A DNA stretch of 64,000 bases from Glaciimonas immobilis (lineage in GTDB: Bacteria > Pseudomonadota > Gammaproteobacteria > Burkholderiales > Burkholderiaceae_D). Made by a program: the position numbers and the translations under genes. The DNA lies in NCBI RefSeq assembly GCF_011947285.1, contig NZ_JAAOZT010000017.1:1-64000 (forward strand), written 5' to 3'. Shown here one piece after another: positions 1-64,000 of the stretch (within the stretch, counting starts at the first letter, position 1; each line of letters opens with the position of its first letter). The notes below the pieces were generated by a model that had not been told where the DNA came from, ran no database searches, and saw only the letters and a list, made by a program, of their open reading frames with translations.

Positions 1-1
1 C

Positions 2-181
2 CAGCCGCAGTTCAAATCGTCGCCGGTGATGCTGCGCCGGCTGAGTTTCGGCGAACCCGAACAGTGGCTGTTGAACCGCATGGCCGAACTTGATGGCAGG
101 ATGGTCGAGCCATTCGCAAATGTGAGTCTGGGCGGCAGCAAGCGCAATGTGGACGCAGCGGCATCCGACGAGACCCGATAG
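2..181 (+). CDS. 3' end of an unrecognised gene (partial)
   Basis: The reading frame is open from the window edge to a TAG stop and encodes the last 59 residues of some protein. The tail is polar and Arg/Asp rich (it reads ...RRLSFGEPEQWLLNRM... and ends ...ASDETR). I do not recognise the family. The stop is followed directly by an IS66 remnant on the other strand, so the gene may itself be truncated or part of the mobile debris. Confidence 0.3.
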   Translation, partial: QPQFKSSPVMLRRLSFGEPEQWLLNRMAELDGRMVEPFANVSLGGSKRNVDAAASDETR

Positions 182-405
182 CCTTTCATTGGGAAGCGAT
201 CCTCCATTAAAAGGCGTGCGGCCTCCGGCAAGCTTGTGCAAGTCAGACTGCAATAGGTTGGCAGCAAACATCGGCTTCCAAATGCGCGGTGTTAGTTGAT
301 CCACGATTGATGCCGAATGCTGGCCGACACGCTGCAGCACGTCGACGAAATAGTCCTACGTATTGATGTCGTGCAGTCGGCACGTGACCAACAAGCTGTG
401 CACGA
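182..405 (-). pseudogene. IS66 family TnpC transposase, C-terminal remnant
   Basis: Read leftwards from 405, the frame gives LLVTCRLHDIN, then VDVLQRVGQH, then LTPRIWK and LQSDLHK. This is the usual tail of the IS66 large transposase. One in-frame TAG sits just after HDIN, and everything upstream (DDE core, zinc finger) is missing. The remnant stops where the Tn7-like end repeat begins at about 405, which suggests that the repeat-bearing element inserted into, or recombined with, an older IS66 copy. Confidence 0.75.
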
Positions 406-560
406 CGTAGACCTCAGTAAATTCATCTACAGTTTTTTGCCCCCCCTCACATAGGTAGTAGTAGCGTTTTGTAGACAAATTTATCCTAACAAAAAAACGG
501 TAAATTTGTCTGCACCCGCCGTCCACAGAAAAATTCGTCTACACCCAATTTGGATTTCAT
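405..560 (+). repeat. Tn7-like transposon end, copy A
   Basis: About 155 bp hold four variants of a 14-bp motif with consensus TGTAGACAAATTTA: inverted at 418-431, direct at 470-483, inverted at 501-514 and inverted at 531-543. The block starts with GTAGACCTCAGTAAATT and aligns over about 200 bp with the block at 5979-6185 and, inverted, with 3436-3485. Several copies of a short motif beginning TGT, beside a tnsA-like start, are the layout of TnsB-bound Tn7-family ends. No transposase core gene of that family remains in the window. Confidence 0.55.
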
Positions 561-587
561 AAAGCTTATTCTAAGCTATTGAAATCA

Positions 588-675
588 TGGACGATTTCAT
601 ACGATACTCCCTTCCGACATTGCCAAACGCTCACGCAGTGAGCGCCTGCTCGACGCGTTTGTATACATGAAGTAA
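588..675 (+). pseudogene. TnsA-like endonuclease, N-terminal fragment (copy A)
   Basis: The start reads MDDFIRYSLPTLP. After a one-base frame change it continues KRSRSERLLDAF and then hits a stop. The fragment aligns with the better-preserved copy at 6159 (MDGFTRYSSPILSKRSYDARLIEAYGLKLG), and both follow the same end repeat at the same distance. In Tn7-like elements tnsA is the first gene inside the end. Only about 28 codons survive, so the fragment is non-functional. Confidence 0.5.
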
Positions 676-739
676 TCGAAAAATTTTTGGCCTCAACGAC
701 AAGGATTTTTTATGAATAATTCATAGGACTGTTCATAGG

Positions 740-1090
740 ACTGTTAAAAGGGCTGGGGTTCTTGCTCATCACCATGACATGAAGTTCAAGGAATCGGTTT
801 ATGTGCTCCGGCAGTTCGCTCATTTTCTTGTAATAAACGGCAAGCTCCGCGGGAATACGGTCATTGATCACAGCACACTGTACTTGTGCAAGCAAATGTA
901 CCCGCGGGGTTTCCGCCTCATTTTTTGGCGCTTGCACATTCAGCCATTGATAATTTGATTGACTGCAGATTCTGCCAGCGCTATTGAAATCGGTATGTTT
1001 GTTTTGTTGTTGCTTAGCATAGGTTACAAGAGAGTCTTATTGCCTTCGATGTATACTCAAAGCTCTCGCAATCGATAGTCCAGATGTGTC
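740..1090 (-). pseudogene. ISKra4-type transposase, C-terminal fragment (left copy)
   Basis: The frame contains HLLAQVQCAVINDR, then YYKKMSELPEHINRFLEL, matching the tail of the transposase fragment at 59966-60858 near the other end of the window. DNA similarity between the two extends from about 740 to 1090. Frame breaks lie upstream of the tail, and the catalytic part is absent. A direct repeat (TTCATAGGACTG, twice) lies at its downstream end near 720-745. In 1091-1282 I recognise nothing. Confidence 0.65.
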
Positions 1091-1282
1091 AAACAGCGAG
1101 ATCAATTTTCCACTTTTTGTTAGAGTCAGCAAGTTCGTAATATTTTCCAGTCCTTGCTGGCTAAGGCCTTTCAAAGATAGGACTGCCAAATATGCACGCT
1201 GATTGATGGAAGATATCAAACGCTGTTTGACACCTAGAATAGTCGTCAGAAATTGGAGCCATTGTGCGCAAAAGCGTTCGCG

Positions 1283-2500
1283 TCAGATCATGGAGGCGAT
1301 GTCGGAGGCCCCGGTTGGATACGCGAACATCGTCGTCTTCAGATCCTCAGCCGTTAGCCCCTTTCGGATGGACAACGCGAAGATATTAATCACCTCTTCG
1401 ACGTGCGGCCCGATCAGGTGTGCGCCCAGAATGCGGTCGGTACCTTCTTCAACAAGGACCTTGAACCCGTAAGCCGATTCCGCGACGCGCCGCGCTGTGT
1501 ACCAGTCCGCTGCATTCTCGCTGCGCATCCGAAACTTGAGCCCATTTTCGTGCGCCTGTTTTTCGCTAAGACCGACCGATGCAATAGGCGGAATCGTAAA
1601 GGCAACGCTAGGCACGCCGAGGTAGTCCAGCTTCTGATAATTGCCGTTTAGCATGTTCGCGGCAACGACTTTCGCATCATGGCTCACCACTGGCGTTAGC
1701 GGCGGACCGCTCGATGCCGCGTCACCTACCGCATAAATCGCAGGGTTGGACACGCCCTGCAGAAACTCCTTTAGCGTGAGATGACCCTTCTCGATCACCA
1801 CCCCTGCGACGGCCAGATCGAGCGGTTCGAGATCGGGAACGCGGCCCGCCACATATACCATCAGATCGGCATTGAACATCTCTTCCCTATCGTTCAGGGA
1901 TGCGCGGATGGCTAGACCGTCGTTACTTTTTTCTATGGCTGTCACACGCGTCCGGATCCGCACGTCGATCCCGGTTTGGTAAAATTTTCCATGAGCCAGC
2001 TGACAAGGTCGGGATCGAACGGCATCAGCATGCGCTTCGCCTTCTGGATCACAGTTACTTGTGCACCTGCTCGAGCCACAATGTGAGCAAAGTCGGCGGC
2101 GATGAAGCCGCCACCAAGAAAAACGATTTTCTTTGGCAGTTGATTGAGCGAAGTCAGTGCTCGTGACGAGATGTTCCTCGCCGAGAATGCCAAGACGCAT
2201 CGGCACCGCGCCGACGCCTATCAGGATGAATCGCCCTGTAAGCACTTCGCCGCCCACCTCGACCAAGTGCGACCCGTAGAAGTGGGCGCGACCATGATAG
2301 GTATCGATATTTTTTTTTGCGAAGAATGTTTCTTTCATCGCTGGCACGGGCTCCGTGAACGTGCGCTTGAAAAAGTTACGATGGACAAGAGCGGTGCGAA
2401 TAAAGCGGCCATTGATGCGGTCAACACCCAGCATAAAAAAGCCATCATCGTGCGTCAGATAAAGTATCTCAACAACATCGACGAAAAAGATCATCGCGCC
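1283..2500 (-). pseudogene. NAD(P)/FAD-dependent disulfide-reductase-like protein, truncated and frameshifted
   Basis: The reading frame shows the second half of a class-I pyridine nucleotide oxidoreductase (mercuric reductase/dihydrolipoyl dehydrogenase-like): FKRTFTEPVPAMKE, YAVGDAASSGPPLTPV for the FAD Asp motif, VPSVAFTIPPIASVG, and a dimerisation domain ending FAYPTGASDIASM. The NAD-binding fold (KKIVFLGGGFIAADFAH) lies in a different frame at about 1975-2170, so two compensating indels interrupt the gene. The first 60-80 residues, including the FAD GxGxxG and redox-active CxxxxC region, are missing. The truncated 5' side runs into the Csp gene. It is almost certainly inactive. A sequencing or assembly error is the alternative for the frameshifts but not for the missing N-terminus. 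Confidence 0.8.
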
Positions 2501-2513
2501 ATCAAACGCGTCA

Positions 2514-2843
2514 CTAAGCCATCTGCTTGCACGTTGCTGAGCATTTCCTACAAGCCTCTGCGCATTGCCGCATGGTAGCGGTTTGGCCCTTTTCGCATTC
2601 GCTTGCACAGGCGTCACACACGTTCGCGCACGCAGTAAAAATTCCTTGGCTCTGTGCTAATCCGCTCGACATGCTCTTGACGCAAAGAACGCACGTGTCT
2701 GCGCAAAGTTCGCACAGCTTGATGCACGTCACCATACTGCTGTCTTGATGGTTAATGCATTCATTGGCGCATTGCGTACAGGAATTGAAGCAGTCAAGCA
2801 GTGAACTAATCTCGCTACCCGCTTGTTGTGTCTGGCTTTCCAT
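2514..2843 (-). CDS. Four-helix-bundle copper-storage protein (Csp/DUF326 type)
   Basis: This is a 109-residue protein with 17 cysteines, most in repeated CxxxC, CxxC and CxxxCxxC patterns (LDCFNSCTQCANEC; KLCELCADTC; ACANVCDACASEC; QCAEACRKCSATC). The Cys-lined four-helix bundle is the hallmark of Csp proteins, which hold many Cu(I) ions in the core of the bundle. No signal peptide is visible, so a cytosolic (Csp3-like) form is likely. The start has a clear Shine-Dalgarno (AAGGAG, 7 bases before ATG). Its 3' end abuts a broken flavin reductase. A role in copper homeostasis would suit a strain that carries the multicopper oxidases at 20-24 kb. Confidence 0.88.
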   Translation of the reverse strand: MESQTQQAGSEISSLLDCFNSCTQCANECINHQDSSMVTCIKLCELCADTCVLCVKSMSSGLAQSQGIFTACANVCDACASECEKGQTATMRQCAEACRKCSATCKQMA

Positions 2844-3300
2844 TTCCCTACTCCTTCAAAAGTTTAAAAATTGAACGGTGAAAAAATTATCTGTTGCTGG
2901 ACTTATTCGATGGCGTGTAAGAACGATAAGTTCAATACTCCCCACAGCTCAGACGACGGTAGTAGTGCTTTGATCAACATGCATCTGAGCAATTGGTGTG
3001 TGACAGATTCTTTCCTTTTATTCAAATTTTCTGGCGGCGACTTGGATCTTAGTTTTTGTTGGTGAGAAACGCTTTGCTATTCGGTACGGCAACCCGATGC
3101 TAAAATATTTATCATCGGAAACAAGCGTCCGATACCCTGGGTCCTGATCGGCGGAAATGTATTGTTTAGTACGTTAACGTCGCTGTTGGATTTACTAAGC
3201 AAGTGGCAGTAGCTAAATTTGAAAAGGAACCTGTTGCTGTTACGTGAATGCTTAATTAACGAATTATAAGTTGCTTGAAAAATTATTTTCCCTAAATCAA
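2844..3300. other. Non-coding stretch upstream of csp
   Basis: This AT-rich stretch has no recognisable gene. It should contain the csp promoter on the minus strand, but I see no CueR-like dyad or clear -35/-10 pair. The right part runs into the transposon-like repeats that start at 3301. Confidence 0.4.
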
Positions 3301-3485
3301 TGTAGATTTAATAATTAATTTGTAGGCGAATTTACCCGATAGACTTCCCCAAATTGGGTCTAAATAACACCTGACAGACTTTTTAAGCCTGCGAATTTAA
3401 AGAATAACTAATGAGAATTTTCTAGGTTGCGCGCGCGTAGACAAATTTACCGTGACGTTGTCGTGAAATTTGCCGAGGTCTACGC
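3301..3485 (-). repeat. Tn7-like transposon end, copy B (inverted)
   Basis: Motif copies occur at 3321-3337 (TGTAGGCGAATTTACCC), 3436-3452 (CGTAGACAAATTTACCG) and, inverted, 3466-3484. Read on the minus strand, the block starts CGTAGACCTCGGCAAATTT, the same outer sequence as copies A (405) and C (5979), so it is inverted relative to both. Its outer boundary coincides with the point where the senC-like reading frame stops making sense. Confidence 0.55.
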
Positions 3486-3662
3486 GTTCCGAGTGCGCTT
3501 GAGTTGCAAAAGGGGCTGCGGGAGTATAACGCTGGTGTCGCCTCTCATCCCATTCAAGACTGGAAAGGTCCCGGCGTTCCTCAGGATATCGGAGAGCACG
3601 ACGGGCGCAGTCTGGTAACCGCCGTCGGCTAAGAAGATAAGTTTGATTTTTGTGCTGGCCAT
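3485..3662 (-). pseudogene. senC-like (SelD family) N-terminal remnant
   Basis: An ATG lies 5 bases after the senB stop. The frame reads FLADGGYQTAPVVLSDILRNAGTF. I align this with the SelD/SenC N-terminal pattern HGGGCGCK-IAP-x-VL-x-x-IL, with about two residues, including the GC of the active-site loop, lost. After a one-base shift there is WDEATPALYS, reminiscent of the SDDAAVY motif. The frame ends at the transposon-like end copy B. In known selenoneine loci senC encodes the selenophosphate synthetase-like partner of senA and senB. The alignment is by eye and weak; an unrelated spurious ORF remains possible. Confidence 0.4.
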
Positions 3663-3667
3663 TGCGT

Positions 3668-4675
3668 TCAACGTGGGACCTGGTGTTGCCTCAAGGCATC
3701 CCTCACTAATTTTAAGACTTCTGACTGTTCGTGCTCCGGCGCAAACAGCGGCGCGCGACGCGCGCATTGCTGCTGTAGGTGCGACAGAAAATCGGGTTCC
3801 CGGCTCGCCCGGTCAAGTAGGCGGGCCAATTGCTGACAGTCCCCCGGCGGAAAATAGCCGTCGTAGGCGAGGCCCAGCATGCCGATGTTGCCCGGTATCC
3901 GGCTGGCCAACACTGGCACCCCGGCGGTGACTGCCTCAATGATCACATTGGCACCGCCCTCCATGACGCTCGAGATGACTAACGCCTTTGCCCGTTTGAT
4001 GTGCTGTCGCGTATCGCCATGCGGCAAGCCCCCCAGCCAGACGTAACGCGTGACAGTGGGCCAAGTGTGCGCCTGCAAAGTCTGTGCAGCGTGTAGATAC
4101 ACGCTCTCCAGCGCATCGCCGATGTGAATCAGGCGCACAAGCGAATAATCCGGCAGCAGTTCTAGCGCTCGCATCGGCGTCAGCGGGTCCTTTTCCGCCC
4201 GCATATGGCCCACGAGCACGACGTCGAAGGTGCGTCGGTTCGGCGTCTCCGGGGTCGACGCGGGTGCGGATTGGTAGATAACGCGGCACTTGGCGCGATG
4301 CGACGAGGCAAGCTCGGCCAGGCCCTCGTCCTGCAGCACGACCAAGTGGCTGGCCAGATCGAGGGAGCGCTGGGCGCCCCCATCGCTGCGGATATCGCGG
4401 TACAAATCGGTGCCGGTCAACACCACCACCAATGGGCGATCCGGGTAGCGCTCCGCAAATTTGGCGATCGCACTTCCCGAGCGCCGCGCGTGCAGCGCAA
4501 TCAGGCACGCGGGCGGCTGGTCCTGGTCGTCGGCGGGCGGCCAATCGGTTCCCAATGTAATTTCATAGGCGGGTTGCAGGAAACGGGACCAGCGATAGGC
4601 GGTCTGCCAATTGCCATTGTTGGCTTTCTGGAGCGCTGGGCTGATAATGGTCACTCTGGCCTTGGGAGTACGCAT
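3668..4675 (-). CDS. senB: Selenosugar synthase SenB (GT4-like glycosyltransferase)
   Basis: This 335-residue glycosyltransferase belongs to the selenoneine-type family. It has the N-terminal motif TIISPALQKANNGNWQTAYRW, VVVLTGTDLYRD, then a nucleotide-sugar binding C-terminal half with VGHMRAEKDP, YVWLGGLPHGDT, and the GT4-type acidic motif EGGANVIIEAVTAGVPVLAS. In characterised systems SenB couples selenophosphate to UDP-N-acetylhexosamine to give a selenosugar, the Se donor for SenA. It lies divergent from senA, with start codons only about a base apart. The ATG at 4675 lacks a Shine-Dalgarno; a GTG at 4654 preceded by CCAAGG is the better-supported start and leaves a typical N-terminus. 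Downstream, a senC-like remnant follows after 5 bases. Confidence 0.88.
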   Translation of the reverse strand: MRTPKARVTIISPALQKANNGNWQTAYRWSRFLQPAYEITLGTDWPPADDQDQPPACLIALHARRSGSAIAKFAERYPDRPLVVVLTGTDLYRDIRSDGGAQRSLDLASHLVVLQDEGLAELASSHRAKCRVIYQSAPASTPETPNRRTFDVVLVGHMRAEKDPLTPMRALELLPDYSLVRLIHIGDALESVYLHAAQTLQAHTWPTVTRYVWLGGLPHGDTRQHIKRAKALVISSVMEGGANVIIEAVTAGVPVLASRIPGNIGMLGLAYDGYFPPGDCQQLARLLDRASREPDFLSHLQQQCARRAPLFAPEHEQSEVLKLVRDALRQHQVPR

Positions 4676-4676
4676 A

Positions 4677-5870
4677 ATGATAGAGAAGGAAGGGATCGTA
4701 GCGAGAAGGATAAACCAATTCGCGCTGGATGACGCATTCGTTGACGCCCATTGCAGAATCTGGGCGACCCTCGCGGATCTGACGCCGTCCCAATGGCAGG
4801 TTCCTTACGATCCGGGGATCAATCCGCCGTTGTGGGAGTATGGCCATGTTGCATGGTTCACCGAACGGTGGGTACTGCGCGACGCGTATGCCAATCAGCG
4901 TGGCGAGTTCGTTGCTAGCCGCCCCTCGCTGCTGGCGGACGCGGACCGCTGGTTCGATTCGATGCGCGTCGCCCATCAAGACCGTTGGCATCTCGACCTT
5001 CCCCCACTGGCGGAGATACGCGACTACGTGGACACCGTGCAGCAAGGTGTGCGCGCCAGACTTGCCACCGTGCAGGACACCGATCAAGCGCTCTACTTTT
5101 TTCGCCTCGCGTTGTTCCATGAAGACATGCACGGCGAGGCGCTGGCTTGCATGCGCCAAACCATGGACTATCCGCTGCCTGCGCCGTTGCTGATGCCATC
5201 CATTGAACGCGATGCCGGCGACGTCGTGATCGGCGGCGAGACGTTCGCGATGGGGTCATCCGTTGGCGACGGATTCGCGTTCGACAATGAAAAATGGGCT
5301 CACGAAATCCAGATCGCTCCCTTTCATATTGACCCTCAATGCGTGAGCAACGGCGCATTCGCCGAATTTGTCGCGGCGGGTGGTTACCGCGACGCACGTT
5401 GGTGGTCGGCGGAGGGCATGGCATGGTTGAAGCGTACCGGCCTCACAAAACCGTTGCGCTGGCGAAAATCGCCGCACGATGGCTGGGAGCAACGCTGGTT
5501 CGGTCAGTGGGTGCTGCTGCCACTTGATGCCGCGGTCTGCCATGTAAATCTTTACGAAGCGAAAGCCTTTTGCAGGTGGAGCGGGCGGCGCTTACCGACC
5601 GAAGCCGAGTGGGAGTATGCCGCCAGCCACGATTTGATCCGTTGGGGAGGCGCGGTATGGGAATGGACGGCCGATCCCTTCGAGCCCTATCCGGGCTTTA
5701 CGCCGGACCCCTATCAGGAATATTCGGCACCGTGGTTTCACACGCACCGCGCCGTGCGCGGCGGCTCCTTTGCCACCAGCGACCGTATGCATCATCCCCG
5801 CTACCGAAACTTCTTTCTGCCGCATCGCAATGACATTTTTTCTGGTTTCCGTACTTGCGCGACGGCCTGA
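4677..5870 (+). CDS. senA: Selenoneine synthase SenA (EgtB-like)
   Basis: This 397-residue protein has an N-terminal DinB-like domain carrying the non-haem iron triad (His57 in GHVAWF, His148 and His152 in LFHEDMHGE) and a C-terminal formylglycine-generating-enzyme-like domain (GETFAMGS, GRRLPTEAEWEYAA, AVWEWT, RGGSFAT, YRNFF...FSGFR). This is the architecture of EgtB, the ergothioneine sulfoxide synthase. The adjacent senB points to the selenium version, which joins selenosugar to trimethylhistidine (hercynine). I chose the ATG at 4677 because GGGAG lies 8 bases upstream; it is only a base from the senB ATG on the other strand. No egtD is in the window, so hercynine would be made elsewhere or imported. 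Confidence 0.9.
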   Translation: MIEKEGIVARRINQFALDDAFVDAHCRIWATLADLTPSQWQVPYDPGINPPLWEYGHVAWFTERWVLRDAYANQRGEFVASRPSLLADADRWFDSMRVAHQDRWHLDLPPLAEIRDYVDTVQQGVRARLATVQDTDQALYFFRLALFHEDMHGEALACMRQTMDYPLPAPLLMPSIERDAGDVVIGGETFAMGSSVGDGFAFDNEKWAHEIQIAPFHIDPQCVSNGAFAEFVAAGGYRDARWWSAEGMAWLKRTGLTKPLRWRKSPHDGWEQRWFGQWVLLPLDAAVCHVNLYEAKAFCRWSGRRLPTEAEWEYAASHDLIRWGGAVWEWTADPFEPYPGFTPDPYQEYSAPWFHTHRAVRGGSFATSDRMHHPRYRNFFLPHRNDIFSGFRTCATA

Positions 5871-5978
5871 GGATCAGCTATCTAACGACCACTATGCCAA
5901 CCATATGAGGGTGGATGGCGCAAAAATATTGTAGGTGCCTTGCGTTGCAAACGTGAAGGAAAATTTTCACCCGTGTCC

Positions 5979-6120
5979 CGTAGACATCGGCAAATTCAAC
6001 TACAGTTTTCTGACCTCTTTCATAGGTAGCGATAACTTTTTGTAGACAAATTTACCCTCACAATAAAAACAGTAAATTTTTCTACAGGCAGCATTTTCTG
6101 CAAAATTCATCTACACGCAG
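5979..6120 (+). repeat. Tn7-like transposon end, copy C
   Basis: The motif variants are inverted at 5991-6004, direct at 6041-6054 (TGTAGACAAATTTA), inverted at 6073-6086 and inverted at 6102-6115. Order, spacing and flanks match copy A at 405-560. It is followed at 6159 by a tnsA-like start, as in copy A. Between 5871 and 5978 I see no gene or obvious terminator for senA. Confidence 0.55.
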
Positions 6121-6158
6121 CTTAAATTTCTTAAAACCTATTTTAAGCTGTTGAAATT

Positions 6159-6362
6159 ATGGATGGTTTCACACGATACTCGTCCCCGATACTATCAAAA
6201 CGCTCATACGACGCGCGTCTGATCGAAGCGTACGGTCTGAAGCTCGGCTAACGCCTGCAATGTTTGAATCACCATGGATTTCAGCAATGGCTGCGGTTGG
6301 AGTCGGATCCGTTAGGTGAAACATTTTGCGAGCGGCCTGCGGTGATCGAGGGAATGAAATGA
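6159..6362 (+). pseudogene. TnsA-like endonuclease, N-terminal fragment (copy C)
   Basis: The frame reads MDGFTRYSSPILSKRSYDA, then LIEAYGLKLG, an in-frame TAA at 6249, and continues HHGFQQWLRLESDPLGETFCERPAVIEG. The part after the stop resembles the start of TnsA-type heteromeric transposase endonucleases (a conserved LLLEFDP...FCEQP-like stretch before the catalytic domain). The catalytic residues are gone because IS110 debris begins at about 6360. Confidence 0.55.
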
Positions 6363-6520
6363 TGCCGGGTAAGGCCGTCAAGGCCTTTGTCAGCGGTAAC
6401 AAAAATGACGTTGCTGATGCGCCGCAATCTGACTTGCAGTGCAGCAACCCAGCGTGCGCGCAGTCGCAGTCAAGACCGAAGCGCAGCAAGCGATACTGCA
6501 TTACACCGGAATCAGGTCGG
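6363..6520 (+). pseudogene. IS110 family transposase, internal fragment
   Basis: The frame shows GKAVKAFVSGNKNDVADA, typical of the IS110 RuvC-like domain (usually VKAYVKRNKNDAADAEA). After a frame change it gives VAVKTEAQQAILHYTGIR. It is in the opposite orientation to the larger IS110 copy that follows and comes from a different, slightly diverged element. Confidence 0.65.
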
Positions 6521-6534
6521 AACCTTTGTTCTTC

Positions 6535-7510
6535 ATGTACCAATAACGCCCATACTACCCTCGCATTTTTATTTGCCAGAGCGACCGCAGCGACATTTTT
6601 ATTTCGTCGACTGAATAAGTTATTGAGCCAGGTAGCAGATGGTTTATTGTCGGCAAATCGAATCACCGCTCGTGCTCCATGAATCAAAAGCGTGCGTAAA
6701 TAAGTGTCACCGCGTTTGCTGATGCCTAAAAGCACGGATTTGCCCCCACTGGAATGCTGTCGGGGAACCAGTTCTAACCACGCAGCTAGTTGGCGCCCGC
6801 TCACGAAATTCTTACCATCTCCAATTGATGCTCTAATGCCGTGGCAGGGATGAGACCTATTCCTGGTATTTATGCAAGTTTTCTGCTCATTTCTGCAGAA
6901 CGGTGCCATTGTTGAATTTTGTCATCCATTTCATCGACCTGTTTATCCATGTCTTTCAAGTGATCATACAAACGTTGTAGCAGATCTCGAAAGCTTGCCG
7001 GCAAATCTGATTTTTCCATGATTTCAGGGAGGCGCCTGGCGATGTTCGCAATTGCTTGCGCAATAATGATGCCGAACTCGGACAGTAATTCGCGAATTTG
7101 GTTTGCTTGAGCTGTTCTCACTTTGATAAAAGACTGACGCACTCGGTGCAATGACAGAACAGCTTGTTGTTCGTCGGTTTTTATTGGAACGAAGCGCATA
7201 TTAGGCCGAGAAACGGCCTCGCAAATTGCTTCTGCATCGGCCATGTCTTTTTATTGGTCTTGACATAGGCCTTCACGAATTAAGGAGCCATCAGTCTCAC
7301 AGTATGCCCCATCGTCGTCAGTTTCCTGCCCCAGTAATGGGCGCTGCCACACGTTTCCATTCCAATCAAACACGGTTGCAGTTGAGCAAAGAACTCCACC
7401 ATTTTTACGCGATCTAGTTTCTTTCGAAGCACCGCATTTCCATGATCGTCGACGCCATGAACTCAAAACAGATTCTTTTCTAAATCGATTCCAATAGTAG
7501 TAATCTTCAT
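6535..7510 (-). pseudogene. IS110/IS1111-type transposase, multiply disrupted
   Basis: Starting at 7510 the pieces read MKITTIGIDLEKNLF (then an in-frame stop), VHGVDDHGNAVLRKKLD, IGMETCGSAHYWGRKL, another stop before FVKAYVKTNK, a frame change, MADAEAICEAVSRPNMRFVPIK, a further frame change near 6890, and the Transposase_20 tail IGDGKNFVSGRQLAAWLGLVPRQ-like ending EEQRFRPDS. The DEDD N-terminal and Ser-containing C-terminal domains are both recognisable, but at least two stops and two frameshifts inactivate the gene. It borders the left end of the multicopper-oxidase module. Confidence 0.85.
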
Positions 7511-7615
7511 TTTGGACGCTCCTTTCGTTCGGGGGGGTACCGCTCCAATTTTGGCACGTTGATGCCGTTTAAAAGAGGGCGTCCATTCCATCAGAACCCC
7601 AAACATTATTGCTGG

Positions 7616-8746
7616 CTATACCAATACCTCGGACACGATCGCCTGTAACGACCAGCGCGCTTCTAACCTGGTACCGCTATTCAGACCCGATTGAATCCAA
7701 AAATTGCCAGCAGACGACTCTACCCGCTCACGCATACTTTTTAACCCCAAGCCCCATCGAGTCGCAGAGGAAAAATCGCGTGGATTGGCATCGAACCCCT
7801 GACCGTTGTCACGGATGATCAAACGCATATTGGCGTGCTCTACGTGAAGAGAGACAGTGACTTGGGATGCCTGTGCATGCTTGGCGACATTGTTTAATGC
7901 CTCCTGTATGATGCGAAAAATGTCCAATTTCAGCACTTCCGGGACTTCCGCTTCAATCACATCTAGATCAAGATTTAGGCGCATATTCTGGTATGCTTTT
8001 CTGTAAATGCGGCAATGCCATTGAATCGTCGGAATCAGCCCCAAATCGTCCAGGCTACTTGGACGCAATTCAATCGAGATACGCCTGACTTCATTCATTG
8101 CTTCCCGCAGCCGTACCACCGTCTCATCAAGAATTTTCTCGCCCTCGTCCGACTTTCCGCTTTTCACCTGTCGCGCGGCATCTTCTATCATAAACTTTAT
8201 CATTGCCAACACTTGTCCAATGCCGTCATGTAATTCAGATGAGACGCGTTTCAGCTCGAGTTCGTGCGCTGCAATTAAACGATTCGAAAATTGTTGAAGT
8301 TTGGGCGCTGATCGATCCAAGGTTTGCAGTAAAGCGTTGCGATTCGTTTTTTCTGTGAGCAGCAGCAACATAGAACGCGTGATGCCATCAGAATGTTCAA
8401 TCGACTGAGGCACGATAGTGAGTGTACTTTTGCGACCGCTACGACCTATGAAAAGGATCTCAAACGATTCGAGCTTGCCAGACTTCAGCGGAAAGGTCAG
8501 TATTTGATCAAGGCCCCCCTGACCATTTTCTACTAATTGCGCTAACAAGGTATCCTGCAATTCTTCCACCTTAAATCCCAGCATTGCCGCCGCTATCTCG
8601 TTGATGCTCAGTATCCTGCTTTGGCTATCGACGATTATCGAGGCTATCCCGATCAGCTCGGTCAACTCACCAAACTGTGACTTCGACAACTCCAGCTCGC
8701 TAGACATCCCGCGCATGGTCATCATCACTTGCTGCAGCTTTAACAT
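7616..8746 (-). CDS. Soluble NarL-type sensor histidine kinase with PAS domain
   Basis: This 376-residue kinase (start ATG 8746, Shine-Dalgarno AAGGAGA) has no transmembrane segment. After a short coiled N-terminus comes a PAS domain (about residues 25-130: IASIIVDSQSRILSINEIAAAMLGF), then a HisKA_3 dimerisation helix with the phospho-acceptor His173 in SSELHDGIGQVLA, and a HATPase with QEALNNVAKHAQA (N box), DNGQGFD (G1) and WGLGLKSMRERV (G2). The PAS domain probably senses a cytosolic redox or small-molecule signal. It is the last gene of the left operon. The NarL-type regulator that ends the right operon (37616-38272) is its likely partner. Confidence 0.9.
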   Translation of the reverse strand: MLKLQQVMMTMRGMSSELELSKSQFGELTELIGIASIIVDSQSRILSINEIAAAMLGFKVEELQDTLLAQLVENGQGGLDQILTFPLKSGKLESFEILFIGRSGRKSTLTIVPQSIEHSDGITRSMLLLLTEKTNRNALLQTLDRSAPKLQQFSNRLIAAHELELKRVSSELHDGIGQVLAMIKFMIEDAARQVKSGKSDEGEKILDETVVRLREAMNEVRRISIELRPSSLDDLGLIPTIQWHCRIYRKAYQNMRLNLDLDVIEAEVPEVLKLDIFRIIQEALNNVAKHAQASQVTVSLHVEHANMRLIIRDNGQGFDANPRDFSSATRWGLGLKSMRERVESSAGNFWIQSGLNSGTRLEARWSLQAIVSEVLV

Positions 8747-8970
8747 TATTGTCTCCTTGCGAGCCTGAGAACCCACTTCGTGAACTGTATTCATTGGGAA
8801 TAATAAGGTTTCCGAGTATCAACATACTGACGCGGTTACCTAGCTTGACTTCCATCATACATTGCGCATCATAGTAGTTACCGCCATCCTGCAAGCCCGG
8901 TCCACCCCGGCCATTTATTTCTGCGGCGGCAGCATACCGCTGTTCAGCGTTTGGCATCGCAGGCAATGCG

Positions 8971-9183
8971 TTAGTATATGTCGTTCCCTTTGGTTGCCTT
9001 GGCGGAGTAAGCAGTGGTGACATCGCTTTGGTCGTCACCGTATTTTTCGACAGGGCTTGCCCGACCGTCCTGGCCGGTGCCGGCCTCGCTTCCGCTATCT
9101 GCGCTGTATGCGCTCAGAACAAGCATGATAAGCAACACCAGGGGGAACAATGACGGTTCCACTTTGCAGTGTACAATCGCCAC
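8971..9183 (-). CDS. Small exported protein, 70 residues, unknown function
   Basis: A GTG at 9183 follows AAGGAG at 6 bases. An in-frame TTG two codons earlier overlaps the ribosome site, so GTG is preferred. The N-terminus holds one hydrophobic stretch (SLFPLVLLIMLVLSAYSA), a signal peptide or membrane anchor. The remainder is polar and acidic (DGRASPVEKYGDDQSD). I recognise no family. It sits between the lipoprotein-carrier-like gene and the kinase in the same direction, so it belongs to the operon. The 224-base gap to the kinase start has no convincing gene. Confidence 0.5.
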   Translation of the reverse strand: MAIVHCKVEPSLFPLVLLIMLVLSAYSADSGSEAGTGQDGRASPVEKYGDDQSDVTTAYSAKATKGNDIY

Positions 9184-9235
9184 AATCAATCTCCTTTTCC
9201 ATGCTCCTGCCTACGTCTAAAGCTGACACGTTAGG

Positions 9236-10198
9236 TTAAGGACCAGACGTCATAGCAGGCGCGGAAAAGAGGGCATCGCTCAATACAGGATTGAGCATAA
9301 CATGGTCAATCACTATGCGTTCAGTGGTACGGGTACCGCCGATCGCGGTGTCCAGCACGTGGGGGATCTGAAGCCCGTGCACTTTCTTGTAGCCGGAAAA
9401 ATAGGTCTCTACCGGCCAAGCTGTTCCTCCTATCATCCTGATACCGTCAATTTTGGTATCGAGAAAGGTGTCGGCATCGATCCAGAGATGGCGCACCTGA
9501 CCGTCGCGCAATGTCAATGCGAGGCGATAGTTATTGCGTCCATCCACTAATTCGATGCCATCCAGAAGCACTTTGGTCCCTTTTGCCGCGCTATCCATGA
9601 GTGGACCATCCAGATCCTGTTGCGTCGCCGCCGCGCGCGCAGTTTGTGGCGCGTATTTCAGCGCTATAGCCCCGCTAGATGTAGGCATCACCATCCACCC
9701 TTGCATCCCATCGAAGACCTGAATCGCTGTCGACCCATGGTATTGAATTTCCAGATACATCTTATGCGGCCGCTGCATATGCAAGGTGAATGGAACAGTC
9801 CGGTCGCGCGCTCCTTTACCAACGGTTAATTGAGCGCCCGAACGCGGTTTGTGGGTACCATTCATAGTGCTAAGCTGGACCTCCTCCATCCGGCCGACCT
9901 CACTTAAACCGGTGACCGCATGCCATGCGTCAATGCCCCCGCGCGCGACGCCATTGCGGGCGATGATTTGGGCGGCAGTGAGTGTCTGTACTTGCGGATT
10001 TTCGGCAGCAGATCCTTGCTGAATCGGCGCGATCGCGTGGGCTTTGAAGGCGATTGTCAGCATCGCTATCCAAATAATACGCATGGTCGGCAGCAGCAAG
10101 GTGTGTAAGACGGATAAACGGAAGATCCGGACGGCCTCGCGGTCGCGTATCCCCTTCTCGTTGGAGCATATTGCCATTAAGCGCGCTGGGTTTTTCAT
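9236..10198 (-). CDS. LolA-like exported protein (outer-membrane lipoprotein-sorting type), paralogue 1
   Basis: This 320-residue protein has a hydrophobic export segment (IIWIAMLTIAFKAHA, about residues 41-55) after an unusually long N-terminal extension. The mature part starts TLTAAQIIARNGVARGGIDAW. It then shows the pattern of LolA/outer-membrane lipoprotein-sorting proteins: beta-rich, with KMYLEIQYHGSTAIQVFDGMQGWMV, NYRLALTLRDGQVRHLWIDADTFLDTKIDG and a VETYFSGYKKVHGLQIPH segment. It resembles the next gene upstream (10304-11173) over its whole length. It may carry a lipid or lipoprotein to the outer membrane for the oxidase complex; this role is inferred. The ATG at 10198 has AGAGGAGA upstream. 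Confidence 0.75.
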   Translation of the reverse strand: MKNPARLMAICSNEKGIRDREAVRIFRLSVLHTLLLPTMRIIWIAMLTIAFKAHAIAPIQQGSAAENPQVQTLTAAQIIARNGVARGGIDAWHAVTGLSEVGRMEEVQLSTMNGTHKPRSGAQLTVGKGARDRTVPFTLHMQRPHKMYLEIQYHGSTAIQVFDGMQGWMVMPTSSGAIALKYAPQTARAAATQQDLDGPLMDSAAKGTKVLLDGIELVDGRNNYRLALTLRDGQVRHLWIDADTFLDTKIDGIRMIGGTAWPVETYFSGYKKVHGLQIPHVLDTAIGGTRTTERIVIDHVMLNPVLSDALFSAPAMTSGP

Positions 10199-10303
10199 AT
10201 CTTCTCCTCTGCCTTTGCGGCCATTCGACGTTTTGAACGCCTGTACTTAGAACGACAAAATACGCTAAATTGTATATTCTTACATTTTTCTGGTGAACCA
10301 GTT

Positions 10304-11173
10304 TTACGGTTTTGCGAACCGCGTATCTGGAAGATCCGCGTTGATCAGTACTTTATCCACGATTATTCTTTCAGCATCCTTCAGCCCGACACCGTGGGTT
10401 TCCATCTTGAAGGGAATCATCACGCCGTCGATGCGGCGGTAATCGCTCAGCAGCGTCGTCATCGCCCGCGAACGACCGCCGACATCCCTGACACCATCGA
10501 CCTTGATATCCAGGAACGTCGCAGCATCCACCCATACCAGACGCACGTCTCCATCGCGTAACGCCACCCTGAGTCTATAAGCGCGCACGCCATTTACGCT
10601 ATCCATACCTTCCATGCGGATTTGACTGCCCTTGGCGGCTGCATTAATCAGCAGACCGTCAAGCTCCTGTTGGGAAGCGGCAATTTTTATTTCCGCGGGA
10701 CTAAACGATTCGACCGTCGTGCGCCCCATGAAAGGCCGAACCTTCCATCCTGCGCTACCGTCATAGACCTGAATCGCGGTATCGCCGGCGAAGTCAAGCT
10801 CCAGCCGACTTTTGCGCGGCCGCTTCAAATCCAGCCGAAACGGCAAAGCAATCACCTCCTCTGATTTTACGGGCGTTTCAGCGATCATCATGCGCCGCTG
10901 ACCGGGGCGCAGATTCGACGGACCCGATGAGTAGCTATCGACCGTGCCGGGAGGAGTGGGATGGGTCCGTCCAGCATCTATCTTACCTACAAAGGACATC
11001 GAACGAATTGCAGCCCAAGCGGTTGCCCCACCCCGCGCCACGACATTCTTATCGACGACTTGTGCTGCACCCAACGGTGGGGTTTCTGCCCGCGCGGCCG
11101 GAGACAGGAAAATTACCACGGCTAGACACACGCATAATGTTGAGGGAATGGAAAGACGATAGTGGCTGTTCAT
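10304..11173 (-). CDS. LolA-like exported protein, paralogue 2
   Basis: This 289-residue protein starts at ATG 11173 (Shine-Dalgarno AAAGGAGA), not at the upstream in-frame codons. The signal peptide ends LSPAARA before ETPPLGAAQVVDKNVVARGG. The core matches its neighbour: KSRLELDFAGDTAIQVYDGSAGWKVRPF, AYRLRVALRDGDVRLVWVDAATFLDIKVDGV, LLSDYRRIDGVMIPFKMET. The tandem duplication suggests two related cargoes or a heterodimer. LolA-like folds bind acyl chains; which lipid or protein is handled here is unknown. Confidence 0.78.
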   Translation of the reverse strand: MNSHYRLSIPSTLCVCLAVVIFLSPAARAETPPLGAAQVVDKNVVARGGATAWAAIRSMSFVGKIDAGRTHPTPPGTVDSYSSGPSNLRPGQRRMMIAETPVKSEEVIALPFRLDLKRPRKSRLELDFAGDTAIQVYDGSAGWKVRPFMGRTTVESFSPAEIKIAASQQELDGLLINAAAKGSQIRMEGMDSVNGVRAYRLRVALRDGDVRLVWVDAATFLDIKVDGVRDVGGRSRAMTTLLSDYRRIDGVMIPFKMETHGVGLKDAERIIVDKVLINADLPDTRFAKP

Positions 11174-11225
11174 GATGTGCTTCTCCTTTTCATTCAATAA
11201 TATTCCGCCCCAGCTATTCGACCAA

Positions 11226-11798
11226 TTATTCAACCATCAGGTCGTCCGCATGGAACGCTCCAACCTCAATATTTACCCGGTTACCGCGCCGCACCACTTT
11301 GCTGGCGTTTCCGAAAATAATGAAATAGTCCCGCCCAGCCACCAACGACGACACTTGTCGCAGTTCCCCGACATTTTCCATGGCGGGAACGGCTAGCATC
11401 GCCCCGCTCGGTTTGTCGGTCAAATACGGCTTGGCTTGATGGTCGAGTAGCAACCTCGCCTTTTCAGGGTCTGTAACTTGGTATTTAAATTGCAGCATCC
11501 AGTTAGAAGAAACCAGCCGCACGCCTATTACGTTAATACCCCACATCCGCTCCAGTTGCGGATTGTGGTTGATGCGCCAGGCGTGCGCGGCATCGCGCGG
11601 ATCTTCCTGGTTATCAGCATACGCGCCGCTACAAAACCCAAGGAAGGCTAGCATGATGATGGCACGGGCAACGCTACAAACGCCATTGTGCCAGCCGTCC
11701 ATTATTGGGGGCGCGACACTGACTCCACGCTCCCTACCGGTAACGCCCGACCAGCTTGAAACGTCCCTGTCCCGCGCTGTTTTTTTTTGCCGATTCAT
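11226..11798 (-). CDS. Conserved exported protein of the multicopper-oxidase cluster
   Basis: This 190-residue protein has an export signal within its first 60 residues (SVARAIIMLAFLGFCSGAYADNQ). The mature part reads INVIGVRLVSSNWMLQFKYQVTDPEKA, LAVPAMENVGELRQ and DYFIIFGNASKVVRRGNRVNIEVGAFHADDLMVE. From memory a similar small protein accompanies large extracellular multicopper oxidases in other bacteria, but I cannot name a characterised homologue. It lies 28 bases downstream of the giant gene, and the next gene starts 52 bases after its stop, so co-transcription is likely. The start at 11798 has AAGGGGA upstream. Confidence 0.6.
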   Translation of the reverse strand: MNRQKKTARDRDVSSWSGVTGRERGVSVAPPIMDGWHNGVCSVARAIIMLAFLGFCSGAYADNQEDPRDAAHAWRINHNPQLERMWGINVIGVRLVSSNWMLQFKYQVTDPEKARLLLDHQAKPYLTDKPSGAMLAVPAMENVGELRQVSSLVAGRDYFIIFGNASKVVRRGNRVNIEVGAFHADDLMVE

Positions 11799-11826
11799 AC
11801 CGTCCCCTTGCCTGCTTATTACCCAC

Positions 11827-14800
11827 TTATCGCGTTATGCCGCTTATAGCAACGACCTGCGTGCTACCAGCCCCACCGCCGCTATTGTCGCGCACCAATA
11901 ATGATGCGCTGACCGCTCCCCCCAACGCCAGCGGATGATAAGTCACTGTGATCCCGCAGGTAGCGCCGCTAGCCAATGTGGGGCCACAGTTACTCGCTAT
12001 AGCGAACTGCACCGGATTACTAGATGTGATACCGGCTATCGTCAGCAATGACTTCCCGCTATTCGACAGTTGTACCGTACCGGTCCCGCAGACCGCCTGT
12101 CCAGGCGCACCGCAGTTGAGCGCAGAGGGTATCGATGCTGGTGTTAATGCACTCAACAGCGCAACCGGTGGGGGCGTCCCGCTGACTGCCGCTGCCAGTG
12201 TAGTCAATGGGTTAGCGTTTGCCACCAATGCATTTGTGCTTGCGATTAGTGACGCTGTGCCCAGCAATGTATTTGCCCCGCCGACAATCCCGTTATTGAC
12301 CTGCGTCGCGCCGATGTCAAACCCCGGTAAGCGACCAGCTGCTGGCCGAGGAACACCCAGATAATCGAAGCTGGTCGCCCGGATCTGACTGCCTGGATCA
12401 GCGCCTATGCCGTTGTTATACGCGGCCCCGCCGGTGGTAATGCTGTAGTTACCGTAAGGTACTGCACCTGGTTGAAGCGGATCAGTCAGGGACAGCGGAC
12501 CATATTTCAGGTCGACAAAGTTTCCGGCCTCATCCATCGTGACACCGGCAACCATGCTGAAAGGAGGCAGGAATGGCTGACCCGGCTCGAACTTCATACC
12601 GGGATTGGCACGCGGGCCGTTACAGTAACTCTTGGTCAGCCCAGGGTCGCTCACGCTGATACCGTGACTAGGATTGCTGCCATAGATAGAACCTGCTGGC
12701 GAAAGAACCGAGTTGTACATATCCGTTACGGTAAATCTGGATGCTGCCGCCGAAACATCGCCGACCGTGCCAATATCCCAATACGCTGGCGTTCCGGTGC
12801 AGTCGCTGGCATTTACCGACGGTGGCAGCACGTTGCAGGTCCGATCATTGGTATTGTTGCTCGAGCAAACGTTGGATGCACCCGCACCACGGGTTGCGTC
12901 GACATAGAACGACCTGTTATGCCAAATGATGTCATTGAATATATCCGGGTTGGAATAAGTATTGCGCGCCTTGGTCGCCGCGACCGGCACCCCCGCCGAA
13001 GCAGTGGTCGGCAACACTGCAAGCAGCGCCGACGAAGTCATTTCAGTGCTGATACCAGCCGGGCTCGCATACGATGTGGTAGGACCACGGCCATTGATGC
13101 CGAACAAAGCGCCGACGATGGCAGCACTATCGTTGTTAGCGATAGTATTTTCATGAATCACCGCCTTCAGCGTGTCCACCAGCGAGATGCCGCCACCCGA
13201 CCAGCCCGCCACGTTATTCGTGATGATATTGTTAGTGATCGTTGCCCTGTACCATTTTTCGGGATTGGTTGGGTTGCTGATAACGTCGTTGCCGTTCACC
13301 TGTTGCAACCGAATCCCACCGCCATGACCGGACTGCGCAAAATTACCGACGATTAGGTTCGAATCAATGGTGATATTGCCGGTACCGTTGGAAAATGTGG
13401 TGTTGGTAGTCAGATCGCCTTCAATATCGATCCCGCCGCCATGCACGGTCATCGTCTGTTGGGCACTCTGATTAAACAATATTTTATTATGGGCAATCAC
13501 GCCGTTCATGTTGACGCCGATGGCACCGATGCCGCCGCCGCCGCCGTTACTATAGTTACCACAAATGAAGTTGTAATTTACCGCATAATTATCGGTACCG
13601 GTACAGATAGACACCCCTGCTCCGGTTCCTGTCGAGTTGGCACCGCCTGCACCCGGTGTCGCTTCGACAGTGCCGTTGTTGGTGATGGCGTTGTGATGGA
13701 TATTCACGCCGACGTCATAGCCATAACCATTTACAGGAGGAGTTTCTTCCTCAAATGGAGAGCCGATCCGTAAACCCCCATGCATAGAGCTCGAATTGCC
13801 ATAGATGCGGTTATTCGAAATTTCAAGTCCATGGGTCCAACCGTTGGCGTAGATGCCGCCGCCCGCATCGCTGCCAGTGATGCTTAGGCCATCTATCCGC
13901 GATTTAGCACAGAGGAAGTTCGAATCGCCCATATTCCAGCCGGTCGGCTGTATGGTGACCTTGCTAGGCACGCCCTGATTTTTCGCGATCACAGCAAAAT
14001 AATTGCTCGGTCCATTGTTTCCTGAAGTCGTACTGGCGCAATCGCTTTGCGGTAGATTTTTGGCCAGGACGGCTATTCCAGGCCCTTCTTCTGTCGCCAG
14101 TATGGTTGGTTCGAGCAGCACGACGCCACCGGTGATGGGAGTTTGGGTCGGAAGCGGATCGATTTGCGGTTTATCGCTCAGATTACCGGTCGTGACATCC
14201 ACTCCGAACAGCTTATTAATTCTCGGTCTCCAGTCTTCCAGCTTTTGCGTCGGATATTTCGCAGCATTGATCACCACCGAGGCAGCACCTACGCCTTGCA
14301 ATTGCACCGGTTTCCACATAATCAACAGTTCAGGATAGGTTCCCGCATCCACAATGATCAGATCGCCAGGCCGCGCGCTATCGATCGCGTCTTGAATCGG
14401 ATGCGGAAAGCCAGCATCCGAGGCCGTGGCTGGGCTCGGATTAAAAAAGGCGGGTTTCACCACTACGGGAACCGCACCCCCGACAGTCAGCGTGACCGAA
14501 TCCACACTAGACAATCCCGCTGCATTGGTGATCAGCAACTCACCGGTCGCCATACCGCTTGGGACCGTTGCAGTAATGTTGGCGTCGGACCATGACACAT
14601 TGGTCAGGGCCACACCATTGATACTAATCGTGCCCGCAATCGGACCGAACCCATAGTGCCGTTTGATCGTGCGCTGGTTGAATGGCGCGCTAGTCGCACT
14701 AGGTCCCTGATATGCCGGATTTGGCACATCCACGTCGCTCAGCGCGGTGATCTTCACAATATGCGTACCGTCAGCCGCAGCCACCCACGGTCCTACGTTG

Positions 14801-17800
14801 TCGCCGTCAACGCGTTTAATGGAGGGCGTGCTGTCGGGATAATTGCAATCGGCCGGATTGTAACCATCGGCAAACGCAGCCACTGGCAACACAGGCGTAT
14901 CAAGATAGACAGTTGCACCCGGCATGTAAGGGTTGGTATAGCAAAAATGGCTGAATGAGGGATTGAACAATGGGTCCGAAATCAATTGTCCCAAGGTTGA
15001 AGAACCGGGGCGCATATCGACGATTGGACCGGAATCATTCATACAAGCGATCAGCATATTCGGAGAATATCCAGCGGGGTTCGGTACGTTGACTTGCCAG
15101 GTCGATGGTGCCATACCGTTGTAGGTACCCCATTGGTCGGAATACACCCGCGAAATTTCGACGCCATGCATATCCCGGATCGACACTGGCGCATAGGCGA
15201 TGGCGAATTTCTCACCGAAATCGGGCGAGGTGGCATTTATTTCAGTCGCAGCATCATCAAGGATCAAGCCAGTGAAATGTGCAGCAACCGGTGTATTACT
15301 GTAAATGAAGAAACTTGCTTTGCCGGTCGCCTGGTCGGCAAGCTGTACTTCCTTGCGATCGCAGAGCGGTTTGACCGCCCCCGCGAACGGTGCTACTTGA
15401 CCGGAGCCGGGGAACAGGCTCATGAAATCAGGCACCGTACGCAAGGTACCAACGCAGGTTGGAAACTGGACTTTAGCACCCTGGAACCCAAGGCTGGTAG
15501 TGGCATTATTCGGGTTCTTTGGATTGTAATATGCACCCACCTGGGCTTGATCGGGCATGATGAAAATGTTGGTCAACGCACTGAACTGCTGGGCTACCGG
15601 CGCTACCCACGCGTCACCGATCAAGATGTTCTTGTCTTCTTCCTTGACAATCTCGTATCCGGCCGGAGGAATAATTTCGACCACATATCTCCCCGGCGCC
15701 AGAGGCAAGCCCGCAGCATCGGTAGTGAATGCATAGGCGCCATCGTAGACGGCAGGTTGAACCTGGTTCCATAAGTGGAAGCCGTCGTAGCACTTGAACT
15801 GGTTAGATGCGCCAAGGGTGTAGGTCAGGAACGGATCTTTGCCGTCTTGCCCTGGACACACCATATTCGGTGTTCCATCGGCCTTGGTACCGTTGGCGTA
15901 ATCGTCCCAGCTGGTGGTCTTGGTGGAGTTCACCAGCCTGAGCGCTGTCGTGCCGTCGGCATTCAGCAACTTCTTATACAAATTAACGATGACGCGGGGG
16001 ACGCCCGGCTCCCATTTAAACTGCACCTCAAGGCCCGGATCATCAAAGCCACGGGTCGAGGCATACACAACCATGCCTTGAATCCCACCGTTTTCGCCAA
16101 CATTGAAAGGACGCTTGCCCCAATCCAAAATCTGACTCTGATTGATGAAACCTTGCAAACCTTCATACAGCACGCTACTACTGTCCTTACGGTTGGTGCC
16201 GTTACTCAATCCCGGTGGAACCGCACCAAAACTCTCACCCGTAATCGGGTCATTCCAGACATAGGAAGAATTCAGAATACCGCCGGTTTTTGAACACGGC
16301 ATGGCACTATTCTGGTTGGCTGCGCCAATGGTGCCCTGTCCCGTAACCGGTTGATAGGTAACGCAATCGGGCAAGCCGCCAGCGTCAACCGTAACGTTGA
16401 CACCGGTACCGGCAAAGCGCGTACGGTCTGATTCGACCACGTACCAGTTAAATAGAGGGAAAAGCTCGTAAAACACCGCATTGCCATCGGAATCGGTCGG
16501 TAATACGTTGGAGACGGAACCATCACGGAACCGGATTGTGACGGGTACCTGCGCGATACCGGGCTCGCCGGCATCGCGCGTGCCATTGCCGTTTTGATCA
16601 ATATAGGTACTCGTCACCACCCGCGTGAACCAACTAAATACCGGGATGTTACCCAATGTCACCGCACCCGACGGTACCCGATTACCATTTTTATCCGGCG
16701 TGTTGTTGGCCAATACCTGGACGGACTTGAAGGCGATGATCTGATCCAGCCAATGATCCCAGATCACCAGCATGTAAGAGCCCACAGGAATATTGGTGAG
16801 CGTGAAATTACCGTCATCGTCACAAGCAGCGAAGCCAATATTCAGACCCAGCTCACCCTGCTGGTTGAGACCTACCATACAAGACGTAGCAGCCAGCGGT
16901 CCACGCACGCCGGAATCCCAGAGGGTTTCCTTGACCGGACGCGACATATGAAGGCTAGTAATGCGTCCTGATACCGTCGTCGTGGCAAGCGCAACCGGCC
17001 CGGTGACTGGAGGTCCTTCGTTATCGGCACCTGGTGCCGGTGGAATCCCGCTTGCAGGAACATGCGTCGCAATAATATTTTGCTGGGCGATATGGGCAGG
17101 ATTGAGAAAACCAATAAAGGTATGGAAGCCCGGAGGGCCAAACTCCTGAAAGTAGGCAGGCTCACCCGATTTGACAAAAGCATCCTGCGCCGGGGTGCCT
17201 TCCAGAGTCGATATCTGATGCCAGACTTCTCCTGCACCGCGCCGCACCGCACCGGGGTGCGCCATTACGTCAAAGCGGCCAGGCATCAGATTTTTAACCA
17301 ATGCCTGTCCTTGCAAAACGTAATCCGCGCTAGGGTTAGCAGGATCGATAGGGTCATTAGGGCATGTCAGAATTACGCCGGTCAAGTCCTTACCCGCGTA
17401 ATTAAGACTGGTAGAACTTGTGCCAGAAGTGGTGGGGCTATAAACATTGGGGCAACCGGGTGATCCCAGCAACGCATTCGTCAATGGCATGTTGAAGGCG
17501 TCGTACGTTATTTGACCGATCGCATCGCCGGAGCGACCTGCGGTATCCCAGATACGGATTTCAAATCCTCCCAGACCGTTTTCGGTCGCATCGGGATCAC
17601 CATTGGTCGGGCTGCTGTCTTCAAAAATATACACCGACAGCTGTGCTGGGCGCACAGGATTGGGCTCCACTTTAATAATGGTGGCAGGATATGCGGCTCC
17701 AGCTAACGGTGCAATCTGACCGCCACTGATCGTATGTCCACATTTAGCGTCATTGGCACCGGCAGCGCCAGGGTTTAAGCAATCCGGAGTGAGTAGAGGA

Positions 17801-20307
17801 TCACCCGCAAAGGCACTTACAAAAGGATTAGCCGCATCACCCGGCAAAATGGAAATGTAATACCACTTGTTCGGATCAAGCGCGACATCGGACGGCAGCG
17901 AACGCGGTTTCGGCACTACGGCTGTGCCGCCGACGCTCTGTGCATCCATGCAACTTAATATTCCGGTACAGCCGGAAGCCACGACCGGCATGTAGCTGCG
18001 GAAAAAACTGGTGGCCAAACTCGGCGTCGGTTTACCGTTGATGATCGGCGGGGTCACACCGACATTCGCATTGTGCCAGGTCTGATCCTCTTCAATTATC
18101 CAGCTGTAATCGTTAAGCAATACCTTCCCGTTCTGGGCATCGACCAGCGTTATCGGCAAGCCACTTCCCGCCGGAAATACTACTGTCGCGGTTTGGGAGG
18201 GACTGGCGGTACCCTGACTATTCACTGATACGAATTGGAACGTACAGGTGGCGGGGGCAGCCGCACAAGGTGTCGCAGTAAAGGAGCCGTCGCTACCCAG
18301 CGCTACCCAGCTCGGCGCAACCCCCGCAAACTTTGCAGTCAGCGGATAGCCGTTGGGGTCAGCTGCACCTTGCAGCAAGCCAGCACCGCGCGGCACTTTC
18401 AACAGCGATGCGACATTGCTTGGATAGGCGGTCGTCGCAGTGTTGTTATAAGTCCGTACCACGGCAGTCGGTGCAGCACCGGTGGCCTCGAAGGTTATCG
18501 ATACCAACGCGCACACGGTGGCCGAATCATTGCCGCAATAGGTAAAGCTATCAATCGTAGCCGTACTCGTGCGGGTGGGAGCAGTGGTCACCGTATAGCT
18601 GAATTTGCCATTAGTGTTAAGCGTCACGTTGCCGTGCGCCAACACTGTAGTGGACGTGGTGGCGCCATTAGTCAGCGCCTGCCCCTGAATGACGGCGCGG
18701 ACTACCCCGATGTCATTGGTCAGCACGTTGTCGTTCAAGACGGTCGCGTTCGGTGAGAGCGTGTAATAGTCGGGGTTGGCCGTAGCGGTCACCGCTGGTT
18801 TGGCACTGGTACCGATATTGGTATTGAGGGCACGTACCAACGCGGAGCCGGTCAGCGTGGCGGTTCTCGCTGGCGCAACAACCAGGTATCCCTGCATCCC
18901 TCCCTTGGTTTCGTTGCCTGATGTCAGGCCAAGTCCCCGATCAAAAAATGGATACACCGCATCGGTGTATCTTCTTTGCGTACCGGTCGCTGCGCTGGCC
19001 TTGGGAAGCAATAATGCATCAATCGTTTTACCCGCTGGCATATTGACTTCATTCTGCACCTTGGTATTACCCGGTGCCACGTTGCCATCCTCGCCAATTA
19101 GCGTAAACGGTAGTCCGACGACGGCGGGGGTATGCGTGCGCAAACCTGCATTCACCATCCGCAACATGATGTTGCCCGTGACGGCGTCGCTGCCGGCCAA
19201 ATCTGGCAATACCGCCGACGAGTCTGCGGGGCTGGTTTGATTGTAGGGTTTGCCATTCACCATAAAATAAGTCGGTGCATAGTTGACTGCCGCCGGATAA
19301 CACGGCACCTGCGCAACGCCGGTTGCGACGGGCTTTTGCGATTGGGTACAACGCGCATCATTCCAGCGGATTGATTCGCTGGTTCCGGCTACCGCTGCTG
19401 CATCCACCGCTGTATTCTGGGTCACATCAATCTCAGAAAATAGCAAGGTTGCATCCATGTCGTAAGGCACGCCGACTAATCTGGCAAGTGGCGATGGTGT
19501 GCCAGCGTAATTAGCATACGCGCCAGGAAAAGCATGGCCGGGCGACTCCAGCGTTTGCGATGCCTCGGCACTCCCTGCTCCCTCGATTTCATACGTTGGC
19601 CTGCGCGTTACAATCAGCACGCCATACAACCCCATCGGTGCCTGCAAAGACGGATGACTTCCGGTTTCATATAAATAGGTGCCTGGCTTGAGGTACTGAG
19701 GATTCCTGGCTGCTGGCGCAATATTCGTATTCCATGTGTAGGCGATTGTGCCGTTGAAGGCGGCCTCCTGACTAAAGGCGCGGGCACGCATGCCCTGTTG
19801 CGGTGGAGTGAAACCAGCCGCCGCTTTAGCTGGCCAGGTGGTTGCAGTTTGCGGTGGATGATCAACCGGCGTGAAGTCCCGCGTAGGGCTTCCCGCGCTG
19901 CCGCCAATCTGACCAAGGATCACGAGCGAAGTGGAAATGCCCGCCGCCAAATTGTTTTTTAAACTTATATTGAGTTGATTCCCGATCGGTACGACAATCG
20001 TCGGACCGGGTGCCCAGGCCATATTGACTACCGACTTGGTGGTTCCAGGCACCGGAGTGCTGCATGGGTTAACGTTAAGTAGCACACCACCGCTTAACGC
20101 CGAACTTTGCGCACGGTCATCTGAACAGTAGCCCCACATCGGAACGATGGTGCCGTCAGGCAGCGTTTTACTCATGCGCTGCGCGCTTAGATGCACTGTC
20201 GTGAGTGCACCGGTCTGGGCGATTGCTGAGGTTACCGTCAGGGCCATCGCAGTTGCGACAATGGCGAATTTAAGCGGTAATCGCCTCAATATAATTGTCA
20301 TTTTCAT
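11827..20307 (-). CDS. Giant secreted multicopper-oxidase-like/beta-helix protein (2826 residues)
   Basis: The start is ATG 20307 (GAGG 7-8 bases upstream) with a signal peptide ending SAIAQ. About residues 35-490 resemble the multicopper oxidase encoded next upstream (APGPTIVVPIGN, GTYLYETGSHPSLQAPMGLYG, FSEIDVTQN, YFMVNGKPY, LRMVNAGLRTHTP). Almost all copper ligands are lost: no HxHG, and the HPLHIHG site reads HTPAVVG. Next come a VCBS/cadherin-like repeat (about 510-600), SdrB-like beta domains (EDSSPTNGDPDATENGLGG; YIDQNGNGTRDAGEPG at about 1235), an IPT/TIG domain (about 1890-1940), a parallel beta-helix (about 1970-2435, starting IQDAIDSARPGDLIIVDAGTY, with many NNxIxxN turns) and a C-terminal HYDIN/choice-of-anchor-like domain. 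It is probably a surface scaffold exported by the adjacent T2SS. Catalysis by this chain alone is unlikely. Known relatives by architecture are MofA- and OmpB-type proteins. Confidence 0.85.
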   Translation of the reverse strand: MKMTIILRRLPLKFAIVATAMALTVTSAIAQTGALTTVHLSAQRMSKTLPDGTIVPMWGYCSDDRAQSSALSGGVLLNVNPCSTPVPGTTKSVVNMAWAPGPTIVVPIGNQLNISLKNNLAAGISTSLVILGQIGGSAGSPTRDFTPVDHPPQTATTWPAKAAAGFTPPQQGMRARAFSQEAAFNGTIAYTWNTNIAPAARNPQYLKPGTYLYETGSHPSLQAPMGLYGVLIVTRRPTYEIEGAGSAEASQTLESPGHAFPGAYANYAGTPSPLARLVGVPYDMDATLLFSEIDVTQNTAVDAAAVAGTSESIRWNDARCTQSQKPVATGVAQVPCYPAAVNYAPTYFMVNGKPYNQTSPADSSAVLPDLAGSDAVTGNIMLRMVNAGLRTHTPAVVGLPFTLIGEDGNVAPGNTKVQNEVNMPAGKTIDALLLPKASAATGTQRRYTDAVYPFFDRGLGLTSGNETKGGMQGYLVVAPARTATLTGSALVRALNTNIGTSAKPAVTATANPDYYTLSPNATVLNDNVLTNDIGVVRAVIQGQALTNGATTSTTVLAHGNVTLNTNGKFSYTVTTAPTRTSTATIDSFTYCGNDSATVCALVSITFEATGAAPTAVVRTYNNTATTAYPSNVASLLKVPRGAGLLQGAADPNGYPLTAKFAGVAPSWVALGSDGSFTATPCAAAPATCTFQFVSVNSQGTASPSQTATVVFPAGSGLPITLVDAQNGKVLLNDYSWIIEEDQTWHNANVGVTPPIINGKPTPSLATSFFRSYMPVVASGCTGILSCMDAQSVGGTAVVPKPRSLPSDVALDPNKWYYISILPGDAANPFVSAFAGDPLLTPDCLNPGAAGANDAKCGHTISGGQIAPLAGAAYPATIIKVEPNPVRPAQLSVYIFEDSSPTNGDPDATENGLGGFEIRIWDTAGRSGDAIGQITYDAFNMPLTNALLGSPGCPNVYSPTTSGTSSTSLNYAGKDLTGVILTCPNDPIDPANPSADYVLQGQALVKNLMPGRFDVMAHPGAVRRGAGEVWHQISTLEGTPAQDAFVKSGEPAYFQEFGPPGFHTFIGFLNPAHIAQQNIIATHVPASGIPPAPGADNEGPPVTGPVALATTTVSGRITSLHMSRPVKETLWDSGVRGPLAATSCMVGLNQQGELGLNIGFAACDDDGNFTLTNIPVGSYMLVIWDHWLDQIIAFKSVQVLANNTPDKNGNRVPSGAVTLGNIPVFSWFTRVVTSTYIDQNGNGTRDAGEPGIAQVPVTIRFRDGSVSNVLPTDSDGNAVFYELFPLFNWYVVESDRTRFAGTGVNVTVDAGGLPDCVTYQPVTGQGTIGAANQNSAMPCSKTGGILNSSYVWNDPITGESFGAVPPGLSNGTNRKDSSSVLYEGLQGFINQSQILDWGKRPFNVGENGGIQGMVVYASTRGFDDPGLEVQFKWEPGVPRVIVNLYKKLLNADGTTALRLVNSTKTTSWDDYANGTKADGTPNMVCPGQDGKDPFLTYTLGASNQFKCYDGFHLWNQVQPAVYDGAYAFTTDAAGLPLAPGRYVVEIIPPAGYEIVKEEDKNILIGDAWVAPVAQQFSALTNIFIMPDQAQVGAYYNPKNPNNATTSLGFQGAKVQFPTCVGTLRTVPDFMSLFPGSGQVAPFAGAVKPLCDRKEVQLADQATGKASFFIYSNTPVAAHFTGLILDDAATEINATSPDFGEKFAIAYAPVSIRDMHGVEISRVYSDQWGTYNGMAPSTWQVNVPNPAGYSPNMLIACMNDSGPIVDMRPGSSTLGQLISDPLFNPSFSHFCYTNPYMPGATVYLDTPVLPVAAFADGYNPADCNYPDSTPSIKRVDGDNVGPWVAAADGTHIVKITALSDVDVPNPAYQGPSATSAPFNQRTIKRHYGFGPIAGTISINGVALTNVSWSDANITATVPSGMATGELLITNAAGLSSVDSVTLTVGGAVPVVVKPAFFNPSPATASDAGFPHPIQDAIDSARPGDLIIVDAGTYPELLIMWKPVQLQGVGAASVVINAAKYPTQKLEDWRPRINKLFGVDVTTGNLSDKPQIDPLPTQTPITGGVVLLEPTILATEEGPGIAVLAKNLPQSDCASTTSGNNGPSNYFAVIAKNQGVPSKVTIQPTGWNMGDSNFLCAKSRIDGLSITGSDAGGGIYANGWTHGLEISNNRIYGNSSSMHGGLRIGSPFEEETPPVNGYGYDVGVNIHHNAITNNGTVEATPGAGGANSTGTGAGVSICTGTDNYAVNYNFICGNYSNGGGGGIGAIGVNMNGVIAHNKILFNQSAQQTMTVHGGGIDIEGDLTTNTTFSNGTGNITIDSNLIVGNFAQSGHGGGIRLQQVNGNDVISNPTNPEKWYRATITNNIITNNVAGWSGGGISLVDTLKAVIHENTIANNDSAAIVGALFGINGRGPTTSYASPAGISTEMTSSALLAVLPTTASAGVPVAATKARNTYSNPDIFNDIIWHNRSFYVDATRGAGASNVCSSNNTNDRTCNVLPPSVNASDCTGTPAYWDIGTVGDVSAAASRFTVTDMYNSVLSPAGSIYGSNPSHGISVSDPGLTKSYCNGPRANPGMKFEPGQPFLPPFSMVAGVTMDEAGNFVDLKYGPLSLTDPLQPGAVPYGNYSITTGGAAYNNGIGADPGSQIRATSFDYLGVPRPAAGRLPGFDIGATQVNNGIVGGANTLLGTASLIASTNALVANANPLTTLAAAVSGTPPPVALLSALTPASIPSALNCGAPGQAVCGTGTVQLSNSGKSLLTIAGITSSNPVQFAIASNCGPTLASGATCGITVTYHPLALGGAVSASLLVRDNSGGGAGSTQVVAISGITR

Positions 20308-20384
20308 TTTTATCCTCACCTGTCGCAAGGCGACTATCCATCGACAATCATCGATCTCAGTCGATCCCAATCGCTCAAAACAAC

Positions 20385-22028
20385 TTACAACCTCTCGTCG
20401 ATTGCTGCCCCCGGAGGGTCAATGATCATCATCATCATCATCCCTCCCGGAAACACATCGTTTGTCGTAATCTCTCGCTCATCGTGCGAATGCCACATGA
20501 AGGCGTAGCCTGCGCTAGGGTTTTGCGACGTTGCGGTGGGTGGCAATGGTCGCGTGATCGGCTGTACCCCGCCACTGTCTAAAGCCTGCAGCCCAAGGTA
20601 AGGCGTTCCGCCGTACCAGAAGCCGTTGGTGACAACTTGCGGGTCTGGCGGCGTAACCGGCATCGGCTTGTTATGGTCGGCGCACCACTCGCCGTAGTTT
20701 GGTGTCACCCCGGGGATAGCAGGCGGATTGCTGGCATTGGTATAAAAACCCGCCGTATCCGGATAACATGGAGCGGGATCCCTCGCACCGGGACCGCCTG
20801 CAAATTTGTGGCCGTAGACGTCCCAGTTCAAGCCCTTGCCGGTCCAGGTAAATAGCGCGTCCACCGATTGCCCGGACACTGAAGGAAAAGTAAAAATCAG
20901 TGGCCCGGCGAGACTGGTTTGATCAACAGTTGAAAGCAATAGATTGCCATCCCTTGCCAACACCCGCGCATGATTGCCGTGGATGTGTAGCGGATGTTGG
21001 ATTCGCCCTTGACCGATCTCCCGTACCAGCATCGTTTCACCCGGATGCAGATGAGGATTGCCGTTATAAGGCTGCGCCGGGTAAGCCGGAGAGAAGGACC
21101 CGTCCATATCATCCGGCATAGAACGCCCGTTGATCAGGAAATAATTCGGATGATACGGTTCGGTTTTGACGATGATGGGCGCACAGACCTTGGCACCGCC
21201 AAGCAATGCACTATCACAAGCCTGTACCTGATCCAGGGCCGCTGAGTGGATGGTGGAGTCCATCTCTGACAGCTGAAACAAATACTCGCGGTCGTAGCAT
21301 GTTTGCGGGTGCCCGTAGGCAGAGCTGGCAAGCCTGAAATCGGTTTGACTACCGAGGGCGGACTTATTGCAGCGTGTGGGGGCAGTTTTTGGTAACACAA
21401 TGATCGCGCCGTATAAACCCATTTCAATTTGCAGCTCTGCCTGTGTGCCGCTGTGGTAGCCATAGGTGCCAGGCTTGGTCGCTTCAAATGAATAGCGCAC
21501 TGTCTGCCCGCGTGCCGCCTCGCGGGTGAGGATGCCCGGCGTACCGTTGGTGGCGGAGGGATGGCAAACCCCACCGCTGATGGGACCGAAACACACCTGA
21601 AACCCGGGAAATACGATCGAGGTATTTCCCGCAGCTGCCGGTAACGCATTGACGAGTTCAAGAGTGACCATATCGCCTTCGGTAACGATTAACGTCGGTC
21701 CTGGCAATTGCACGAGAGCACAATGGCTGGTACTGGTCATCGCTGCCGGCGCGAAACCGGCGGGGGACGCTGGCACAACCACGCCAGGCGCAGAACCCGT
21801 TCTGCCGCAACCATATCCCCAGGAATACACTAACGCGCCGTCCGGCTGCGATGAATAGGCAGCGCTTGCCACTAGCGAGAATACCGGCGTAGTAGCGCCG
21901 CCCGTAATGCCGGGCACGGCCGCTTGCGCGGGAGCGCTCCAGCATCCGCACACTGCGATCACTGCTATATTTAGCGTCATGACCGCCTTAGCGAACTCCC
22001 CGATACCTCTGTGTAGTAGGTTCTCCAC
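20385..22028 (-). CDS. Multicopper oxidase subunit carrying the HPLHIHG and HSH ligand sets
   Basis: This 547-residue exported protein starts with GTG 22028 (AGGAGGGG upstream) and has a signal peptide ending SAPAQA. It has cupredoxin-like domains: PGPTLIVTEGDMVTLELVN, GTYGYHSGTQAELQIEMGLYGAIIV, then QHPLHIHGNHARVLARDG (copper loop L3) and YAFMWHSHDEREITTNDVFPGGMMMMM. In that last loop the usual HCH is HSH, so the type-1 copper Cys is missing, and there is no N-terminal HxHG. The protein therefore offers only half of a trinuclear site and no T1 site. The partner with the other half is encoded 8 bases upstream. It is similar in outline to the first 490 residues of the giant protein downstream. 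Confidence 0.88.
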   Translation of the reverse strand: MENLLHRGIGEFAKAVMTLNIAVIAVCGCWSAPAQAAVPGITGGATTPVFSLVASAAYSSQPDGALVYSWGYGCGRTGSAPGVVVPASPAGFAPAAMTSTSHCALVQLPGPTLIVTEGDMVTLELVNALPAAAGNTSIVFPGFQVCFGPISGGVCHPSATNGTPGILTREAARGQTVRYSFEATKPGTYGYHSGTQAELQIEMGLYGAIIVLPKTAPTRCNKSALGSQTDFRLASSAYGHPQTCYDREYLFQLSEMDSTIHSAALDQVQACDSALLGGAKVCAPIIVKTEPYHPNYFLINGRSMPDDMDGSFSPAYPAQPYNGNPHLHPGETMLVREIGQGRIQHPLHIHGNHARVLARDGNLLLSTVDQTSLAGPLIFTFPSVSGQSVDALFTWTGKGLNWDVYGHKFAGGPGARDPAPCYPDTAGFYTNASNPPAIPGVTPNYGEWCADHNKPMPVTPPDPQVVTNGFWYGGTPYLGLQALDSGGVQPITRPLPPTATSQNPSAGYAFMWHSHDEREITTNDVFPGGMMMMMIIDPPGAAIDERL

Positions 22029-22036
22029 AGCCCCTC

Positions 22037-23599
22037 CTATAGAACGTGAATTTCAGTCATCATGCCGCCGAAATTTTCAGCATCATTCGACAAATGGTCA
22101 AGTTGGGTCGTGTACAGAAAATAGGTACCAACAGGAACCATACTGACATCAAGGATCACATCGGCTGACTCTCCTCCTCCGATGGTCACCGAGTTGGTGG
22201 TGTAGTACAAATTTTCACCAGCGGTATCGCGCAGTAGCCGGGCATGGAAACCGATCACCAGCATCGGCACGCCTACGGTCGCCAAGGTGTGATATTCAGT
22301 CACGCTCAAATTCGATACCCGCAGCAGCGCTCTGGTCTGGCCGCCGGTTTTATTAATTGTGATCAGCGTAGGCTGAACCTGCGATTCGCGCGCTACCCCG
22401 TCGCTGGCAGCGGTAGTCATGGCACCGCCGGGTAGAGGATTGGTCGATGCCGCCGGCAGACCCGCATATCCGGGTACCCCTATGGTATCGGGGTATCCGC
22501 GGCCGCTCAGCAGGAAATATTTATCCTTCATATCAGCGAATGGCTCAGGATTAAACGTCATACCAATAAAGTGGAAGTTAGGATCGAATCCCATCATCTG
22601 GATCGGATATTCGACATCATAGCGGGTCGAACCATCGCCATCGTTATACGCATATTTGGCACCCGCGATCTGCACTACACCGTTATCCCTGCCAGGAAGC
22701 GGAGTGGAACATAGAATATCTTTCTTGCAGTCTTCGGGGGGAAAACTCACATTCGGATAGTGCGCTGCGACTCGCTTGGAAATAGGTACGGTGGGGTAAA
22801 GATAGTCATGTAGGGCGATGTAAAGATTTTCCCCGGGTGCTAGCCGATTCTGGCGAGGGCGGACAAACAGTTGGCCCACCATTCCCATCTGCAAATGCTC
22901 CGGCGGCGTAATATGGCAATGCCAGAAATAGGTGCCGGCGTCGGGCGCCGTGTAATAGTAGGTAAAACTACCCGCGATGTTAATGGCGACCGATGCATCC
23001 GGCACGCCGTCGAAAAAAGACGACGCGTTAGGATAACCATGGAAGTGGACCGTGTGCTGCTCGAAAAGATCAGGCCGCATGATCATCCCGACGTTCGACA
23101 GCGTCAGAAAGAACTCATCATCTTCGTCAATCGCCATCATCGGTCCGGGCGCTTGCGCCGACAACACACCGTTATTCATCATAAGTGCCGGTTCCGTAAT
23201 GGCGGCATTGTTCGGCGTGGTTCCATCCCCTGGAAATACCGGACCGACAAATGCACCATTGAACACCTTAGCGACTTCGGTCCCGGGCAAACCATTATTC
23301 AAATCGGCCAACCCAGACAACGCACCGAAGCCAAATAAGTATATTTGCTGTCCATCTGCCATCGTGGCAAATCCGTCTCCACCAGAAATATGCTGGCACT
23401 TGATCTGGGGGTTGGCATTTGCGGCTGTGGGCCGACTGAGGTCACCGACAATCATCGAGTCGACCTTTCCGTCGAGCGATTTATGCAGCGCCGTACCATT
23501 CGGACATTGCACACGAAAGTTCTGTGCTCCGACATGGGTGCTAGCTAGAACGAGCAGTAAAGCGGTCAACCCGCTGTAACTCAACTTCGTAATCGACAT
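22037..23599 (-). CDS. Multicopper oxidase subunit carrying HFHG and the type-1 copper HCH loop
   Basis: This 520-residue exported protein starts at ATG 23599, 5 bases after AAGGAGGTCGTG; the signal peptide ends STHVGAQ. An N-terminal cupredoxin carries EQHTVHFHGYPNASSFFDGV and GTYFWHCHITPPEHLQMGMVG, a full T1 (H, C, H, M) set plus trinuclear histidines, in domain 1. The C-terminal cupredoxin has EYHTLATVGVPMLVIGFHARLL and GTYFLYTTQLDHLSNDAENFGGMM, with most ligands replaced. Together with the next gene it could rebuild a complete oxidase at a subunit interface, as in two-domain oxidases whose trinuclear centre lies between chains. Substrate is unknown; Mn(II) or Fe(II) is a guess from related systems. 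Confidence 0.88.
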   Translation of the reverse strand: MSITKLSYSGLTALLLVLASTHVGAQNFRVQCPNGTALHKSLDGKVDSMIVGDLSRPTAANANPQIKCQHISGGDGFATMADGQQIYLFGFGALSGLADLNNGLPGTEVAKVFNGAFVGPVFPGDGTTPNNAAITEPALMMNNGVLSAQAPGPMMAIDEDDEFFLTLSNVGMIMRPDLFEQHTVHFHGYPNASSFFDGVPDASVAINIAGSFTYYYTAPDAGTYFWHCHITPPEHLQMGMVGQLFVRPRQNRLAPGENLYIALHDYLYPTVPISKRVAAHYPNVSFPPEDCKKDILCSTPLPGRDNGVVQIAGAKYAYNDGDGSTRYDVEYPIQMMGFDPNFHFIGMTFNPEPFADMKDKYFLLSGRGYPDTIGVPGYAGLPAASTNPLPGGAMTTAASDGVARESQVQPTLITINKTGGQTRALLRVSNLSVTEYHTLATVGVPMLVIGFHARLLRDTAGENLYYTTNSVTIGGGESADVILDVSMVPVGTYFLYTTQLDHLSNDAENFGGMMTEIHVL

Positions 23600-23728
23600 C
23601 ACGACCTCCTTCACTTCGTCGACAGAATGTGAACTTCATCAATACCGTTTGTTGTCAAACATGATGGCAGAGCTGTTTGCTCAACTTTTTGTCTGCCTTG
23701 GTCGCGGAGAGGAGGTGAGATGCGTCAT

Positions 23729-23742
23729 CGGGGACTTCCCCG
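23729..23742. promoter_or_regulatory. Palindrome CGGGGA-CT-TCCCCG
   Basis: A dyad with perfect 6-base arms lies about 130 bases upstream of the 520-residue oxidase start. It is similar in style to the GGGG...CCCC dyads at 23888 and 27172. It could be an operator or a hairpin in a leader RNA. Confidence 0.35.
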
Positions 23743-23885
23743 CACTCAGCGTCGGTTCAGCTCGGTCTTCTGGCCAAAAAACTATTTGCTTTGGTGAGGC
23801 TAAATCGCTTGTTCCGAATCAGCGCAATCTATTTTTATTTTCCATTTCCCTTGGCATAATAGTACGTTTCTTCACAGAGAAAAAA

Positions 23886-23905
23886 TATGGGGGTTTCTCC
23901 CCAAA
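23886..23905. promoter_or_regulatory. Candidate shared operator, copy 1
   Basis: The site reads ATGGGGGTTTCTCCCCAAA. It matches 15 of 19 positions of ATGGGTATAACTCCCCAAA at 27171-27189, in the same orientation. Both contain a TGGG/CCCCA dyad with a 6-7 base spacer, and both lie upstream of minus-strand genes of the same module. The NarL-type regulator at 37616 is a candidate binder; that assignment is inference only. Confidence 0.45.
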
Positions 23906-24084
23906 CTGGCGGTAGGGTATCCATTGTGTGACCCAAAACGAGTGGGTTGACGGGAACAATAGACCTAAAATCTTTGCACTAACGGCAGTGCCAAAACAAG
24001 CAGCGGGTGTATTCAATTATTTTGCAGATGCACGTCGCGGCGTTCATTCCCGTGGGAGGGAAGCCAAAATAAAATCTGCAGACA

Positions 24085-25761
24085 TCACGGCACAATCCAA
24101 TCGCCATCGACAATCGGTTGCATGGACCCCTGCTGTGCAAAGCGCACAATATAGCCACCCTTCGAGGCAAAGCGCTGGCCGGGTGCCAGTCCTAGGCGAG
24201 GATAATAACCATTAACCAGGCGTCTGCTTAACATCGCCTCAACTTGCTCGATTAAATAGTCGCGCACAAAACTATCAAGCATATCCCCCAGGCTTTCTGA
24301 CAAAATTTGACATGCCAGATAAGTGTCGGCCTGCACCCGTTCGCTCACGACAGGAATATTGCGTATTTTGAACCATCCTAACGGAAAGTTCATCCTGACT
24401 TTACGCACCTCCGGTAAATCGAACGGATAGGTCATCAGTGCGTTCTCACGCCATGCAGGCGGCAGCGGCGCGTTTTCCAATTGCGCCATGACGCCTGATA
24501 AAAATAATGATTCCCCCGGCTTTGGGCTGGAGGGCAACAACGCGAGATCGGGCGGACGCAGCCATAACACCAACACATCGCTAGCCGCCACACTATCGAC
24601 CGCTTTGGCTAGCTCCGCCGCATTATCCGACAGCTTAAGGACGCGGGACGTCGACTGCCATCCTGCAATTTTCAACGCGTCTGCGAGTGCAGCGGACGCT
24701 TGCGGTCCGATGTCTCCCTCCCGGAAGACCTGAACCAAGCGCCGCCGCCCCGGTGTGACGTATTTATGACGCAGACGATATGCCAACAATTCCGCTTCCA
24801 GCAGCACCCCTCTGGAAAAATAAATCGTATAGAAATCGTTCTCGGTATTGACCGGAATTTCGACATTGGGTAATAGACAGGGAATCGCCTCGCGCTCACA
24901 AAATCGGTGAATCGGAGCCCAAGTTGTCCCACCCAGCCCGGAGACAATTGCAAAGACCGGTTCCGCAATCATGCGTGCGTGCAATTGCTGCTCCCAAACA
25001 TCCGGTCCGCCGGTGAGTTCCCACACATGTAGCTGCCATTTACGGGAGACCCGATACATGATGCCCTTGTCGCTTTTCATGCGCTGAAAGCCACCGCGAA
25101 TAAATTCATTTTTATCGCGGAAAAAGCGTTCCAGCACATCCAGCATTCCCTGCCGCTTTACCGGGTCGGCATCGGGTGTGATGATGGTTGCAAAGTGCAG
25201 CGTATCGTCGGTGACACCCAGCACTCCGTCGCTTGAAAGGACTTTTAAATAGTCAATTAGGGCGGCCATAGTTACGTCGTCGAATACGAAGCGCGGCATC
25301 AGCGCATTGAGCGGCTTCCCATCGCGGCCTATGCCATTCCGGATCGCATTGGCGAGGGTCGCATCGGTGTATGGCTGGTGCTTCGGAATAAAACCTGCCC
25401 CATAGCGAAAGTCGATATCCTCCGGCTGGTTACCATGTGGCCTGAACAAATAGCGGCCGGCAATAGGTGGGATGACGAATTTTCCTTCCGTCGTACCAAA
25501 TCCGCTGCGGCGATGACAATTGACGCAAGCTGCTTCGGCACCCTTTACCGATCCGTTAGCACCCCATTCCGCACGCACCATCAGGCCAAAAGGCAGCATA
25601 CCCTTGCGGTACAGCTGCAGTGCTGCGTCGTTACCGGTTAAGGGATCTGCCAAAGTATTCGATACAGTCAGCACGAGCAACATTACCATCATGAGCAGAA
25701 TAAATCCCGCCAGCCTTCGCCTCACCGACAATCGCTGCGCAATCTCCAGGTTGCCTGCCAC
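24085..25761 (-). CDS. Membrane-anchored or exported cytochrome c fused to a periplasmic-binding-protein-like domain
   Basis: This 558-residue protein has a hydrophobic export segment (LAGFILLMMVMLLVLTVSN, about residues 18-36) and a mono-haem cytochrome c domain with CVNCH at about 79-83 (GAEAACVNCHRRSGFGTTEG) and a later MPRF that could supply the axial Met. From about residue 180 it has a type-1 periplasmic binding-protein fold (DTLHFATIITPDADPVKRQGML, PVFAIVSGLGGTTWAPIHRFCE, VFREGDIGPQASAALADALK). It probably hands electrons between the oxidases and the respiratory chain, or senses a ligand; the pairing is seen in multicopper-oxidase clusters. The start is GTG at 25761, 11 bases after the SCO stop. 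Confidence 0.82.
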   Translation of the reverse strand: MAGNLEIAQRLSVRRRLAGFILLMMVMLLVLTVSNTLADPLTGNDAALQLYRKGMLPFGLMVRAEWGANGSVKGAEAACVNCHRRSGFGTTEGKFVIPPIAGRYLFRPHGNQPEDIDFRYGAGFIPKHQPYTDATLANAIRNGIGRDGKPLNALMPRFVFDDVTMAALIDYLKVLSSDGVLGVTDDTLHFATIITPDADPVKRQGMLDVLERFFRDKNEFIRGGFQRMKSDKGIMYRVSRKWQLHVWELTGGPDVWEQQLHARMIAEPVFAIVSGLGGTTWAPIHRFCEREAIPCLLPNVEIPVNTENDFYTIYFSRGVLLEAELLAYRLRHKYVTPGRRRLVQVFREGDIGPQASAALADALKIAGWQSTSRVLKLSDNAAELAKAVDSVAASDVLVLWLRPPDLALLPSSPKPGESLFLSGVMAQLENAPLPPAWRENALMTYPFDLPEVRKVRMNFPLGWFKIRNIPVVSERVQADTYLACQILSESLGDMLDSFVRDYLIEQVEAMLSRRLVNGYYPRLGLAPGQRFASKGGYIVRFAQQGSMQPIVDGDWIVP

Positions 25762-25772
25762 AATGCGCCCCT

Positions 25773-26387
25773 TTACTTGACAGCGACCAGATTGCGGTAG
25801 GCGTTGAGTAGATCGGCCGCAGAAGAAAGGCCATCGATGCGCAGCCAGGGTTTTCCCGGGGCACTGCGCAATAAGGTCACTGGATTATGGTTCATCTTAT
25901 CGCCCCGATAGACATCAAACGCGCGTTGGGTGGCGATACTGGCTTCAACGCTGCCGGTGTAGTGATTCCATTCCGAATCGGCGCCGAATTTTTTTGCATA
26001 CTGTTGTAATCGCGCCGGCGTATCTTCTTCAGGATCTATCGATATGGAGACAAGATGAACCTTATACTTATCACTACCCAAAGCCGTTTGCAATTGTGAA
26101 AACGTTTGACTTGTCAGAGGACAAACCGTTGTACAGGTAGTGTAAATAAAGTTCAAAATAACTGGCCGCCCGTCATCTAACGCGTTAGTCAGCGAGACCG
26201 TTTTACCATCCTGCTGCACCAGATTTACCCGCGGCAAACTATATTCAACAACCACCTGAGACGACTCGGTTGACATGTTGCGATGATGACGATGTGCATG
26301 CACCTCCATATCTTCGGAAAACGCACTGGTCGACGCCAGTACAGCTGAAAAAAATAGCGGGCCAAAGATTATTTTGGGAAGGCGCAT
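25773..26387 (-). CDS. SCO1/SenC family copper chaperone
   Basis: This 204-residue exported thioredoxin-fold protein has a start at ATG 26387 (GGAG 9 bases upstream) and a signal peptide ending STSAFSED. The copper-binding CxxxC is seen in NFIYTTCTTVCPLTSQTF, and the distal His in DKMNHNPVTLL. Both ligand sets are intact, so it should bind copper and deliver it to a cuproenzyme. A His-rich stretch (VHAHRHHRN) follows the signal peptide and could also hold copper. Its position upstream of two multicopper oxidases suggests that it matures them rather than cytochrome oxidase, since no cox genes are nearby. Confidence 0.9.
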   Translation of the reverse strand: MRLPKIIFGPLFFSAVLASTSAFSEDMEVHAHRHHRNMSTESSQVVVEYSLPRVNLVQQDGKTVSLTNALDDGRPVILNFIYTTCTTVCPLTSQTFSQLQTALGSDKYKVHLVSISIDPEEDTPARLQQYAKKFGADSEWNHYTGSVEASIATQRAFDVYRGDKMNHNPVTLLRSAPGKPWLRIDGLSSAADLLNAYRNLVAVK

Positions 26388-26485
26388 GTTGATTTCTCCA
26401 AATAGACGTACAAACATATGGTGATGCGGTGGGTTGCCCTATTCTTCAGCAAGGGCTTCCGTGCTGGCTATGAGGAGCGACTTCA

Positions 26486-27100
26486 TTATGGCTCTCCGCG
26501 ATAGTATTTCAATACCTTCGGTACATAATTGCGGGTCTCGTTATAGGGAGGTACACGATAACCAGCGCGGATCACGGCATTCTCTCCTGCGTTGTATCCT
26601 GCGAGGGCCAGTTCGATATTGCCATCGAAGAGTGTTAATAACCAGCGCAGGTACTGCGCGCCCGCTTTCAAGTTTTCGCGCGGATCAAGCAGATTTTTGA
26701 CACCGAAGCGAAGACCGGTGTCGGGCATCAATTGCATCAAGCCGCGTGCGCCTTTGCGCGATATGGCTTGCGCGTTATAGCCGGATTCGGCTTTGATCAC
26801 TGCATGCAGTAAAAGGGGGTCCAGCCCATAAACCTTTGCCGAATCTTCTACTAGCGCTTTGAGTGCCAACGGAATAGAAAAAATAATTCCTCTCCGTGGA
26901 TGAGATTTTTGCGACGTGACCTCAGCCACCGCTGGGCCGGCAACGACGATCGTTGGCGTGTCGCCAGAGCTAAAGTTTGACAGGACTAATGTACCCTCGG
27001 CATTTACACCCGAATAGACTTGCGCAATCGATGGGCATGAAAAAAATAGCGCGCCTGCGCAAAACATAAAGATTAAAAGCCGTAGGATCAAGATCGTCAT
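26486..27100 (-). CDS. Exported lytic transglycosylase (SLT domain)
   Basis: This 204-residue protein has a signal peptide (MTILILRLLIFMFCAGALFFSCPSIAQ) and a C-terminal goose-lysozyme-type SLT domain from about residue 90: LLHAVIKAESGYNAQAISRKGARGLMQLMPDTG, with the catalytic Glu in KAESG, and ALAGYNAGENAV. Such enzymes cut peptidoglycan to let secretion machines through the cell wall, which suits the divergent T2SS operon. It is the first gene of the left operon, and a 99-base gap with no gene separates it from SCO. Confidence 0.88.
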   Translation of the reverse strand: MTILILRLLIFMFCAGALFFSCPSIAQVYSGVNAEGTLVLSNFSSGDTPTIVVAGPAVAEVTSQKSHPRRGIIFSIPLALKALVEDSAKVYGLDPLLLHAVIKAESGYNAQAISRKGARGLMQLMPDTGLRFGVKNLLDPRENLKAGAQYLRWLLTLFDGNIELALAGYNAGENAVIRAGYRVPPYNETRNYVPKVLKYYRGEP

Positions 27101-27170
27101 TTTTTTAGCCTCACATACATGTATAGGCTATTGCGCTGCCAATTGATCTACCCATCATCCCTTTCTTTCC

Positions 27171-27189
27171 ATGGGTATAACTCCCCAAA
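27171..27189. promoter_or_regulatory. Candidate shared operator, copy 2
   Basis: The site reads ATGGGTATAACTCCCCAAA, 71 bases before the transglycosylase start, between the two divergent operons. See the matching site at 23886. If real, it would let one regulator act on both the operon head and the internal oxidase promoter. Confidence 0.45.
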
Positions 27190-27294
27190 ATTTTTCAGGC
27201 GGGGTTTTACTAGCACCAAAAATATTTCCTGCAACCGTTACCCCCGGGAGGGAGGGAAAGTACTACTTTTAGCGAATATACCCGCACTTCTTAG

Positions 27295-27324
27295 TTGACA
27301 AAAGGTATTATAAACAACAATATA
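27295..27324 (+). promoter_or_regulatory. Possible sigma70 promoter for the T2SS operon
   Basis: TTGACA at 27295-27300 and AATATA at 27319-27324 are separated by 18 bases, about 135 bases ahead of gspG. The -35 is perfect and the -10 is weak, which would suit activated transcription. The 27101-27458 gap holds no gene. Confidence 0.4.
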
Positions 27325-27458
27325 AGTTGCAATAAACATAAAACAACTTAGACCCACTTTGCTCAAGCCAGTTGTCTGTTTCCGCCCAGAAAACTTCTAT
27401 AGCCGGGCGTGACGGATGGTCTTCACAGGGTGGGATCTTCGGTTCAGGGAGAAGGATA

Positions 27459-27923
27459 ATGACCCGTAACGCCACCCATGGCGCAAAGTCGCTGGCGCCT
27501 GTACATATTAGCTGGCACGCTGGATTTACTCTGCTTGAACTGCTGGTGGTGATCCTTATCATCGGCTTACTGGCGGGTATCGTTACCCCCCGCTATTTTG
27601 AGCAACTCGGCAAATCGAATACCAAAATAGCCCGTGCTCAAATCCATTCTTTTGGAAAAGCGCTCGATCAGTATCGCTTGGATGCAGGGCATTTCCCCAC
27701 CACTGAACAGGGCTTAAAATCACTGTTCACAAAACCTAACGATGAAGAAAAATGGCAAGGCCCGTATCTGGTCAAGGCCGTGCCGCCTGATCCGTGGGGC
27801 CGCGAATTTATCTATAAATCTCCGGGCGATCACGATGACTACGACATCAGTTCTTTAGGCGCCGACGGACAGATAGGCGGGACAGGTGAAAACACTGATG
27901 CGGGCTCCTGGATGCCCCAATAG
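27459..27923 (+). CDS. gspG: Major pseudopilin GspG-like
   Basis: The ATG at 27459 follows AGAAGGA and gives a 154-residue protein. The prepilin leader is 22 residues, cleavage before Phe is at HAG/FTLLELLVVILIIGLLAGIV, and Glu at +5 is present. The mature part has the GspG signature YRLDAGHFPTTEQGLKSL, GPYLVKAVPPDPWGREFIYKSPG and the calcium-loop-like end YDISSLGADGQIGGTGENTD. It forms the pseudopilus that pushes substrates through the secretin. The leader is longer than usual. No prepilin peptidase (GspO/PilD) is in the window, so the housekeeping enzyme must process it. Confidence 0.93.
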   Translation: MTRNATHGAKSLAPVHISWHAGFTLLELLVVILIIGLLAGIVTPRYFEQLGKSNTKIARAQIHSFGKALDQYRLDAGHFPTTEQGLKSLFTKPNDEEKWQGPYLVKAVPPDPWGREFIYKSPGDHDDYDISSLGADGQIGGTGENTDAGSWMPQ

Positions 27924-27967
27924 AGGCCCAACTTCACCAGCAGCGCAATGAATATAAGGAGATTCTA

Positions 27968-29188
27968 ATGGGCGACGCACGTACCCTTGAGTTTGATGTT
28001 GTGGGAGTAGCGGAAGCCGGTGCCATCCGCATCCTTCGGATTTCTGCGGCTGATGCAGATCTCGCCACGCAACGCGCCCAAGACGAGGGATTGCGCGTAC
28101 TCTCCTGCCAGCCGCGTCCCTCTGGTTTTTTTTGGACAGGAAACACGTCCAAATCCAATACCGTGCGTTTGGATATAGCGCTATTCGCCCACGAGCTTGG
28201 CGCCCTTCTTAACGCCGGCTTGGGCATCATTGACGGGATCGAAACCTTGGCGGAAAAGGAACGGTCCTCTGAAACCAGCCGCGTACTTGGGCGCCTGGTA
28301 CGCGCATTGAAAGAAGGACGAAATTTTTCCGCTGCGATGCGTGATAGGCCGGACGTTTTTCCGCAACTCCTGATTGCGAGCATCGCTGCCAGCGAGCAAA
28401 CCGGCGATATGGCAGCCGCACTGGGCCGCTACTCAAGTAATTTTGAAACTTTGCGGGAAATTCGCTCAAAAGCGTTCGGTGCCGCAGTATATCCATTGAT
28501 GCTGCTTGGAGTTGGTGGAGTGGTGGTGTTATTTTTATTGGGTGTCGTGGTTCCTAAATTCTCGACATTGATTGAGAGTTCGCGGGGAGAAATACCGTTC
28601 GCTTCCATGATGCTGATTAACGTCGGAAAAACAATTAATTTACATCCCCAAATCATGGGCGGCGCGCTTATTTGCGTGTTGCTGTCACTAATATCGGCGT
28701 TCCGGCGTGCATCACGTGCCCACTGGAATTTACCGATTTTAGAAAAACTGCCCCTCGTAGGTATATTGATTCGGATGTTTCGACATGCGCAGTTTTACCG
28801 CACTAGTAGCATGTTGATCGAAGGAGGAATCTCCGCTGTCCGGGCATTTGAGATGTGCAGTTCACTGCTTAGCCCCGGCGATAACAAGCAACTTTTGCGT
28901 GCCGTCGTTGCGATGCGCGAGGGCTGCGCCATCGGGCCGGCACTGCAAGGCGTGGGGCTAGCAGACCCGGTTGCATTACGCATGCTAACGGTAGCGCAGC
29001 GTACCGGACAGCTGGCAGAAATTTTGGCCCGAATTGCGTCGTTCCAGGAAAACACCCTGGCACGGTCGATTGAGGTTGCTACGCGCTTGTTTGAACCAGT
29101 ATTGATGCTACTTATCGGTCTCATCATCGGTGCCATAGTCGTGCTGATGTATTTACCGATTTTCGACATCGCATCGAGTTTACAGTGA
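27968..29188 (+). CDS. gspF: T2SS inner-membrane platform protein GspF-like
   Basis: This 406-residue protein starts at ATG 27968 with AAGGAG upstream. Two tandem T2SSF domains are visible: one from about residue 60 (LDIALFAHELGALLNAGLGIIDGIETLAEKE...) and one from about residue 270 (RHAQFYRTSSMLIEGGISAVRAFEMC). Membrane helices lie at AAVYPLMLLGVGGVVVLFLLGVVVP, IMGGALICVLLSLISAF and LFEPVLMLLIGLIIGAIVVLMYLPIF. It anchors the GspE ATPase and the pseudopilus base. It sits between gspG and gspE, the reverse of the usual E-F-G order. Confidence 0.93.
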   Translation: MGDARTLEFDVVGVAEAGAIRILRISAADADLATQRAQDEGLRVLSCQPRPSGFFWTGNTSKSNTVRLDIALFAHELGALLNAGLGIIDGIETLAEKERSSETSRVLGRLVRALKEGRNFSAAMRDRPDVFPQLLIASIAASEQTGDMAAALGRYSSNFETLREIRSKAFGAAVYPLMLLGVGGVVVLFLLGVVVPKFSTLIESSRGEIPFASMMLINVGKTINLHPQIMGGALICVLLSLISAFRRASRAHWNLPILEKLPLVGILIRMFRHAQFYRTSSMLIEGGISAVRAFEMCSSLLSPGDNKQLLRAVVAMREGCAIGPALQGVGLADPVALRMLTVAQRTGQLAEILARIASFQENTLARSIEVATRLFEPVLMLLIGLIIGAIVVLMYLPIFDIASSLQ

Positions 29189-29204
29189 ACCTTATAGGAT
29201 CATT

Positions 29205-30905
29205 ATGCAAAACGAATTTCTCTCACTCACGCGTGTCCTGGATGCCAATTTCATCAGCGAGGTCCAGCAACAATCAAACACTGCGTTAAATACTATTGAG
29301 CGCATCGAAGCAAGTTTTGGCACCGATTCAGACGCTTACCTGCAAGCAGCTGCGACGTACTTTCGGATGCAACCGAACACGCTCGATACTATGCGTCTGA
29401 TGAAGCCAGACTTCGAGCTAATTTCCTTTGTCGAGGCCAACAAGCGGCTTTGCCTGGCGTTCTACGACATCAATCAGAAATTGATTCTGGTGATGGCCGA
29501 TCCATTGGACGTACGTACCCGCTCCTGGATCTATGCGAAGCTACGCAACCACAGCCAGCAATCCCCGCACTGGGGTATCGCCACCATTGCGGATGTGCGT
29601 TCTTATCTTATTTCAATGGAGAAATCGGTACGCGCCATGGATTCGATTGGGATATCCGACGCTACGACCACCACCAATGACAGTAACGCCATCACCATCT
29701 CGATCGAAGGTATCAGTAGCACCGAAAGTCGCATCGTCCGTTTGGTCAACTCAACGATTTACGATGCGTTGCGTGCAGGTGCAAGTGACATTCATCTGGA
29801 AACCCAGGCGCATGGCATGAACATCAAATACCGTCTTGATGGCGTGCTGACGCTGATCAAGCATGTGGATGGCAGCGACACCTCAGAGCAAGTACTGTCG
29901 CGCGTCAAGGTCATTTCCGAACTAGACATTGCGGAGCGGCGGATTCCGCAAGATGGTCGTTTCAAGGTACTGGTAGAAGGCCGGGAAATCGATCTCAGGG
30001 TATCGATTATGCCGAATTTATTCGGCGAGGATGCGGTATTGCGTATATTGGATAGATACCATCTAGCAGGCGAACGCAAGGCATTGAGCTTGGAAACACT
30101 TGGGTTTTCTGAACCGGCTAGGGCATTTGTCAGACGGCTGTCTGCTTTGCCGTATGGCCTGCTGTTAGTCACCGGCCCTACCGGTAGCGGTAAGACCACA
30201 ACAGTGTATGCCGCTATCTCTGAAATCAATACCGGCCTGGACAAGATCGTTACCATCGAGGATCCGGTCGAGTATCAGTTAGCCGGAGTATTGCAGATCC
30301 CCGTCAACGAGAAAAAAGGGCTTACCTTTGCCCGGGGACTACGCTCGATTCTGCGCCACGATCCCGACAAGATTATGGTGGGCGAGATTCGTGATCCGGA
30401 AACAGCCCAGATTGCGGTGCAGGCTGCGCTCACCGGGCATCAGGTATTTACGACCGTCCATGCCAACAATGTATTTGATGTGATTGGACGATTTGCCAAT
30501 ATGGGGGTCGACTCATACAGCTTCGTGTCGGCACTGAACGGCATTCTTGCCCAGCGCTTGGTGCGTATTAACTGTCCGATGTGCTCGGTTCCGGACACTC
30601 CATCTGCAGAATTGATTGCGCGTTCCGGACTGAAGGATATTGCGTTCGCATGCGTTGACTTCAAGCGCGGGCTGGGATGCGGACATTGCCGTGGCACAGG
30701 CTTTAAAGGACGACGTGCCATCGCCGAAACTTTGGCGCTGGACGATATCTTACGCGACCTGATGGGAGAACGCGCAGCGTTATCCAAAATCAAGCTCGCT
30801 GCCAGGCAAGCGGGACTCAGAACGCTGCGTGAAGCCGCTGTCGATTTAGCCACCCAAGGTTTGACTACTCTAGAGGAGATCAATCGTGTTACACCTGTGG
30901 AATAA
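29205..30905 (+). CDS. gspE: T2SS assembly ATPase GspE-like
   Basis: This 566-residue cytosolic ATPase has an N-terminal docking domain, then Asp boxes (ASDIHLETQAHGMNIKYRLDG), Walker A GPTGSGKTTT (about residue 324), Walker B region RHDPDKIMVGEIRDPETAQ, His box LTGHQVFTTVHANN, and a tetra-cysteine zinc module (CPMC at about 456, CGHC at about 493). These are the motifs of GspE/PilB ATPases that power pseudopilus growth. The last 20 bases overlap the next gene, which points to translational coupling. Confidence 0.95.
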   Translation: MQNEFLSLTRVLDANFISEVQQQSNTALNTIERIEASFGTDSDAYLQAAATYFRMQPNTLDTMRLMKPDFELISFVEANKRLCLAFYDINQKLILVMADPLDVRTRSWIYAKLRNHSQQSPHWGIATIADVRSYLISMEKSVRAMDSIGISDATTTTNDSNAITISIEGISSTESRIVRLVNSTIYDALRAGASDIHLETQAHGMNIKYRLDGVLTLIKHVDGSDTSEQVLSRVKVISELDIAERRIPQDGRFKVLVEGREIDLRVSIMPNLFGEDAVLRILDRYHLAGERKALSLETLGFSEPARAFVRRLSALPYGLLLVTGPTGSGKTTTVYAAISEINTGLDKIVTIEDPVEYQLAGVLQIPVNEKKGLTFARGLRSILRHDPDKIMVGEIRDPETAQIAVQAALTGHQVFTTVHANNVFDVIGRFANMGVDSYSFVSALNGILAQRLVRINCPMCSVPDTPSAELIARSGLKDIAFACVDFKRGLGCGHCRGTGFKGRRAIAETLALDDILRDLMGERAALSKIKLAARQAGLRTLREAAVDLATQGLTTLEEINRVTPVE

Positions 30906-31668
30906 ACCGGCTACGCTGGTGATCGATACCGATCTAGTTACGGCGAAAATTGGCACTCTTGATAACCTCATCGTGGAAGTCCTCGGAAGCGTAACTGATA
31001 TGCCCGATAGCTTGGCACGCTACGAGCATCTCAGCGCGGCTATAAAAGATGCGTTAGCCGATCTGAAGACCAAAGTTAAACGACCATTTCGCACGATCAA
31101 TGTTGTGATTGCCGACACTCTGGTGTATTACGATGTGCTGGAAATCGATGCCCGGGTCATCTCATCACACGAATTACAGCGGCTAGCTGGTTTGAGCTTG
31201 GCCGATACCCTTGGACTGGATGCGTCTGATCTGATGCTCCGCTGCTCGATTCAAAAAGGCGGTCTGAGCGTGGTAATGTGCGGCATTCCCATCCCGATAC
31301 TTGACGCTATCAAGCATGTAATACAACAAGCCGGATATAGATTAAATAGGTTAGAACCCGCATTCGCAGAATTTTTAAATTGTCGTACCGGGCTGCTGAC
31401 CCAACCCAATGCGATGGTGGCTAAACTGCGCCATCATTCATTGACGCTAGGATTAATACGAGAAGGAAAATGGCAGGCCTTCGCGAATGAACGTTTGTCG
31501 CAGCGGGTGTGGGAGGAGTTGCGCCATAGCTGCGATGCTTTTTGCAGTCGGGTAGGAGTCCCCGATCCGCATCTGTTACCAATTTTATTCGACGCCGATA
31601 TCGAAGAAATCCCCACCGATGCAAGCGGTCGCTGGCAACCGTTACTACTCACAACGACGCTGTCGTAG
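30886..31668 (+). CDS. PilM/GspL-like cytoplasmic assembly protein
   Basis: This 260-residue protein starts with GTG 30886 (GAGGAG 5 bases upstream) inside the end of gspE. It has no transmembrane segment. It shows the pattern of the actin-like PilM/GspL cytoplasmic domain: TLVIDTDLVTAKI, INVVIADTLVYYDVLEI, LSVVMCGIPIPILDAIKHVIQQAGYRLNRLEPAFAEFLN, and a poorly conserved end. It is followed by PilN-, PilO- and PilP-like genes, the order of type IV pilus alignment complexes rather than of classical GspL/GspM. Confidence 0.7.
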   Translation: MLHLWNKPATLVIDTDLVTAKIGTLDNLIVEVLGSVTDMPDSLARYEHLSAAIKDALADLKTKVKRPFRTINVVIADTLVYYDVLEIDARVISSHELQRLAGLSLADTLGLDASDLMLRCSIQKGGLSVVMCGIPIPILDAIKHVIQQAGYRLNRLEPAFAEFLNCRTGLLTQPNAMVAKLRHHSLTLGLIREGKWQAFANERLSQRVWEELRHSCDAFCSRVGVPDPHLLPILFDADIEEIPTDASGRWQPLLLTTTLS

Positions 31669-31679
31669 GAGCCAATATT

Positions 31680-32219
31680 GTGTCCTCATTTTATCGACTT
31701 CATTTGAACTTCGGGGCTCAGCGCGCTACCCATCCTTTCGGAATAGCCTTGTTATCTGTAGGTGTTTTAGCCAGCGGATACGGGGTGCTGCAGTTTAGTT
31801 CGGCCTATATGAACCGCCAAAATCAATTGATGGAAAGCGATGCATTAACGATGCGCAAGAGCGCTTTCCAACAAAGTGAAGAGACCCATACGAAGGTTTC
31901 AGCGACCCAACTTCAGCGCTTTCGCAATGCCGCGTTAGTGGTCAATGAATTGCGAATGCCATGGGATGATTTACTCCAGATACTAGAGTCAGCGCCGATG
32001 GAACAGGTCGCTCTACTTTCGATCGAACCGATCGCCTCACGTCACCAGCTGCGGCTTTCTGCGGAAGCGCGTAACGTTTCGACGATGTTGGATTATCTGG
32101 TCTATCTGCAGCGCCAACCTTCATTGCATCAGGTAATTTTGAGCTCCCATCAGGTCCAACGTCAAATACCGGGATCGCCAGTACGCTTTCAGATACAAGC
32201 CAGTTGGAGCGAGAAATGA
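31680..32219 (+). CDS. PilN-like inner-membrane protein
   Basis: I place the start at GTG 31680, 8 bases after AGGAG, giving 179 residues. A single membrane helix (GIALLSVGVLASGYGVLQF) is followed by a coiled stretch (MESDALTMRKSAFQQSEETHTKV) and a ferredoxin-like periplasmic domain (LLQILESAPMEQVALLSIEPIA...LSAEARNVSTMLDYLVYLQRQP). This is the PilN/GspL C-terminal layout. Its stop overlaps the next ATG (ATGA). Confidence 0.7.
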   Translation: MSSFYRLHLNFGAQRATHPFGIALLSVGVLASGYGVLQFSSAYMNRQNQLMESDALTMRKSAFQQSEETHTKVSATQLQRFRNAALVVNELRMPWDDLLQILESAPMEQVALLSIEPIASRHQLRLSAEARNVSTMLDYLVYLQRQPSLHQVILSSHQVQRQIPGSPVRFQIQASWSEK

Positions 32220-32770
32220 ACATCTCATCGGCTTTGATTGCTGCCAATTATGCTTTAACCCGTCGATTGGGAATGAAGGGGCTGATCGGACTTGCCTTAA
32301 TCATTTTTACTTTACTGGTAGTGCTAGTGGTCACGCCGCGTTTCCAACAATATACACGCCAGCTCCAATTGCAAACCGCAGTACAACAGACGGCCTTGAA
32401 TCGTGACCGTAGGATCAAGAAAGTGGCACCAAAATCAATTGATCAGCTCACACAATTTAATGACTGGTTTCCCACTATCAATCAGAACGCGGGCGATTTG
32501 CGGCGTGTTTTGGAAGAAGCAAACAAAGCAAAACTTGACATTAATAAAGGAGATTATCAAATCTCGAGTGAAGCAAGTACCGAATTTATCAAGTACGAGG
32601 TTGTATTTCCGGTCAAAGCCAACTACAGCACCCTCCGCAGTTTTGTAGCGGGAGTACTCAATGCGGTACCTAATGCCTCACTTGCGGAGCTGCACATGGA
32701 ACGCCCTGCGGCAAATAACGACATGCTTGACGCCCGCATCCACTTCACACTTTTTTATCGGGGAGCATGA
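32216..32770 (+). CDS. PilO/GspM-like inner-membrane protein
   Basis: This 184-residue protein starts at the ATG that overlaps the previous stop. It has one membrane helix (GLIGLALIIFTLLVVLVVTP), a helical coiled part (RQLQLQTAVQQTALNRDRRIKK) and a ferredoxin-like C-terminal domain (TEFIKYEVVFPVKANYSTLRSFVAGVLNAVPNASLAELHMERP). It probably pairs with the PilN-like protein to form the periplasmic alignment ring. The preceding SD (GGAGCGAGAA) lies inside the upstream gene. Confidence 0.68.
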   Translation: MNISSALIAANYALTRRLGMKGLIGLALIIFTLLVVLVVTPRFQQYTRQLQLQTAVQQTALNRDRRIKKVAPKSIDQLTQFNDWFPTINQNAGDLRRVLEEANKAKLDINKGDYQISSEASTEFIKYEVVFPVKANYSTLRSFVAGVLNAVPNASLAELHMERPAANNDMLDARIHFTLFYRGA

Positions 32771-32771
32771 T

Positions 32772-33299
32772 ATGCGATTCAACATTCCCCGCCCCCGCCT
32801 AGTGGTGTTGCTGGTTATGGGCATGCTGACGGCGTATTTGGCAAACTATTTTAGCAGTGGGCCGGGTGAGGACACGATCGTGGAACCACTCAGTCGGACG
32901 CATGCCAAGGTTGCATCGTATCCGCATGCAGGATCATCATCTTTATCGACCTCATCGCTTGCGCTGCCTAAGCGTGCCGAACTGGATCAGGTCTCAAAAA
33001 ATAATTTATTCGCGGCTACCGACTGGACTCCTCCGCTGCCGCCGGCACCGGCACCACCAAAGGCTGCTCCAGCGCCACCACCGCAAGCGCCGCCAATGCC
33101 TTACAGTTTTGTAGGGATGTTGGAGGATCGCACCAAACCGACCGCCTTCCTCGCCAAGGGCGAAGCGCTTCTGATCGTCTCCGCTGGCGACACCCTTGAT
33201 GGCAACTACCACGTTGACACAGTCAGTTCCAGGGAAATCGCACTGACCTATCTGCCGTTGAATCAGAAACAAGTCATTCGAATCCAAGGAGAACTCTAG
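32772..33299 (+). CDS. PilP/GspC-like protein with proline-rich linker
   Basis: This 175-residue protein has a membrane helix near the N-terminus (LVVLLVMGMLTAYLANYF), a Ser/Thr-rich stretch and the motif KNNLFAATDW. An Ala/Pro linker (PPLPPAPAPPKAAPAPPPQAPP) leads to a C-terminal small beta domain (YSFVGMLEDRTKPTAFLAKGEALLIVSAGDTLDGNYHVDTVSSREIALTY) like the GspC homology region/PilP, which links the inner-membrane platform to the secretin. It lies directly before the secretin gene, with a one-base overlap. Confidence 0.75.
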   Translation: MRFNIPRPRLVVLLVMGMLTAYLANYFSSGPGEDTIVEPLSRTHAKVASYPHAGSSSLSTSSLALPKRAELDQVSKNNLFAATDWTPPLPPAPAPPKAAPAPPPQAPPMPYSFVGMLEDRTKPTAFLAKGEALLIVSAGDTLDGNYHVDTVSSREIALTYLPLNQKQVIRIQGEL

Positions 33300-35890
33300 T
33301 GATCCAACTCAAAACCAACAGCCTACGTATGACCCGCGCGCTATTACCGTTGCTGATCACAGCAGCACTTGCAGGATGCGCGGCGCAACAGTTTAACAAG
33401 GACGGACAACGGCAGATCCGAGAAGGCCAATATGAACAAGGACTGGCAAGCCTGCGCAAAGCAAGTCTGTTGGAGCCGGATAATTTGCGGTATCGCCTTG
33501 ATTATATGGATCGCCGGAATGAAGAGACCCAAAATTTGAACCAGCGTGGGGAGGCTTTGCGTTTAGCCGGTGATTTCGCCGGCGCGCATTATGCTTTTTT
33601 GAAGGCGCTGAATCTCGACCAAACGAATGAGCGTTCACGGCGCGGCATAGTCGATGTGGAACAGGACGTCCGCCATAACGATATTCTTGCTGATGCCGAT
33701 AAATTAGCCACTGCCGGGAAGCTCGACGCTGCGAAGGATCGCATCAAGGTAGTTCTGTTGAGCGATCCGGCGAATAAACATGCCATTGAGGCAATGCGCA
33801 GGATAGATGACCAGCTGGATGTCCAGCACCGCGCAAAAGAGGCAGTGATCGTGAGCCAGTCAATTTTAAAAAAACCGGTCACACTGCAATTTCGGGATGC
33901 CAATTTGCGGATGGTGTTTGAGGCACTCTCGCGCACTACTGGTCTAAATGTTATCTTCGACCGCGATGTCAGAGCTGACTTGAAAACCACTATATTTGTC
34001 CGCGACGGCTCTATCGAAGATACGGTCGACTTAATTTTGCTGCAAAACCAGCTTGAAAAAAGAATTCTTAACGCTAACACAATGTTTATCTATCCGGCGA
34101 TAGCGATAAAGCAAAAAGAATATCAGGAGCTGAAAGTACGTACATTTCAGATTTCCAACGGCGATGCAAAATATATTCAGGGGATGCTGAAGAGCGTGCT
34201 GAAGATCAAGGAAGTACAGGTCGACGAGCATACGAACACGCTGGTACTACGCGATACTCCAGAAGCATTGTCGGTCGCGGCGCGTGTGATTGCAGCCCAT
34301 GATCTTCCAGATGCAGAGGTAATGCTTGAAGTCGAAGTGCTTGAAATTTCGCGTGATCGACTATCCAACCTTGGCATCGTATGGCCTGACAACTTCAATG
34401 TGTCGACGCCAACCGATGCAAATGGTGGCGCGTTGACATTAGGTGCATTGAAACATCTTTCCGCTAACAGGTTACTAACGACCCCGCTCCAAGCTGGATT
34501 GAATCTCAAACTTCAGGACACCGACGCCAATCTCCTGGCGAGTCCCCGCATTCGTGTGCGCGAGCACCAAAAAGCGAAAATACTCATCGGCGATAAAGTC
34601 CCTATCATTACTAATACGGTAACGCCGGTGTCAACCGGTACGCCAGTGATCACCGGCTCCGTTCAGTACATTGATGTCGGTATAAAGCTTGAGGCTGAAC
34701 CGCATGTCTACGCTGAAGGAGACGTCGGGATCAAATTAAATCTTGAAGTCAGCAATATCGTCAAGGAAATTTCAGGTCCTGGCGGCTCGTTGGCATATCA
34801 AATTGGTACCCGGATGGTGTCTACCAGTCTACGACTGCATGATGGAGAGACCCAGATATTAGGTGGGCTGATCAGCGATTCGGATCGTAATACCGCAGCC
34901 AAAGTACCCGGGATTGGTCAGCTTCCGATACTTGGCCGCTTGTTCTCAAACAATAATGGCAACCGTACCAAAACTGAAATCGTACTGTCGATCACGCCGC
35001 GTATTTTACGGGCTAAAGGGATTGCTGAAGATACAATGGCCGACGTCTGGTCCGGGACGGAGGGTGCCATTCGCGAAAATCCGTTACGTTTAGACCCTAT
35101 TTCAAGTGTCAGCGCAAGTCCCACTAGTCCCGCAGCAAATACCGCTATCCGGATCGAACCCGTGCCGCTACCGCTCCCATTGCCCGCCAAGCCGATTGAG
35201 GCGGTCAGCACCGGTATGCCAGCGGGATCAGGAATTGTAGTTGCGGCACCCGTCCCATCGGTGCCAAAAGAACCCGCTATTTTGCCACCGACGATTATCC
35301 CGACGTCTACCCTTCCTCCGCAGAGTGCAATCGTCCAGCCCGCCCTGCCCGGCGGCACTGAGGTGGCAGCTAAAACCAGCATGGTGAACATCAATGGCGG
35401 CAACAATCCTGACACCGCTTCAACCAGCATAGGCATACCGCTCAGCGTTGCCGCTATCGTTCCGGCGGCAACTGGCGCTAGCCCAAAAATTACCTTGAGC
35501 TCGCCTGACAATGTCAAAGCCGGAGAACGTTTCAACGTGACCCTGAGCGGCGAGAATTTCGACAATATTCATGCCATTCCGCTTTCAATTCAGTACGATG
35601 CAGTGGTACTGACATTGGTTGAGGTAACGCTGGGGGAATTTAGCATTCGCTCCCACGCTGGTAGCGTTGCCCCTTCCATCAATCAGACTGCGGGCCGCGC
35701 CAGTATGCTGCTGACAGCTGATCAAGCAGCATCGTTCATGGGGTCGGGAGATTTACTTAATCTTGGATTTGTCGCGAAATTGCCCCGCAAGCGGACCCAG
35801 GTGTTGGTGGCAAAAGTCGATGTCAATGATGGGCATACCTTACTCACTATAGCGCGCCCTCAGCCACTTACATTAGCCGTCAATCCATAA
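33299..35890 (+). CDS. gspD: Secretin lipoprotein GspD-like with C-terminal cohesin domain
   Basis: The protein has 863 residues. A GTG at 33299 with AAGGAGA upstream starts a lipoprotein signal (LLITAALAGC, lipid-accepting Cys27). Next come TPR-like helices (about 30-180: EGQYEQGLASLRKASLLEPDN...), an N0/STN domain (VTLQFRDANLRMVFEALSRTTGLNVIFDRDV), an N1-like domain and the secretin barrel (VPIITNTVTPVST; STSLRLHDGETQILGGLISDSD; VPGIGQLPILGRLFS; TEIVLSITPRIL). A Pro/Ser/Ala-rich linker of about 130 residues leads to a cohesin-like domain (about 735-863: ITLSSPDNVKAGERFNVTLSGENFDNIHAIPLSIQYD...GDLLNLGFVAK). Cohesins normally bind dockerins; none is evident in this window. The lipid anchor suggests it pilots itself to the outer membrane. 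Confidence 0.92.
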   Translation: MIQLKTNSLRMTRALLPLLITAALAGCAAQQFNKDGQRQIREGQYEQGLASLRKASLLEPDNLRYRLDYMDRRNEETQNLNQRGEALRLAGDFAGAHYAFLKALNLDQTNERSRRGIVDVEQDVRHNDILADADKLATAGKLDAAKDRIKVVLLSDPANKHAIEAMRRIDDQLDVQHRAKEAVIVSQSILKKPVTLQFRDANLRMVFEALSRTTGLNVIFDRDVRADLKTTIFVRDGSIEDTVDLILLQNQLEKRILNANTMFIYPAIAIKQKEYQELKVRTFQISNGDAKYIQGMLKSVLKIKEVQVDEHTNTLVLRDTPEALSVAARVIAAHDLPDAEVMLEVEVLEISRDRLSNLGIVWPDNFNVSTPTDANGGALTLGALKHLSANRLLTTPLQAGLNLKLQDTDANLLASPRIRVREHQKAKILIGDKVPIITNTVTPVSTGTPVITGSVQYIDVGIKLEAEPHVYAEGDVGIKLNLEVSNIVKEISGPGGSLAYQIGTRMVSTSLRLHDGETQILGGLISDSDRNTAAKVPGIGQLPILGRLFSNNNGNRTKTEIVLSITPRILRAKGIAEDTMADVWSGTEGAIRENPLRLDPISSVSASPTSPAANTAIRIEPVPLPLPLPAKPIEAVSTGMPAGSGIVVAAPVPSVPKEPAILPPTIIPTSTLPPQSAIVQPALPGGTEVAAKTSMVNINGGNNPDTASTSIGIPLSVAAIVPAATGASPKITLSSPDNVKAGERFNVTLSGENFDNIHAIPLSIQYDAVVLTLVEVTLGEFSIRSHAGSVAPSINQTAGRASMLLTADQAASFMGSGDLLNLGFVAKLPRKRTQVLVAKVDVNDGHTLLTIARPQPLTLAVNP

Positions 35891-36000
35891 CAGCGGTTTG
35901 TGGAAAAAAGACTTTACCTGCGTTGACTTTATAGTAGAAGTTAAAGGGTGGGAATACTAATAAGCGATGCTCTAGGATAGATATCTTTAAGGCGCTATTG

Positions 36001-36651
36001 ATGAATACTTCAAATCACCAGCAGATAAAGCGCGCTTCGGTTTGGCGGCAGAGAGCCCAGCCGTGGAGATGGCTGGCCAGCGCAATATGTGCGCTAGATT
36101 CGGTATACGCTCTAAGCTACCTTCAGCCGCCAACGAGGCAAGCAGGCAAGGGGGCGCGTTCAATCATCTCAATTTGCAGAGTATCTGCGCGCGGGTTTAC
36201 GTTAATTGAGTTGGTCGTTACGCTCGCGTTGGTGGGGGTAGTGGCACTGGTCTCCCTACCACTATATGAAATTTCGTCCGTGCGTGTGAAGGAAACCGAA
36301 TTGAAACTTGCCCTACATCAAATTCGCGGCGCACTTGATGCCTACAAGCGAGCGTCGGACAATGGCCAGATTCTTAAAGCTGCGGGTGAATCTGGCTATC
36401 CACCAACGTTGGAAATTTTAGTAAATGGCGTGGAAAATCCTTCAGATATCAAACATGGGCGGTTAATCTTTCTGCGCAGCGTGCCGCGTGATCCATTTTT
36501 TTTAGATGCAACGCTGCCAGCCGACCAAAACTGGATGCTACGCAGTTATGGGAGTCCGCCTGAGGCCCCGCAACCAGGCGAAGATATCTTTGATGTTGCC
36601 TCTTTGTCCCCTCGCAGGGGCCTTAATGGCATTTACTATAAGGATTGGTGA
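36001..36651 (+). CDS. Pseudopilin with a very long leader
   Basis: This 216-residue protein has the prepilin site ARG/FTLIELVVTLALVGVVALVSLPLYE (Glu +5 present) after about 65 residues, far longer than normal leaders of 6-30 residues. No start codon with a ribosome site lies closer to the site, so either the leader is really long or an unusual start is used. The mature part has LKLALHQIRGALDAYKRASDNG, SGYPPTLEILVNGVEN and FLRSVPRDPFF, the GspG/H/I-like pattern of the OxpG-type pseudopilins. The 107-base gap after gspD has no clear promoter. Confidence 0.82.
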   Translation: MNTSNHQQIKRASVWRQRAQPWRWLASAICALDSVYALSYLQPPTRQAGKGARSIISICRVSARGFTLIELVVTLALVGVVALVSLPLYEISSVRVKETELKLALHQIRGALDAYKRASDNGQILKAAGESGYPPTLEILVNGVENPSDIKHGRLIFLRSVPRDPFFLDATLPADQNWMLRSYGSPPEAPQPGEDIFDVASLSPRRGLNGIYYKDW

Positions 36652-36653
36652 TC

Positions 36654-37088
36654 ATGAAACGTGCACCTTCCACCCCTGCCCGCTCCCGCAATAAGGCCTT
36701 TACCCTCATCGAGATGGTCATCGTCATGGCACTCATCGGCCTGCTGCTTACGCTCGCCGTGCCACGATATTTCATGGCACTGGAAAACGGAAAAATCAAG
36801 GTTCAGCAGCAGAACCTAGCCTCAATACGTGATGCGATCGATAAATTTTATGGTGATCAGGGCCACTATCCTGAAACGCTCGATACGTTGGTGCAAAGCC
36901 GCTACCTGCGCAGCGTCCCGATTGATCCACTGACCGAAAAGAGCAATTGGACGATTGTGGCGCCTATCGAGACAGGATCCAGTAAGGAACTGAACCCTGC
37001 GTCGGGCACAGATGCAACCGGGAATAGCGGAGCAATAACCGGAGTTTATGACGTGCATAGCGTCGCAGAGGTAAGTGATGCAAAATAA
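36654..37088 (+). CDS. GspG-like pseudopilin
   Basis: This 144-residue protein starts at ATG 36654. The short leader ends RNKA/FTLIEMVIVMALIGLLLTLAVPRY; Ala rather than the usual Gly precedes the cleavage point, and Glu +5 is present. The mature part shows IRDAIDKFYGDQGHYPETLDTLVQSRYLRSVPIDPLTEKSNW, close to the GspG fold without the calcium loop. It overlaps the next gene by 11 bases. Confidence 0.85.
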   Translation: MKRAPSTPARSRNKAFTLIEMVIVMALIGLLLTLAVPRYFMALENGKIKVQQQNLASIRDAIDKFYGDQGHYPETLDTLVQSRYLRSVPIDPLTEKSNWTIVAPIETGSSKELNPASGTDATGNSGAITGVYDVHSVAEVSDAK

Positions 37089-37611
37089 ATATCTAACCAC
37101 CGCACCCAGTCGCGGTATTGTATTACTTGCGCTGCTATTAACGCTGGCATTAATGGGAATTGCTTTGATGGGGGCTGTTAGCTGGTGGTCTCTGGAGCGC
37201 CAGCGTGAAAACGAAGAAGACCTGCTTTTTATAGGTAATCAATATAGGCTAGCGATTGAACGGTATTATTACGTAACGCCTGGCAATGGCAAGGCGTTGC
37301 CAATGCGCTTGGATGAGCTGATTGAAGATCAGCGGTTTCCCTCACCTGTGCGGCATTTACGCCGCCTCTACCTCGATCCGATGACCGGGGAGCCGTTTGA
37401 ATTAATCCATATCGGCGAGCAGATCCATGGTGTGGCGAGCAAGTCGCAGAAAAAGGCTATTAAACGAAGCGGGTTTTTTCCACCCTACACAGCGTTCGAA
37501 GGAATAGAAACATACGATCAGTGGACGTTTTTATTCACCCCGCCACGAGGCAGAAAAGCAGTATCTATCACACCGAAAGTAGCACTAAAACAAGAAAAAA
37601 TCAGGGAGTAA
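37078..37611 (+). CDS. Minor pseudopilin-like protein lacking Glu5
   Basis: This 177-residue protein starts at ATG 37078 (GAGG upstream). It has the leader MQNKYLTTAPSRG followed by IVLLALLLTLALMGIALMGAV. This fits a prepilin site, but Ala stands where Glu +5 should be. Among minor pseudopilins, GspK-type tip subunits are the ones that lack Glu5. The mature part has a helix (SLERQRENEEDLLFIGNQYRLAIERYYYVTPG) and LPMRLDELIEDQRFPSPVRHLRRLYLDPMTGEPFELI. It is probably the tip subunit, although GspK is normally larger. Confidence 0.72.
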   Translation: MQNKYLTTAPSRGIVLLALLLTLALMGIALMGAVSWWSLERQRENEEDLLFIGNQYRLAIERYYYVTPGNGKALPMRLDELIEDQRFPSPVRHLRRLYLDPMTGEPFELIHIGEQIHGVASKSQKKAIKRSGFFPPYTAFEGIETYDQWTFLFTPPRGRKAVSITPKVALKQEKIRE

Positions 37612-37615
37612 AACC

Positions 37616-38272
37616 ATGAGCCATCGCGTCTTAATCGTTGAAAACCATAATTTGTTACGAGAAGGCCTACGATCCATGATCATGCGCCTGCCCAACTATG
37701 AGGTTGTTGGTACCGCGCGGGACGGCAAGGAGGCAATACAGAACGCTGTTCTATTGCAACCCGATCTGATTTTAATGGATCTGTCCATGCCTGGCATCAA
37801 TGGGATTGAAGCGACTGCACAAATAAAACGACGCATGCCTAATATCCGTATCCTTGCGCTAACAGGGTATAAAACCGACGAATATGTACGCGAGGCGTTA
37901 CGAGCGGGGGCGGATGGCTACGCACTCAAAGATTCTTCGTATGAAGAATTTATCAGTGCGATGGATGCCGTTATTACTGGAAAAAAATTCATCTGCCCAG
38001 ACTTGTCTGTGCAGATGATAGATATTATCTTACGCGGCGACGCAGAGCCAGCAGCCAATGCCCCGTGGAGTACGCTGACCTCCCGTGAACGCAGCATTAT
38101 CAAGTTAATCGCGGAAGGTCGTACGAATCGCTTGGCGGCTGAGTTTCTTAATATCAGCTCTAAAACGGTTGAAAAGCATCGGGCTAATTTGATGCACAAA
38201 CTTGGGCTGAAGAATGCAACAGAACTTATACTGTTTGCTCTGAATATGGGATTAATTGAAAATAAAAATTAA
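37616..38272 (+). CDS. NarL/FixJ-type response regulator
   Basis: This 218-residue protein has a receiver domain with phospho-acceptor Asp55 (LILMDLSMPGINGIEA), LALTGYK and a Lys in YALKD, followed by a LuxR/NarL helix-turn-helix (LTSRERSIIKLIAEGRTNRLAAEFLNISSKTVEKHRANLMHKL). The acidic pair near residues 9-10 reads Glu-Asn instead of Asp/Glu-Asp, so one magnesium ligand is missing and phosphorylation may be weak. It follows the pseudopilins by 4 bases, as the last gene of the secretion operon. Its probable kinase is encoded at the far end of the divergent operon (7616-8746). Confidence 0.9.
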   Translation: MSHRVLIVENHNLLREGLRSMIMRLPNYEVVGTARDGKEAIQNAVLLQPDLILMDLSMPGINGIEATAQIKRRMPNIRILALTGYKTDEYVREALRAGADGYALKDSSYEEFISAMDAVITGKKFICPDLSVQMIDIILRGDAEPAANAPWSTLTSRERSIIKLIAEGRTNRLAAEFLNISSKTVEKHRANLMHKLGLKNATELILFALNMGLIENKN

Positions 38273-38293
38273 TCGAAGGTTGTAGAAATGGTT

Positions 38294-38802
38294 TTATCGC
38301 ATTCGCCAAGGCTGGCCGATGCTTAACTTAAGTCTATCCGGTCTGCCAGTCATGTACTGGCCGGTATCGAATTCATGCACATAATCCGCAAGGGTCAGTT
38401 CGCGGTCGATGGCGCCACTGCCATGTCGTTCGCCGACCAGTTTTATTCGCTGGCGGGACAAATCCGTCCACTGTAATCGGGGCCATGTTTTGCACAGGAA
38501 AATCCCTCTCACGCTCAACAATGCGACAAAACCCACGCTTCCCGATGCGCTTTTCGACGCAATCCTTGATGCCTTGGCGATCTGTTCGGCGACCCAGCGA
38601 TTTTTGCTGGTTGCGGATGGGTAGGTATAGCCCTTTGGCCCCGTTGTAACAGGCCGTCGGCGACCCTACGCTGCAGTGACTTCTCCATGGCTTTCTCGCC
38701 CTCTTCGGGGAAGAGCTTCTCGATGTCGCGTCGGGCCATAACATACACGCCTCGGCGGTCAAGTTCTGAAAGTTTCCGGATCAATTCGATTTTTTTCATC
38801 AA
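38294..38802 (-). pseudogene. AbiEi-like antitoxin, frameshifted remnant without its toxin
   Basis: From 38802 the frame reads KKIELIRKLSELDRRGVYVMARRDIEKLFPEEGEKAMEKSLQRRVADGLLQR, the N-terminal winged helix of type IV AbiEi antitoxins. The next pieces lie in other frames: GAKGLYL near 38640 and YPSATSKNRWVAEQIAKA near 38610, then a tail to 38294. At least two indels break the gene. No AbiEii nucleotidyltransferase lies on either side. The remnant marks the right edge of the oxidase/secretion module. Confidence 0.7.
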
Positions 38803-39143
38803 GTCATCTCCAACCCGATTTTTAAGTAGGGAACGGGTAGACTTAGTATTGACGACGGCGGTGGCCTAGTTGCCTCCGGTTTTAACTGCACTCATTGACT
38901 GCGTATCAGCGGAAAATGGCATTAAAAACGATTGTTGTATCCGAAATTTGTTGACCACTGCAGCTCTTGCTGATACTTTCCAGCGGCTCCTGCAAACTCT
39001 ACACTTGATCGATGCCGTTAACATTGCGCAGTCGTGTCCGCAGGGGAAATCGCCCTTCCGGACGATGCCCTATGCTTGTCATATCGGACGATTTTTATAG
39101 GGTAATCGTACTTTTTAATACAGATTGATACGGTTAATTTTTA
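38803..39143. other. Intergenic, no recognisable gene
   Basis: I see no family-like reading frame. The right part should hold the promoter of the DUF3422 gene, but no clear box stands out. Confidence 0.4.
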
Positions 39144-40490
39144 ATGTCTATTACTTACTCTAGTCTGAATCATCCTTTGCGCATCCACTTGGCGGCTGAA
39201 GTGCATTCGCGCCCATTCCTGCGCCTTGATGCCCCTGAAAGGCTGACGCATCTGGCTATCTATTCGCATCAGGGCAGCGACGTTAGCGAAGGTAGTGCAA
39301 GCACTCATTATGAGATGTTGTCTGCGCTCTGCGTACATTTTGGCGTGGCCCGTCCCAGTGCGGAAACAAAATATTTTTTCTATGACTTCGGCCGATTTCG
39401 CCTGAAATGGGAATGCCATACAGAATTTTCCACCTATACGTTTGCCGAAAAACACGAAACCACGTTATTGCTAACGGATGCATTTTCCCGAGTCCCCTTA
39501 TCCCATCTTCCCCATGAATGGCTGCTTGGCCTGCGCGGAAAAATCATCGTGGCCGCACATGTTGTGCTGGATCGAAGCGATGTCGCTACAGACGTGGCGG
39601 CTAAAGACTTGCGGCAACTGTTTGAAGGTAACATGCTGGTAGTGGGCAGCCAGGTATTGCAAGGAGGGGAAATATGGACGGACTTCCAGATTCAGTCAGA
39701 CGGTTTCAGTCGCTTTGTCGTGCGCGACGTGGGTCTGCGTGAGCAGCAGGCCGGACATTTGATCCAGCGCGTGTTGGAAATCGAAACCTACCGCATGATG
39801 GCATTGCTTGGTTTGCCACATGCGCAGAAATCGGCACCCATCTTGAATGTGATCGAAGCGGAGTTGGCCATGCTGACTGCAACCATGGTAGATACTGATG
39901 CATTATCTAGTTCATCCCTGATGGAAGTGGACGATGAACAGGCTTTGTTACGCCAAATCACAGGCTTGGCCGCCCGTATTGAAAAACTTTCACTGGAGAA
40001 CAGTTATCGCTTCTCTGCGTCGCAAGCATACTTCCGTATAGTGCAGTCACGCATTGAAGAACTACGCGAAATCCGAATCGAAGGCGTACCTACGGTGGGT
40101 GAATTCATGGATCGCCGCTTGGCACCCGCCATGAATACCTGTACCTCCACTGCCCGCAGACAAGAAGCATTGGCCGAACGCATTGCACACACCAATGACT
40201 TATTGCGTACACGGGTCGGCATTGTTCAGGAACAGCAAAACCGCAAAATTCTGCAATCCATGAATAAACGGGCTGCCCAGCAATTGCGCCTCCAGCAGGC
40301 AGTCGAAGGCTTATCTGTGGTGGCCATCTCGTATTACTTGGCTGGCTTATTCAATTATGCAGGAAAAGCAGCGAAAGGCGCAGGCTGGCCAATCAATCCG
40401 GATATCATGACAGGTATTCTGGTTCCGATAATCGCAATCGGCGTGTGGTTGGGCTTACGAAGTCTTCATAAAAATATTCACACATTGTGA
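39144..40490 (+). CDS. DUF3422 family membrane protein
   Basis: This 448-residue protein is of the DUF3422 family, common in beta- and alphaproteobacteria and of unknown function. The N-terminal motif HPLRIHLAAEVHSRPFLRLDAPERLTHLA is typical, as are KWECHTEFSTYTF and the long helical middle (LEIETYRMMALLGLPHAQ, RIEKLSLENSYRFSASQAYFRIVQSRIEELREIRIEG, FMDRRLAPAMNTC). Two membrane helices lie at the C-terminus (VVAISYYLAGLFNYAG and IMTGILVPIIAIGVWLGL). The gene seems complete and unrelated to its neighbours. Confidence 0.92.
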   Translation: MSITYSSLNHPLRIHLAAEVHSRPFLRLDAPERLTHLAIYSHQGSDVSEGSASTHYEMLSALCVHFGVARPSAETKYFFYDFGRFRLKWECHTEFSTYTFAEKHETTLLLTDAFSRVPLSHLPHEWLLGLRGKIIVAAHVVLDRSDVATDVAAKDLRQLFEGNMLVVGSQVLQGGEIWTDFQIQSDGFSRFVVRDVGLREQQAGHLIQRVLEIETYRMMALLGLPHAQKSAPILNVIEAELAMLTATMVDTDALSSSSLMEVDDEQALLRQITGLAARIEKLSLENSYRFSASQAYFRIVQSRIEELREIRIEGVPTVGEFMDRRLAPAMNTCTSTARRQEALAERIAHTNDLLRTRVGIVQEQQNRKILQSMNKRAAQQLRLQQAVEGLSVVAISYYLAGLFNYAGKAAKGAGWPINPDIMTGILVPIIAIGVWLGLRSLHKNIHTL

Positions 40491-40548
40491 AGTTGGCCGC
40501 CAGACTGATAAAACGGCGCGCTACGATGCCGAGAATTTTTTCAATAGT

Positions 40549-41379
40549 ATGCCGCTGCGATTACCGGATCCACCGCTTGAGCAGCCGCGATATGCGTTGC
40601 AAGTGGATGCTGACTACATTCGCTCGGTCCCGGCAAAGTATCATGGCAGACGCTCGTTTGTGATCATTGCCGCGCAGCTTCGTCATCCAGACGGTCCATC
40701 AGCATCAATGGCGTACGTGAATGACGAGATGTGGTCAGCCCTGGACCGATTTCACCATTTTTTACATCGGCACGACGTTCCGATTGATGCACCAGTGGCC
40801 ATCATTAGCGATGGGGGTGAAGATGTTGCCTACCCGACTTATTTACCCTGGCGGCCAGTCCAGCGCATCTTCGATTGGTTTCATATTGCAATGCGGTTCG
40901 AGCACATCCTCCAGCGGATTCGCGGCATGCGCCATGCGCAGCCAGACGACGCCGCTACCCTGATGAAGGAAGTTGAGCCTGCAAAATGGCGGCTGTGGCA
41001 TGGTCGCGCACAAGGTGCGATCGAACGGCTGCGCGAGGTTGCTAAAATAACGTCCGGCAAGCTTCAGGAGCAAGTGAAAGGCATGCTTGGCTATCCGGGC
41101 TCAGATCAGAGCCGGTTAATCAACTATGGTGCTCGCTATCGGGCAGGTTTTCCGATCTCGACGAGCCTGGCAGAGTCAGCGGTTAACTTTGTGATCGGAG
41201 ATCGCTTCAAAAAAAAACGACAAATGCGCTGGACTCTTGCTGGCGCGAATGCTCTGTTGCATATTCGAGTAGCAGATCTCAACGGTGAGTTTGCCGATAT
41301 TTTTAAGAAACCGCTCTATGTAAAGCACCCAAAGTTCACACAAAAAAATCTTTGGGAAGACTTCCCTAGGGCTGCGTAA
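40549..41379 (+). pseudogene. ISKra4 family transposase, N-terminally truncated
   Basis: The frame covers the last roughly 275 residues of an ISKra4-type transposase: FVIIAAQLRHPDG, ISDGGEDVAYPTYLPWRPVQRIFDWFHIAMRFEHILQ for the DDE core, INYGARYRAGFPISTSLAESAVNFVIGDRFKKKRQMRWTLAGANALLHIRVADLNGE. The first 150 or more residues and the left end are missing, so it is dead. It differs clearly from the ISKra4-like remnants at 740-1090 and 59966-60858. Confidence 0.85.
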
Positions 41380-41438
41380 ATCAAGAGTTCAGCCCCCGAT
41401 TTCGTCCGCTCTCTCCATCGAAACAGAAAGTTATCACA

Positions 41439-42146
41439 CTATTTTTTAGCTCGAATTTCCGTAACAGGGGCGGCGTTTTCTACATTTTTTGTGATGCCAC
41501 GCATACGATTTATCATAAATTTTGCAGCCATAGTGATGTGTTTTCGTGCCATACGCTCGGCACCCGTAGCGTCTCCTTTTATAATGGCGTTAAGAATTTC
41601 CTCATGCTGATCCCAAATGTTGCGCGGGGTTTCGTCGCGCATCAAGACCTCGCCCATTACCCGATGAGTTTGTACCCAATGTGTATCCATGGCAGGCCCA
41701 ATGAGAGGATTCTCCGATAGACGATAAATGAACTCATGGAATTTCATGTCTGTCGTAATCATATCTGTAACAGAACCGCTTTTTACGGCCTTAAATCCAT
41801 TCTTAATCAGGGCGGGTCCCAGTTTGGCAGCTAACACCGAATTCTTGGTGGCTGCGAGCGAGCAAGCCAATCCCTCCACAACCGCACGAATATTGTACAT
41901 ATGCTGGACATAATCCAAATCCATGGGCGCAACCATAAGTCCCCGACCGGGGGCATTCTGCAGTACGCCTTGATTGCGCAACAGCAGCAACGCCTGTTGT
42001 ACCGGTTGTCTTGAAACGCCGAGTCCTTGGGCGATTTCCTCTTGAATAATGCGCGAACCGGGTGACAGTTTACCTTCCGATATCTCCGAAATAATTGCTT
42101 GGTAGACTCGCTCCACCACAGTGGGAGCAGCTGTTAGCTCTTTCAT
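41439..42146 (-). CDS. GntR family regulator, FCD subfamily
   Basis: This 235-residue protein has an N-terminal winged helix (VVERVYQAIISEISEGKLSPGSRIIQEEIAQGLGVSRQPVQQALLLLRNQGVL) and a C-terminal all-helical FCD ligand domain with the metal-ligand pattern DMKFHEFIYRL and WDQHEEILNAI. FCD proteins usually repress catabolic genes and respond to organic acids. It is at the edge of the catabolic island and may bind the ATTGGTCCAAT palindromes around 55.3-55.5 kb or the CTGAATTCAG dyads at 44.8-44.9 kb; neither link is proven. Confidence 0.9.
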   Translation of the reverse strand: MKELTAAPTVVERVYQAIISEISEGKLSPGSRIIQEEIAQGLGVSRQPVQQALLLLRNQGVLQNAPGRGLMVAPMDLDYVQHMYNIRAVVEGLACSLAATKNSVLAAKLGPALIKNGFKAVKSGSVTDMITTDMKFHEFIYRLSENPLIGPAMDTHWVQTHRVMGEVLMRDETPRNIWDQHEEILNAIIKGDATGAERMARKHITMAAKFMINRMRGITKNVENAAPVTEIRAKK

Positions 42147-42719
42147 TTAGCTATTCCAATCTTAAATTTAGCTTTCATCATGCGCTTGCCGATCAGATCT
42201 CAACCATTTGACGACCTAACCCCGATCTTTATGGCGCAGACAGTCGGCGGCGTTTCCGCTCGCAGGCCGAAACAGTTGCCATCTTTGCACACCTTTTGCA
42301 CGATCAATTTATTGGCAATATCACGACCGCAAGTGGAAAATTTCATACAGGAGATTAGCGCAGCTGGTTTAGCTTTCGGGGCTAATCATCTTTAGATGGG
42401 TTTTCAGCGCAGCCGGATCGTAGCCCTAACACCTCGGAGCTCTTTGTGCGTGGCAAGACTATACAATAACTTGCGATGTCTATTAAAAAATCCTTAGCCG
42501 CAACCGCCGCGATCTGCGCTTTCCAGGTAACATATGGCGTAAACGAAAGCAGACCGTCCGGTAAACGGTTTAGCCGCCCCTCCACCCTCTCTGAAAAGTG
42601 CCGCCAAGATCCATAAGCATTTAGCCATAAATATTATGACAGTCATGTCGCACAACCTCGTGTAGGAAGTTGCGCGCCCGACTCAAGGACAAACGTTCTA
42701 AATCTTAAACATCACTCAT
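42147..42719. other. 573-base gap without a recognisable gene
   Basis: Short frames exist on both strands, but none shows a family motif, a ribosome site or usual codon use. It lies between the start of the GntR gene and the end of the ThDP enzyme gene and may be degraded coding DNA. Confidence 0.4.
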
Positions 42720-44462
42720 TTAAATTGTGTTGTCAGTGCTCGTTACCGCGCGCCACTCACGCTCGGCATTGTCCCACGCTGCAAGTGGCTGCAGATCGGG
42801 TACCCAGGCGAGGCCTGACCGTGCGTCCGACGATATGGCGGAGGGCGTCACCACCACATCGAGCAATGCGGGACGGTTGGCGAGCGCGCGGGCGATTGCT
42901 GCGGGAAGCGCGTCAGCATCGGTAACACGCTCAGCGTGCATACCAAAACTTCTTGCTATGCCTGCATAGTCGGAGAACTGAAGCCGCGTTCCTACTACGT
43001 TCCCATGCGTTTCTGCCTGATCACGCACTTCAATCGCCCATGAACCGTTATTGGCGACGACAATTAAAACGGGGGCCTTATGACGGACCGCTGTATCCAT
43101 TTCCATTGCATTAAAGCCAAACGCGCCGTCACCTGTGGCCACCACGACCGTACGGTCAGGAAAAGCCAGGCTCGCTGCGACGCCAAATGGTGTCCCAACG
43201 CCGATGCATCCTAGGGAGCCGGGATCAAGATAGGTGGAAGCAGGCAAGCCCACCCGCGTAAAACTAAGGAAATCACCACCGTCTGCTACCACCACTGCAT
43301 TGCTCGGCAGGGCTTCGCGTAATGCAGCCAATAGTCTGTTCGGATGCATCATGCCATCTTCGCCCGGCGGTGCATTTCGCATCGTTTTGACCAATTTCTC
43401 AGCGCGGGCGAGATGGTCTTTCCTCACTGCCTGGGTCCAGGCGGTGTCCGTTTGCGGTGTCCGGTCCCCCGCCGCTTCAAGGATGGCTTCCAAAGCCAGC
43501 TCTGACGAAGCAAAAATCTCCACCGCACCGCGCCGGTTGTCGCGCAGTTCTGCCGCGCAATCCGCGATCCGCAAGAACTGCGCCTTTTTGAAAACAGCAG
43601 GTGAGCCGTAACCTAGCTGAAAGTCGAGTCTGCGTCCAACGGTCACAACCACGTCGGCTTCACCCATGACTGATCCACGCATCGCTCCGACCACCGAAGG
43701 ATGGCTGTCAGGAACAACTCCCCTGGATTCACCTGTATCAAGGTAGATCGCATTGAGGCGATCGAGAAGGCGGATCAATTGGGGCGAGCTATCTCTGGCT
43801 CCTCTGCCTGAGATGAACAGCGGACGGCGAGCAGACCAGAGTAATTCTACCGCCTCCTTGACAGCTGCAGGATCGGGAAGCAGCTTGCGCTTAGGCTTGG
43901 GCTTAAAGTGTTCCGGCATCTGTAGCGCCAAAGGTACCTCGGCACGTAGCGTATCGACGGGGAAGTCAAGATACACCGGCCCTGGTTCTCCGCCATCTCC
44001 AAACGCGCGGGACACGGCTTCATCAAGCTCCTGCAAGATCAGTTCAGGCTGGCGCACTGTACGCGCATAGCGTGTAATTGAGCGGACCAGTTCGGTATGC
44101 GATATATCCTGCAGCGCCCCTCGATTCTCCTGTTGGCTGGGCGTGACGCCGGACAACACCAGCACAGAAGCGCGGGCCACATGGGCATTGGCAATGCCTG
44201 TCATGGCATTGGTTACGCCAGGTCCGGCAGTGACAAGAGCAACCCCGAGTTGCCCCGTCAGTTCGGCATGGGCATGCGCCATATATACCGCAGCCCGCTC
44301 GTCACGCACGTCAATAATCCGGATACCTTCTACGTCGAGTCGCATCCAGATCGGCATGATGTGGCCGCCGCACAGTGCGAATACCCGATCAACTCCACGC
44401 GCACGCAAGAAGCGGGCAATTACCGCGGCGGATGAATTGTCAGAAATTTTGCAATATCCCAT
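42720..44462 (-). CDS. Thiamine-diphosphate-dependent enzyme, acetolactate synthase-like
   Basis: This 580-residue protein has three ThDP enzyme domains. The cofactor-activating Glu is in DVRDERAAVYMAHAHAELTG, followed by LVTAGPGVTNAMTGIANA, the middle domain RRPLFISGRGARDSSPQLIRLL, and the ThDP-Mg motif GDGAFGFNAMEMDTAVRHKAPVLIVVANN. The start (GGAGAAACAAAT then ATG) is sound. Acetolactate synthases, 2-hydroxyacyl-CoA lyases and 2-oxo acid decarboxylases share this layout. No small regulatory subunit lies nearby, so a catabolic lyase/decarboxylase is more likely than branched-chain amino acid synthesis. It could act on a 2-oxo acid derived from a mandelate-type substrate. Confidence 0.85.
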   Translation of the reverse strand: MGYCKISDNSSAAVIARFLRARGVDRVFALCGGHIMPIWMRLDVEGIRIIDVRDERAAVYMAHAHAELTGQLGVALVTAGPGVTNAMTGIANAHVARASVLVLSGVTPSQQENRGALQDISHTELVRSITRYARTVRQPELILQELDEAVSRAFGDGGEPGPVYLDFPVDTLRAEVPLALQMPEHFKPKPKRKLLPDPAAVKEAVELLWSARRPLFISGRGARDSSPQLIRLLDRLNAIYLDTGESRGVVPDSHPSVVGAMRGSVMGEADVVVTVGRRLDFQLGYGSPAVFKKAQFLRIADCAAELRDNRRGAVEIFASSELALEAILEAAGDRTPQTDTAWTQAVRKDHLARAEKLVKTMRNAPPGEDGMMHPNRLLAALREALPSNAVVVADGGDFLSFTRVGLPASTYLDPGSLGCIGVGTPFGVAASLAFPDRTVVVATGDGAFGFNAMEMDTAVRHKAPVLIVVANNGSWAIEVRDQAETHGNVVGTRLQFSDYAGIARSFGMHAERVTDADALPAAIARALANRPALLDVVVTPSAISSDARSGLAWVPDLQPLAAWDNAEREWRAVTSTDNTI

Positions 44463-44828
44463 ATTTGTTTCTCCAGGTGATGGCTTCTTTATTCAAGAAA
44501 GCCGGTTGAAATGCTGAACAATGCGGCGACGACAACGAGTCCGGCAATGGCGGCGACGCGACAGGAACCAAAGGAGCGCAAATATTCGACAAGAACGCCG
44601 CATTTGATGACATATGCCGGTCGACAGCGCTTCTCACTAAGCAGTACTAAGCAGTAATAAGCGGCACTAAGCGACACCAAGAGACGTGAAAGAGACGAGA
44701 CCGAGTTTGTTAAGGATAAACAGGACGGCATCCGGATACAGCACACTCGTCCTCTTCATCTGATTTTTATTGCGACAACCTAATACTTATTAAACTCAGG
44801 AAATTAGCTTTCTTACTGGAATTTTTTG

Positions 44829-44850
44829 TGAACTCTGAATTCAGAGTTCA
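44829..44850. promoter_or_regulatory. Perfect 22-bp palindrome (half-site TGAACTCTGAA)
   Basis: The half-site TGAACTCTGAA is followed at once by its exact reverse complement, in the divergent gap between the ThDP enzyme (44462) and the acyl-CoA synthetase (45034). A second, shorter copy of the core lies 91 bases further on. It is a strong operator candidate. Confidence 0.65.
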
Positions 44851-44928
44851 TGAATAGTGAGGGTGCAACAGCCTTATTGTCAAGTTAAAACCACCCATAA
44901 AATTCTTGAAGAAAATTTCATTACTTGT

Positions 44929-44944
44929 ATTCTGAATTCAGAGT
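44929..44944. promoter_or_regulatory. Second copy of the TCTGAATTCAGA dyad
   Basis: The 12-base core TCTGAATTCAGA at 44931-44942 is identical to the centre of the 22-bp palindrome at 44829. Two sites, roughly 100 bases between centres, could allow looping or cooperative binding by the GntR or another regulator. Confidence 0.55.
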
Positions 44945-45033
44945 AGTCTTTGCAGAATGTTAATTCTAAAGTCTTAGTCATTAAATTTCATTAAAGAAAT
45001 CTAATGTACAAAAGTTATATTTCAGGAGACCCG

Positions 45034-46644
45034 ATGGACCATATTTTGACCCTTGCAGATGCGGTTGCCACCCATGCGCGACTTAGCCCCCAAAAGATCG
45101 GCGTGATGGATACGACCAGATCGCTCACGTTCCGCCAATGGCAGGAGCGGGCCTCCAGATTAGGCAATGGACTGCTCGATTTAGGATTAAAAAAAGGCGA
45201 TCGTGTGGCGCTGCTAGCTTACAACTGCATCGAGTGGATGGAAATGTATGTGGGCCTGTCGCAGGCCGGGCTGGTAGCAGTACCGATCAATTTCCGACTA
45301 TCGGCTCCTGAGATCGCTTACATTATCAAAAACTGCGGTGCCTCGGCATGTATCGTTCAGGACACGTTGTCCGAAAAGGTCGACGCCATTCGGCATGAAG
45401 TACCCATTGCGTCGCATCGTTATATTTATTTTGGTTCGGCCGCGCCCGCCGGATACCAAGAGTACGAAGCATTGATTGATGCTTCTGATAGCAGCACTCC
45501 ACCGATTGTGGTGGAGGGTTCCGATACTTTTGCCCTGTTGTACACCTCGGGGACAACGGGCCGGCCCAAGGGTGCCATCCGTAACCATGCCGGGAATGCC
45601 CAGATCGCTATCGCAACCGCGCTGGAAATGGGCTTCACGAGAAATGACCGCGGTTTGTTAGTGATGCCGATGTGTCACGCAAACTCAATCTACTTTTGCG
45701 TAGCCTTTGTCTATCTGGGTGCGACGGTAGTCATTGATAACCGTAAAAGCTTTGATCCTGAAGCGCTGATCGCAACGCTGGCAAATGAGCGCATTACCTT
45801 CACCTCACTGGTCCCTACCCACTATGTGATGATTCTTGAGCTTCCCGCAGCGGTGCGAGAAAAGTACGATGTCAGTGCGGTCGCCAAGTTAATGATTTCA
45901 TCCGCGCCAGCGCGCAAGGAACTCAAGCTGGCCATCATGGATTACTTCGAAAATGGCAAGCTGCACGAATTGTACGGATCGACCGAGCTAGGCTGGGTCA
46001 CGCTTTTGCGTCCAGAAGAACAGCTCGACAAGCTCGGATCCGTCGGCAGGGAATGGGCCTGCTCGGGCGCTATCAAAATGCTCGGCGCAGACGGCAACGA
46101 AGTCCCTGACGGTGAAGTTGGCGAGTTGCATTCGCGTACTCCGTATGTGTTCGACGGGTATTGGGACAATCCGGAAAAAACCACCGAAGCGTTCGCCGGA
46201 AAGTGGTGCTCTGTCGGTGACATGGCGCGACGCGATAGCGATGGATATATTTATCTGGTAGATCGAAAGAGCAACATGATTATCAGCGGAGGTGAAAATA
46301 TCTATCCCTCGGAGGTGGAATATGTCATCGCTTCGCATACTGCCGTCAAAGAAGTCGCTGTCATCGGCATGCCCGATATCAAATGGGGGGAATTTGTCCA
46401 AGCCATCGTGGTCCTTTATCCCGGACAGACCGCGACGGAAGCTGAAATTCTGGGTTGGTGCAGAGATCGCCTTGCCGGCTTCAAGCGCCCACGCACGGTC
46501 GTATTTGTCACCGAAGAACAAATGCCACGCACAGCGACCGGAAAAATTCAGCACCGTCTGTTGCGCGACCAACTTCTATCAGCAGCGATCGGCAATACGA
46601 GCGACGAAGCTGATACATTGGTCACCGCTTTGGTTCACCCGTGA
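45034..46644 (+). CDS. AMP-forming acyl-CoA synthetase (LvaE-like)
   Basis: The ATG at 45034 follows CAGGAGACCCG; an in-frame ATG at 45004 lacks a ribosome site. The 536-residue enzyme carries the adenylate-forming signatures YTSGTTGRPKGA, LYGSTELG, GDMARRDSDGYIYLVDRKSNMIISGGENIYPSEVE and the catalytic Lys in RTATGKIQHRLL. It activates a carboxylic acid to its CoA thioester. The substrate cannot be read from sequence. Given the kinase/dehydrogenase/SDR trio at 55.6-58.6 kb, a hydroxy- or oxo-acid such as a 4-hydroxyacid is a reasonable proposal. Confidence 0.92.
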   Translation: MDHILTLADAVATHARLSPQKIGVMDTTRSLTFRQWQERASRLGNGLLDLGLKKGDRVALLAYNCIEWMEMYVGLSQAGLVAVPINFRLSAPEIAYIIKNCGASACIVQDTLSEKVDAIRHEVPIASHRYIYFGSAAPAGYQEYEALIDASDSSTPPIVVEGSDTFALLYTSGTTGRPKGAIRNHAGNAQIAIATALEMGFTRNDRGLLVMPMCHANSIYFCVAFVYLGATVVIDNRKSFDPEALIATLANERITFTSLVPTHYVMILELPAAVREKYDVSAVAKLMISSAPARKELKLAIMDYFENGKLHELYGSTELGWVTLLRPEEQLDKLGSVGREWACSGAIKMLGADGNEVPDGEVGELHSRTPYVFDGYWDNPEKTTEAFAGKWCSVGDMARRDSDGYIYLVDRKSNMIISGGENIYPSEVEYVIASHTAVKEVAVIGMPDIKWGEFVQAIVVLYPGQTATEAEILGWCRDRLAGFKRPRTVVFVTEEQMPRTATGKIQHRLLRDQLLSAAIGNTSDEADTLVTALVHP

Positions 46645-46661
46645 CCCGATGAGAGCGCATC

Positions 46662-48611
46662 ATGAAAAATAGTCTGGCGCGCATCACTGTGATTATCAGC
46701 CACCTGGATTTGCACTCCTACCCCAGTCTGCTCGCACGCGAAGTGCAAAGCATCGTTCCTTCTTTTTCTGACGTGGCAGATGTTCGCGTCATGGATTTAC
46801 CATTTCGCGATAGCCTCGCATATGCCAAGGAAGCCGAACGATCCGGCGAAGTCGAGATATTTGTCTGTGCTGGCGCGACGGGTGCATTTTTACAAAAAAA
46901 CCTAGCGACGCCAGTAGTGCTGATGAAAAGTACTGGCAACGATCTGATGCTTGCGATGTATGAGGCAATTAATCATTCTACGAAAATTGCCGTACTAAGC
47001 TATCAGAAAACAAACGTGGAATTAGCACACACAGGCGACCTGTGGAAAGTCGCATTCAAGAGCTATCAATATAGCACTCTCGACCAGGTTAAAGAGCAGG
47101 TAAGCAATCTGCGTACGTCCGGTTGCGAGGTCGTCATTGGGTCTTCCATGGTTACCGAAGTCGCCACTGCCGCAGGATTAATAGGCGTACTGCTATTATC
47201 AGCGCGCTCCATCCGGCTGGCGATCGACGAAGCGTTGCTGTTAATTCGGTCCCAACGGGCAGAATCTTCGCGTCGGCGTCACATCAACGCCATCCTCCGG
47301 CATCTTACCGACGGTGTGGTAGCGCTTGATGCGACCGGCAAAATTCAAGCGGCAAATGAAGTATTCGCAGGTTTTTTTAATGCATCAGCGTCAGATATTA
47401 TCGACCGTCATTTTAACGATGTTGCGCCCGAACTTGATATTCACCAATACCTTAAATCTTCCCCCATCGGCGGCTTTTTGGTCACGGTAAAGCAACGCAC
47501 TTTACTAGTGAATGCCTATCCGCTTTCCGATGAAACGGAAAACGATGGCACCGTCATCATTTGCCAAGATACGAATGCGGTGCAACGCGCTGACCGCCGC
47601 ATCCGATCCGGCGCGCGAGGACAGGATTTCCGGGCGACGCATTGTTTGTCCGAAATTGCCGCCGCTGCAAAAAAAACCCAATATTTGGTCAAGCTTGCAG
47701 CGGTCTATGCGCGTACCGACTCGACAATTTTGTTGCAAGGAGAAAGCGGCACGGGCAAGGAATTGTTCGCACAAGGAATTCATAATGATAGTGCGCGTGC
47801 ACACGGACCGTTTGTCGCAGTCAATTGTGCTGCCCTCCCCGAAACTTTGTTGGAAAGCGAACTGTTCGGCTATGAAGATGGCGCGTTCAGTGGCTCGCGG
47901 CGAGGGGGCAAGCCCGGTCTATTTGAACTGGCGCACACTGGAACCATCTTTCTCGATGAAATTGGTGATATGCCGCTGCCATTGCAAACAAGGCTGCTGC
48001 GGGTTTTGCAAGAACGGGAAGTGATGCGTCTGGGTGGAACGCATACTACTTTGGTTGATGTTCGGGTGATTGCCGCCACGCATCAGAATCTCATTAAACA
48101 GATCTCGAACGGAACCTTCCGCCGCGATCTGTTTTACCGGCTCAACGTGCTGCAACTGACACTGCCCCCATTGACTGAACGCCTTGAGGATTTGCCACAT
48201 CTTTGTCATATCATCATGGAAAAGATCGCCAAACGGTTAAAACTGGGCGACGCTCCCCATCAGGTTATTCCAACGCTACTGCCCCACTTTTTTAAGTACC
48301 ATTGGCCAGGCAATGTGCGGGAACTGGAAAATATACTAGAGCGCGCGGCAATCTACTTTGCCCACAAAGACGAGCCGCTGTTCCTGCAACAGGAAAGCGA
48401 TATTGTTAATTTAATCTTTGGACCCAGCGTAACAGAAATCGGTGAGGAACGACCAGCAGAGCATCTGCGGAGCGACCCCGCCTTGCGAACGGTACGGGAA
48501 TCAAAACAGGCGGTTAATATTTGTGCCGGAAATTTTTCGGCCGCAGCAAAATTGTTAGGGATAAGTCGCTCTACGCTCTACCGGCGCATGAAATCGAATA
48601 GCACCGCCTAA
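46662..48611 (+). CDS. Sigma54-dependent activator with PrpR-type sensor domain
   Basis: This 649-residue protein has a PrpR_N ligand-binding domain (about 1-200: [45 protein letters not shown]), a PAS domain (about 215-300: [24 protein letters not shown]), a sigma54 AAA+ core ([18 protein letters not shown] at about 361; [42 protein letters not shown]) and a Fis-type HTH ([20 protein letters not shown]). The sigma54-contact loop, usually GAFTGA, reads GAFSGS at about residue 406, a double change worth noting. It follows the acyl-CoA synthetase by 17 bases. A -24/-12 promoter at 49999 is its likely target. Confidence 0.93.
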
Positions 48612-48703
48612 ACTGGTGAATTAGTTTAAGTGGCGTGTTGAATCTGACTACCGGTAACCCGCGCCGGCAGCCTTGCTATACAAATAAGTTCAGATAAGTT
48701 GTG

Positions 48704-49573
48704 TTACCAGACGTATACAAAGCGTGCGTTGACGGCGTCAGTTACCGAGCGATTTTCGCCTTTTAATCCGCGGCCATAATGTACTGCAAGCGAATAATTT
48801 GGCGAGAACGTAAACATCATTCCGACGTCTGCGACCGCTTCGTAATTCATCGGCTGTCCATTTTTCGCCATCTGACGTTCGTAATCGACGCCGATATATG
48901 GCATCAGTAGCGATGTCACCGAATAGCCGACGCGATGATGCGTGGACAATGTAGTGGGCGCCTTTATATCGGTGCTATTGTTTTTTCCAGGCCAGTCCCA
49001 AACCAGGTCCGCAGTATAGTTGAGTCCGCCAAATTGTACAGCGCCGAACACGGACTGAATGATTCTCCAACGATCTCCACCGCCTACACTACTGTTGCCT
49101 AATGGTGCCTGGAATAGAAAGTCAGTGCCGATAGTGGTGTCTTTAGTTGGCTTGTACCAGGCGAATCCGCCAGCTATCGGGTCGGCCATTCCGCTCGCTG
49201 TAGTGTGCGCCGAATTATTCTGGACGCTGACCAGCGGCGCAATCACTTCCCAGCCGACGCCGATATTCGGGTTGCTTTCCAGCGTCCACGCATGGACGTA
49301 TTTGGTCAGGCTGACGTTGACCCTGACGTCTGGCGCGCCTACCTTGCTGCCGGAAGAATTCCATTGCCTGTGCGTGCTGTCGATGTAGCCGTATTCGACC
49401 AAAATGTTTATCGGGGCACTCAAGTTGCCCGGCAACTGATATTCAAGCGGGCCGATAAAGCCGCGGCCCGTTTCAGCGTAAGCCGTCGATGCCGATAGGC
49501 ATGCTAACAGTATGGACGCGGTCATCAGGCGGTGACTAACGTTGGTCTTTACCGTCATATTTTTTTCGATCAT
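48704..49573 (-). CDS. Outer-membrane beta-barrel, phenol MetA-pathway transporter type
   Basis: This 289-residue protein has a start (AGGAGACAGAAA then ATG 49573), a signal peptide ending STAYAET, and beta-strand-rich alternating sequence: INILVEYGYIDST, PDVRVNVSLTKYVHAWTLESNPNIGVGWEVIAPL, FGGLNYTADLVWDWPG, SYSVTSLLMPYIGVDYE-like, NYSLAVHYGRGLKGENRSVTDAVNARFVYVW with an aromatic C-terminal residue. This matches the PF13557-like family often linked to uptake of aromatic or hydrophobic substrates in degradation clusters. Confidence 0.8.
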   Translation of the reverse strand: MIEKNMTVKTNVSHRLMTASILLACLSASTAYAETGRGFIGPLEYQLPGNLSAPINILVEYGYIDSTHRQWNSSGSKVGAPDVRVNVSLTKYVHAWTLESNPNIGVGWEVIAPLVSVQNNSAHTTASGMADPIAGGFAWYKPTKDTTIGTDFLFQAPLGNSSVGGGDRWRIIQSVFGAVQFGGLNYTADLVWDWPGKNNSTDIKAPTTLSTHHRVGYSVTSLLMPYIGVDYERQMAKNGQPMNYEAVADVGMMFTFSPNYSLAVHYGRGLKGENRSVTDAVNARFVYVW

Positions 49574-49998
49574 TTTCTGTCTCCTGTTATTAAAATTTTT
49601 GTCCTCCCCGGTTCAGGACTTATCCCTCTCCTTGGTATTTGCTATGCACAATACATGCCCGAAAAAATGCTAAGTCGCAAAGAGGCGTGTGACGAATAAA
49701 ATTGGTGCACCTCTTTATTTGAGAGCTTGAGGGTTCTAATTGCATGATCACAAGGTCGAATACCACGTAACGCATGCACGCGAACAGATCGAAAATCCGT
49801 GCCTGCAATATCTCCCCTGCGTGGCCATAACATTGCTGACAAGCCTCGGACACCGTTGCGTTATGTCGCGTCGATAGAACACTGCGACAGTTCAGCGCTA
49901 CAGCCTGTCGGCCAGAATGCCGGCCCATTAGTGGACACAACCCACCTACTCGCAGCCGAATAAGCAAACAGGAGGATCGAAAAGTTCTTCGATAAAGA

Positions 49999-50015
49999 CT
50001 GGCATGCATCCTGCT
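49999..50015 (+). promoter_or_regulatory. Sigma54 (-24/-12) promoter
   Basis: CTGGCATGCATCCTGCT fits YTGGCACGN4TTGCW, with GG at 50001-50002 and GC at 50013-50014, exactly 10 bases apart. It lies 35 bases before the Rieske gene start, and GAGGAGG at 50038-50044 fits between. A sigma54 activator is encoded 1.4 kb upstream. In the rest of the 49574-50048 gap I see no gene; activator sites should lie there but I could not define them. Confidence 0.7.
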
Positions 50016-50048
50016 CTTAACCCTGTACACACATAGTGAGGAGGTTGC

Positions 50049-50657
50049 ATGAGTGATACATTAAAAAGCCCATCGGGCGAGCAAACAATTGAAAGTCCAG
50101 TGCGCCGCAATATCTTGCGCGCCGCCAGCACGCTGGCAATCACCTGCCTCGGCGGCAGCTACATTCCAATTGCACTTGCCGACGATAACTCCACACGACC
50201 GCAGCCGGGACATCGTCTTGCGCGCGTTGATGCGCCAGGGCCCGTCACGCCACTACGCCTGACCGATATTCCTCGCAGCGGTGCGCCGGTGTATGCGTTT
50301 TCTTATGATCCGAAGGACAAGATTCCACAGGACGGTTCACGCCTCAATAAGATCGCTTTGGTACGGGTCGATACGGCTGCTCTAAGCGAAGAAGCGGCGA
50401 AAGGCGCCGTGGATGGCGTTCTGGCTTTTTCTGCTGTTTGCACGCATCAGGGATGCGAAGTGACGGAGTTTCTTTTAAAAGAGAATGCGCTCATGTGCTT
50501 TTGCCATTTCTCTAAATTTGACACGCTCAATTCGGGCGCAGTCATTTCCGGTCCGGCTCCGCGCAATCTTCCCCACCTTCTGCTTACGGCAGAAGGGGGC
50601 GAAATTGTCATTGCGCAAGGATTCAGTTCAGTACCAGGTGTTAAAAAGTCTGGCTAA
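50049..50657 (+). CDS. Tat-exported Rieske 2Fe-2S protein
   Basis: This 202-residue protein has a twin-arginine signal (VRRNILRAASTLAITCLGG) and a Rieske cluster site: Cys131, His133 (CTHQGC) and Cys150, His153 (CFCHFSKFD), with Cys136 and Cys152 placed for the usual stabilising disulfide. It is like small Rieske subunits of periplasmic oxidases (arsenite oxidase type) rather than of ring dioxygenases. It is the first gene after the sigma54 promoter and immediately precedes the PQQ dehydrogenase, so it may pass electrons from that enzyme in place of a cytochrome c. Confidence 0.9.
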   Translation: MSDTLKSPSGEQTIESPVRRNILRAASTLAITCLGGSYIPIALADDNSTRPQPGHRLARVDAPGPVTPLRLTDIPRSGAPVYAFSYDPKDKIPQDGSRLNKIALVRVDTAALSEEAAKGAVDGVLAFSAVCTHQGCEVTEFLLKENALMCFCHFSKFDTLNSGAVISGPAPRNLPHLLLTAEGGEIVIAQGFSSVPGVKKSG

Positions 50658-50753
50658 CAGCCAGACAGGGAGTGGCGAGGCGCGAAGCGTCGCTGCTAAA
50701 AAGGCGCACAGTCGCGAAATCGACTGATGTCACAAAACAAGATGGAGAAGACA

Positions 50754-52502
50754 ATGATGAAAAAAAATCGCATTACAAGCCTATTGGCGATGGCAGCTTT
50801 TCTGCCGGTTGCCGTGATAGCCGCAGAGACGCCCGCGGGCACCGATCTCAAACCCTACACCCCGGTGACCGACCAGCGACTCTCCAAACCGGAGCCGCAA
50901 AACTGGTTGATGTACCGTGCCAACTACGAATCGTGGGGATATAGTCCGCTCAAAAAAATTAACACCGACAACGTCAAAAATCTGAAACTGGCATGGAGCT
51001 ACGCGACCGGCATGCTGGACGGCCACCAGTCTCCGCCTATCGTCAACAATGGCTACATGTACGTCACGACACCGAACAATCAGGTGATTGCATTCGAGGC
51101 TAAATCGGGCAAGGAAATTTGGCGCTACAAAAAGCAAATCCCGGAAGAGCTTCAGCAGCTGCATCCGACCAATCGCGGCGTTGCACTGTACGGCGACAAA
51201 GTGTTTATCGCCACCACCGACGCGTTTGTCGTCGCGCTCGATGCCGTCACTGGTAAAGAGCTGTGGAAAACGGCGTCGGCAGATTGGAAGGCCGGCTATT
51301 ACTCAACACTGGCTCCGCTCGCAGCTGAAGGTAAAATCATGATTGGCGTGTCCGGCGGTGAGTACGGCATTCGCGGCTTTATTGCCGCTTATGATGCCGA
51401 CACCGGCAAGGAAGTATGGAAGCGCCATACGATTCCAGCACCAGGTGAGACTGGTTCAGAGACCTGGCCAAAAGATGATTCCTGGAAAACGGGCGGTGGT
51501 TCGGTATGGGTGACGGGCAGCTATGATTCCAATACTAAAGTGTCTTATTGGGGTATCGGTAATGCGGCCTCATGGATGCCCGATACTCGACCAGGGGACA
51601 ATCTGTTTTCGTCTTCCGTGATGGGGATTGATGTTAATACCGGTGAACTCAAAGGGCATCATCAGTACCATTATGGCGATGGCTGGGACTGGGATGAAGT
51701 TTCCGCACCGCTGCTGATTGATATCGAACGCAACGGAAAGAAAGTCAAATCACTGGTGCATGCTGGTCGGGATGGTTACCTTTGGTGGCTGGAGCGTGAC
51801 AAGGACAAGATCGATTTTGTCGATGCGTGGCCATTTGTACTGCAAAATGTCTTTACCGGCATCGATAAGAAGACCGGTCGACCATCTTACAATCCTACCC
51901 GCGTGCCCGCCACTGGAAAAACGGTCAACTTCTGTCCGTCGCTGTGGGGCGGCAAAGATTGGACACCTGAAGCGTACAACCCGAACACGGGCCTGTTATA
52001 TGTTCCGGCAAATAACAACCTCTGTGCGGAAATCACTGGCATATCGGCAGGTAAGTATAAGCCTGGCCAGTTGTTTATCGGCGTATCCCTCGACAACATC
52101 CTGACGCACGTTCGTCTGGATGAAGCAGCCAAAAAGAATATTGGAGAAGTGCAGGCATGGGATATGAAAACCGGCAAAAAAGTCTGGACCCACACTTATC
52201 CGCAAATGAACTGGGGTCCGTTACTCACCACCGGAGGCAATCTGGTATTTGGCGGCGGTACCAATGATCGCAAGTTCAGGGCCTTCGACGCGCGTAATGG
52301 CAAACTGTTGTGGGAACAGGCGATGAGTTCCGGCGTGATCGGCGTTCCTACCAGTTTTGAGGTCGATGGCGTGCAGTATATTGCCGTCCAGTCTGGCTGG
52401 GGCATTGATGCAGCGCGTATGCAAGGCGCCTTCGATGCGGTGATGCCAACTAAAACATTGGTACCACAGGGTGGCGTAGTCAACGTGTTCCGATTGGAAT
52501 AG
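50754..52502 (+). CDS. PQQ-dependent alcohol dehydrogenase (probably lanthanide type)
   Basis: This 582-residue periplasmic quinoprotein has a start at ATG 50754 (GGAGAAGACA upstream) and a signal peptide ending AVIAAE. Eight-bladed propeller repeats contain W-docking motifs (AKSGKEIWRYK, AVTGKELWKTA, ADTGKEVWKRH, MKTGKKVWTH, ARNGKLLWEQ), GVSGGEYGIRG and LVHAGRDGYLWWLER. The catalytic region reads GDGWDWDEVSAP (Asp312 and Asp314). The extra Asp two residues after the catalytic one marks lanthanide-dependent XoxF/PedH-type enzymes. The Cys-Cys disulfide of MxaF-like enzymes is missing. No cytochrome c gene is adjacent. Confidence 0.92.
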   Translation: MMKKNRITSLLAMAAFLPVAVIAAETPAGTDLKPYTPVTDQRLSKPEPQNWLMYRANYESWGYSPLKKINTDNVKNLKLAWSYATGMLDGHQSPPIVNNGYMYVTTPNNQVIAFEAKSGKEIWRYKKQIPEELQQLHPTNRGVALYGDKVFIATTDAFVVALDAVTGKELWKTASADWKAGYYSTLAPLAAEGKIMIGVSGGEYGIRGFIAAYDADTGKEVWKRHTIPAPGETGSETWPKDDSWKTGGGSVWVTGSYDSNTKVSYWGIGNAASWMPDTRPGDNLFSSSVMGIDVNTGELKGHHQYHYGDGWDWDEVSAPLLIDIERNGKKVKSLVHAGRDGYLWWLERDKDKIDFVDAWPFVLQNVFTGIDKKTGRPSYNPTRVPATGKTVNFCPSLWGGKDWTPEAYNPNTGLLYVPANNNLCAEITGISAGKYKPGQLFIGVSLDNILTHVRLDEAAKKNIGEVQAWDMKTGKKVWTHTYPQMNWGPLLTTGGNLVFGGGTNDRKFRAFDARNGKLLWEQAMSSGVIGVPTSFEVDGVQYIAVQSGWGIDAARMQGAFDAVMPTKTLVPQGGVVNVFRLE

Positions 52503-52548
52503 TAGCTGACCGTATTGCATTCTTAAAAGGTTGTCCCAAGAAGGCATG

Positions 52549-52573
52549 TCCGGGCGGTTGCCTGCGGCATGCC
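52549..52573 (+). promoter_or_regulatory. Intercistronic RNA hairpin
   Basis: Arms 52549-52560 and 52564-52573 (CGGGC...TGCC with TGC loop and GGCA.GCCCG) form a hairpin between the alcohol and aldehyde dehydrogenase genes. No T run follows, so it looks like an mRNA-stability or processing element rather than a terminator. Confidence 0.4.
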
Positions 52574-52597
52574 CGACCAACAATAAATGGAGAAGCT

Positions 52598-54043
52598 ATG
52601 TCGCATCACTATCAGAACTATATCGATGGGCATTTTATTGACGCTGGCAGCAGTGGTCAGATTGAAATCTATAACCCCGCTACCCAAGGATTTATCGGGA
52701 CCGTTTCAGATAGCACGTCGGATGCCGTGGATGCGGCCGTGTCGGCAGCGCGCGTGGCGCAGCGCAGCTGGGCAAAGCTGCCAGCGATTGAGCGGGCAGG
52801 CCACTTGCGCGCGATCTCGGCAAAGATTCGTCAGCATGTTGATCGTCTGGCAGAAATCATCACCCGCGAGCAGGGCAAGACCCTTGAACTTGCGCGCGTC
52901 GAGGTCTCCTTCACTGCCGATTACATCGACTATATGGCCGAATGGGGCCGCCGTATCGAAGGGGAAGTCATCACCAGTGACCGGGTCGGTGAAACTATCT
53001 TCATGTTACGCAAACCGCTCGGCGTGGTGGCGGGAATCTTGCCGTGGAATTTCCCCTTCTTCCTGATCGCGCGCAAGATGGCACCGGCATTGATCACCGG
53101 TAACACCATCGTGATCAAGCCTAGCGAAGAATCGCCTATTAATGCGTATGAATTCGCGAAACTGGTGGATGAGACCGATCTTCCAAAAGGTGTGTTTAAT
53201 CTGGTCAACGGGCGCGGTGCTTCGGTAGGTGCAACGCTGACCGGCCATGCGGATATCAATATGGTGAGCTTCACCGGCAGCGTTGACGTTGGTATGCGCA
53301 TCATGGGCAGTGCAGCCAAAAATATGACCCGGGTCAATTTGGAGCTAGGCGGCAAGGCACCTGTGATAGTGCTGGAGGACGCCGACCTCAACCTCGCCGC
53401 AAAGGCGATCTGGGATTCCCGCATTACCAATACGGGACAACTCTGCAACTGCGCGGAGCGCATCTACGTCGCCAGTTCCGTAGCCGACGAGCTAACCGCC
53501 AAAATCGCGACGCATATGAAAAGTACGCGCTTCGGGGACCCTCTCTCACAATCGGACCTGCACATGGGGCCGCTGATCAATAAACAAGCATTGCATAGGG
53601 TCGATGCGATGGTCCAGCGTGCTTTAGCCGAAGGTGCTGAACTGGTCACCGGCGGTAGAATTGCCGGTCGGGATGATGGATTTCACTACGAACCCACAGT
53701 CCTGATGAATTGCTCTCACAAAATGGAGATCATGCATAAGGAAGTGTTCGGACCAGTCATCCCGATACAAAAAATTGATAGCCTTGAAGAAGCTATTCAA
53801 CTTGCAAATGATAGCCAATATGGCTTGACCTCCTCAATCTTCACCCGCAATCTTAATCATGCAATGCAGGCATGCCATGCGCTTGAGTTTGGTGAAACTT
53901 ATGTAAACCGTGAACACTTTGAAGCGATGCAAGGCTTCCATGCCGGTCGCCGCAAATCGGGCATCGGTGGTGCAGATGGCAAGCATGGATTGTATGAGCA
54001 CTTGGAGACGCAGGTAGTTTATATGAATCACGGCCAGCTTTAA
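52598..54043 (+). CDS. NAD-dependent aldehyde dehydrogenase, AldA (lactaldehyde dehydrogenase)-like
   Basis: This 481-residue enzyme resembles E. coli AldA from end to end. It has the catalytic Cys283 in NTGQLCNCAERIY, general-base Glu in LELGGKAPVIV, the Asn motif LPWNFPFFLIARK and the tail FGETYVNREHFEAMQGFHAGRRKSGIGGADGKHGLYEHLETQVVY. AldA enzymes oxidise hydroxyaldehydes such as lactaldehyde and glycolaldehyde, which suits the product of the upstream alcohol dehydrogenase acting on a diol. The start follows GGAGAAGCT. It is probably in the same sigma54 transcript. Confidence 0.92.
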   Translation: MSHHYQNYIDGHFIDAGSSGQIEIYNPATQGFIGTVSDSTSDAVDAAVSAARVAQRSWAKLPAIERAGHLRAISAKIRQHVDRLAEIITREQGKTLELARVEVSFTADYIDYMAEWGRRIEGEVITSDRVGETIFMLRKPLGVVAGILPWNFPFFLIARKMAPALITGNTIVIKPSEESPINAYEFAKLVDETDLPKGVFNLVNGRGASVGATLTGHADINMVSFTGSVDVGMRIMGSAAKNMTRVNLELGGKAPVIVLEDADLNLAAKAIWDSRITNTGQLCNCAERIYVASSVADELTAKIATHMKSTRFGDPLSQSDLHMGPLINKQALHRVDAMVQRALAEGAELVTGGRIAGRDDGFHYEPTVLMNCSHKMEIMHKEVFGPVIPIQKIDSLEEAIQLANDSQYGLTSSIFTRNLNHAMQACHALEFGETYVNREHFEAMQGFHAGRRKSGIGGADGKHGLYEHLETQVVYMNHGQL

Positions 54044-54126
54044 CAGGGCGCGTGCGCCGGTGCAAAAGCCTGTTACACCGGCGCCTATGGCTAAGTATTT
54101 TTAGACAAGTGCATTAAAACGAAAAT

Positions 54127-54195
54127 TTGCAGGCGACGGACTCCGCGGCGATGCGAGGATTTCACGCCGGACCAAAACACTCTGGAACCTTAGTT
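54127..54195 (+). pseudogene. Scrap of an aldehyde dehydrogenase C-terminus
   Basis: Before the racemase start, the frame reads SAAMRGFHAGPKHSG, recalling EAMQGFHAGRRKSGIGG from the end of the aldehyde dehydrogenase just upstream. DNA agreement runs over about 25-30 bases (GCGATGC.AGG.TT.CA.GCCGG). It looks like the end of a decayed tandem copy. Confidence 0.4.
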
Positions 54196-54228
54196 GCCTG
54201 GCAGCGCCTGCATCCAGCGGAGAATAAA

Positions 54229-55314
54229 ATGAACACAGCACCATTGACCATAAGAGACATAACAGCGCGCGCTGTTATAGCGCCCATCAGTCGCCCGATC
54301 CGTACCGCCGTCGGCACTATTCCTGCCGCACCACTCGTCTTGCTTGATGTCACTACAGAAGAGGGGATCACGGGTCGGTCATACCTGTTCGGCTATACCC
54401 CGACATCGTTAATTCCCCTGGTGAAAATTGTTGAGGAGCTGGCACGCGATCTTAAAGGCAAGGCAGTCGTACCGGTAGATCGCATGCGCGAACTCGACCT
54501 GCGCTTTCGGCTGCTTGGAACGCAGGGCTTGCTGGGAATGGTGATTTCAGGGCTGGACATGGCTTTTTGGGACATATTGGGGAAGGCGGCTGGCATGCCG
54601 GTAGTGCGACTCTTAGGCGGATCGCCGAGGGCGCTTCGTGCGTACGATAGCTACGGTGTAGTAGACGTTCGCGCCGACGAACGCGATATCTTGCAATCGT
54701 TAGAACGTGGATTTGAGGGAATCAAGATCAAAATCGGCGATGCCGACCTCAAGAAAGATATAGACACAGTACGCGCCGTACGCGAGATGATCGGACCGGA
54801 CGTCGCGCTAATGCTTGATTACAATCAGAGCCTCGGGCCAGCCGAAGCGTGCCGACGGATTGAGCGCTTGCTGGAGTTCGACCTTCATTGGGTTGAAGAG
54901 CCAGTTTCAGCGCAAGATTTACAAGGTCATGCACGGGTCCGGGCATCAAGCGGTGCCCGCATTCAGACCGGCGAGAACTGGTGGTTCCCCAGAGACATGC
55001 AACGTGCTATCAGCGCAGGCGCGTGCGACTTCGCTATGCCCGACATCATGAAAATTGGTGGAGTAACTGGGTGGATGGCTGCGGCGGCACTCGCTGATGC
55101 GGCTTCCTTGCCTGTGTCCAGCCACCTTTTCATCGAAGCAAGTTCTCATGTGTTGGCAGTAACACCCACATTCCACTGGCTTGAGTACCTCGACTTTGCC
55201 GGTGGCATCGTTGAGGAGCGTCATGAAGTGGTCAATGGAACAATCACCGCGAAGGGTCCAGGCCTGGGGATCAGTTGGGATGAACAAGCGGTATCGCGCT
55301 ATATGGTTCAGTGA
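54229..55314 (+). CDS. Mandelate racemase/enolase superfamily, mandelate racemase-like
   Basis: This 361-residue protein starts at ATG 54229 (GGAGA upstream). The catalytic set of Pseudomonas mandelate racemase is present with a constant shift of two residues: Lys166 and Lys168 (GIKIKIG), metal ligands Asp197 (LDYNQ), Glu223 (WVEEP) and Glu249 (GENWWFPR), the Asp272-His299 dyad (MPDIMKIGGVTGW; SSHLF) and Glu319 (TPTFHWLE). The KxK plus Asp-His dyad allows proton transfer at both faces, hence racemisation of a 2-hydroxy acid. A sugar-acid dehydratase would be the main alternative, but the motif matches favour the racemase. Confidence 0.88.
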   Translation: MNTAPLTIRDITARAVIAPISRPIRTAVGTIPAAPLVLLDVTTEEGITGRSYLFGYTPTSLIPLVKIVEELARDLKGKAVVPVDRMRELDLRFRLLGTQGLLGMVISGLDMAFWDILGKAAGMPVVRLLGGSPRALRAYDSYGVVDVRADERDILQSLERGFEGIKIKIGDADLKKDIDTVRAVREMIGPDVALMLDYNQSLGPAEACRRIERLLEFDLHWVEEPVSAQDLQGHARVRASSGARIQTGENWWFPRDMQRAISAGACDFAMPDIMKIGGVTGWMAAAALADAASLPVSSHLFIEASSHVLAVTPTFHWLEYLDFAGGIVEERHEVVNGTITAKGPGLGISWDEQAVSRYMVQ

Positions 55315-55319
55315 CAAAG

Positions 55320-55330
55320 ATTGGTCCAAT
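55320..55330. promoter_or_regulatory. Palindrome ATTGGTCCAAT, copy 1
   Basis: The perfect 5+1+5 dyad lies 5 bases after the racemase stop. The TTGGT/ACCAA half-site style is typical of FadR-family GntR operators. A second identical copy is at 55532. Confidence 0.55.
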
Positions 55331-55531
55331 GACATAGCTAAAGAAAAGATATTTTCGCTATTTGAGATTCATCCAATCAAAAAAAAGATCGTCTTTGTGA
55401 CAGTGAGTGCGCTTTAATTTCCTTTGTCCTCATGCCTAAAGGAGAACTTTCTCTTTTTTAAGCGAAGGAAACGCCACTACTTTAATGCACTAAAAACTAC
55501 ATTTGTAAAAACATGTAAAGTAAGCAATCTC

Positions 55532-55542
55532 ATTGGTCCAAT
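55532..55542. promoter_or_regulatory. Palindrome ATTGGTCCAAT, copy 2
   Basis: This copy is identical to the dyad at 55320 and lies 49 bases before the acyl-CoA dehydrogenase start, a good place for repression. The interval 55315-55590 holds no gene and probably contains the promoter of the three-gene operon that follows. Confidence 0.6.
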
Positions 55543-55590
55543 AAATCCTCTTTTCCCAGTCCTTATTACCCGCAACAACGGAGAGTAGTC

Positions 55591-56781
55591 ATGAATTTCA
55601 CCCTTCCACCGGAAATCTGCGCACTGCGTGATCGCACACGGCGCTTTATCGCCGAGCAGGTCATTCCCTTAGAGAAAGACGCCCGCCAGTCCAGCCATGG
55701 CCCCAACGAGGCGCTACGCCGCGAACTGATTGAGCGCGGCCGCGCAGCGGGCCTGCTCACGCCCCATGCTTCGCTAGAGATGGGCGGCCTGGGCCTGAGT
55801 CATGTCGCAAAAGCCGCCATTTTTGAAGAAGCCGGCTACTCATGGCTAGGACCCACGGCGCTCAACATCCATGCGCCCGACGAAGGCAATATTCACCTCA
55901 TGGAAGAAGTTGGCACCCACGCACAAAAAGAACGCTGGCTACGCCCACAGGTCGCCGGCAAGACGCGCTCGTGCTTTGCCATGACTGAGCCTTCACCGGG
56001 AGCAGGGGCCGATCCGTCGATGCTGATGACCCATGCCGTACGCGATGGCGATGACTACGTCATCAACGGCCTGAAATGGTTCATTACCGGTGCCGACGGT
56101 GCGGACTACGCCATCATCATGGCGCGCATGGAAGATGGCTCGGCCACGATGTTTCTGACCGACATGGACCGCCCCGGCATCACCCTTGAACGCAATATGG
56201 ATGCGATGGACGCCTGCTTCACCGGCGGTCATGGGGTACTGCGCTTCACCGATCTGCGCATTCCCGCAAGCGATGTATTGGGCGAAGTAGGCAAAGGCTT
56301 TCGGTACGCACAGGTGCGCCTGGCACCCGCACGCCTGACACACTGCATGCGCTGGCTAGGACAAGCCCGCCGTGCGCACGACATTGCCCTCGAATACATC
56401 CGTCGTCGCCAGGCCTTCGGCAAGCCTCTGGCAGAACACGAAGGTGTGGGCTTCATGCTGGCAGACAATGACATGGATCTGCACACTGCACGCCTGCACA
56501 TCTGGCACACTGCCTGGATGCTGGATCAGGGCGAAAAATGCAACTTCGAATCGAGTCGCGCCAAGGTGGTTTGCTCGGAGGCTGAGTGGCGCGTGGTAGA
56601 TCGCTGCGTGCAGATGCTGGGTGGACAGGGTGTGACGGCCGAAACTGCTGTCATGCGCATCTTCACTGACATGCGGGCTTTCCGCATCTACGATGGTCCG
56701 AGCGAAGTGCACCGCTGGAGCATGGCGCGCAAGCTGGTACATCAGGCTGACAAGGCGGCCGCCGCCGGAGACCAGACATGA
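55591..56781 (+). CDS. Acyl-CoA dehydrogenase (LvaC/ACAD10-11-like)
   Basis: This 396-residue flavoenzyme has a typical acyl-CoA dehydrogenase fold: FAMTEPSPGAGADPSMLMT, INGLKWFITGADGADYAIIMAR, GFRYAQVRLAPARLTHCMRWLGQARRAHDIALEYIRRRQAFGKPLAEHEGVGFMLAD, and QMLGGQGVTAETAVMRIFTDMRAFRIYDGPSEVHRWSMARK. In ACAD10/11 and Lva pathways such enzymes work with an APH-fold kinase to eliminate phosphate from a phosphorylated hydroxyacyl-CoA. The kinase gene two positions downstream supports that here. It overlaps the next gene by ATGA. By eye its GC is higher than that of the PQQ operon. Confidence 0.9.
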   Translation: MNFTLPPEICALRDRTRRFIAEQVIPLEKDARQSSHGPNEALRRELIERGRAAGLLTPHASLEMGGLGLSHVAKAAIFEEAGYSWLGPTALNIHAPDEGNIHLMEEVGTHAQKERWLRPQVAGKTRSCFAMTEPSPGAGADPSMLMTHAVRDGDDYVINGLKWFITGADGADYAIIMARMEDGSATMFLTDMDRPGITLERNMDAMDACFTGGHGVLRFTDLRIPASDVLGEVGKGFRYAQVRLAPARLTHCMRWLGQARRAHDIALEYIRRRQAFGKPLAEHEGVGFMLADNDMDLHTARLHIWHTAWMLDQGEKCNFESSRAKVVCSEAEWRVVDRCVQMLGGQGVTAETAVMRIFTDMRAFRIYDGPSEVHRWSMARKLVHQADKAAAAGDQT

Positions 56782-57563
56782 TACAAAACATGCATAAAGC
56801 CATAGACCGATTTCGCCTTGATGGGCGCATAGTCCTGATAACAGGGGCCTCCAGCGGCTTGGGCAACCATTTTGCCCATCTGCTCGCCAGCGCGGGTGCA
56901 CGCGTAGCAGTGGCGGCGCGTCGTGCCGACAAGTTGCAGTGTTTAGTTGAGAGCATCACCGCTGCTGGTGGCCAAGCACGCGCACTTGCGCTAGACGTCA
57001 CCGACAGTACCAGTGTGCGCAATTGCTTCCATGAACTGACCAGCTGGGGCGTGCCCGATGTGGTCGTGAACAACGCTGGTATTACCGTGACGCGTCCGTT
57101 GCTGGAACAAACCGAAGAAGACTTCGACAGTGTGATTGAGACCAATCTCAAGGGCTGCTGGCTGGTCGCTACCGAGGCCGCGCGACGCATGGTGGCTACA
57201 GGCCGTGGCGGTAGCATCGTCAACATCGCCTCCATCCTGGGCGAGCGGGTGGCCAGCGGTGTGGCACCCTATGCCATCTCCAAGGCCGGCGTAGTGCAGA
57301 CCACCAAGGTGATGGCGCTGGAGTTGGCGCGGCATAACATCCGGGTCAACGCGTTGCTGCCCGGTTACGTGGTGACGGACTTGAACCGTGAATTTCTCAG
57401 CAGCGCCGCGGGCGACAAACTGCGCTCGCGCATTCCGACCCGCCGTTTCAACGAGCTGACCGATCTGGACGGCCCGCTGCTACTACTCGTCTCCGACGCC
57501 GGTTCAGGGATGTCGGGTTCCACCCTTGCCGTAGACGGCGCGCATCTGGTAAATTCTCTATGA
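56778..57563 (+). CDS. Short-chain dehydrogenase/reductase (LvaD-like position)
   Basis: This 261-residue SDR has the cofactor motif LITGASSGLGNHF with RR after the second strand (VAVAARRADKL), NNAG in VVVNNAGITV, and the catalytic Ser/Tyr/Lys set (NIASILGERVASGVAPYAISKAG). It is co-translated with both neighbours through ATGA overlaps. In the Lva pathway the SDR oxidises the 3-hydroxyacyl-CoA formed after rehydration; the same role fits here but is inference. Confidence 0.9.
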   Translation: MIQNMHKAIDRFRLDGRIVLITGASSGLGNHFAHLLASAGARVAVAARRADKLQCLVESITAAGGQARALALDVTDSTSVRNCFHELTSWGVPDVVVNNAGITVTRPLLEQTEEDFDSVIETNLKGCWLVATEAARRMVATGRGGSIVNIASILGERVASGVAPYAISKAGVVQTTKVMALELARHNIRVNALLPGYVVTDLNREFLSSAAGDKLRSRIPTRRFNELTDLDGPLLLLVSDAGSGMSGSTLAVDGAHLVNSL

Positions 57564-58597
57564 ACATACGTTCGGTTTCCCTGCCAATGGAAGCGTTAGC
57601 GCATTATCTGCAAGCGCAAGGACTAAGCGGTGACGGACCGCTCAATGCATCGCCGCTGACCGGCGGCCAGTCAAATCCGACATTTCGGCTCAGCACCGGC
57701 GCGCGTCACTATGTGCTGCGCAAAAAACCGCCGGGACAACTGATTGCATCAGCCCATGCCATCGACCGCGAATACCGCGTAATGAAAGCGCTGCGAGGCA
57801 CTGATGTGCCGGTGCCGCATATGTATCTCTATTGTGAGGACGAGAGCATCGTCGGAACCCCGTTTTATCTGATGGAATTTCTCGACGGCCGGGTACTGGT
57901 GGACCAATCCCTGCCGGGTATGGCGCCTGCTGAGCGAGGTACTATTTATCGTGAAATGAGCCGCGTGATCGCTGCGCTGCACAGCGTGGACCAAGAGGCC
58001 GTCGGCCTTGCAAGCTACGGCAAGCCCGGCAACTATTTTGCGCGGCAGATTACCCGCTGGTCGCGTCAATGCCGCGAATCTACCCTGCCAGTCAACGACG
58101 CGATGCAAAAGCTGATGGATTGGTTGCCCGATAATATTCCGCAAGGCGACGAAACCACGTTGGTACATGGCGACTATCGGCTCGACAATCTAGTGTTTCA
58201 TCCGACCGAATCTCGCGTCATTGGCGTGCTCGACTGGGAGCTGTCAACTTTGGGGCATCCGCTGGCAGATTTGTCTTACCAATGCATGTCCTGGCGCATT
58301 TCGCCCACCTTGTGGCGCGGCATTGCAGGGCTTGATCTGGCAGCACTGGGCATCCCGAAGGAAGAAGAATACGTGGCGATGTACACCGAGGCGACCGGGC
58401 GCGACCCGGCAGAGCATTGGGACTTCTACCTTGCCTACAATCTGTTCCGCATGGCAGCGATTCTGCACGGCATTGCACAGCGCGCTGCGGATGGCAACGC
58501 TGCGGCGCATGACGCGGTAGAAACCGGGCGCAAGGCAGCGCCGTTGGCCGAACTCGGTTGGGAATCTGCACAGCGCTATGAGGCATCCAGGCGTTAA
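57560..58597 (+). CDS. APH-fold kinase (LvaA/ACAD10-type hydroxyacyl-CoA kinase)
   Basis: This 345-residue aminoglycoside-phosphotransferase-like protein has ATP-site residues YVLRKKPPG, the Brenner motif LVHGDYRLDNLVFH (catalytic Asp and Asn) and metal-binding IGVLDWELSTLGHPLADLSYQ. This subgroup, adjacent to acyl-CoA dehydrogenases, phosphorylates the hydroxyl of 4-hydroxyacyl-CoAs in known cases (LvaA, ACAD10/11), not antibiotics. A small LvaB-like partner was not found next to it. The start is the ATG overlapping the SDR stop. Confidence 0.88.
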   Translation: MNIRSVSLPMEALAHYLQAQGLSGDGPLNASPLTGGQSNPTFRLSTGARHYVLRKKPPGQLIASAHAIDREYRVMKALRGTDVPVPHMYLYCEDESIVGTPFYLMEFLDGRVLVDQSLPGMAPAERGTIYREMSRVIAALHSVDQEAVGLASYGKPGNYFARQITRWSRQCRESTLPVNDAMQKLMDWLPDNIPQGDETTLVHGDYRLDNLVFHPTESRVIGVLDWELSTLGHPLADLSYQCMSWRISPTLWRGIAGLDLAALGIPKEEEYVAMYTEATGRDPAEHWDFYLAYNLFRMAAILHGIAQRAADGNAAAHDAVETGRKAAPLAELGWESAQRYEASRR

Positions 58598-58640
58598 CGT
58601 TATGTTGTACTGACTTCGAACCGTCAATCATCAGCGCCAA

Positions 58641-58670
58641 TGTATATACGAAACAATTGTATATACGAAA
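58641..58670 (+). promoter_or_regulatory. Direct repeat TGTATATACGAAA, 17-base period
   Basis: Two identical 13-mers lie at 58641-58653 and 58658-58670, 55 bases before the quinone oxidoreductase gene. They may be a tandem regulator site overlapping the promoter (TATATA boxes). Confidence 0.5.
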
Positions 58671-58724
58671 ATCAATGAAACATGAATCGCCATTCGTCTC
58701 AAACACTTACCGATAGGAGCTCTT

Positions 58725-59699
58725 ATGGCACAACAAATCGTCATTAAGCAGTACGGAGGACCGGAAGTTCTCACGCTACAAGACGTCGATGTTGGACATC
58801 CCGGCCCCGGCGAAGCCAAGCTGCTGCACACTAAGATTGGGGTAAATTTTCATGATGTGTACGTCAGGTCAGGTTTGTATAAGACCTTGACCCTGCCCGG
58901 TACGCCGGGTATAGAGGCGGCAGGCGTTGTGATGGAACTAGGAAAGGGCGTCAACAACGTCAATATTGGCGATCGGGTTGCCTACATCACGGGCGCTTAC
59001 GGTGTATATGCGTCGGAACGCCTGATTGATGCAAATTTATTGATTTCATTGCCAGATACGCTCACCGATACCGTTGCCGCCTCTGCTCTACTACGCGGAC
59101 TGACGGTCGAGATGCTGTTAAATAGGGTCCATCAGGTTCGCGCAGGAATGACGATCCTGGTTCAGGCTGCGGCCGGTGGCGTAGGTCAGATGCTATGTCA
59201 GTGGGCAACTAAAAAAGGTGCCGTTGTCATTGGTACTGCTGGCTCTGAAGAGCAAGTTCGGCTTGCGCAAGCCGCAGGTTGCTGCCATGTCATTCGATAC
59301 CTTGCAGAGGACGTCGCCAATAGCGTGCGCGCCTACACGGATGGACGTGGCGTTGATGTGGCCTACGATGGCGTGGGGAAAGAGACATTCGCTGGCTCCT
59401 TGAGTTCTCTGGCATTTTGCGGACATTTAGTCAATTTCGGCCAGGCATCCGGCGCCGTTCCGCCTTTCGAGGTATCGCAGTTAGCTGCCAAATCGAATTC
59501 GCTTTCACGGCCCATCGTTTTTCACTATACACGGGAGAATCATGTGCGAGCGCAAATGGCTCAAAACGTCATTGGTGCTTTAACTGAGGGTTGGCTGAAG
59601 GTCAATCCTGCGATTGAGTTTCCCCTTTTTAATGCCGCCGACTGTCATCGACTACTGGAAGCGAAAGGTGCTTCAAGGCCGCTATTGTTAGTTCCGTAA
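58725..59699 (+). CDS. qor: NADPH:quinone oxidoreductase (zeta-crystallin type)
   Basis: This 324-residue zinc-free MDR enzyme has VNFHDVYVRSGLYK, LPGTPGIEAAGVVMELGKGV, and the cofactor motif VQAAAGGVGQMLCQWATKKGAVVIGTAGSEEQ, with VDVAYDGVGKETFAGSLSSL. It probably reduces quinones or enones and may detoxify or reduce an intermediate of the pathway. It has its own upstream region with a direct repeat, so it may be separately regulated. Confidence 0.9.
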   Translation: MAQQIVIKQYGGPEVLTLQDVDVGHPGPGEAKLLHTKIGVNFHDVYVRSGLYKTLTLPGTPGIEAAGVVMELGKGVNNVNIGDRVAYITGAYGVYASERLIDANLLISLPDTLTDTVAASALLRGLTVEMLLNRVHQVRAGMTILVQAAAGGVGQMLCQWATKKGAVVIGTAGSEEQVRLAQAAGCCHVIRYLAEDVANSVRAYTDGRGVDVAYDGVGKETFAGSLSSLAFCGHLVNFGQASGAVPPFEVSQLAAKSNSLSRPIVFHYTRENHVRAQMAQNVIGALTEGWLKVNPAIEFPLFNAADCHRLLEAKGASRPLLLVP

Positions 59700-59820
59700 A
59701 AAGCGACAGTCCAGAAATCTCATCAGCGATTCAAAAGTGACACCGACGATCCGCGCTGAGCGTCGAGTCGGCTGCGGCCTTACAAAGGTTATATAAACCA
59801 GCCGTTCCAAAACCATTGGC

Positions 59821-59847
59821 AAAAAAATCGTCGCCTAAAACGGCGAC
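59821..59847 (-). terminator. Rho-independent terminator (minus strand)
   Basis: On the minus strand GTCGCC, a short loop and GGCGAC are followed by GATTTTTTT. The stem is 6 perfect pairs. It terminates leftward transcripts from the IS debris and could partly shield the qor gene. Confidence 0.65.
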
Positions 59848-59965
59848 TAGTAGCAATGTGTGGCATTCCAAAATCATCGCGGACGGCAATCAAAGTAAAT
59901 CTGGAAACAAACCAAAATCCGTAAGTCACTGAATTTACAGGAGTAGCCCTTCTTTTGTGGGACTG

Positions 59966-60858
59966 TTAAAAAGGCTGGGGTTCTTGCTTAGCCCCCCGTC
60001 GTAAAAGTTCAAGAAAGCGGCTTATGTGCTCCGGTAGTTCACTCATTTTCTTGTAATAAGCTGCAAGTTTCGTTGGAAGATCGTCATTGATCACAGCACA
60101 CCGTACTTGTGCCAGCAAATGCGCACCGCGGGTTGTCCACCTCATCTGTTGGCGCTTGCACATTCGGGCATTGATGATTTGGTTGACCGCAGATTCTGCC
60201 ATCGCCGTTGAAATTGGCTTATTTTCTTTCTGTCGCTTTGCATAGGCAACAAGTGAAGTCTTGTTGCCTTCGATGTATATCCACTCGCAATCGATAGTCA
60301 AGATGACGCAAGCTCTCTTTAAAGGCAGGCGTTTCTGCGACGATGATGCGACACAGCACAAGCGCCTGTCGGATTTTATCCTCCGCTTTCTCAAAGCTGG
60401 CATGCCAAAGCACCATCGTAGTTTTGTTATCTCTTGATGCAGTAGATTCTTTGTATGCGTTTCTGTCTCGGACCATGCCTGTATACCTTGCGAGATTGGT
60501 TCCAGATATCGGATGCGCATAGAGAGATGGAACCAGTCCAGGATGGGCGTTACAGGAAACGGCAGCTGACGATGTATGCTCTGGACGCCACTGCCACCAT
60601 CCGTAATCACACAAACCTATGGAGACATGGTTCCTGCACATGTCTGAAGCAATGTGGCAAATCTGTCTGCAATCGACGGAACTTCGCTACGCACGCAAGC
60701 GAAAACGCGAGGCTTCACCCCTGAAGCAGCAAGACGTCCCGTCAGCATCTCGAACGAGGCCGGCCGTACCTTTTCTCGTCCTCGCACGAATCCACCGTCG
60801 ACTGCGATTGACCACTCCGTGTCCGGTGATAGTGCTTCGCCGGGTGCCAATTCAATAG
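59966..60858 (-). pseudogene. ISKra4-type transposase, frameshifted (right copy)
   Basis: From 60850 leftwards: WSIAVDGGFVRGREKVRPASFEMLTGRLAA, then a frame change, ITDGGSGVQSIHRQLPFPVTPILDWFHLSMRIRYLEPISQG, another change, KENKPISTAMAESAVNQIINARMCKRQQMRWTTRGAHLLAQVRCAVINDD, ending FLELLRRGAKQEPQPF. The N-terminal quarter is missing, and at least two indels break the rest. The same tail occurs at 740-1090. Confidence 0.8.
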
Positions 60859-60920
60859 CGTCTATCCTGCCCTTACTTGTAATGTCCTATTCTGTACTGT
60901 CACATAAAAGCGTCCGCCTG

Positions 60921-61864
60921 CTACACACCACGGAATTTCGCCAGATGGGTCTGCGGGTGAATGCCCTGGCGATTCGACGAGTAAGTGAACCAGGTCGCCG
61001 GTGCCTCCGTCGAACCGGAACAGCGGTCGTCGCGTACATACACCCAGGTCCGCGCAGTCTTCGTTTGGCCATTGCCCGGTACCAGCACCGGCATGGTCGT
61101 GTCGTCAGTATGCACCTTGCCCGGTGCCATCACGTAGCGCTGCAGTGCTTCCACCAGCGGCGCACCAGCGCGCCGCAGGCACCGATCCAGCGGGCCACCG
61201 CTGAACGGTCCGGCGCGACACCCTGTCGCGCATAAATCTCTGCCTGTCGGTACAACGGCTGGTGATCGGCGAATTTTACCACAATATTCTGGGCCAGCAA
61301 TCCCGGCCCGGCGATGCCGCGTTCAATCGGCTGGCTCGGCGCGACGCCCTGGATAACCCGGTCGCAGCAGGCGCAGGCGCGCTTGCGCCGCACGTGGCGT
61401 AACACCTTGACAGCGGCACCGATGATTTCCAGTTGTTCCGAGACGTCGTCGCCGAGGTACTTGAAACCACCACCGCATTGCACGCAGAGCATCTCGGCGG
61501 GTTCATAGAGACGTTCGTCGCGTGGCAGATGTTCCGGTAGCGGCTGGCGCGCCGTTGTGGCGCGCCCTGGCAAAATGACGGCAGGCTGTTCCTGTTAGCT
61601 CGCACCGTCCTCGGCAACCAGATCTTCGAGGCGGGTTTCGAGTTGCCCAATTTTGCGGTCGATCTTTTCGGATTTGCGACCGAAGTGCATGCGCTTGAGC
61701 TGGGCAATTTATAGCGTGAGTTGCGCGATTTCCCGCGTGCGCACATTGAGTGCCTGCGCCAGTGTCGAAACCGCTACGCATAGCTGCTGCACTTCGCTGT
61801 CACGTTGTTGCAGCAACGCCTTGAGGGCGGCAATATCATCGGCGAAAGGGCCGGCATCAGGCAT
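60921..61864 (-). pseudogene. IS66 TnpC transposase, disrupted and 3'-truncated
   Basis: From the ATG at 61864: MPDAGPFADDIAALKALLQQRDSEVQQL, a stop, IAQLKRMHFGRKSEKIDRKIGQLE, then in other frames LYEPAEMLCVQCGGGFKYLGDDVSEQLEII, CACCDRVIQGVAPSQPIERGIAGPGLLAQ, and VMAPGKVHTDDTTMPVLVPGNGQTKTARTWVYVRDDR...LAKFRGV. The zinc-finger and first DDE parts are clear. The C-terminal third is replaced by the ISKra4 remnant, which therefore inserted later or recombined in. Confidence 0.85.
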
Positions 61865-61882
61865 GCGCGCAACCGTGGCTGT

Positions 61883-62011
61883 TTACAACACTGAGATTGG
61901 GGTCCAAGTACGGTTCGGCTGTTTCCAGTCGATGCCTTCGAGCAGCATCGACAGCTGGGCTTGTGGCAAATGGACCTTGCCACTGCTCGTTTGCGGCCGT
62001 CAGCCGATCAT
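61883..62011 (-). pseudogene. IS66 TnpB, internally deleted
   Basis: The start codon overlaps the tnpA stop in the usual ATGA arrangement. Only MIG and the tail KVHLPQAQLSMLLEGIDWKQPNRTW remain, so about 70 codons of the middle are deleted. Confidence 0.7.
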
Positions 62012-62415
62012 GCGCGCAGACTCTGGAAGATCGTCCTGAGCAACGCCACATCAGCGCCCGCCCGTACACGAACGACCGCGTCGGCGAAAACGATTTCGAT
62101 CGGATCGGACGCGCTAGCCGGTACCGTCTCTGCACTAACCAAGGTTGGGGAGATCATCGAAGACGCTTCAACGAGCACAACGGGAAGTAATGGTGACATT
62201 GTTTGAAGTACATCGTCACACAGGCCGGCGCGAAATTCTCGTCGCCGTTTAAACGCCATATTGGCATTGACACCATTTGCCATCGCCATTTTGAAAACCG
62301 ACACTCCGGTTTCACATGACGCTGCGGCAAGCCGCCGCTTAAAATCGACCGGATAGTTCGGTCGTCCCTTCCGGTTGCCGGGCTTCAATTCAGTATTCAA
62401 AGTAGCTCCCGTCAT
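62008..62415 (-). CDS. IS66 TnpA (small DNA-binding protein)
   Basis: This intact 135-residue frame starts MTGATLNTELKPGNRKGRPNYPVDFKRRLAAASCETGVSVFKMAMANGVNANMAFKRRREFRAGL, an IS66 OrfA-type helix-turn-helix, and ends PIEIVFADAVVRVRAGADVALLRTIFQSLRA. Although open, it belongs to a dead element because tnpB and tnpC are broken. Confidence 0.8.
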   Translation of the reverse strand: MTGATLNTELKPGNRKGRPNYPVDFKRRLAAASCETGVSVFKMAMANGVNANMAFKRRREFRAGLCDDVLQTMSPLLPVVLVEASSMISPTLVSAETVPASASDPIEIVFADAVVRVRAGADVALLRTIFQSLRA

Positions 62416-62581
62416 TAAAGTAGTGTGAACCACTCTGGCGTATAGCGCTACCTAAGTCCAGAGGGCGCAGGAGTCACGCTTACGAACTTTACATCTACGA
62501 TGGCGATAACCCGCTAATTCTTGCCGATTGAATTCCGTCGCCGGAATTCGTCAATAGGCCCTTAGGAAGACGCTTACTGCC

Positions 62582-63193
62582 GTGCAACCGCTGATTAATT
62601 TACTGCGCGATCATTTGCTCGACAGTAAGGTCGTGTTTGGCGATGAAACGGTGGCGCAGGTGCTCAAGGAGCCCGGGCGCGCAGCACAAACCAGGAGTTA
62701 TATGTGGACTCAGATGAATGGCGGCGTTGGCCCACCGGTAAGGTTGTTCGGCTACGCGCCGTGACGCAGTACCCAACATGGGGCCGATCTCTGGGCCGGC
62801 GTACCCGCAGGCGCTGCGTTCATGACCGACGGTTATGCACCGTATAACGCGATATCGGCCGTCAATCACCTCGTCCATTTGGCTTGCTGGGCGCATGTCC
62901 AAACTCACGCGCTATGTCGAGAACGGCACCTGGCCATGGATAACAATAGTTGTGAAAATACATTTAGACCATTTGTGATCGGAAGAAAAAACTGGTTATT
63001 TGCCGATACTGTTGGTGGCGCAAAAGCCAGTGCCAATCTGTACTCGTTGATTGAAACGTCCAAGGCGGAAAATATCGACGCTTACCAGTATCTTACCGAG
63101 ATGTTCACGGTGCTGGCTTACGCCAATACTGCCGATGACTACGAAGCGCTGCTGCCGTGGAATCTGCAGCCAATCGGCCAAGCGCCTGCATAA
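62582..63193 (+). pseudogene. Second IS66 TnpC, C-terminal half with internal deletion
   Basis: In the plus direction: LLRDHLLDSKVVFGDETVAQVLKEPGRAAQTRSYMW, a frame change, AGAAFMTDGYAPYNAISAVNHLVHLACWAHV, then a jump to HLAMDNNSCENTFRPFVIGRKNWLFADTVGGAKASANLYSLIETSKAENIDAYQYLTEMF. The section between the second and third catalytic Asp/Glu regions is mostly deleted. It is oriented opposite to, and more diverged from, the IS66 copy on its left. Confidence 0.8.
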
Positions 63194-63540
63194 ATTAAGC
63201 CGCAAGGGACGTCGTGCATTGATCGCTTACTCCGTATCTGCAATGAGCAGAGCAAAGAAAGCAGCGTCGATTTCCTTTCCCGGCTCAAGCGCGCTTTCGA
63301 CGTCGCCTGCAACCCGTTCGCCATCAAGCATCGGCTATCGCCGCCGCGTCACCCATAAGAGAACGGTATGGTTGAACGCTTCAAAGGCCATATCAGATGA
63401 ACCATCAAACTTATCTCGCCAACGACGCCGAGCCCGAAGCCACTTTGCTTTGTACGGCTATCCGAAACTCTACAACCACCATATCCGGCAACGGGCAATT
63501 TATGGAAAAACCTCGACTCAGGTTCTTAAGAAGAGGTAAT
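63194..63540 (+). pseudogene. IS3/IS481-like transposase C-terminal remnant
   Basis: Pieces in three frames: RLLRICNEQSKESSVDFLSRLKRAFDV, HRLSPPRHP and MVERFKGHI, then YPKLYNHHIRQRAIYGKTSTQVLKK. The end is typical of rve-domain transposases of the IS481/IS3 kind (GMVERFN...LYNxxxPQxALGxxTP). Several indels make it non-functional. Confidence 0.6.
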
Positions 63541-63615
63541 AGGAGAAAGCGGATCTATTTTAAAAACGAGCTTACAATCAAACGGGACCGGACAGCTATT
63601 CGCTTCAGTCTTATG

Positions 63616-64000
63616 TCAGTATTTATATTGGGTGTAACGATATTTACCATATTTATAGCCATAACCGTAACCTCCTGGTCGGCGCTTTATGTCATTGAAA
63701 ATAACACCTTTTACAGGTATGCCATTCTGGCTGCAGCGTTTGATAGTCTCTTTAACATCGCCGATTGTGCTTTTACCGGCACGCGTAACTATGAAGATCG
63801 CGCCAACATAGGGACCAAGTATCAGTGTATCGGACACTGCTAATACCGGCGCAGTATCTATCAGCACATAGTCATAGCTAACCGACAACGAATTCAGTAG
63901 CCGCGCTACCGTTTCATGCAATAACAATTCCGAAGGGTTGGGCGGCAATACACCAGTAGAAATAAAGTCGACGTTCTTCACTACTTCCGTATGCAAAACC
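63616..64000 (-). CDS. Polysaccharide tyrosine autokinase (BY-kinase/Wzc-like), C-terminal part
   Basis: The frame runs off the right edge; its last 127 residues or so are visible. They show STGVLPPNPSELLLHETVARLLNSL, the Walker-B-like YDYVLIDTAPVLAVSDTLILGPYVGAIFIVTRAGKS, and a C-terminal tyrosine cluster with eight Tyr in the last 18 residues (GYGYGYKYGKYRYTQYKY), the autophosphorylation site. Such kinases control chain length and export of exopolysaccharide, so a polysaccharide locus probably starts to the right. Confidence 0.92.
   Translation of the reverse strand, partial: VLHTEVVKNVDFISTGVLPPNPSELLLHETVARLLNSLSVSYDYVLIDTAPVLAVSDTLILGPYVGAIFIVTRAGKSTIGDVKETIKRCSQNGIPVKGVIFNDIKRRPGGYGYGYKYGKYRYTQYKY

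Follow-up and report, generated by a model that had tools for sequence, protein, structure and literature searches.

A predicted copper oxidase divided between two genes is linked to a T2SS-like secretion operon in an accessory block of Glaciimonas immobilis

Results

Two divergent operons form a 30.7-kb accessory block

The window analysed here is a 64,000-nucleotide stretch of Glaciimonas immobilis (contig NZ_JAAOZT010000017.1, positions 1 to 64,000). It contains two divergent operons whose sequence indicates a common promoter region from 27101 to about 27458, in agreement with the 27.1-27.46 kb given in an earlier note on this DNA. The gene order and domain content given there were also found as described. 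The self-contained block of about 30 kb proposed in that note has sharp borders, with window positions 7599..38289 aligning in one piece (a single blastn alignment of 30,738 bp at 91.5%) to a 40-kb stretch from a second genome of the same genus, G002. The flanks of the shared block are unrelated and the G002 sequence beyond it (6.0 kb and 3.3 kb) gave zero blastn matches to the window. The 30.7-kb block is an accessory module and was found in two of the five genomes of the genus that were searched.

Broken mobile or defence genes had been suggested at both borders, and the mobile part of this suggestion stands. The left border carries a broken IS110-family element (6510..7598, minus strand), the counterpart of which in a further genome, G004, encodes an intact 342-aa transposase, and the right border carries an IS6/IS240-type transposase fragment (38315..38534, plus strand). 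Window positions 2372-2520 correspond to the part that adjoins this right-border fragment in the G002 copies. No defence gene was seen in a Pfam scan of the border frames, which held mobile-element fragments only.

The minus-strand operon encodes copper proteins, a cytochrome and a giant protein

Reading away from the shared promoter region the minus strand encodes an SLT lytic transglycosylase (26486..27100, PF01464), a SCO1/SenC copper chaperone (25773..26417, PF02630) and a MofC-like protein (24085..25761) with a single CXXCH haem site and an extended second part, for which PF13442 fell below cut-off. The window, G002, G084, G122 and several named loci have a MofC-like cytochrome close to the oxidase trio described below or to its secretion operon, and mofC was found in the same four of 148 genomes as the mcoA trio. 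No Pfam match to a mofB-type peptidyl-prolyl isomerase was obtained at E 0.01 among the module proteins.

Two genes for two-cupredoxin proteins follow, mcoA (22037..23614) and mcoB (20385..22028), and then a gene for a giant protein of 2847 aa (11827..20370) which has an SdrD_B domain and a cupredoxin-like N-terminus lacking copper motifs. The remainder of the giant gave weak Ig and NosD-like (beta-helix) matches and a weak C-terminal Ig-like match, and the whole protein had no match when searched against PDB sequences. Its N-terminus is related to McoB (27%, E 1e-13, BLAST in G002), and in G122 the giant is encoded as two genes. Downstream lie a small protein with no Pfam match (11226..11798), profile matches to which follow the giant in other loci, and two LolA-like paralogues. 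The nearer paralogue (10304..11233) matches PF17131 at E 1.6e-4, below the curated cut-off, and the farther one (9236..10198) matches it only at E 0.099 and shares about 37% identity with the G002 copy of its neighbour. The operon ends with a sensor histidine kinase (7616..8794) with HisKA_3 and HATPase_c domains and a weak PAS match by Pfam.

The plus-strand operon encodes a T2SS-like machine

The core of a type II secretion system (T2SS) is present on the plus strand, comprising the major pseudopilin GspG (27372..27923, PF08334, with an ATG start near 27459 likely), the platform protein GspF (27968..29188, PF00482), the ATPase GspE (29205..30905, PF00437) and a GspD/PilQ-type secretin (33299..35890). 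The secretin was assigned from Pfam and its place in a tree, with the NCBIfam match below cut-off, and it has TPR and C-terminal cohesin domains and a lipobox seen by eye. Between GspE and the secretin are four genes in the PilM/N/O/P position (30886-31668, 31542-32219, 32204-32770 and 32661-33299), assigned by position; they have no clear Pfam match, to canonical GspC, GspL and GspM or otherwise, and the second gives a weak PilN match (E 0.037). Three pseudopilin-type genes follow the secretin (35998-36651, 36645-37088 and 37075-37611), the first two recognised by an N_methyl motif and the third by position. The last gene (37616..38272) encodes a response regulator with a receiver and a LuxR-type DNA-binding domain (PF00072, PF00196).

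The ligands for one copper set are divided between McoA and McoB

McoA and McoB were characterised by alignment, structural modelling and conservation. McoA carries H187, C233, H240 and M245, corresponding to a type-1 copper site, and H190, H192, H232 and H234, corresponding to the domain-1 half of a trinuclear site; these single residues we assigned to copper types from knowledge of the family. McoB carries the domain-2 trinuclear ligands only (H348, H350, H513 and H515, with Ser514 between the last two). Across the 84 loci judged in both proteins the full McoA set, including all four type-1 ligands, is present in 84/84 and the full McoB set in 80/84; in the four misses (L037, L066, L092 and L102) mcoB is cut off or outside the available sequence. 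All 80 complete pairs show the complementary pattern and have Ser at McoB position 514. These counts, drawn from 85 rows, leave out L078 McoB and G122 McoA, the latter a row that is too short but has the McoA ligands.

In residue alignments with 3g5w and 2zwn, which we take to be type C two-domain multicopper oxidases (MCOs), the McoA motifs HTVHFHG and HCH fall on domain 1 and the McoB motifs HPLHIHG and HSH on domain 2, the domain-2 pieces being weak matches, while the remaining halves of both proteins align without the histidines. The models match these structures over most of their length with two cupredoxin domains per chain (McoA to 3g5w_A, Z 19.6, rmsd 2.9, 241 aligned; McoB to 2zwn_B, Z 25.4, rmsd 2.8, 272 aligned), and their closest folds are those of two-domain MCOs/laccases and Cu nitrite reductases. 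The single-chain models are of moderate confidence (mean pLDDT 73.6 and 78.0), with loops at or beside the copper ligands near or below 50, and among the matches listed the Foldseek TM-scores normalised by query reach only about 0.30-0.40.

As McoA lacks the domain-2 ligands, McoB lacks the domain-1 ligands and the type-1 Cys, and the giant lacks both, one set would be shared by McoA and McoB. The type-1 ligands are likewise missing from McoB and the giant. On sequence grounds McoA and McoB are complementary halves of a type-C two-domain MCO, with a complete predicted copper set (one type-1 and one trinuclear site) divided between them, which bears out the split oxidase of the earlier note. 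By the same kind of evidence McoA, McoB and the giant N-terminus are three diverged cupredoxin relatives in fixed gene order: in loci with room for the next gene mcoB follows mcoA in 77/78 and the giant follows mcoB in 73/73. The one exception, L041, has mcoB in an overlapping frame. No fusion of mcoA and mcoB in one reading frame was flagged in 80 loci. A single mcoB-giant frame was flagged in L028, L042 and L078 and was rejected, a separate giant frame following mcoB in each.

Secretion genes and oxidase genes are linked across genera

The secretion operon was compared across genomes with and without the oxidase. Secretion genes lie within the 10-kb flank of the oxidase at 13 of 80 loci, a count that leaves out weak secretion-gene matches in L088 and L098 (63-96 bits). 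Contigs were compared for 29 of the 30 tree-placed secretins from the search of oxidase-positive genomes (L089 was left out), and at 17 of these 29 further loci the secretion genes are 13-30 kb away on the same contig, as judged by equal length. In L074 and L091, which belong to the 12 cases scored as 'different contig', the secretin is next to a further copy of the trio. Viewed from the T2SS, 32 of 41 positives and 0 of 19 negatives have oxidase-cluster genes at a distance of up to 7 kb. The positive loci include close relatives and so are not independent.

Among 148 genomes, our own included, the four top secretin scores (868-1169 bits; next 796, a gap noticed before it was used) coincide with the mcoA trio and mofC, which the same four genomes carry. 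In a further 55 genomes of this set a secretin is matched and the trio is absent, so machines related to this one serve other cargo. Of the 62 secretins in a tree (61 different; best match per locus only), 16 from oxidase-negative relatives lie on one side of a branch with SH-aLRT 100 and 46 positive rows on the opposite side. The positive secretins do not form one clade: with midpoint rooting the negatives fall among them, and those from acidobacterial loci lie far off. The oxidase-positive search set out from 46 loci and covered 42 genomes (L024, L060 and L084 were left out); it found no secretin at threshold in six genomes and, in six more, all with acidobacterial loci, low-scoring secretins only, which were left out of the tree.

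Secretion operons of the same order (G-F-E-N-O-P-D-pseudopilins) are also present in oxidase-negative Burkholderiales control loci; these differ in having secretins on the other branch and, in the 19 viewed, neither the regulator nor oxidase-cluster genes. Among the fully sequenced positives 24 of 26 carry the regulator on the flank of the secretion operon, against 0 of 17 negatives. These comparisons show genetic linkage of both the secretion operon and the regulator to the oxidase genes. The earlier note had the oxidase beside its secretion machine and named as its refutation homologous clusters in which the genes never co-occur; what we found is the genes occurring together, and linked, across many genera.

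Kinase and regulator placement varies

The two-component content is of NarL type, a HisKA_3 kinase and a receiver-LuxR regulator, and the two probably form a pair. Their placement at opposite ends, proposed earlier, is seen in the window, and in G084 and the Collimonas loci L079 and L081 the kinase adjoins mcoA and the secretion operon ends with the regulator. It does not hold as a general rule however, as kinase and regulator are neighbours in L103, L104, L171, L184 and L189. Inverted TACCCAT/ATGGGTA heptamers at 27149..27177, a pattern chosen after sighting, are a candidate regulator site. The pair matches once in the window, is present in G002 and occurs in none of the other loci compared, so a site common to relatives was rejected and the regulator site remains a lead.

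Discussion

The oxidase genes themselves are already known from the iron-oxidising Sideroxydans lithotrophicus ES-1 (PMC12016527; PMC5566968). The Slit_1812-1818 cluster of oxidase, scaffold, cytochrome and chaperone genes encodes proteins that are more abundant in magnetite-grown cells and are predicted to be extracellular, with similar clusters in Burkholderiales and others (PMC12016527), and ES-1 has three tandem extracellular MCO genes (PMC5566968). Its published content resembles the module in three cupredoxin proteins, one far larger, SCO1/SenC, a cytochrome and small proteins, and a Sideroxydans MAG locus (L036) has the same trio with mofC, sco and LolA on its contig. Both smaller ES-1 proteins are termed canonical MCOs, and the available parts of the two accounts make no mention of a secretion operon, a two-component pair or splitting of the ligands (PMC12016527; PMC5566968). 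What goes further than these accounts is the linkage of the oxidase cluster to an exporter and the apparently divided active site, for neither of which we found an earlier report: among the matches listed, the titles and abstract openings from one open-access library tie no secretion system to this oxidase and describe no heteromeric two-domain MCO. We know of no multicopper oxidase in which the trinuclear copper site is shared by two different gene products.

We consider it probable that the module makes an extracellular oxidase that is heteromeric, perhaps a pseudo-trimer, and kept in place by the giant, with its own T2SS-like exporter and under kinase/regulator control. Two-domain MCOs assemble as trimers in which two protomers supply the trinuclear ligands and, in type C, the type-1 site lies in domain 1 (PMC13151041). 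Such trimers bring domain 1 of each protomer up to domain 2 of its neighbour, and by analogy domain 1 of McoA and domain 2 of McoB may together form the trinuclear site at an interface between unlike proteins. The module shares with type-C enzymes the fold, ligand motifs, type-1 position and an expected site between protomers, but has two genes and a ligand-free third relative where those enzymes hold both half-sets in each chain. The giant would take the third position of the trimer and anchor it to the surface. SCO would load copper in the periplasm, the T2SS-like machine would export the folded parts, the MofC-like protein may link the oxidase to periplasmic electron flow and the two-component pair would control both halves of the module. 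We give an even chance to a fuller reading, a trinuclear site formed jointly by the products of two genes: a homotrimeric two-domain ancestor would have tripled and degenerated complementarily into McoA, McoB and a ligand-free copy fused to the giant surface protein, leaving one site per heterotrimer, with export by a dedicated T2SS-like machine and a two-component switch whose two genes each accompany one half in some lineages.

A reductant that is solid or bound to a surface, for instance Fe(II) minerals, is the likely substrate, with Mn(II) and phenolics or humics possible. A laccase-like soil oxidase of phenols or humics, which would keep the same assembly and export, is a tentative reading to which we grant roughly one chance in three; among the named hosts are many Burkholderiales and Acidobacteriota that live in soil or with plants, and the nearest folds include laccases alongside Cu nitrite reductases. 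To our knowledge many of the host soil bacteria are not known to oxidise iron. Against phenols or humics stands the sole hint at function that we met in the literature, an abundance tied to magnetite (PMC12016527). The greater abundance of the ES-1 cluster with solid Fe(II) (PMC12016527) and the recurrent MofC-like cytochrome would also suit an electron relay, in which McoA is a blue-copper carrier of type 1, its partial trinuclear ligands are structural and electrons pass from mineral to cytochrome rather than to O2. We think this unlikely, because the eight trinuclear histidines are conserved across Pseudomonadota and Acidobacteriota loci despite lying in two genes and a pure carrier would have no need of this.

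That the secretion operon is a mere neighbour, serving other cargo and co-travelling by chance, draws on the 55 genomes with a secretin and no trio and on the same-order control operons, but we regard it as improbable given the secretin tree, the regulator at the operon end and a linkage kept through rearrangement in many genera. We infer that the neighbouring oxidase proteins are exported by this machine. The earlier comparison with MofA concerned gene content, and indeed SCO and a protein that is MofC-like by description neighbour the oxidase here as in MofA/OmpB systems, with SCO and MofC-like genes near ompB in Geobacter and no mofB isomerase in the OmpB cluster either (PMC5566968). Leptothrix mofABC and the Rubrivivax mof operon likewise have a MofC-like cytochrome near an exported MCO, in Rubrivivax with a metallochaperone (PMC8218464). 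MofA is however one chain with four copper motifs (PMC8218464), whereas here the motifs lie over two genes, and He et al. state that the MCO trio of ES-1 lacks homology to the metal oxidoreductases suggested earlier (PMC5566968). A single-chain identity of the MofA/OmpB type was rejected for the module, and we hold it to be highly improbable that this is an ordinary metal oxidase of that sort. From Geobacter OmpB and the atypical T2SS (OxpG) the module may differ in that its secretion and oxidase genes are linked.

The module bears on how copper oxidases that attack minerals reach the outside of bacterial cells; for this oxidase family proteomic correlation is the only evidence we found in print. 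It names a likely exporter and predicts that neither McoA nor McoB works alone. Cupriavidus metallidurans CH34, a strain that can be handled in the laboratory, also has the whole gene set. In our best reading the block probably moves horizontally as a unit and serves an extracellular copper oxidase of heteromeric build.

Organisation and mobility of the module

The block at 7616-38272 consists of two divergent gene groups, the minus-strand group having as its Pfam-supported products a kinase, two MCO-type (multicopper oxidase) proteins (McoA and McoB), SCO1/SenC and a lytic transglycosylase, and the plus-strand group T2SS G, F and E, a secretin, two N-methylated pseudopilins and a receiver-LuxR regulator. 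The protein encoded at 24085-25761 (minus strand) carries one CXXCH site and a cytochrome match below the Pfam cut-off, and agrees with how MofC-like proteins have been described, namely as a cytochrome c domain with a periplasmic binding domain (PMC5566968). The secretin (33299-35890, plus strand) ends in a cohesin domain identified by Pfam; none of the proteins in the module showed a dockerin match.

Comparison of the window with 40 kb of a genome from the same genus (G002) gave a single alignment of 30,738 bp at 91.5% (window 7599-38289), and the G002 sequence beyond it (6.0 and 3.3 kb) matched nowhere in the window. The oxidase gene was missing from the remaining three genus genomes searched. 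A broken IS110 element marks the left end of the block in the window, and an IS6/IS240-type transposase fragment its right end; in G002 the neighbours are a PEP-CTERM-like gene (by eye) at one end and, at the opposite end, a porin and an IS21 IstB. This is an accessory block, and one that has moved.

Segments 2372-2520 and 38315-38534 belong to one transposase; they share an orientation and are separated by about 36 kb here, but adjoin each other in the G002 copies, which hints at how far an inserted or rearranged stretch extends. In the frame at 1283-2617 the end of a pyridine-nucleotide oxidoreductase is joined to the antisense of an IS6-type transposase, assigned because 2363-2528 resembles IS copies, so that the oxidoreductase gene looks broken. 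Also outside the module, 4611-5870 encodes an EgtB-like protein combining FGE-sulfatase and DinB_2 beside a glycosyltransferase-like frame.

Conservation of the oxidase genes and their linkage to a secretion operon

A McoA profile search found 449 relatives in named genomes, and the best 80 of these, which were used here, come, judging by record title, from Burkholderiales, Gallionella/Sideroxydans-type MAGs and Acidobacteriota, with a few from MAGs labelled Myxococcales or Deltaproteobacteria. Where there was room to judge, mcoA is followed by mcoB in 77/78 loci and mcoB by the gene for a giant protein with a cupredoxin-like N-terminus in 73/73. The giant of one genome (G122) is encoded by two genes, with its cupredoxin part after mcoB and its scaffold part upstream of mcoA; the oxidase cluster of this genome also encodes a subtilase-like protein with repeated cadherin-like domains (by eye; locus L021, 8620-11244). 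Single Acidobacteria assemblies carry several mcoA copies, each followed by mcoB, with three in VANK01 (L046, L056, L076) and four in QIAU01 (L048, L049, L051, L095).

A secretin profile matched 59 of 148 genomes, the window's own genome included, with top scores of 1169, 1133, 937 and 868 bits and the next at 796. The four top-scoring genomes are the four with mcoA, mcoB and the giant and the only four with mofC, counting as negative G024 and G088, whose mcoA match is short and distant (37%, about 106 residues). Among 42 further oxidase-positive genomes searched by profile the secretin could be placed in a tree for 30, six with acidobacterial loci had low-scoring secretins only, which stayed outside the tree, and six gave no secretin match at the threshold. 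In a quick tree of 62 secretins one branch, with SH-aLRT 100, separates all 16 oxidase-negative rows, taken from the top scorers among 55 such genomes, from the 46 positive rows, which do not make up one clade and among which the acidobacterial secretins are far off. Secretion genes fall inside the 10-kb oxidase flank in 13/80 loci, and in 17/29 further loci the secretin lies 13-30 kb from the oxidase, the same contig being judged by equal length. Cupriavidus metallidurans CH34 has the complete gene set. We hold with high confidence that this is a discrete module in which oxidase genes and secretion operon are linked.

He et al. 2017 described in Sideroxydans lithotrophicus ES-1 a tandem array of three genes for extracellular MCOs, accompanied by mofC-like and SCO genes, and judged these MCOs non-homologous to earlier suggested metal oxidoreductases (PMC5566968). 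Keffer et al. 2025 found the Slit_1812-1818 proteins of this cluster more abundant on magnetite and named Paraburkholderia, Ralstonia, Anaeromyxobacter and Steroidobacteraceae as having similar clusters; their main text nowhere uses the word "secretion" (PMC12016527). Given these descriptions we rate the oxidase cluster as already known, and the exporter linkage, the regulator linkage and the split ligands as new within the open-access literature searched.

Division of the copper ligands between McoA and McoB

McoA residues H187, H190, H192, H232, C233, H234, H240, M243 and M245 are invariant over 85 rows, and McoB H345, H348, H350, H353, H513 and H515 are kept in 81-84 of 85. Both sets are present in 80/84 loci judged jointly, mcoB being cut off or the sequence incomplete in the other four. 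The N-terminal region of the giant (74 rows) has isolated conserved histidines and no conserved HxH, HxxHxH or HCH motif. McoB position 514, between two histidines, is Ser in 80/80; in MCOs whose type-1 site lies there, a Cys stands between those two histidines.

When residues were aligned to 3g5w and 2zwn, both two-domain oxidases, domain 1 of McoA and domain 2 of McoB fell on the ligand motifs, and domain 2 of McoA and domain 1 of McoB aligned over the corresponding stretches with the histidines missing; taken alone, the domain-2 pieces are weak matches. The single-chain models, with Z 19.6 for McoA and 25.4 for McoB, both match two-domain MCOs, though Foldseek TM-scores by query length are about 0.30-0.40 in the matches listed. 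Such oxidases have their trinuclear site at the junction of domain 1 of one protomer with domain 2 of its neighbour (PMC13151041), and the halves retained in McoA and McoB are those that could meet. That they do so we infer, and we give a heteromeric active site an even to slightly better than even chance. From family knowledge of SCO, T2SS and two-domain MCO proteins, the oxidases would be loaded with copper, then exported and finally anchored at the surface.

Placement of the kinase and regulator

Of 26 oxidase-positive loci sequenced on both sides, 24 have the regulator next to the secretion operon and on its strand (the exceptions being L173 and L194), as against 0/17 oxidase-negative secretion operons. 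The earlier note had the kinase and regulator at opposite ends of the module, and this placement is real yet not universal, because the kinase lies at the oxidase genes in some loci (window, G002, genome G084, L079, L081) and beside the regulator in others (L103, L104, L171, L184, L189). The drafts G084 and L079 have the two genes on separate contigs, one per half. The response regulator of G084 is split over two frames (locus L163, near 10.7-11.4 kb), perhaps because of a frameshift or an error in sequencing. The divergent region of the window contains a possible operator, a TACCCAT/ATGGGTA pair noticed after the fact.
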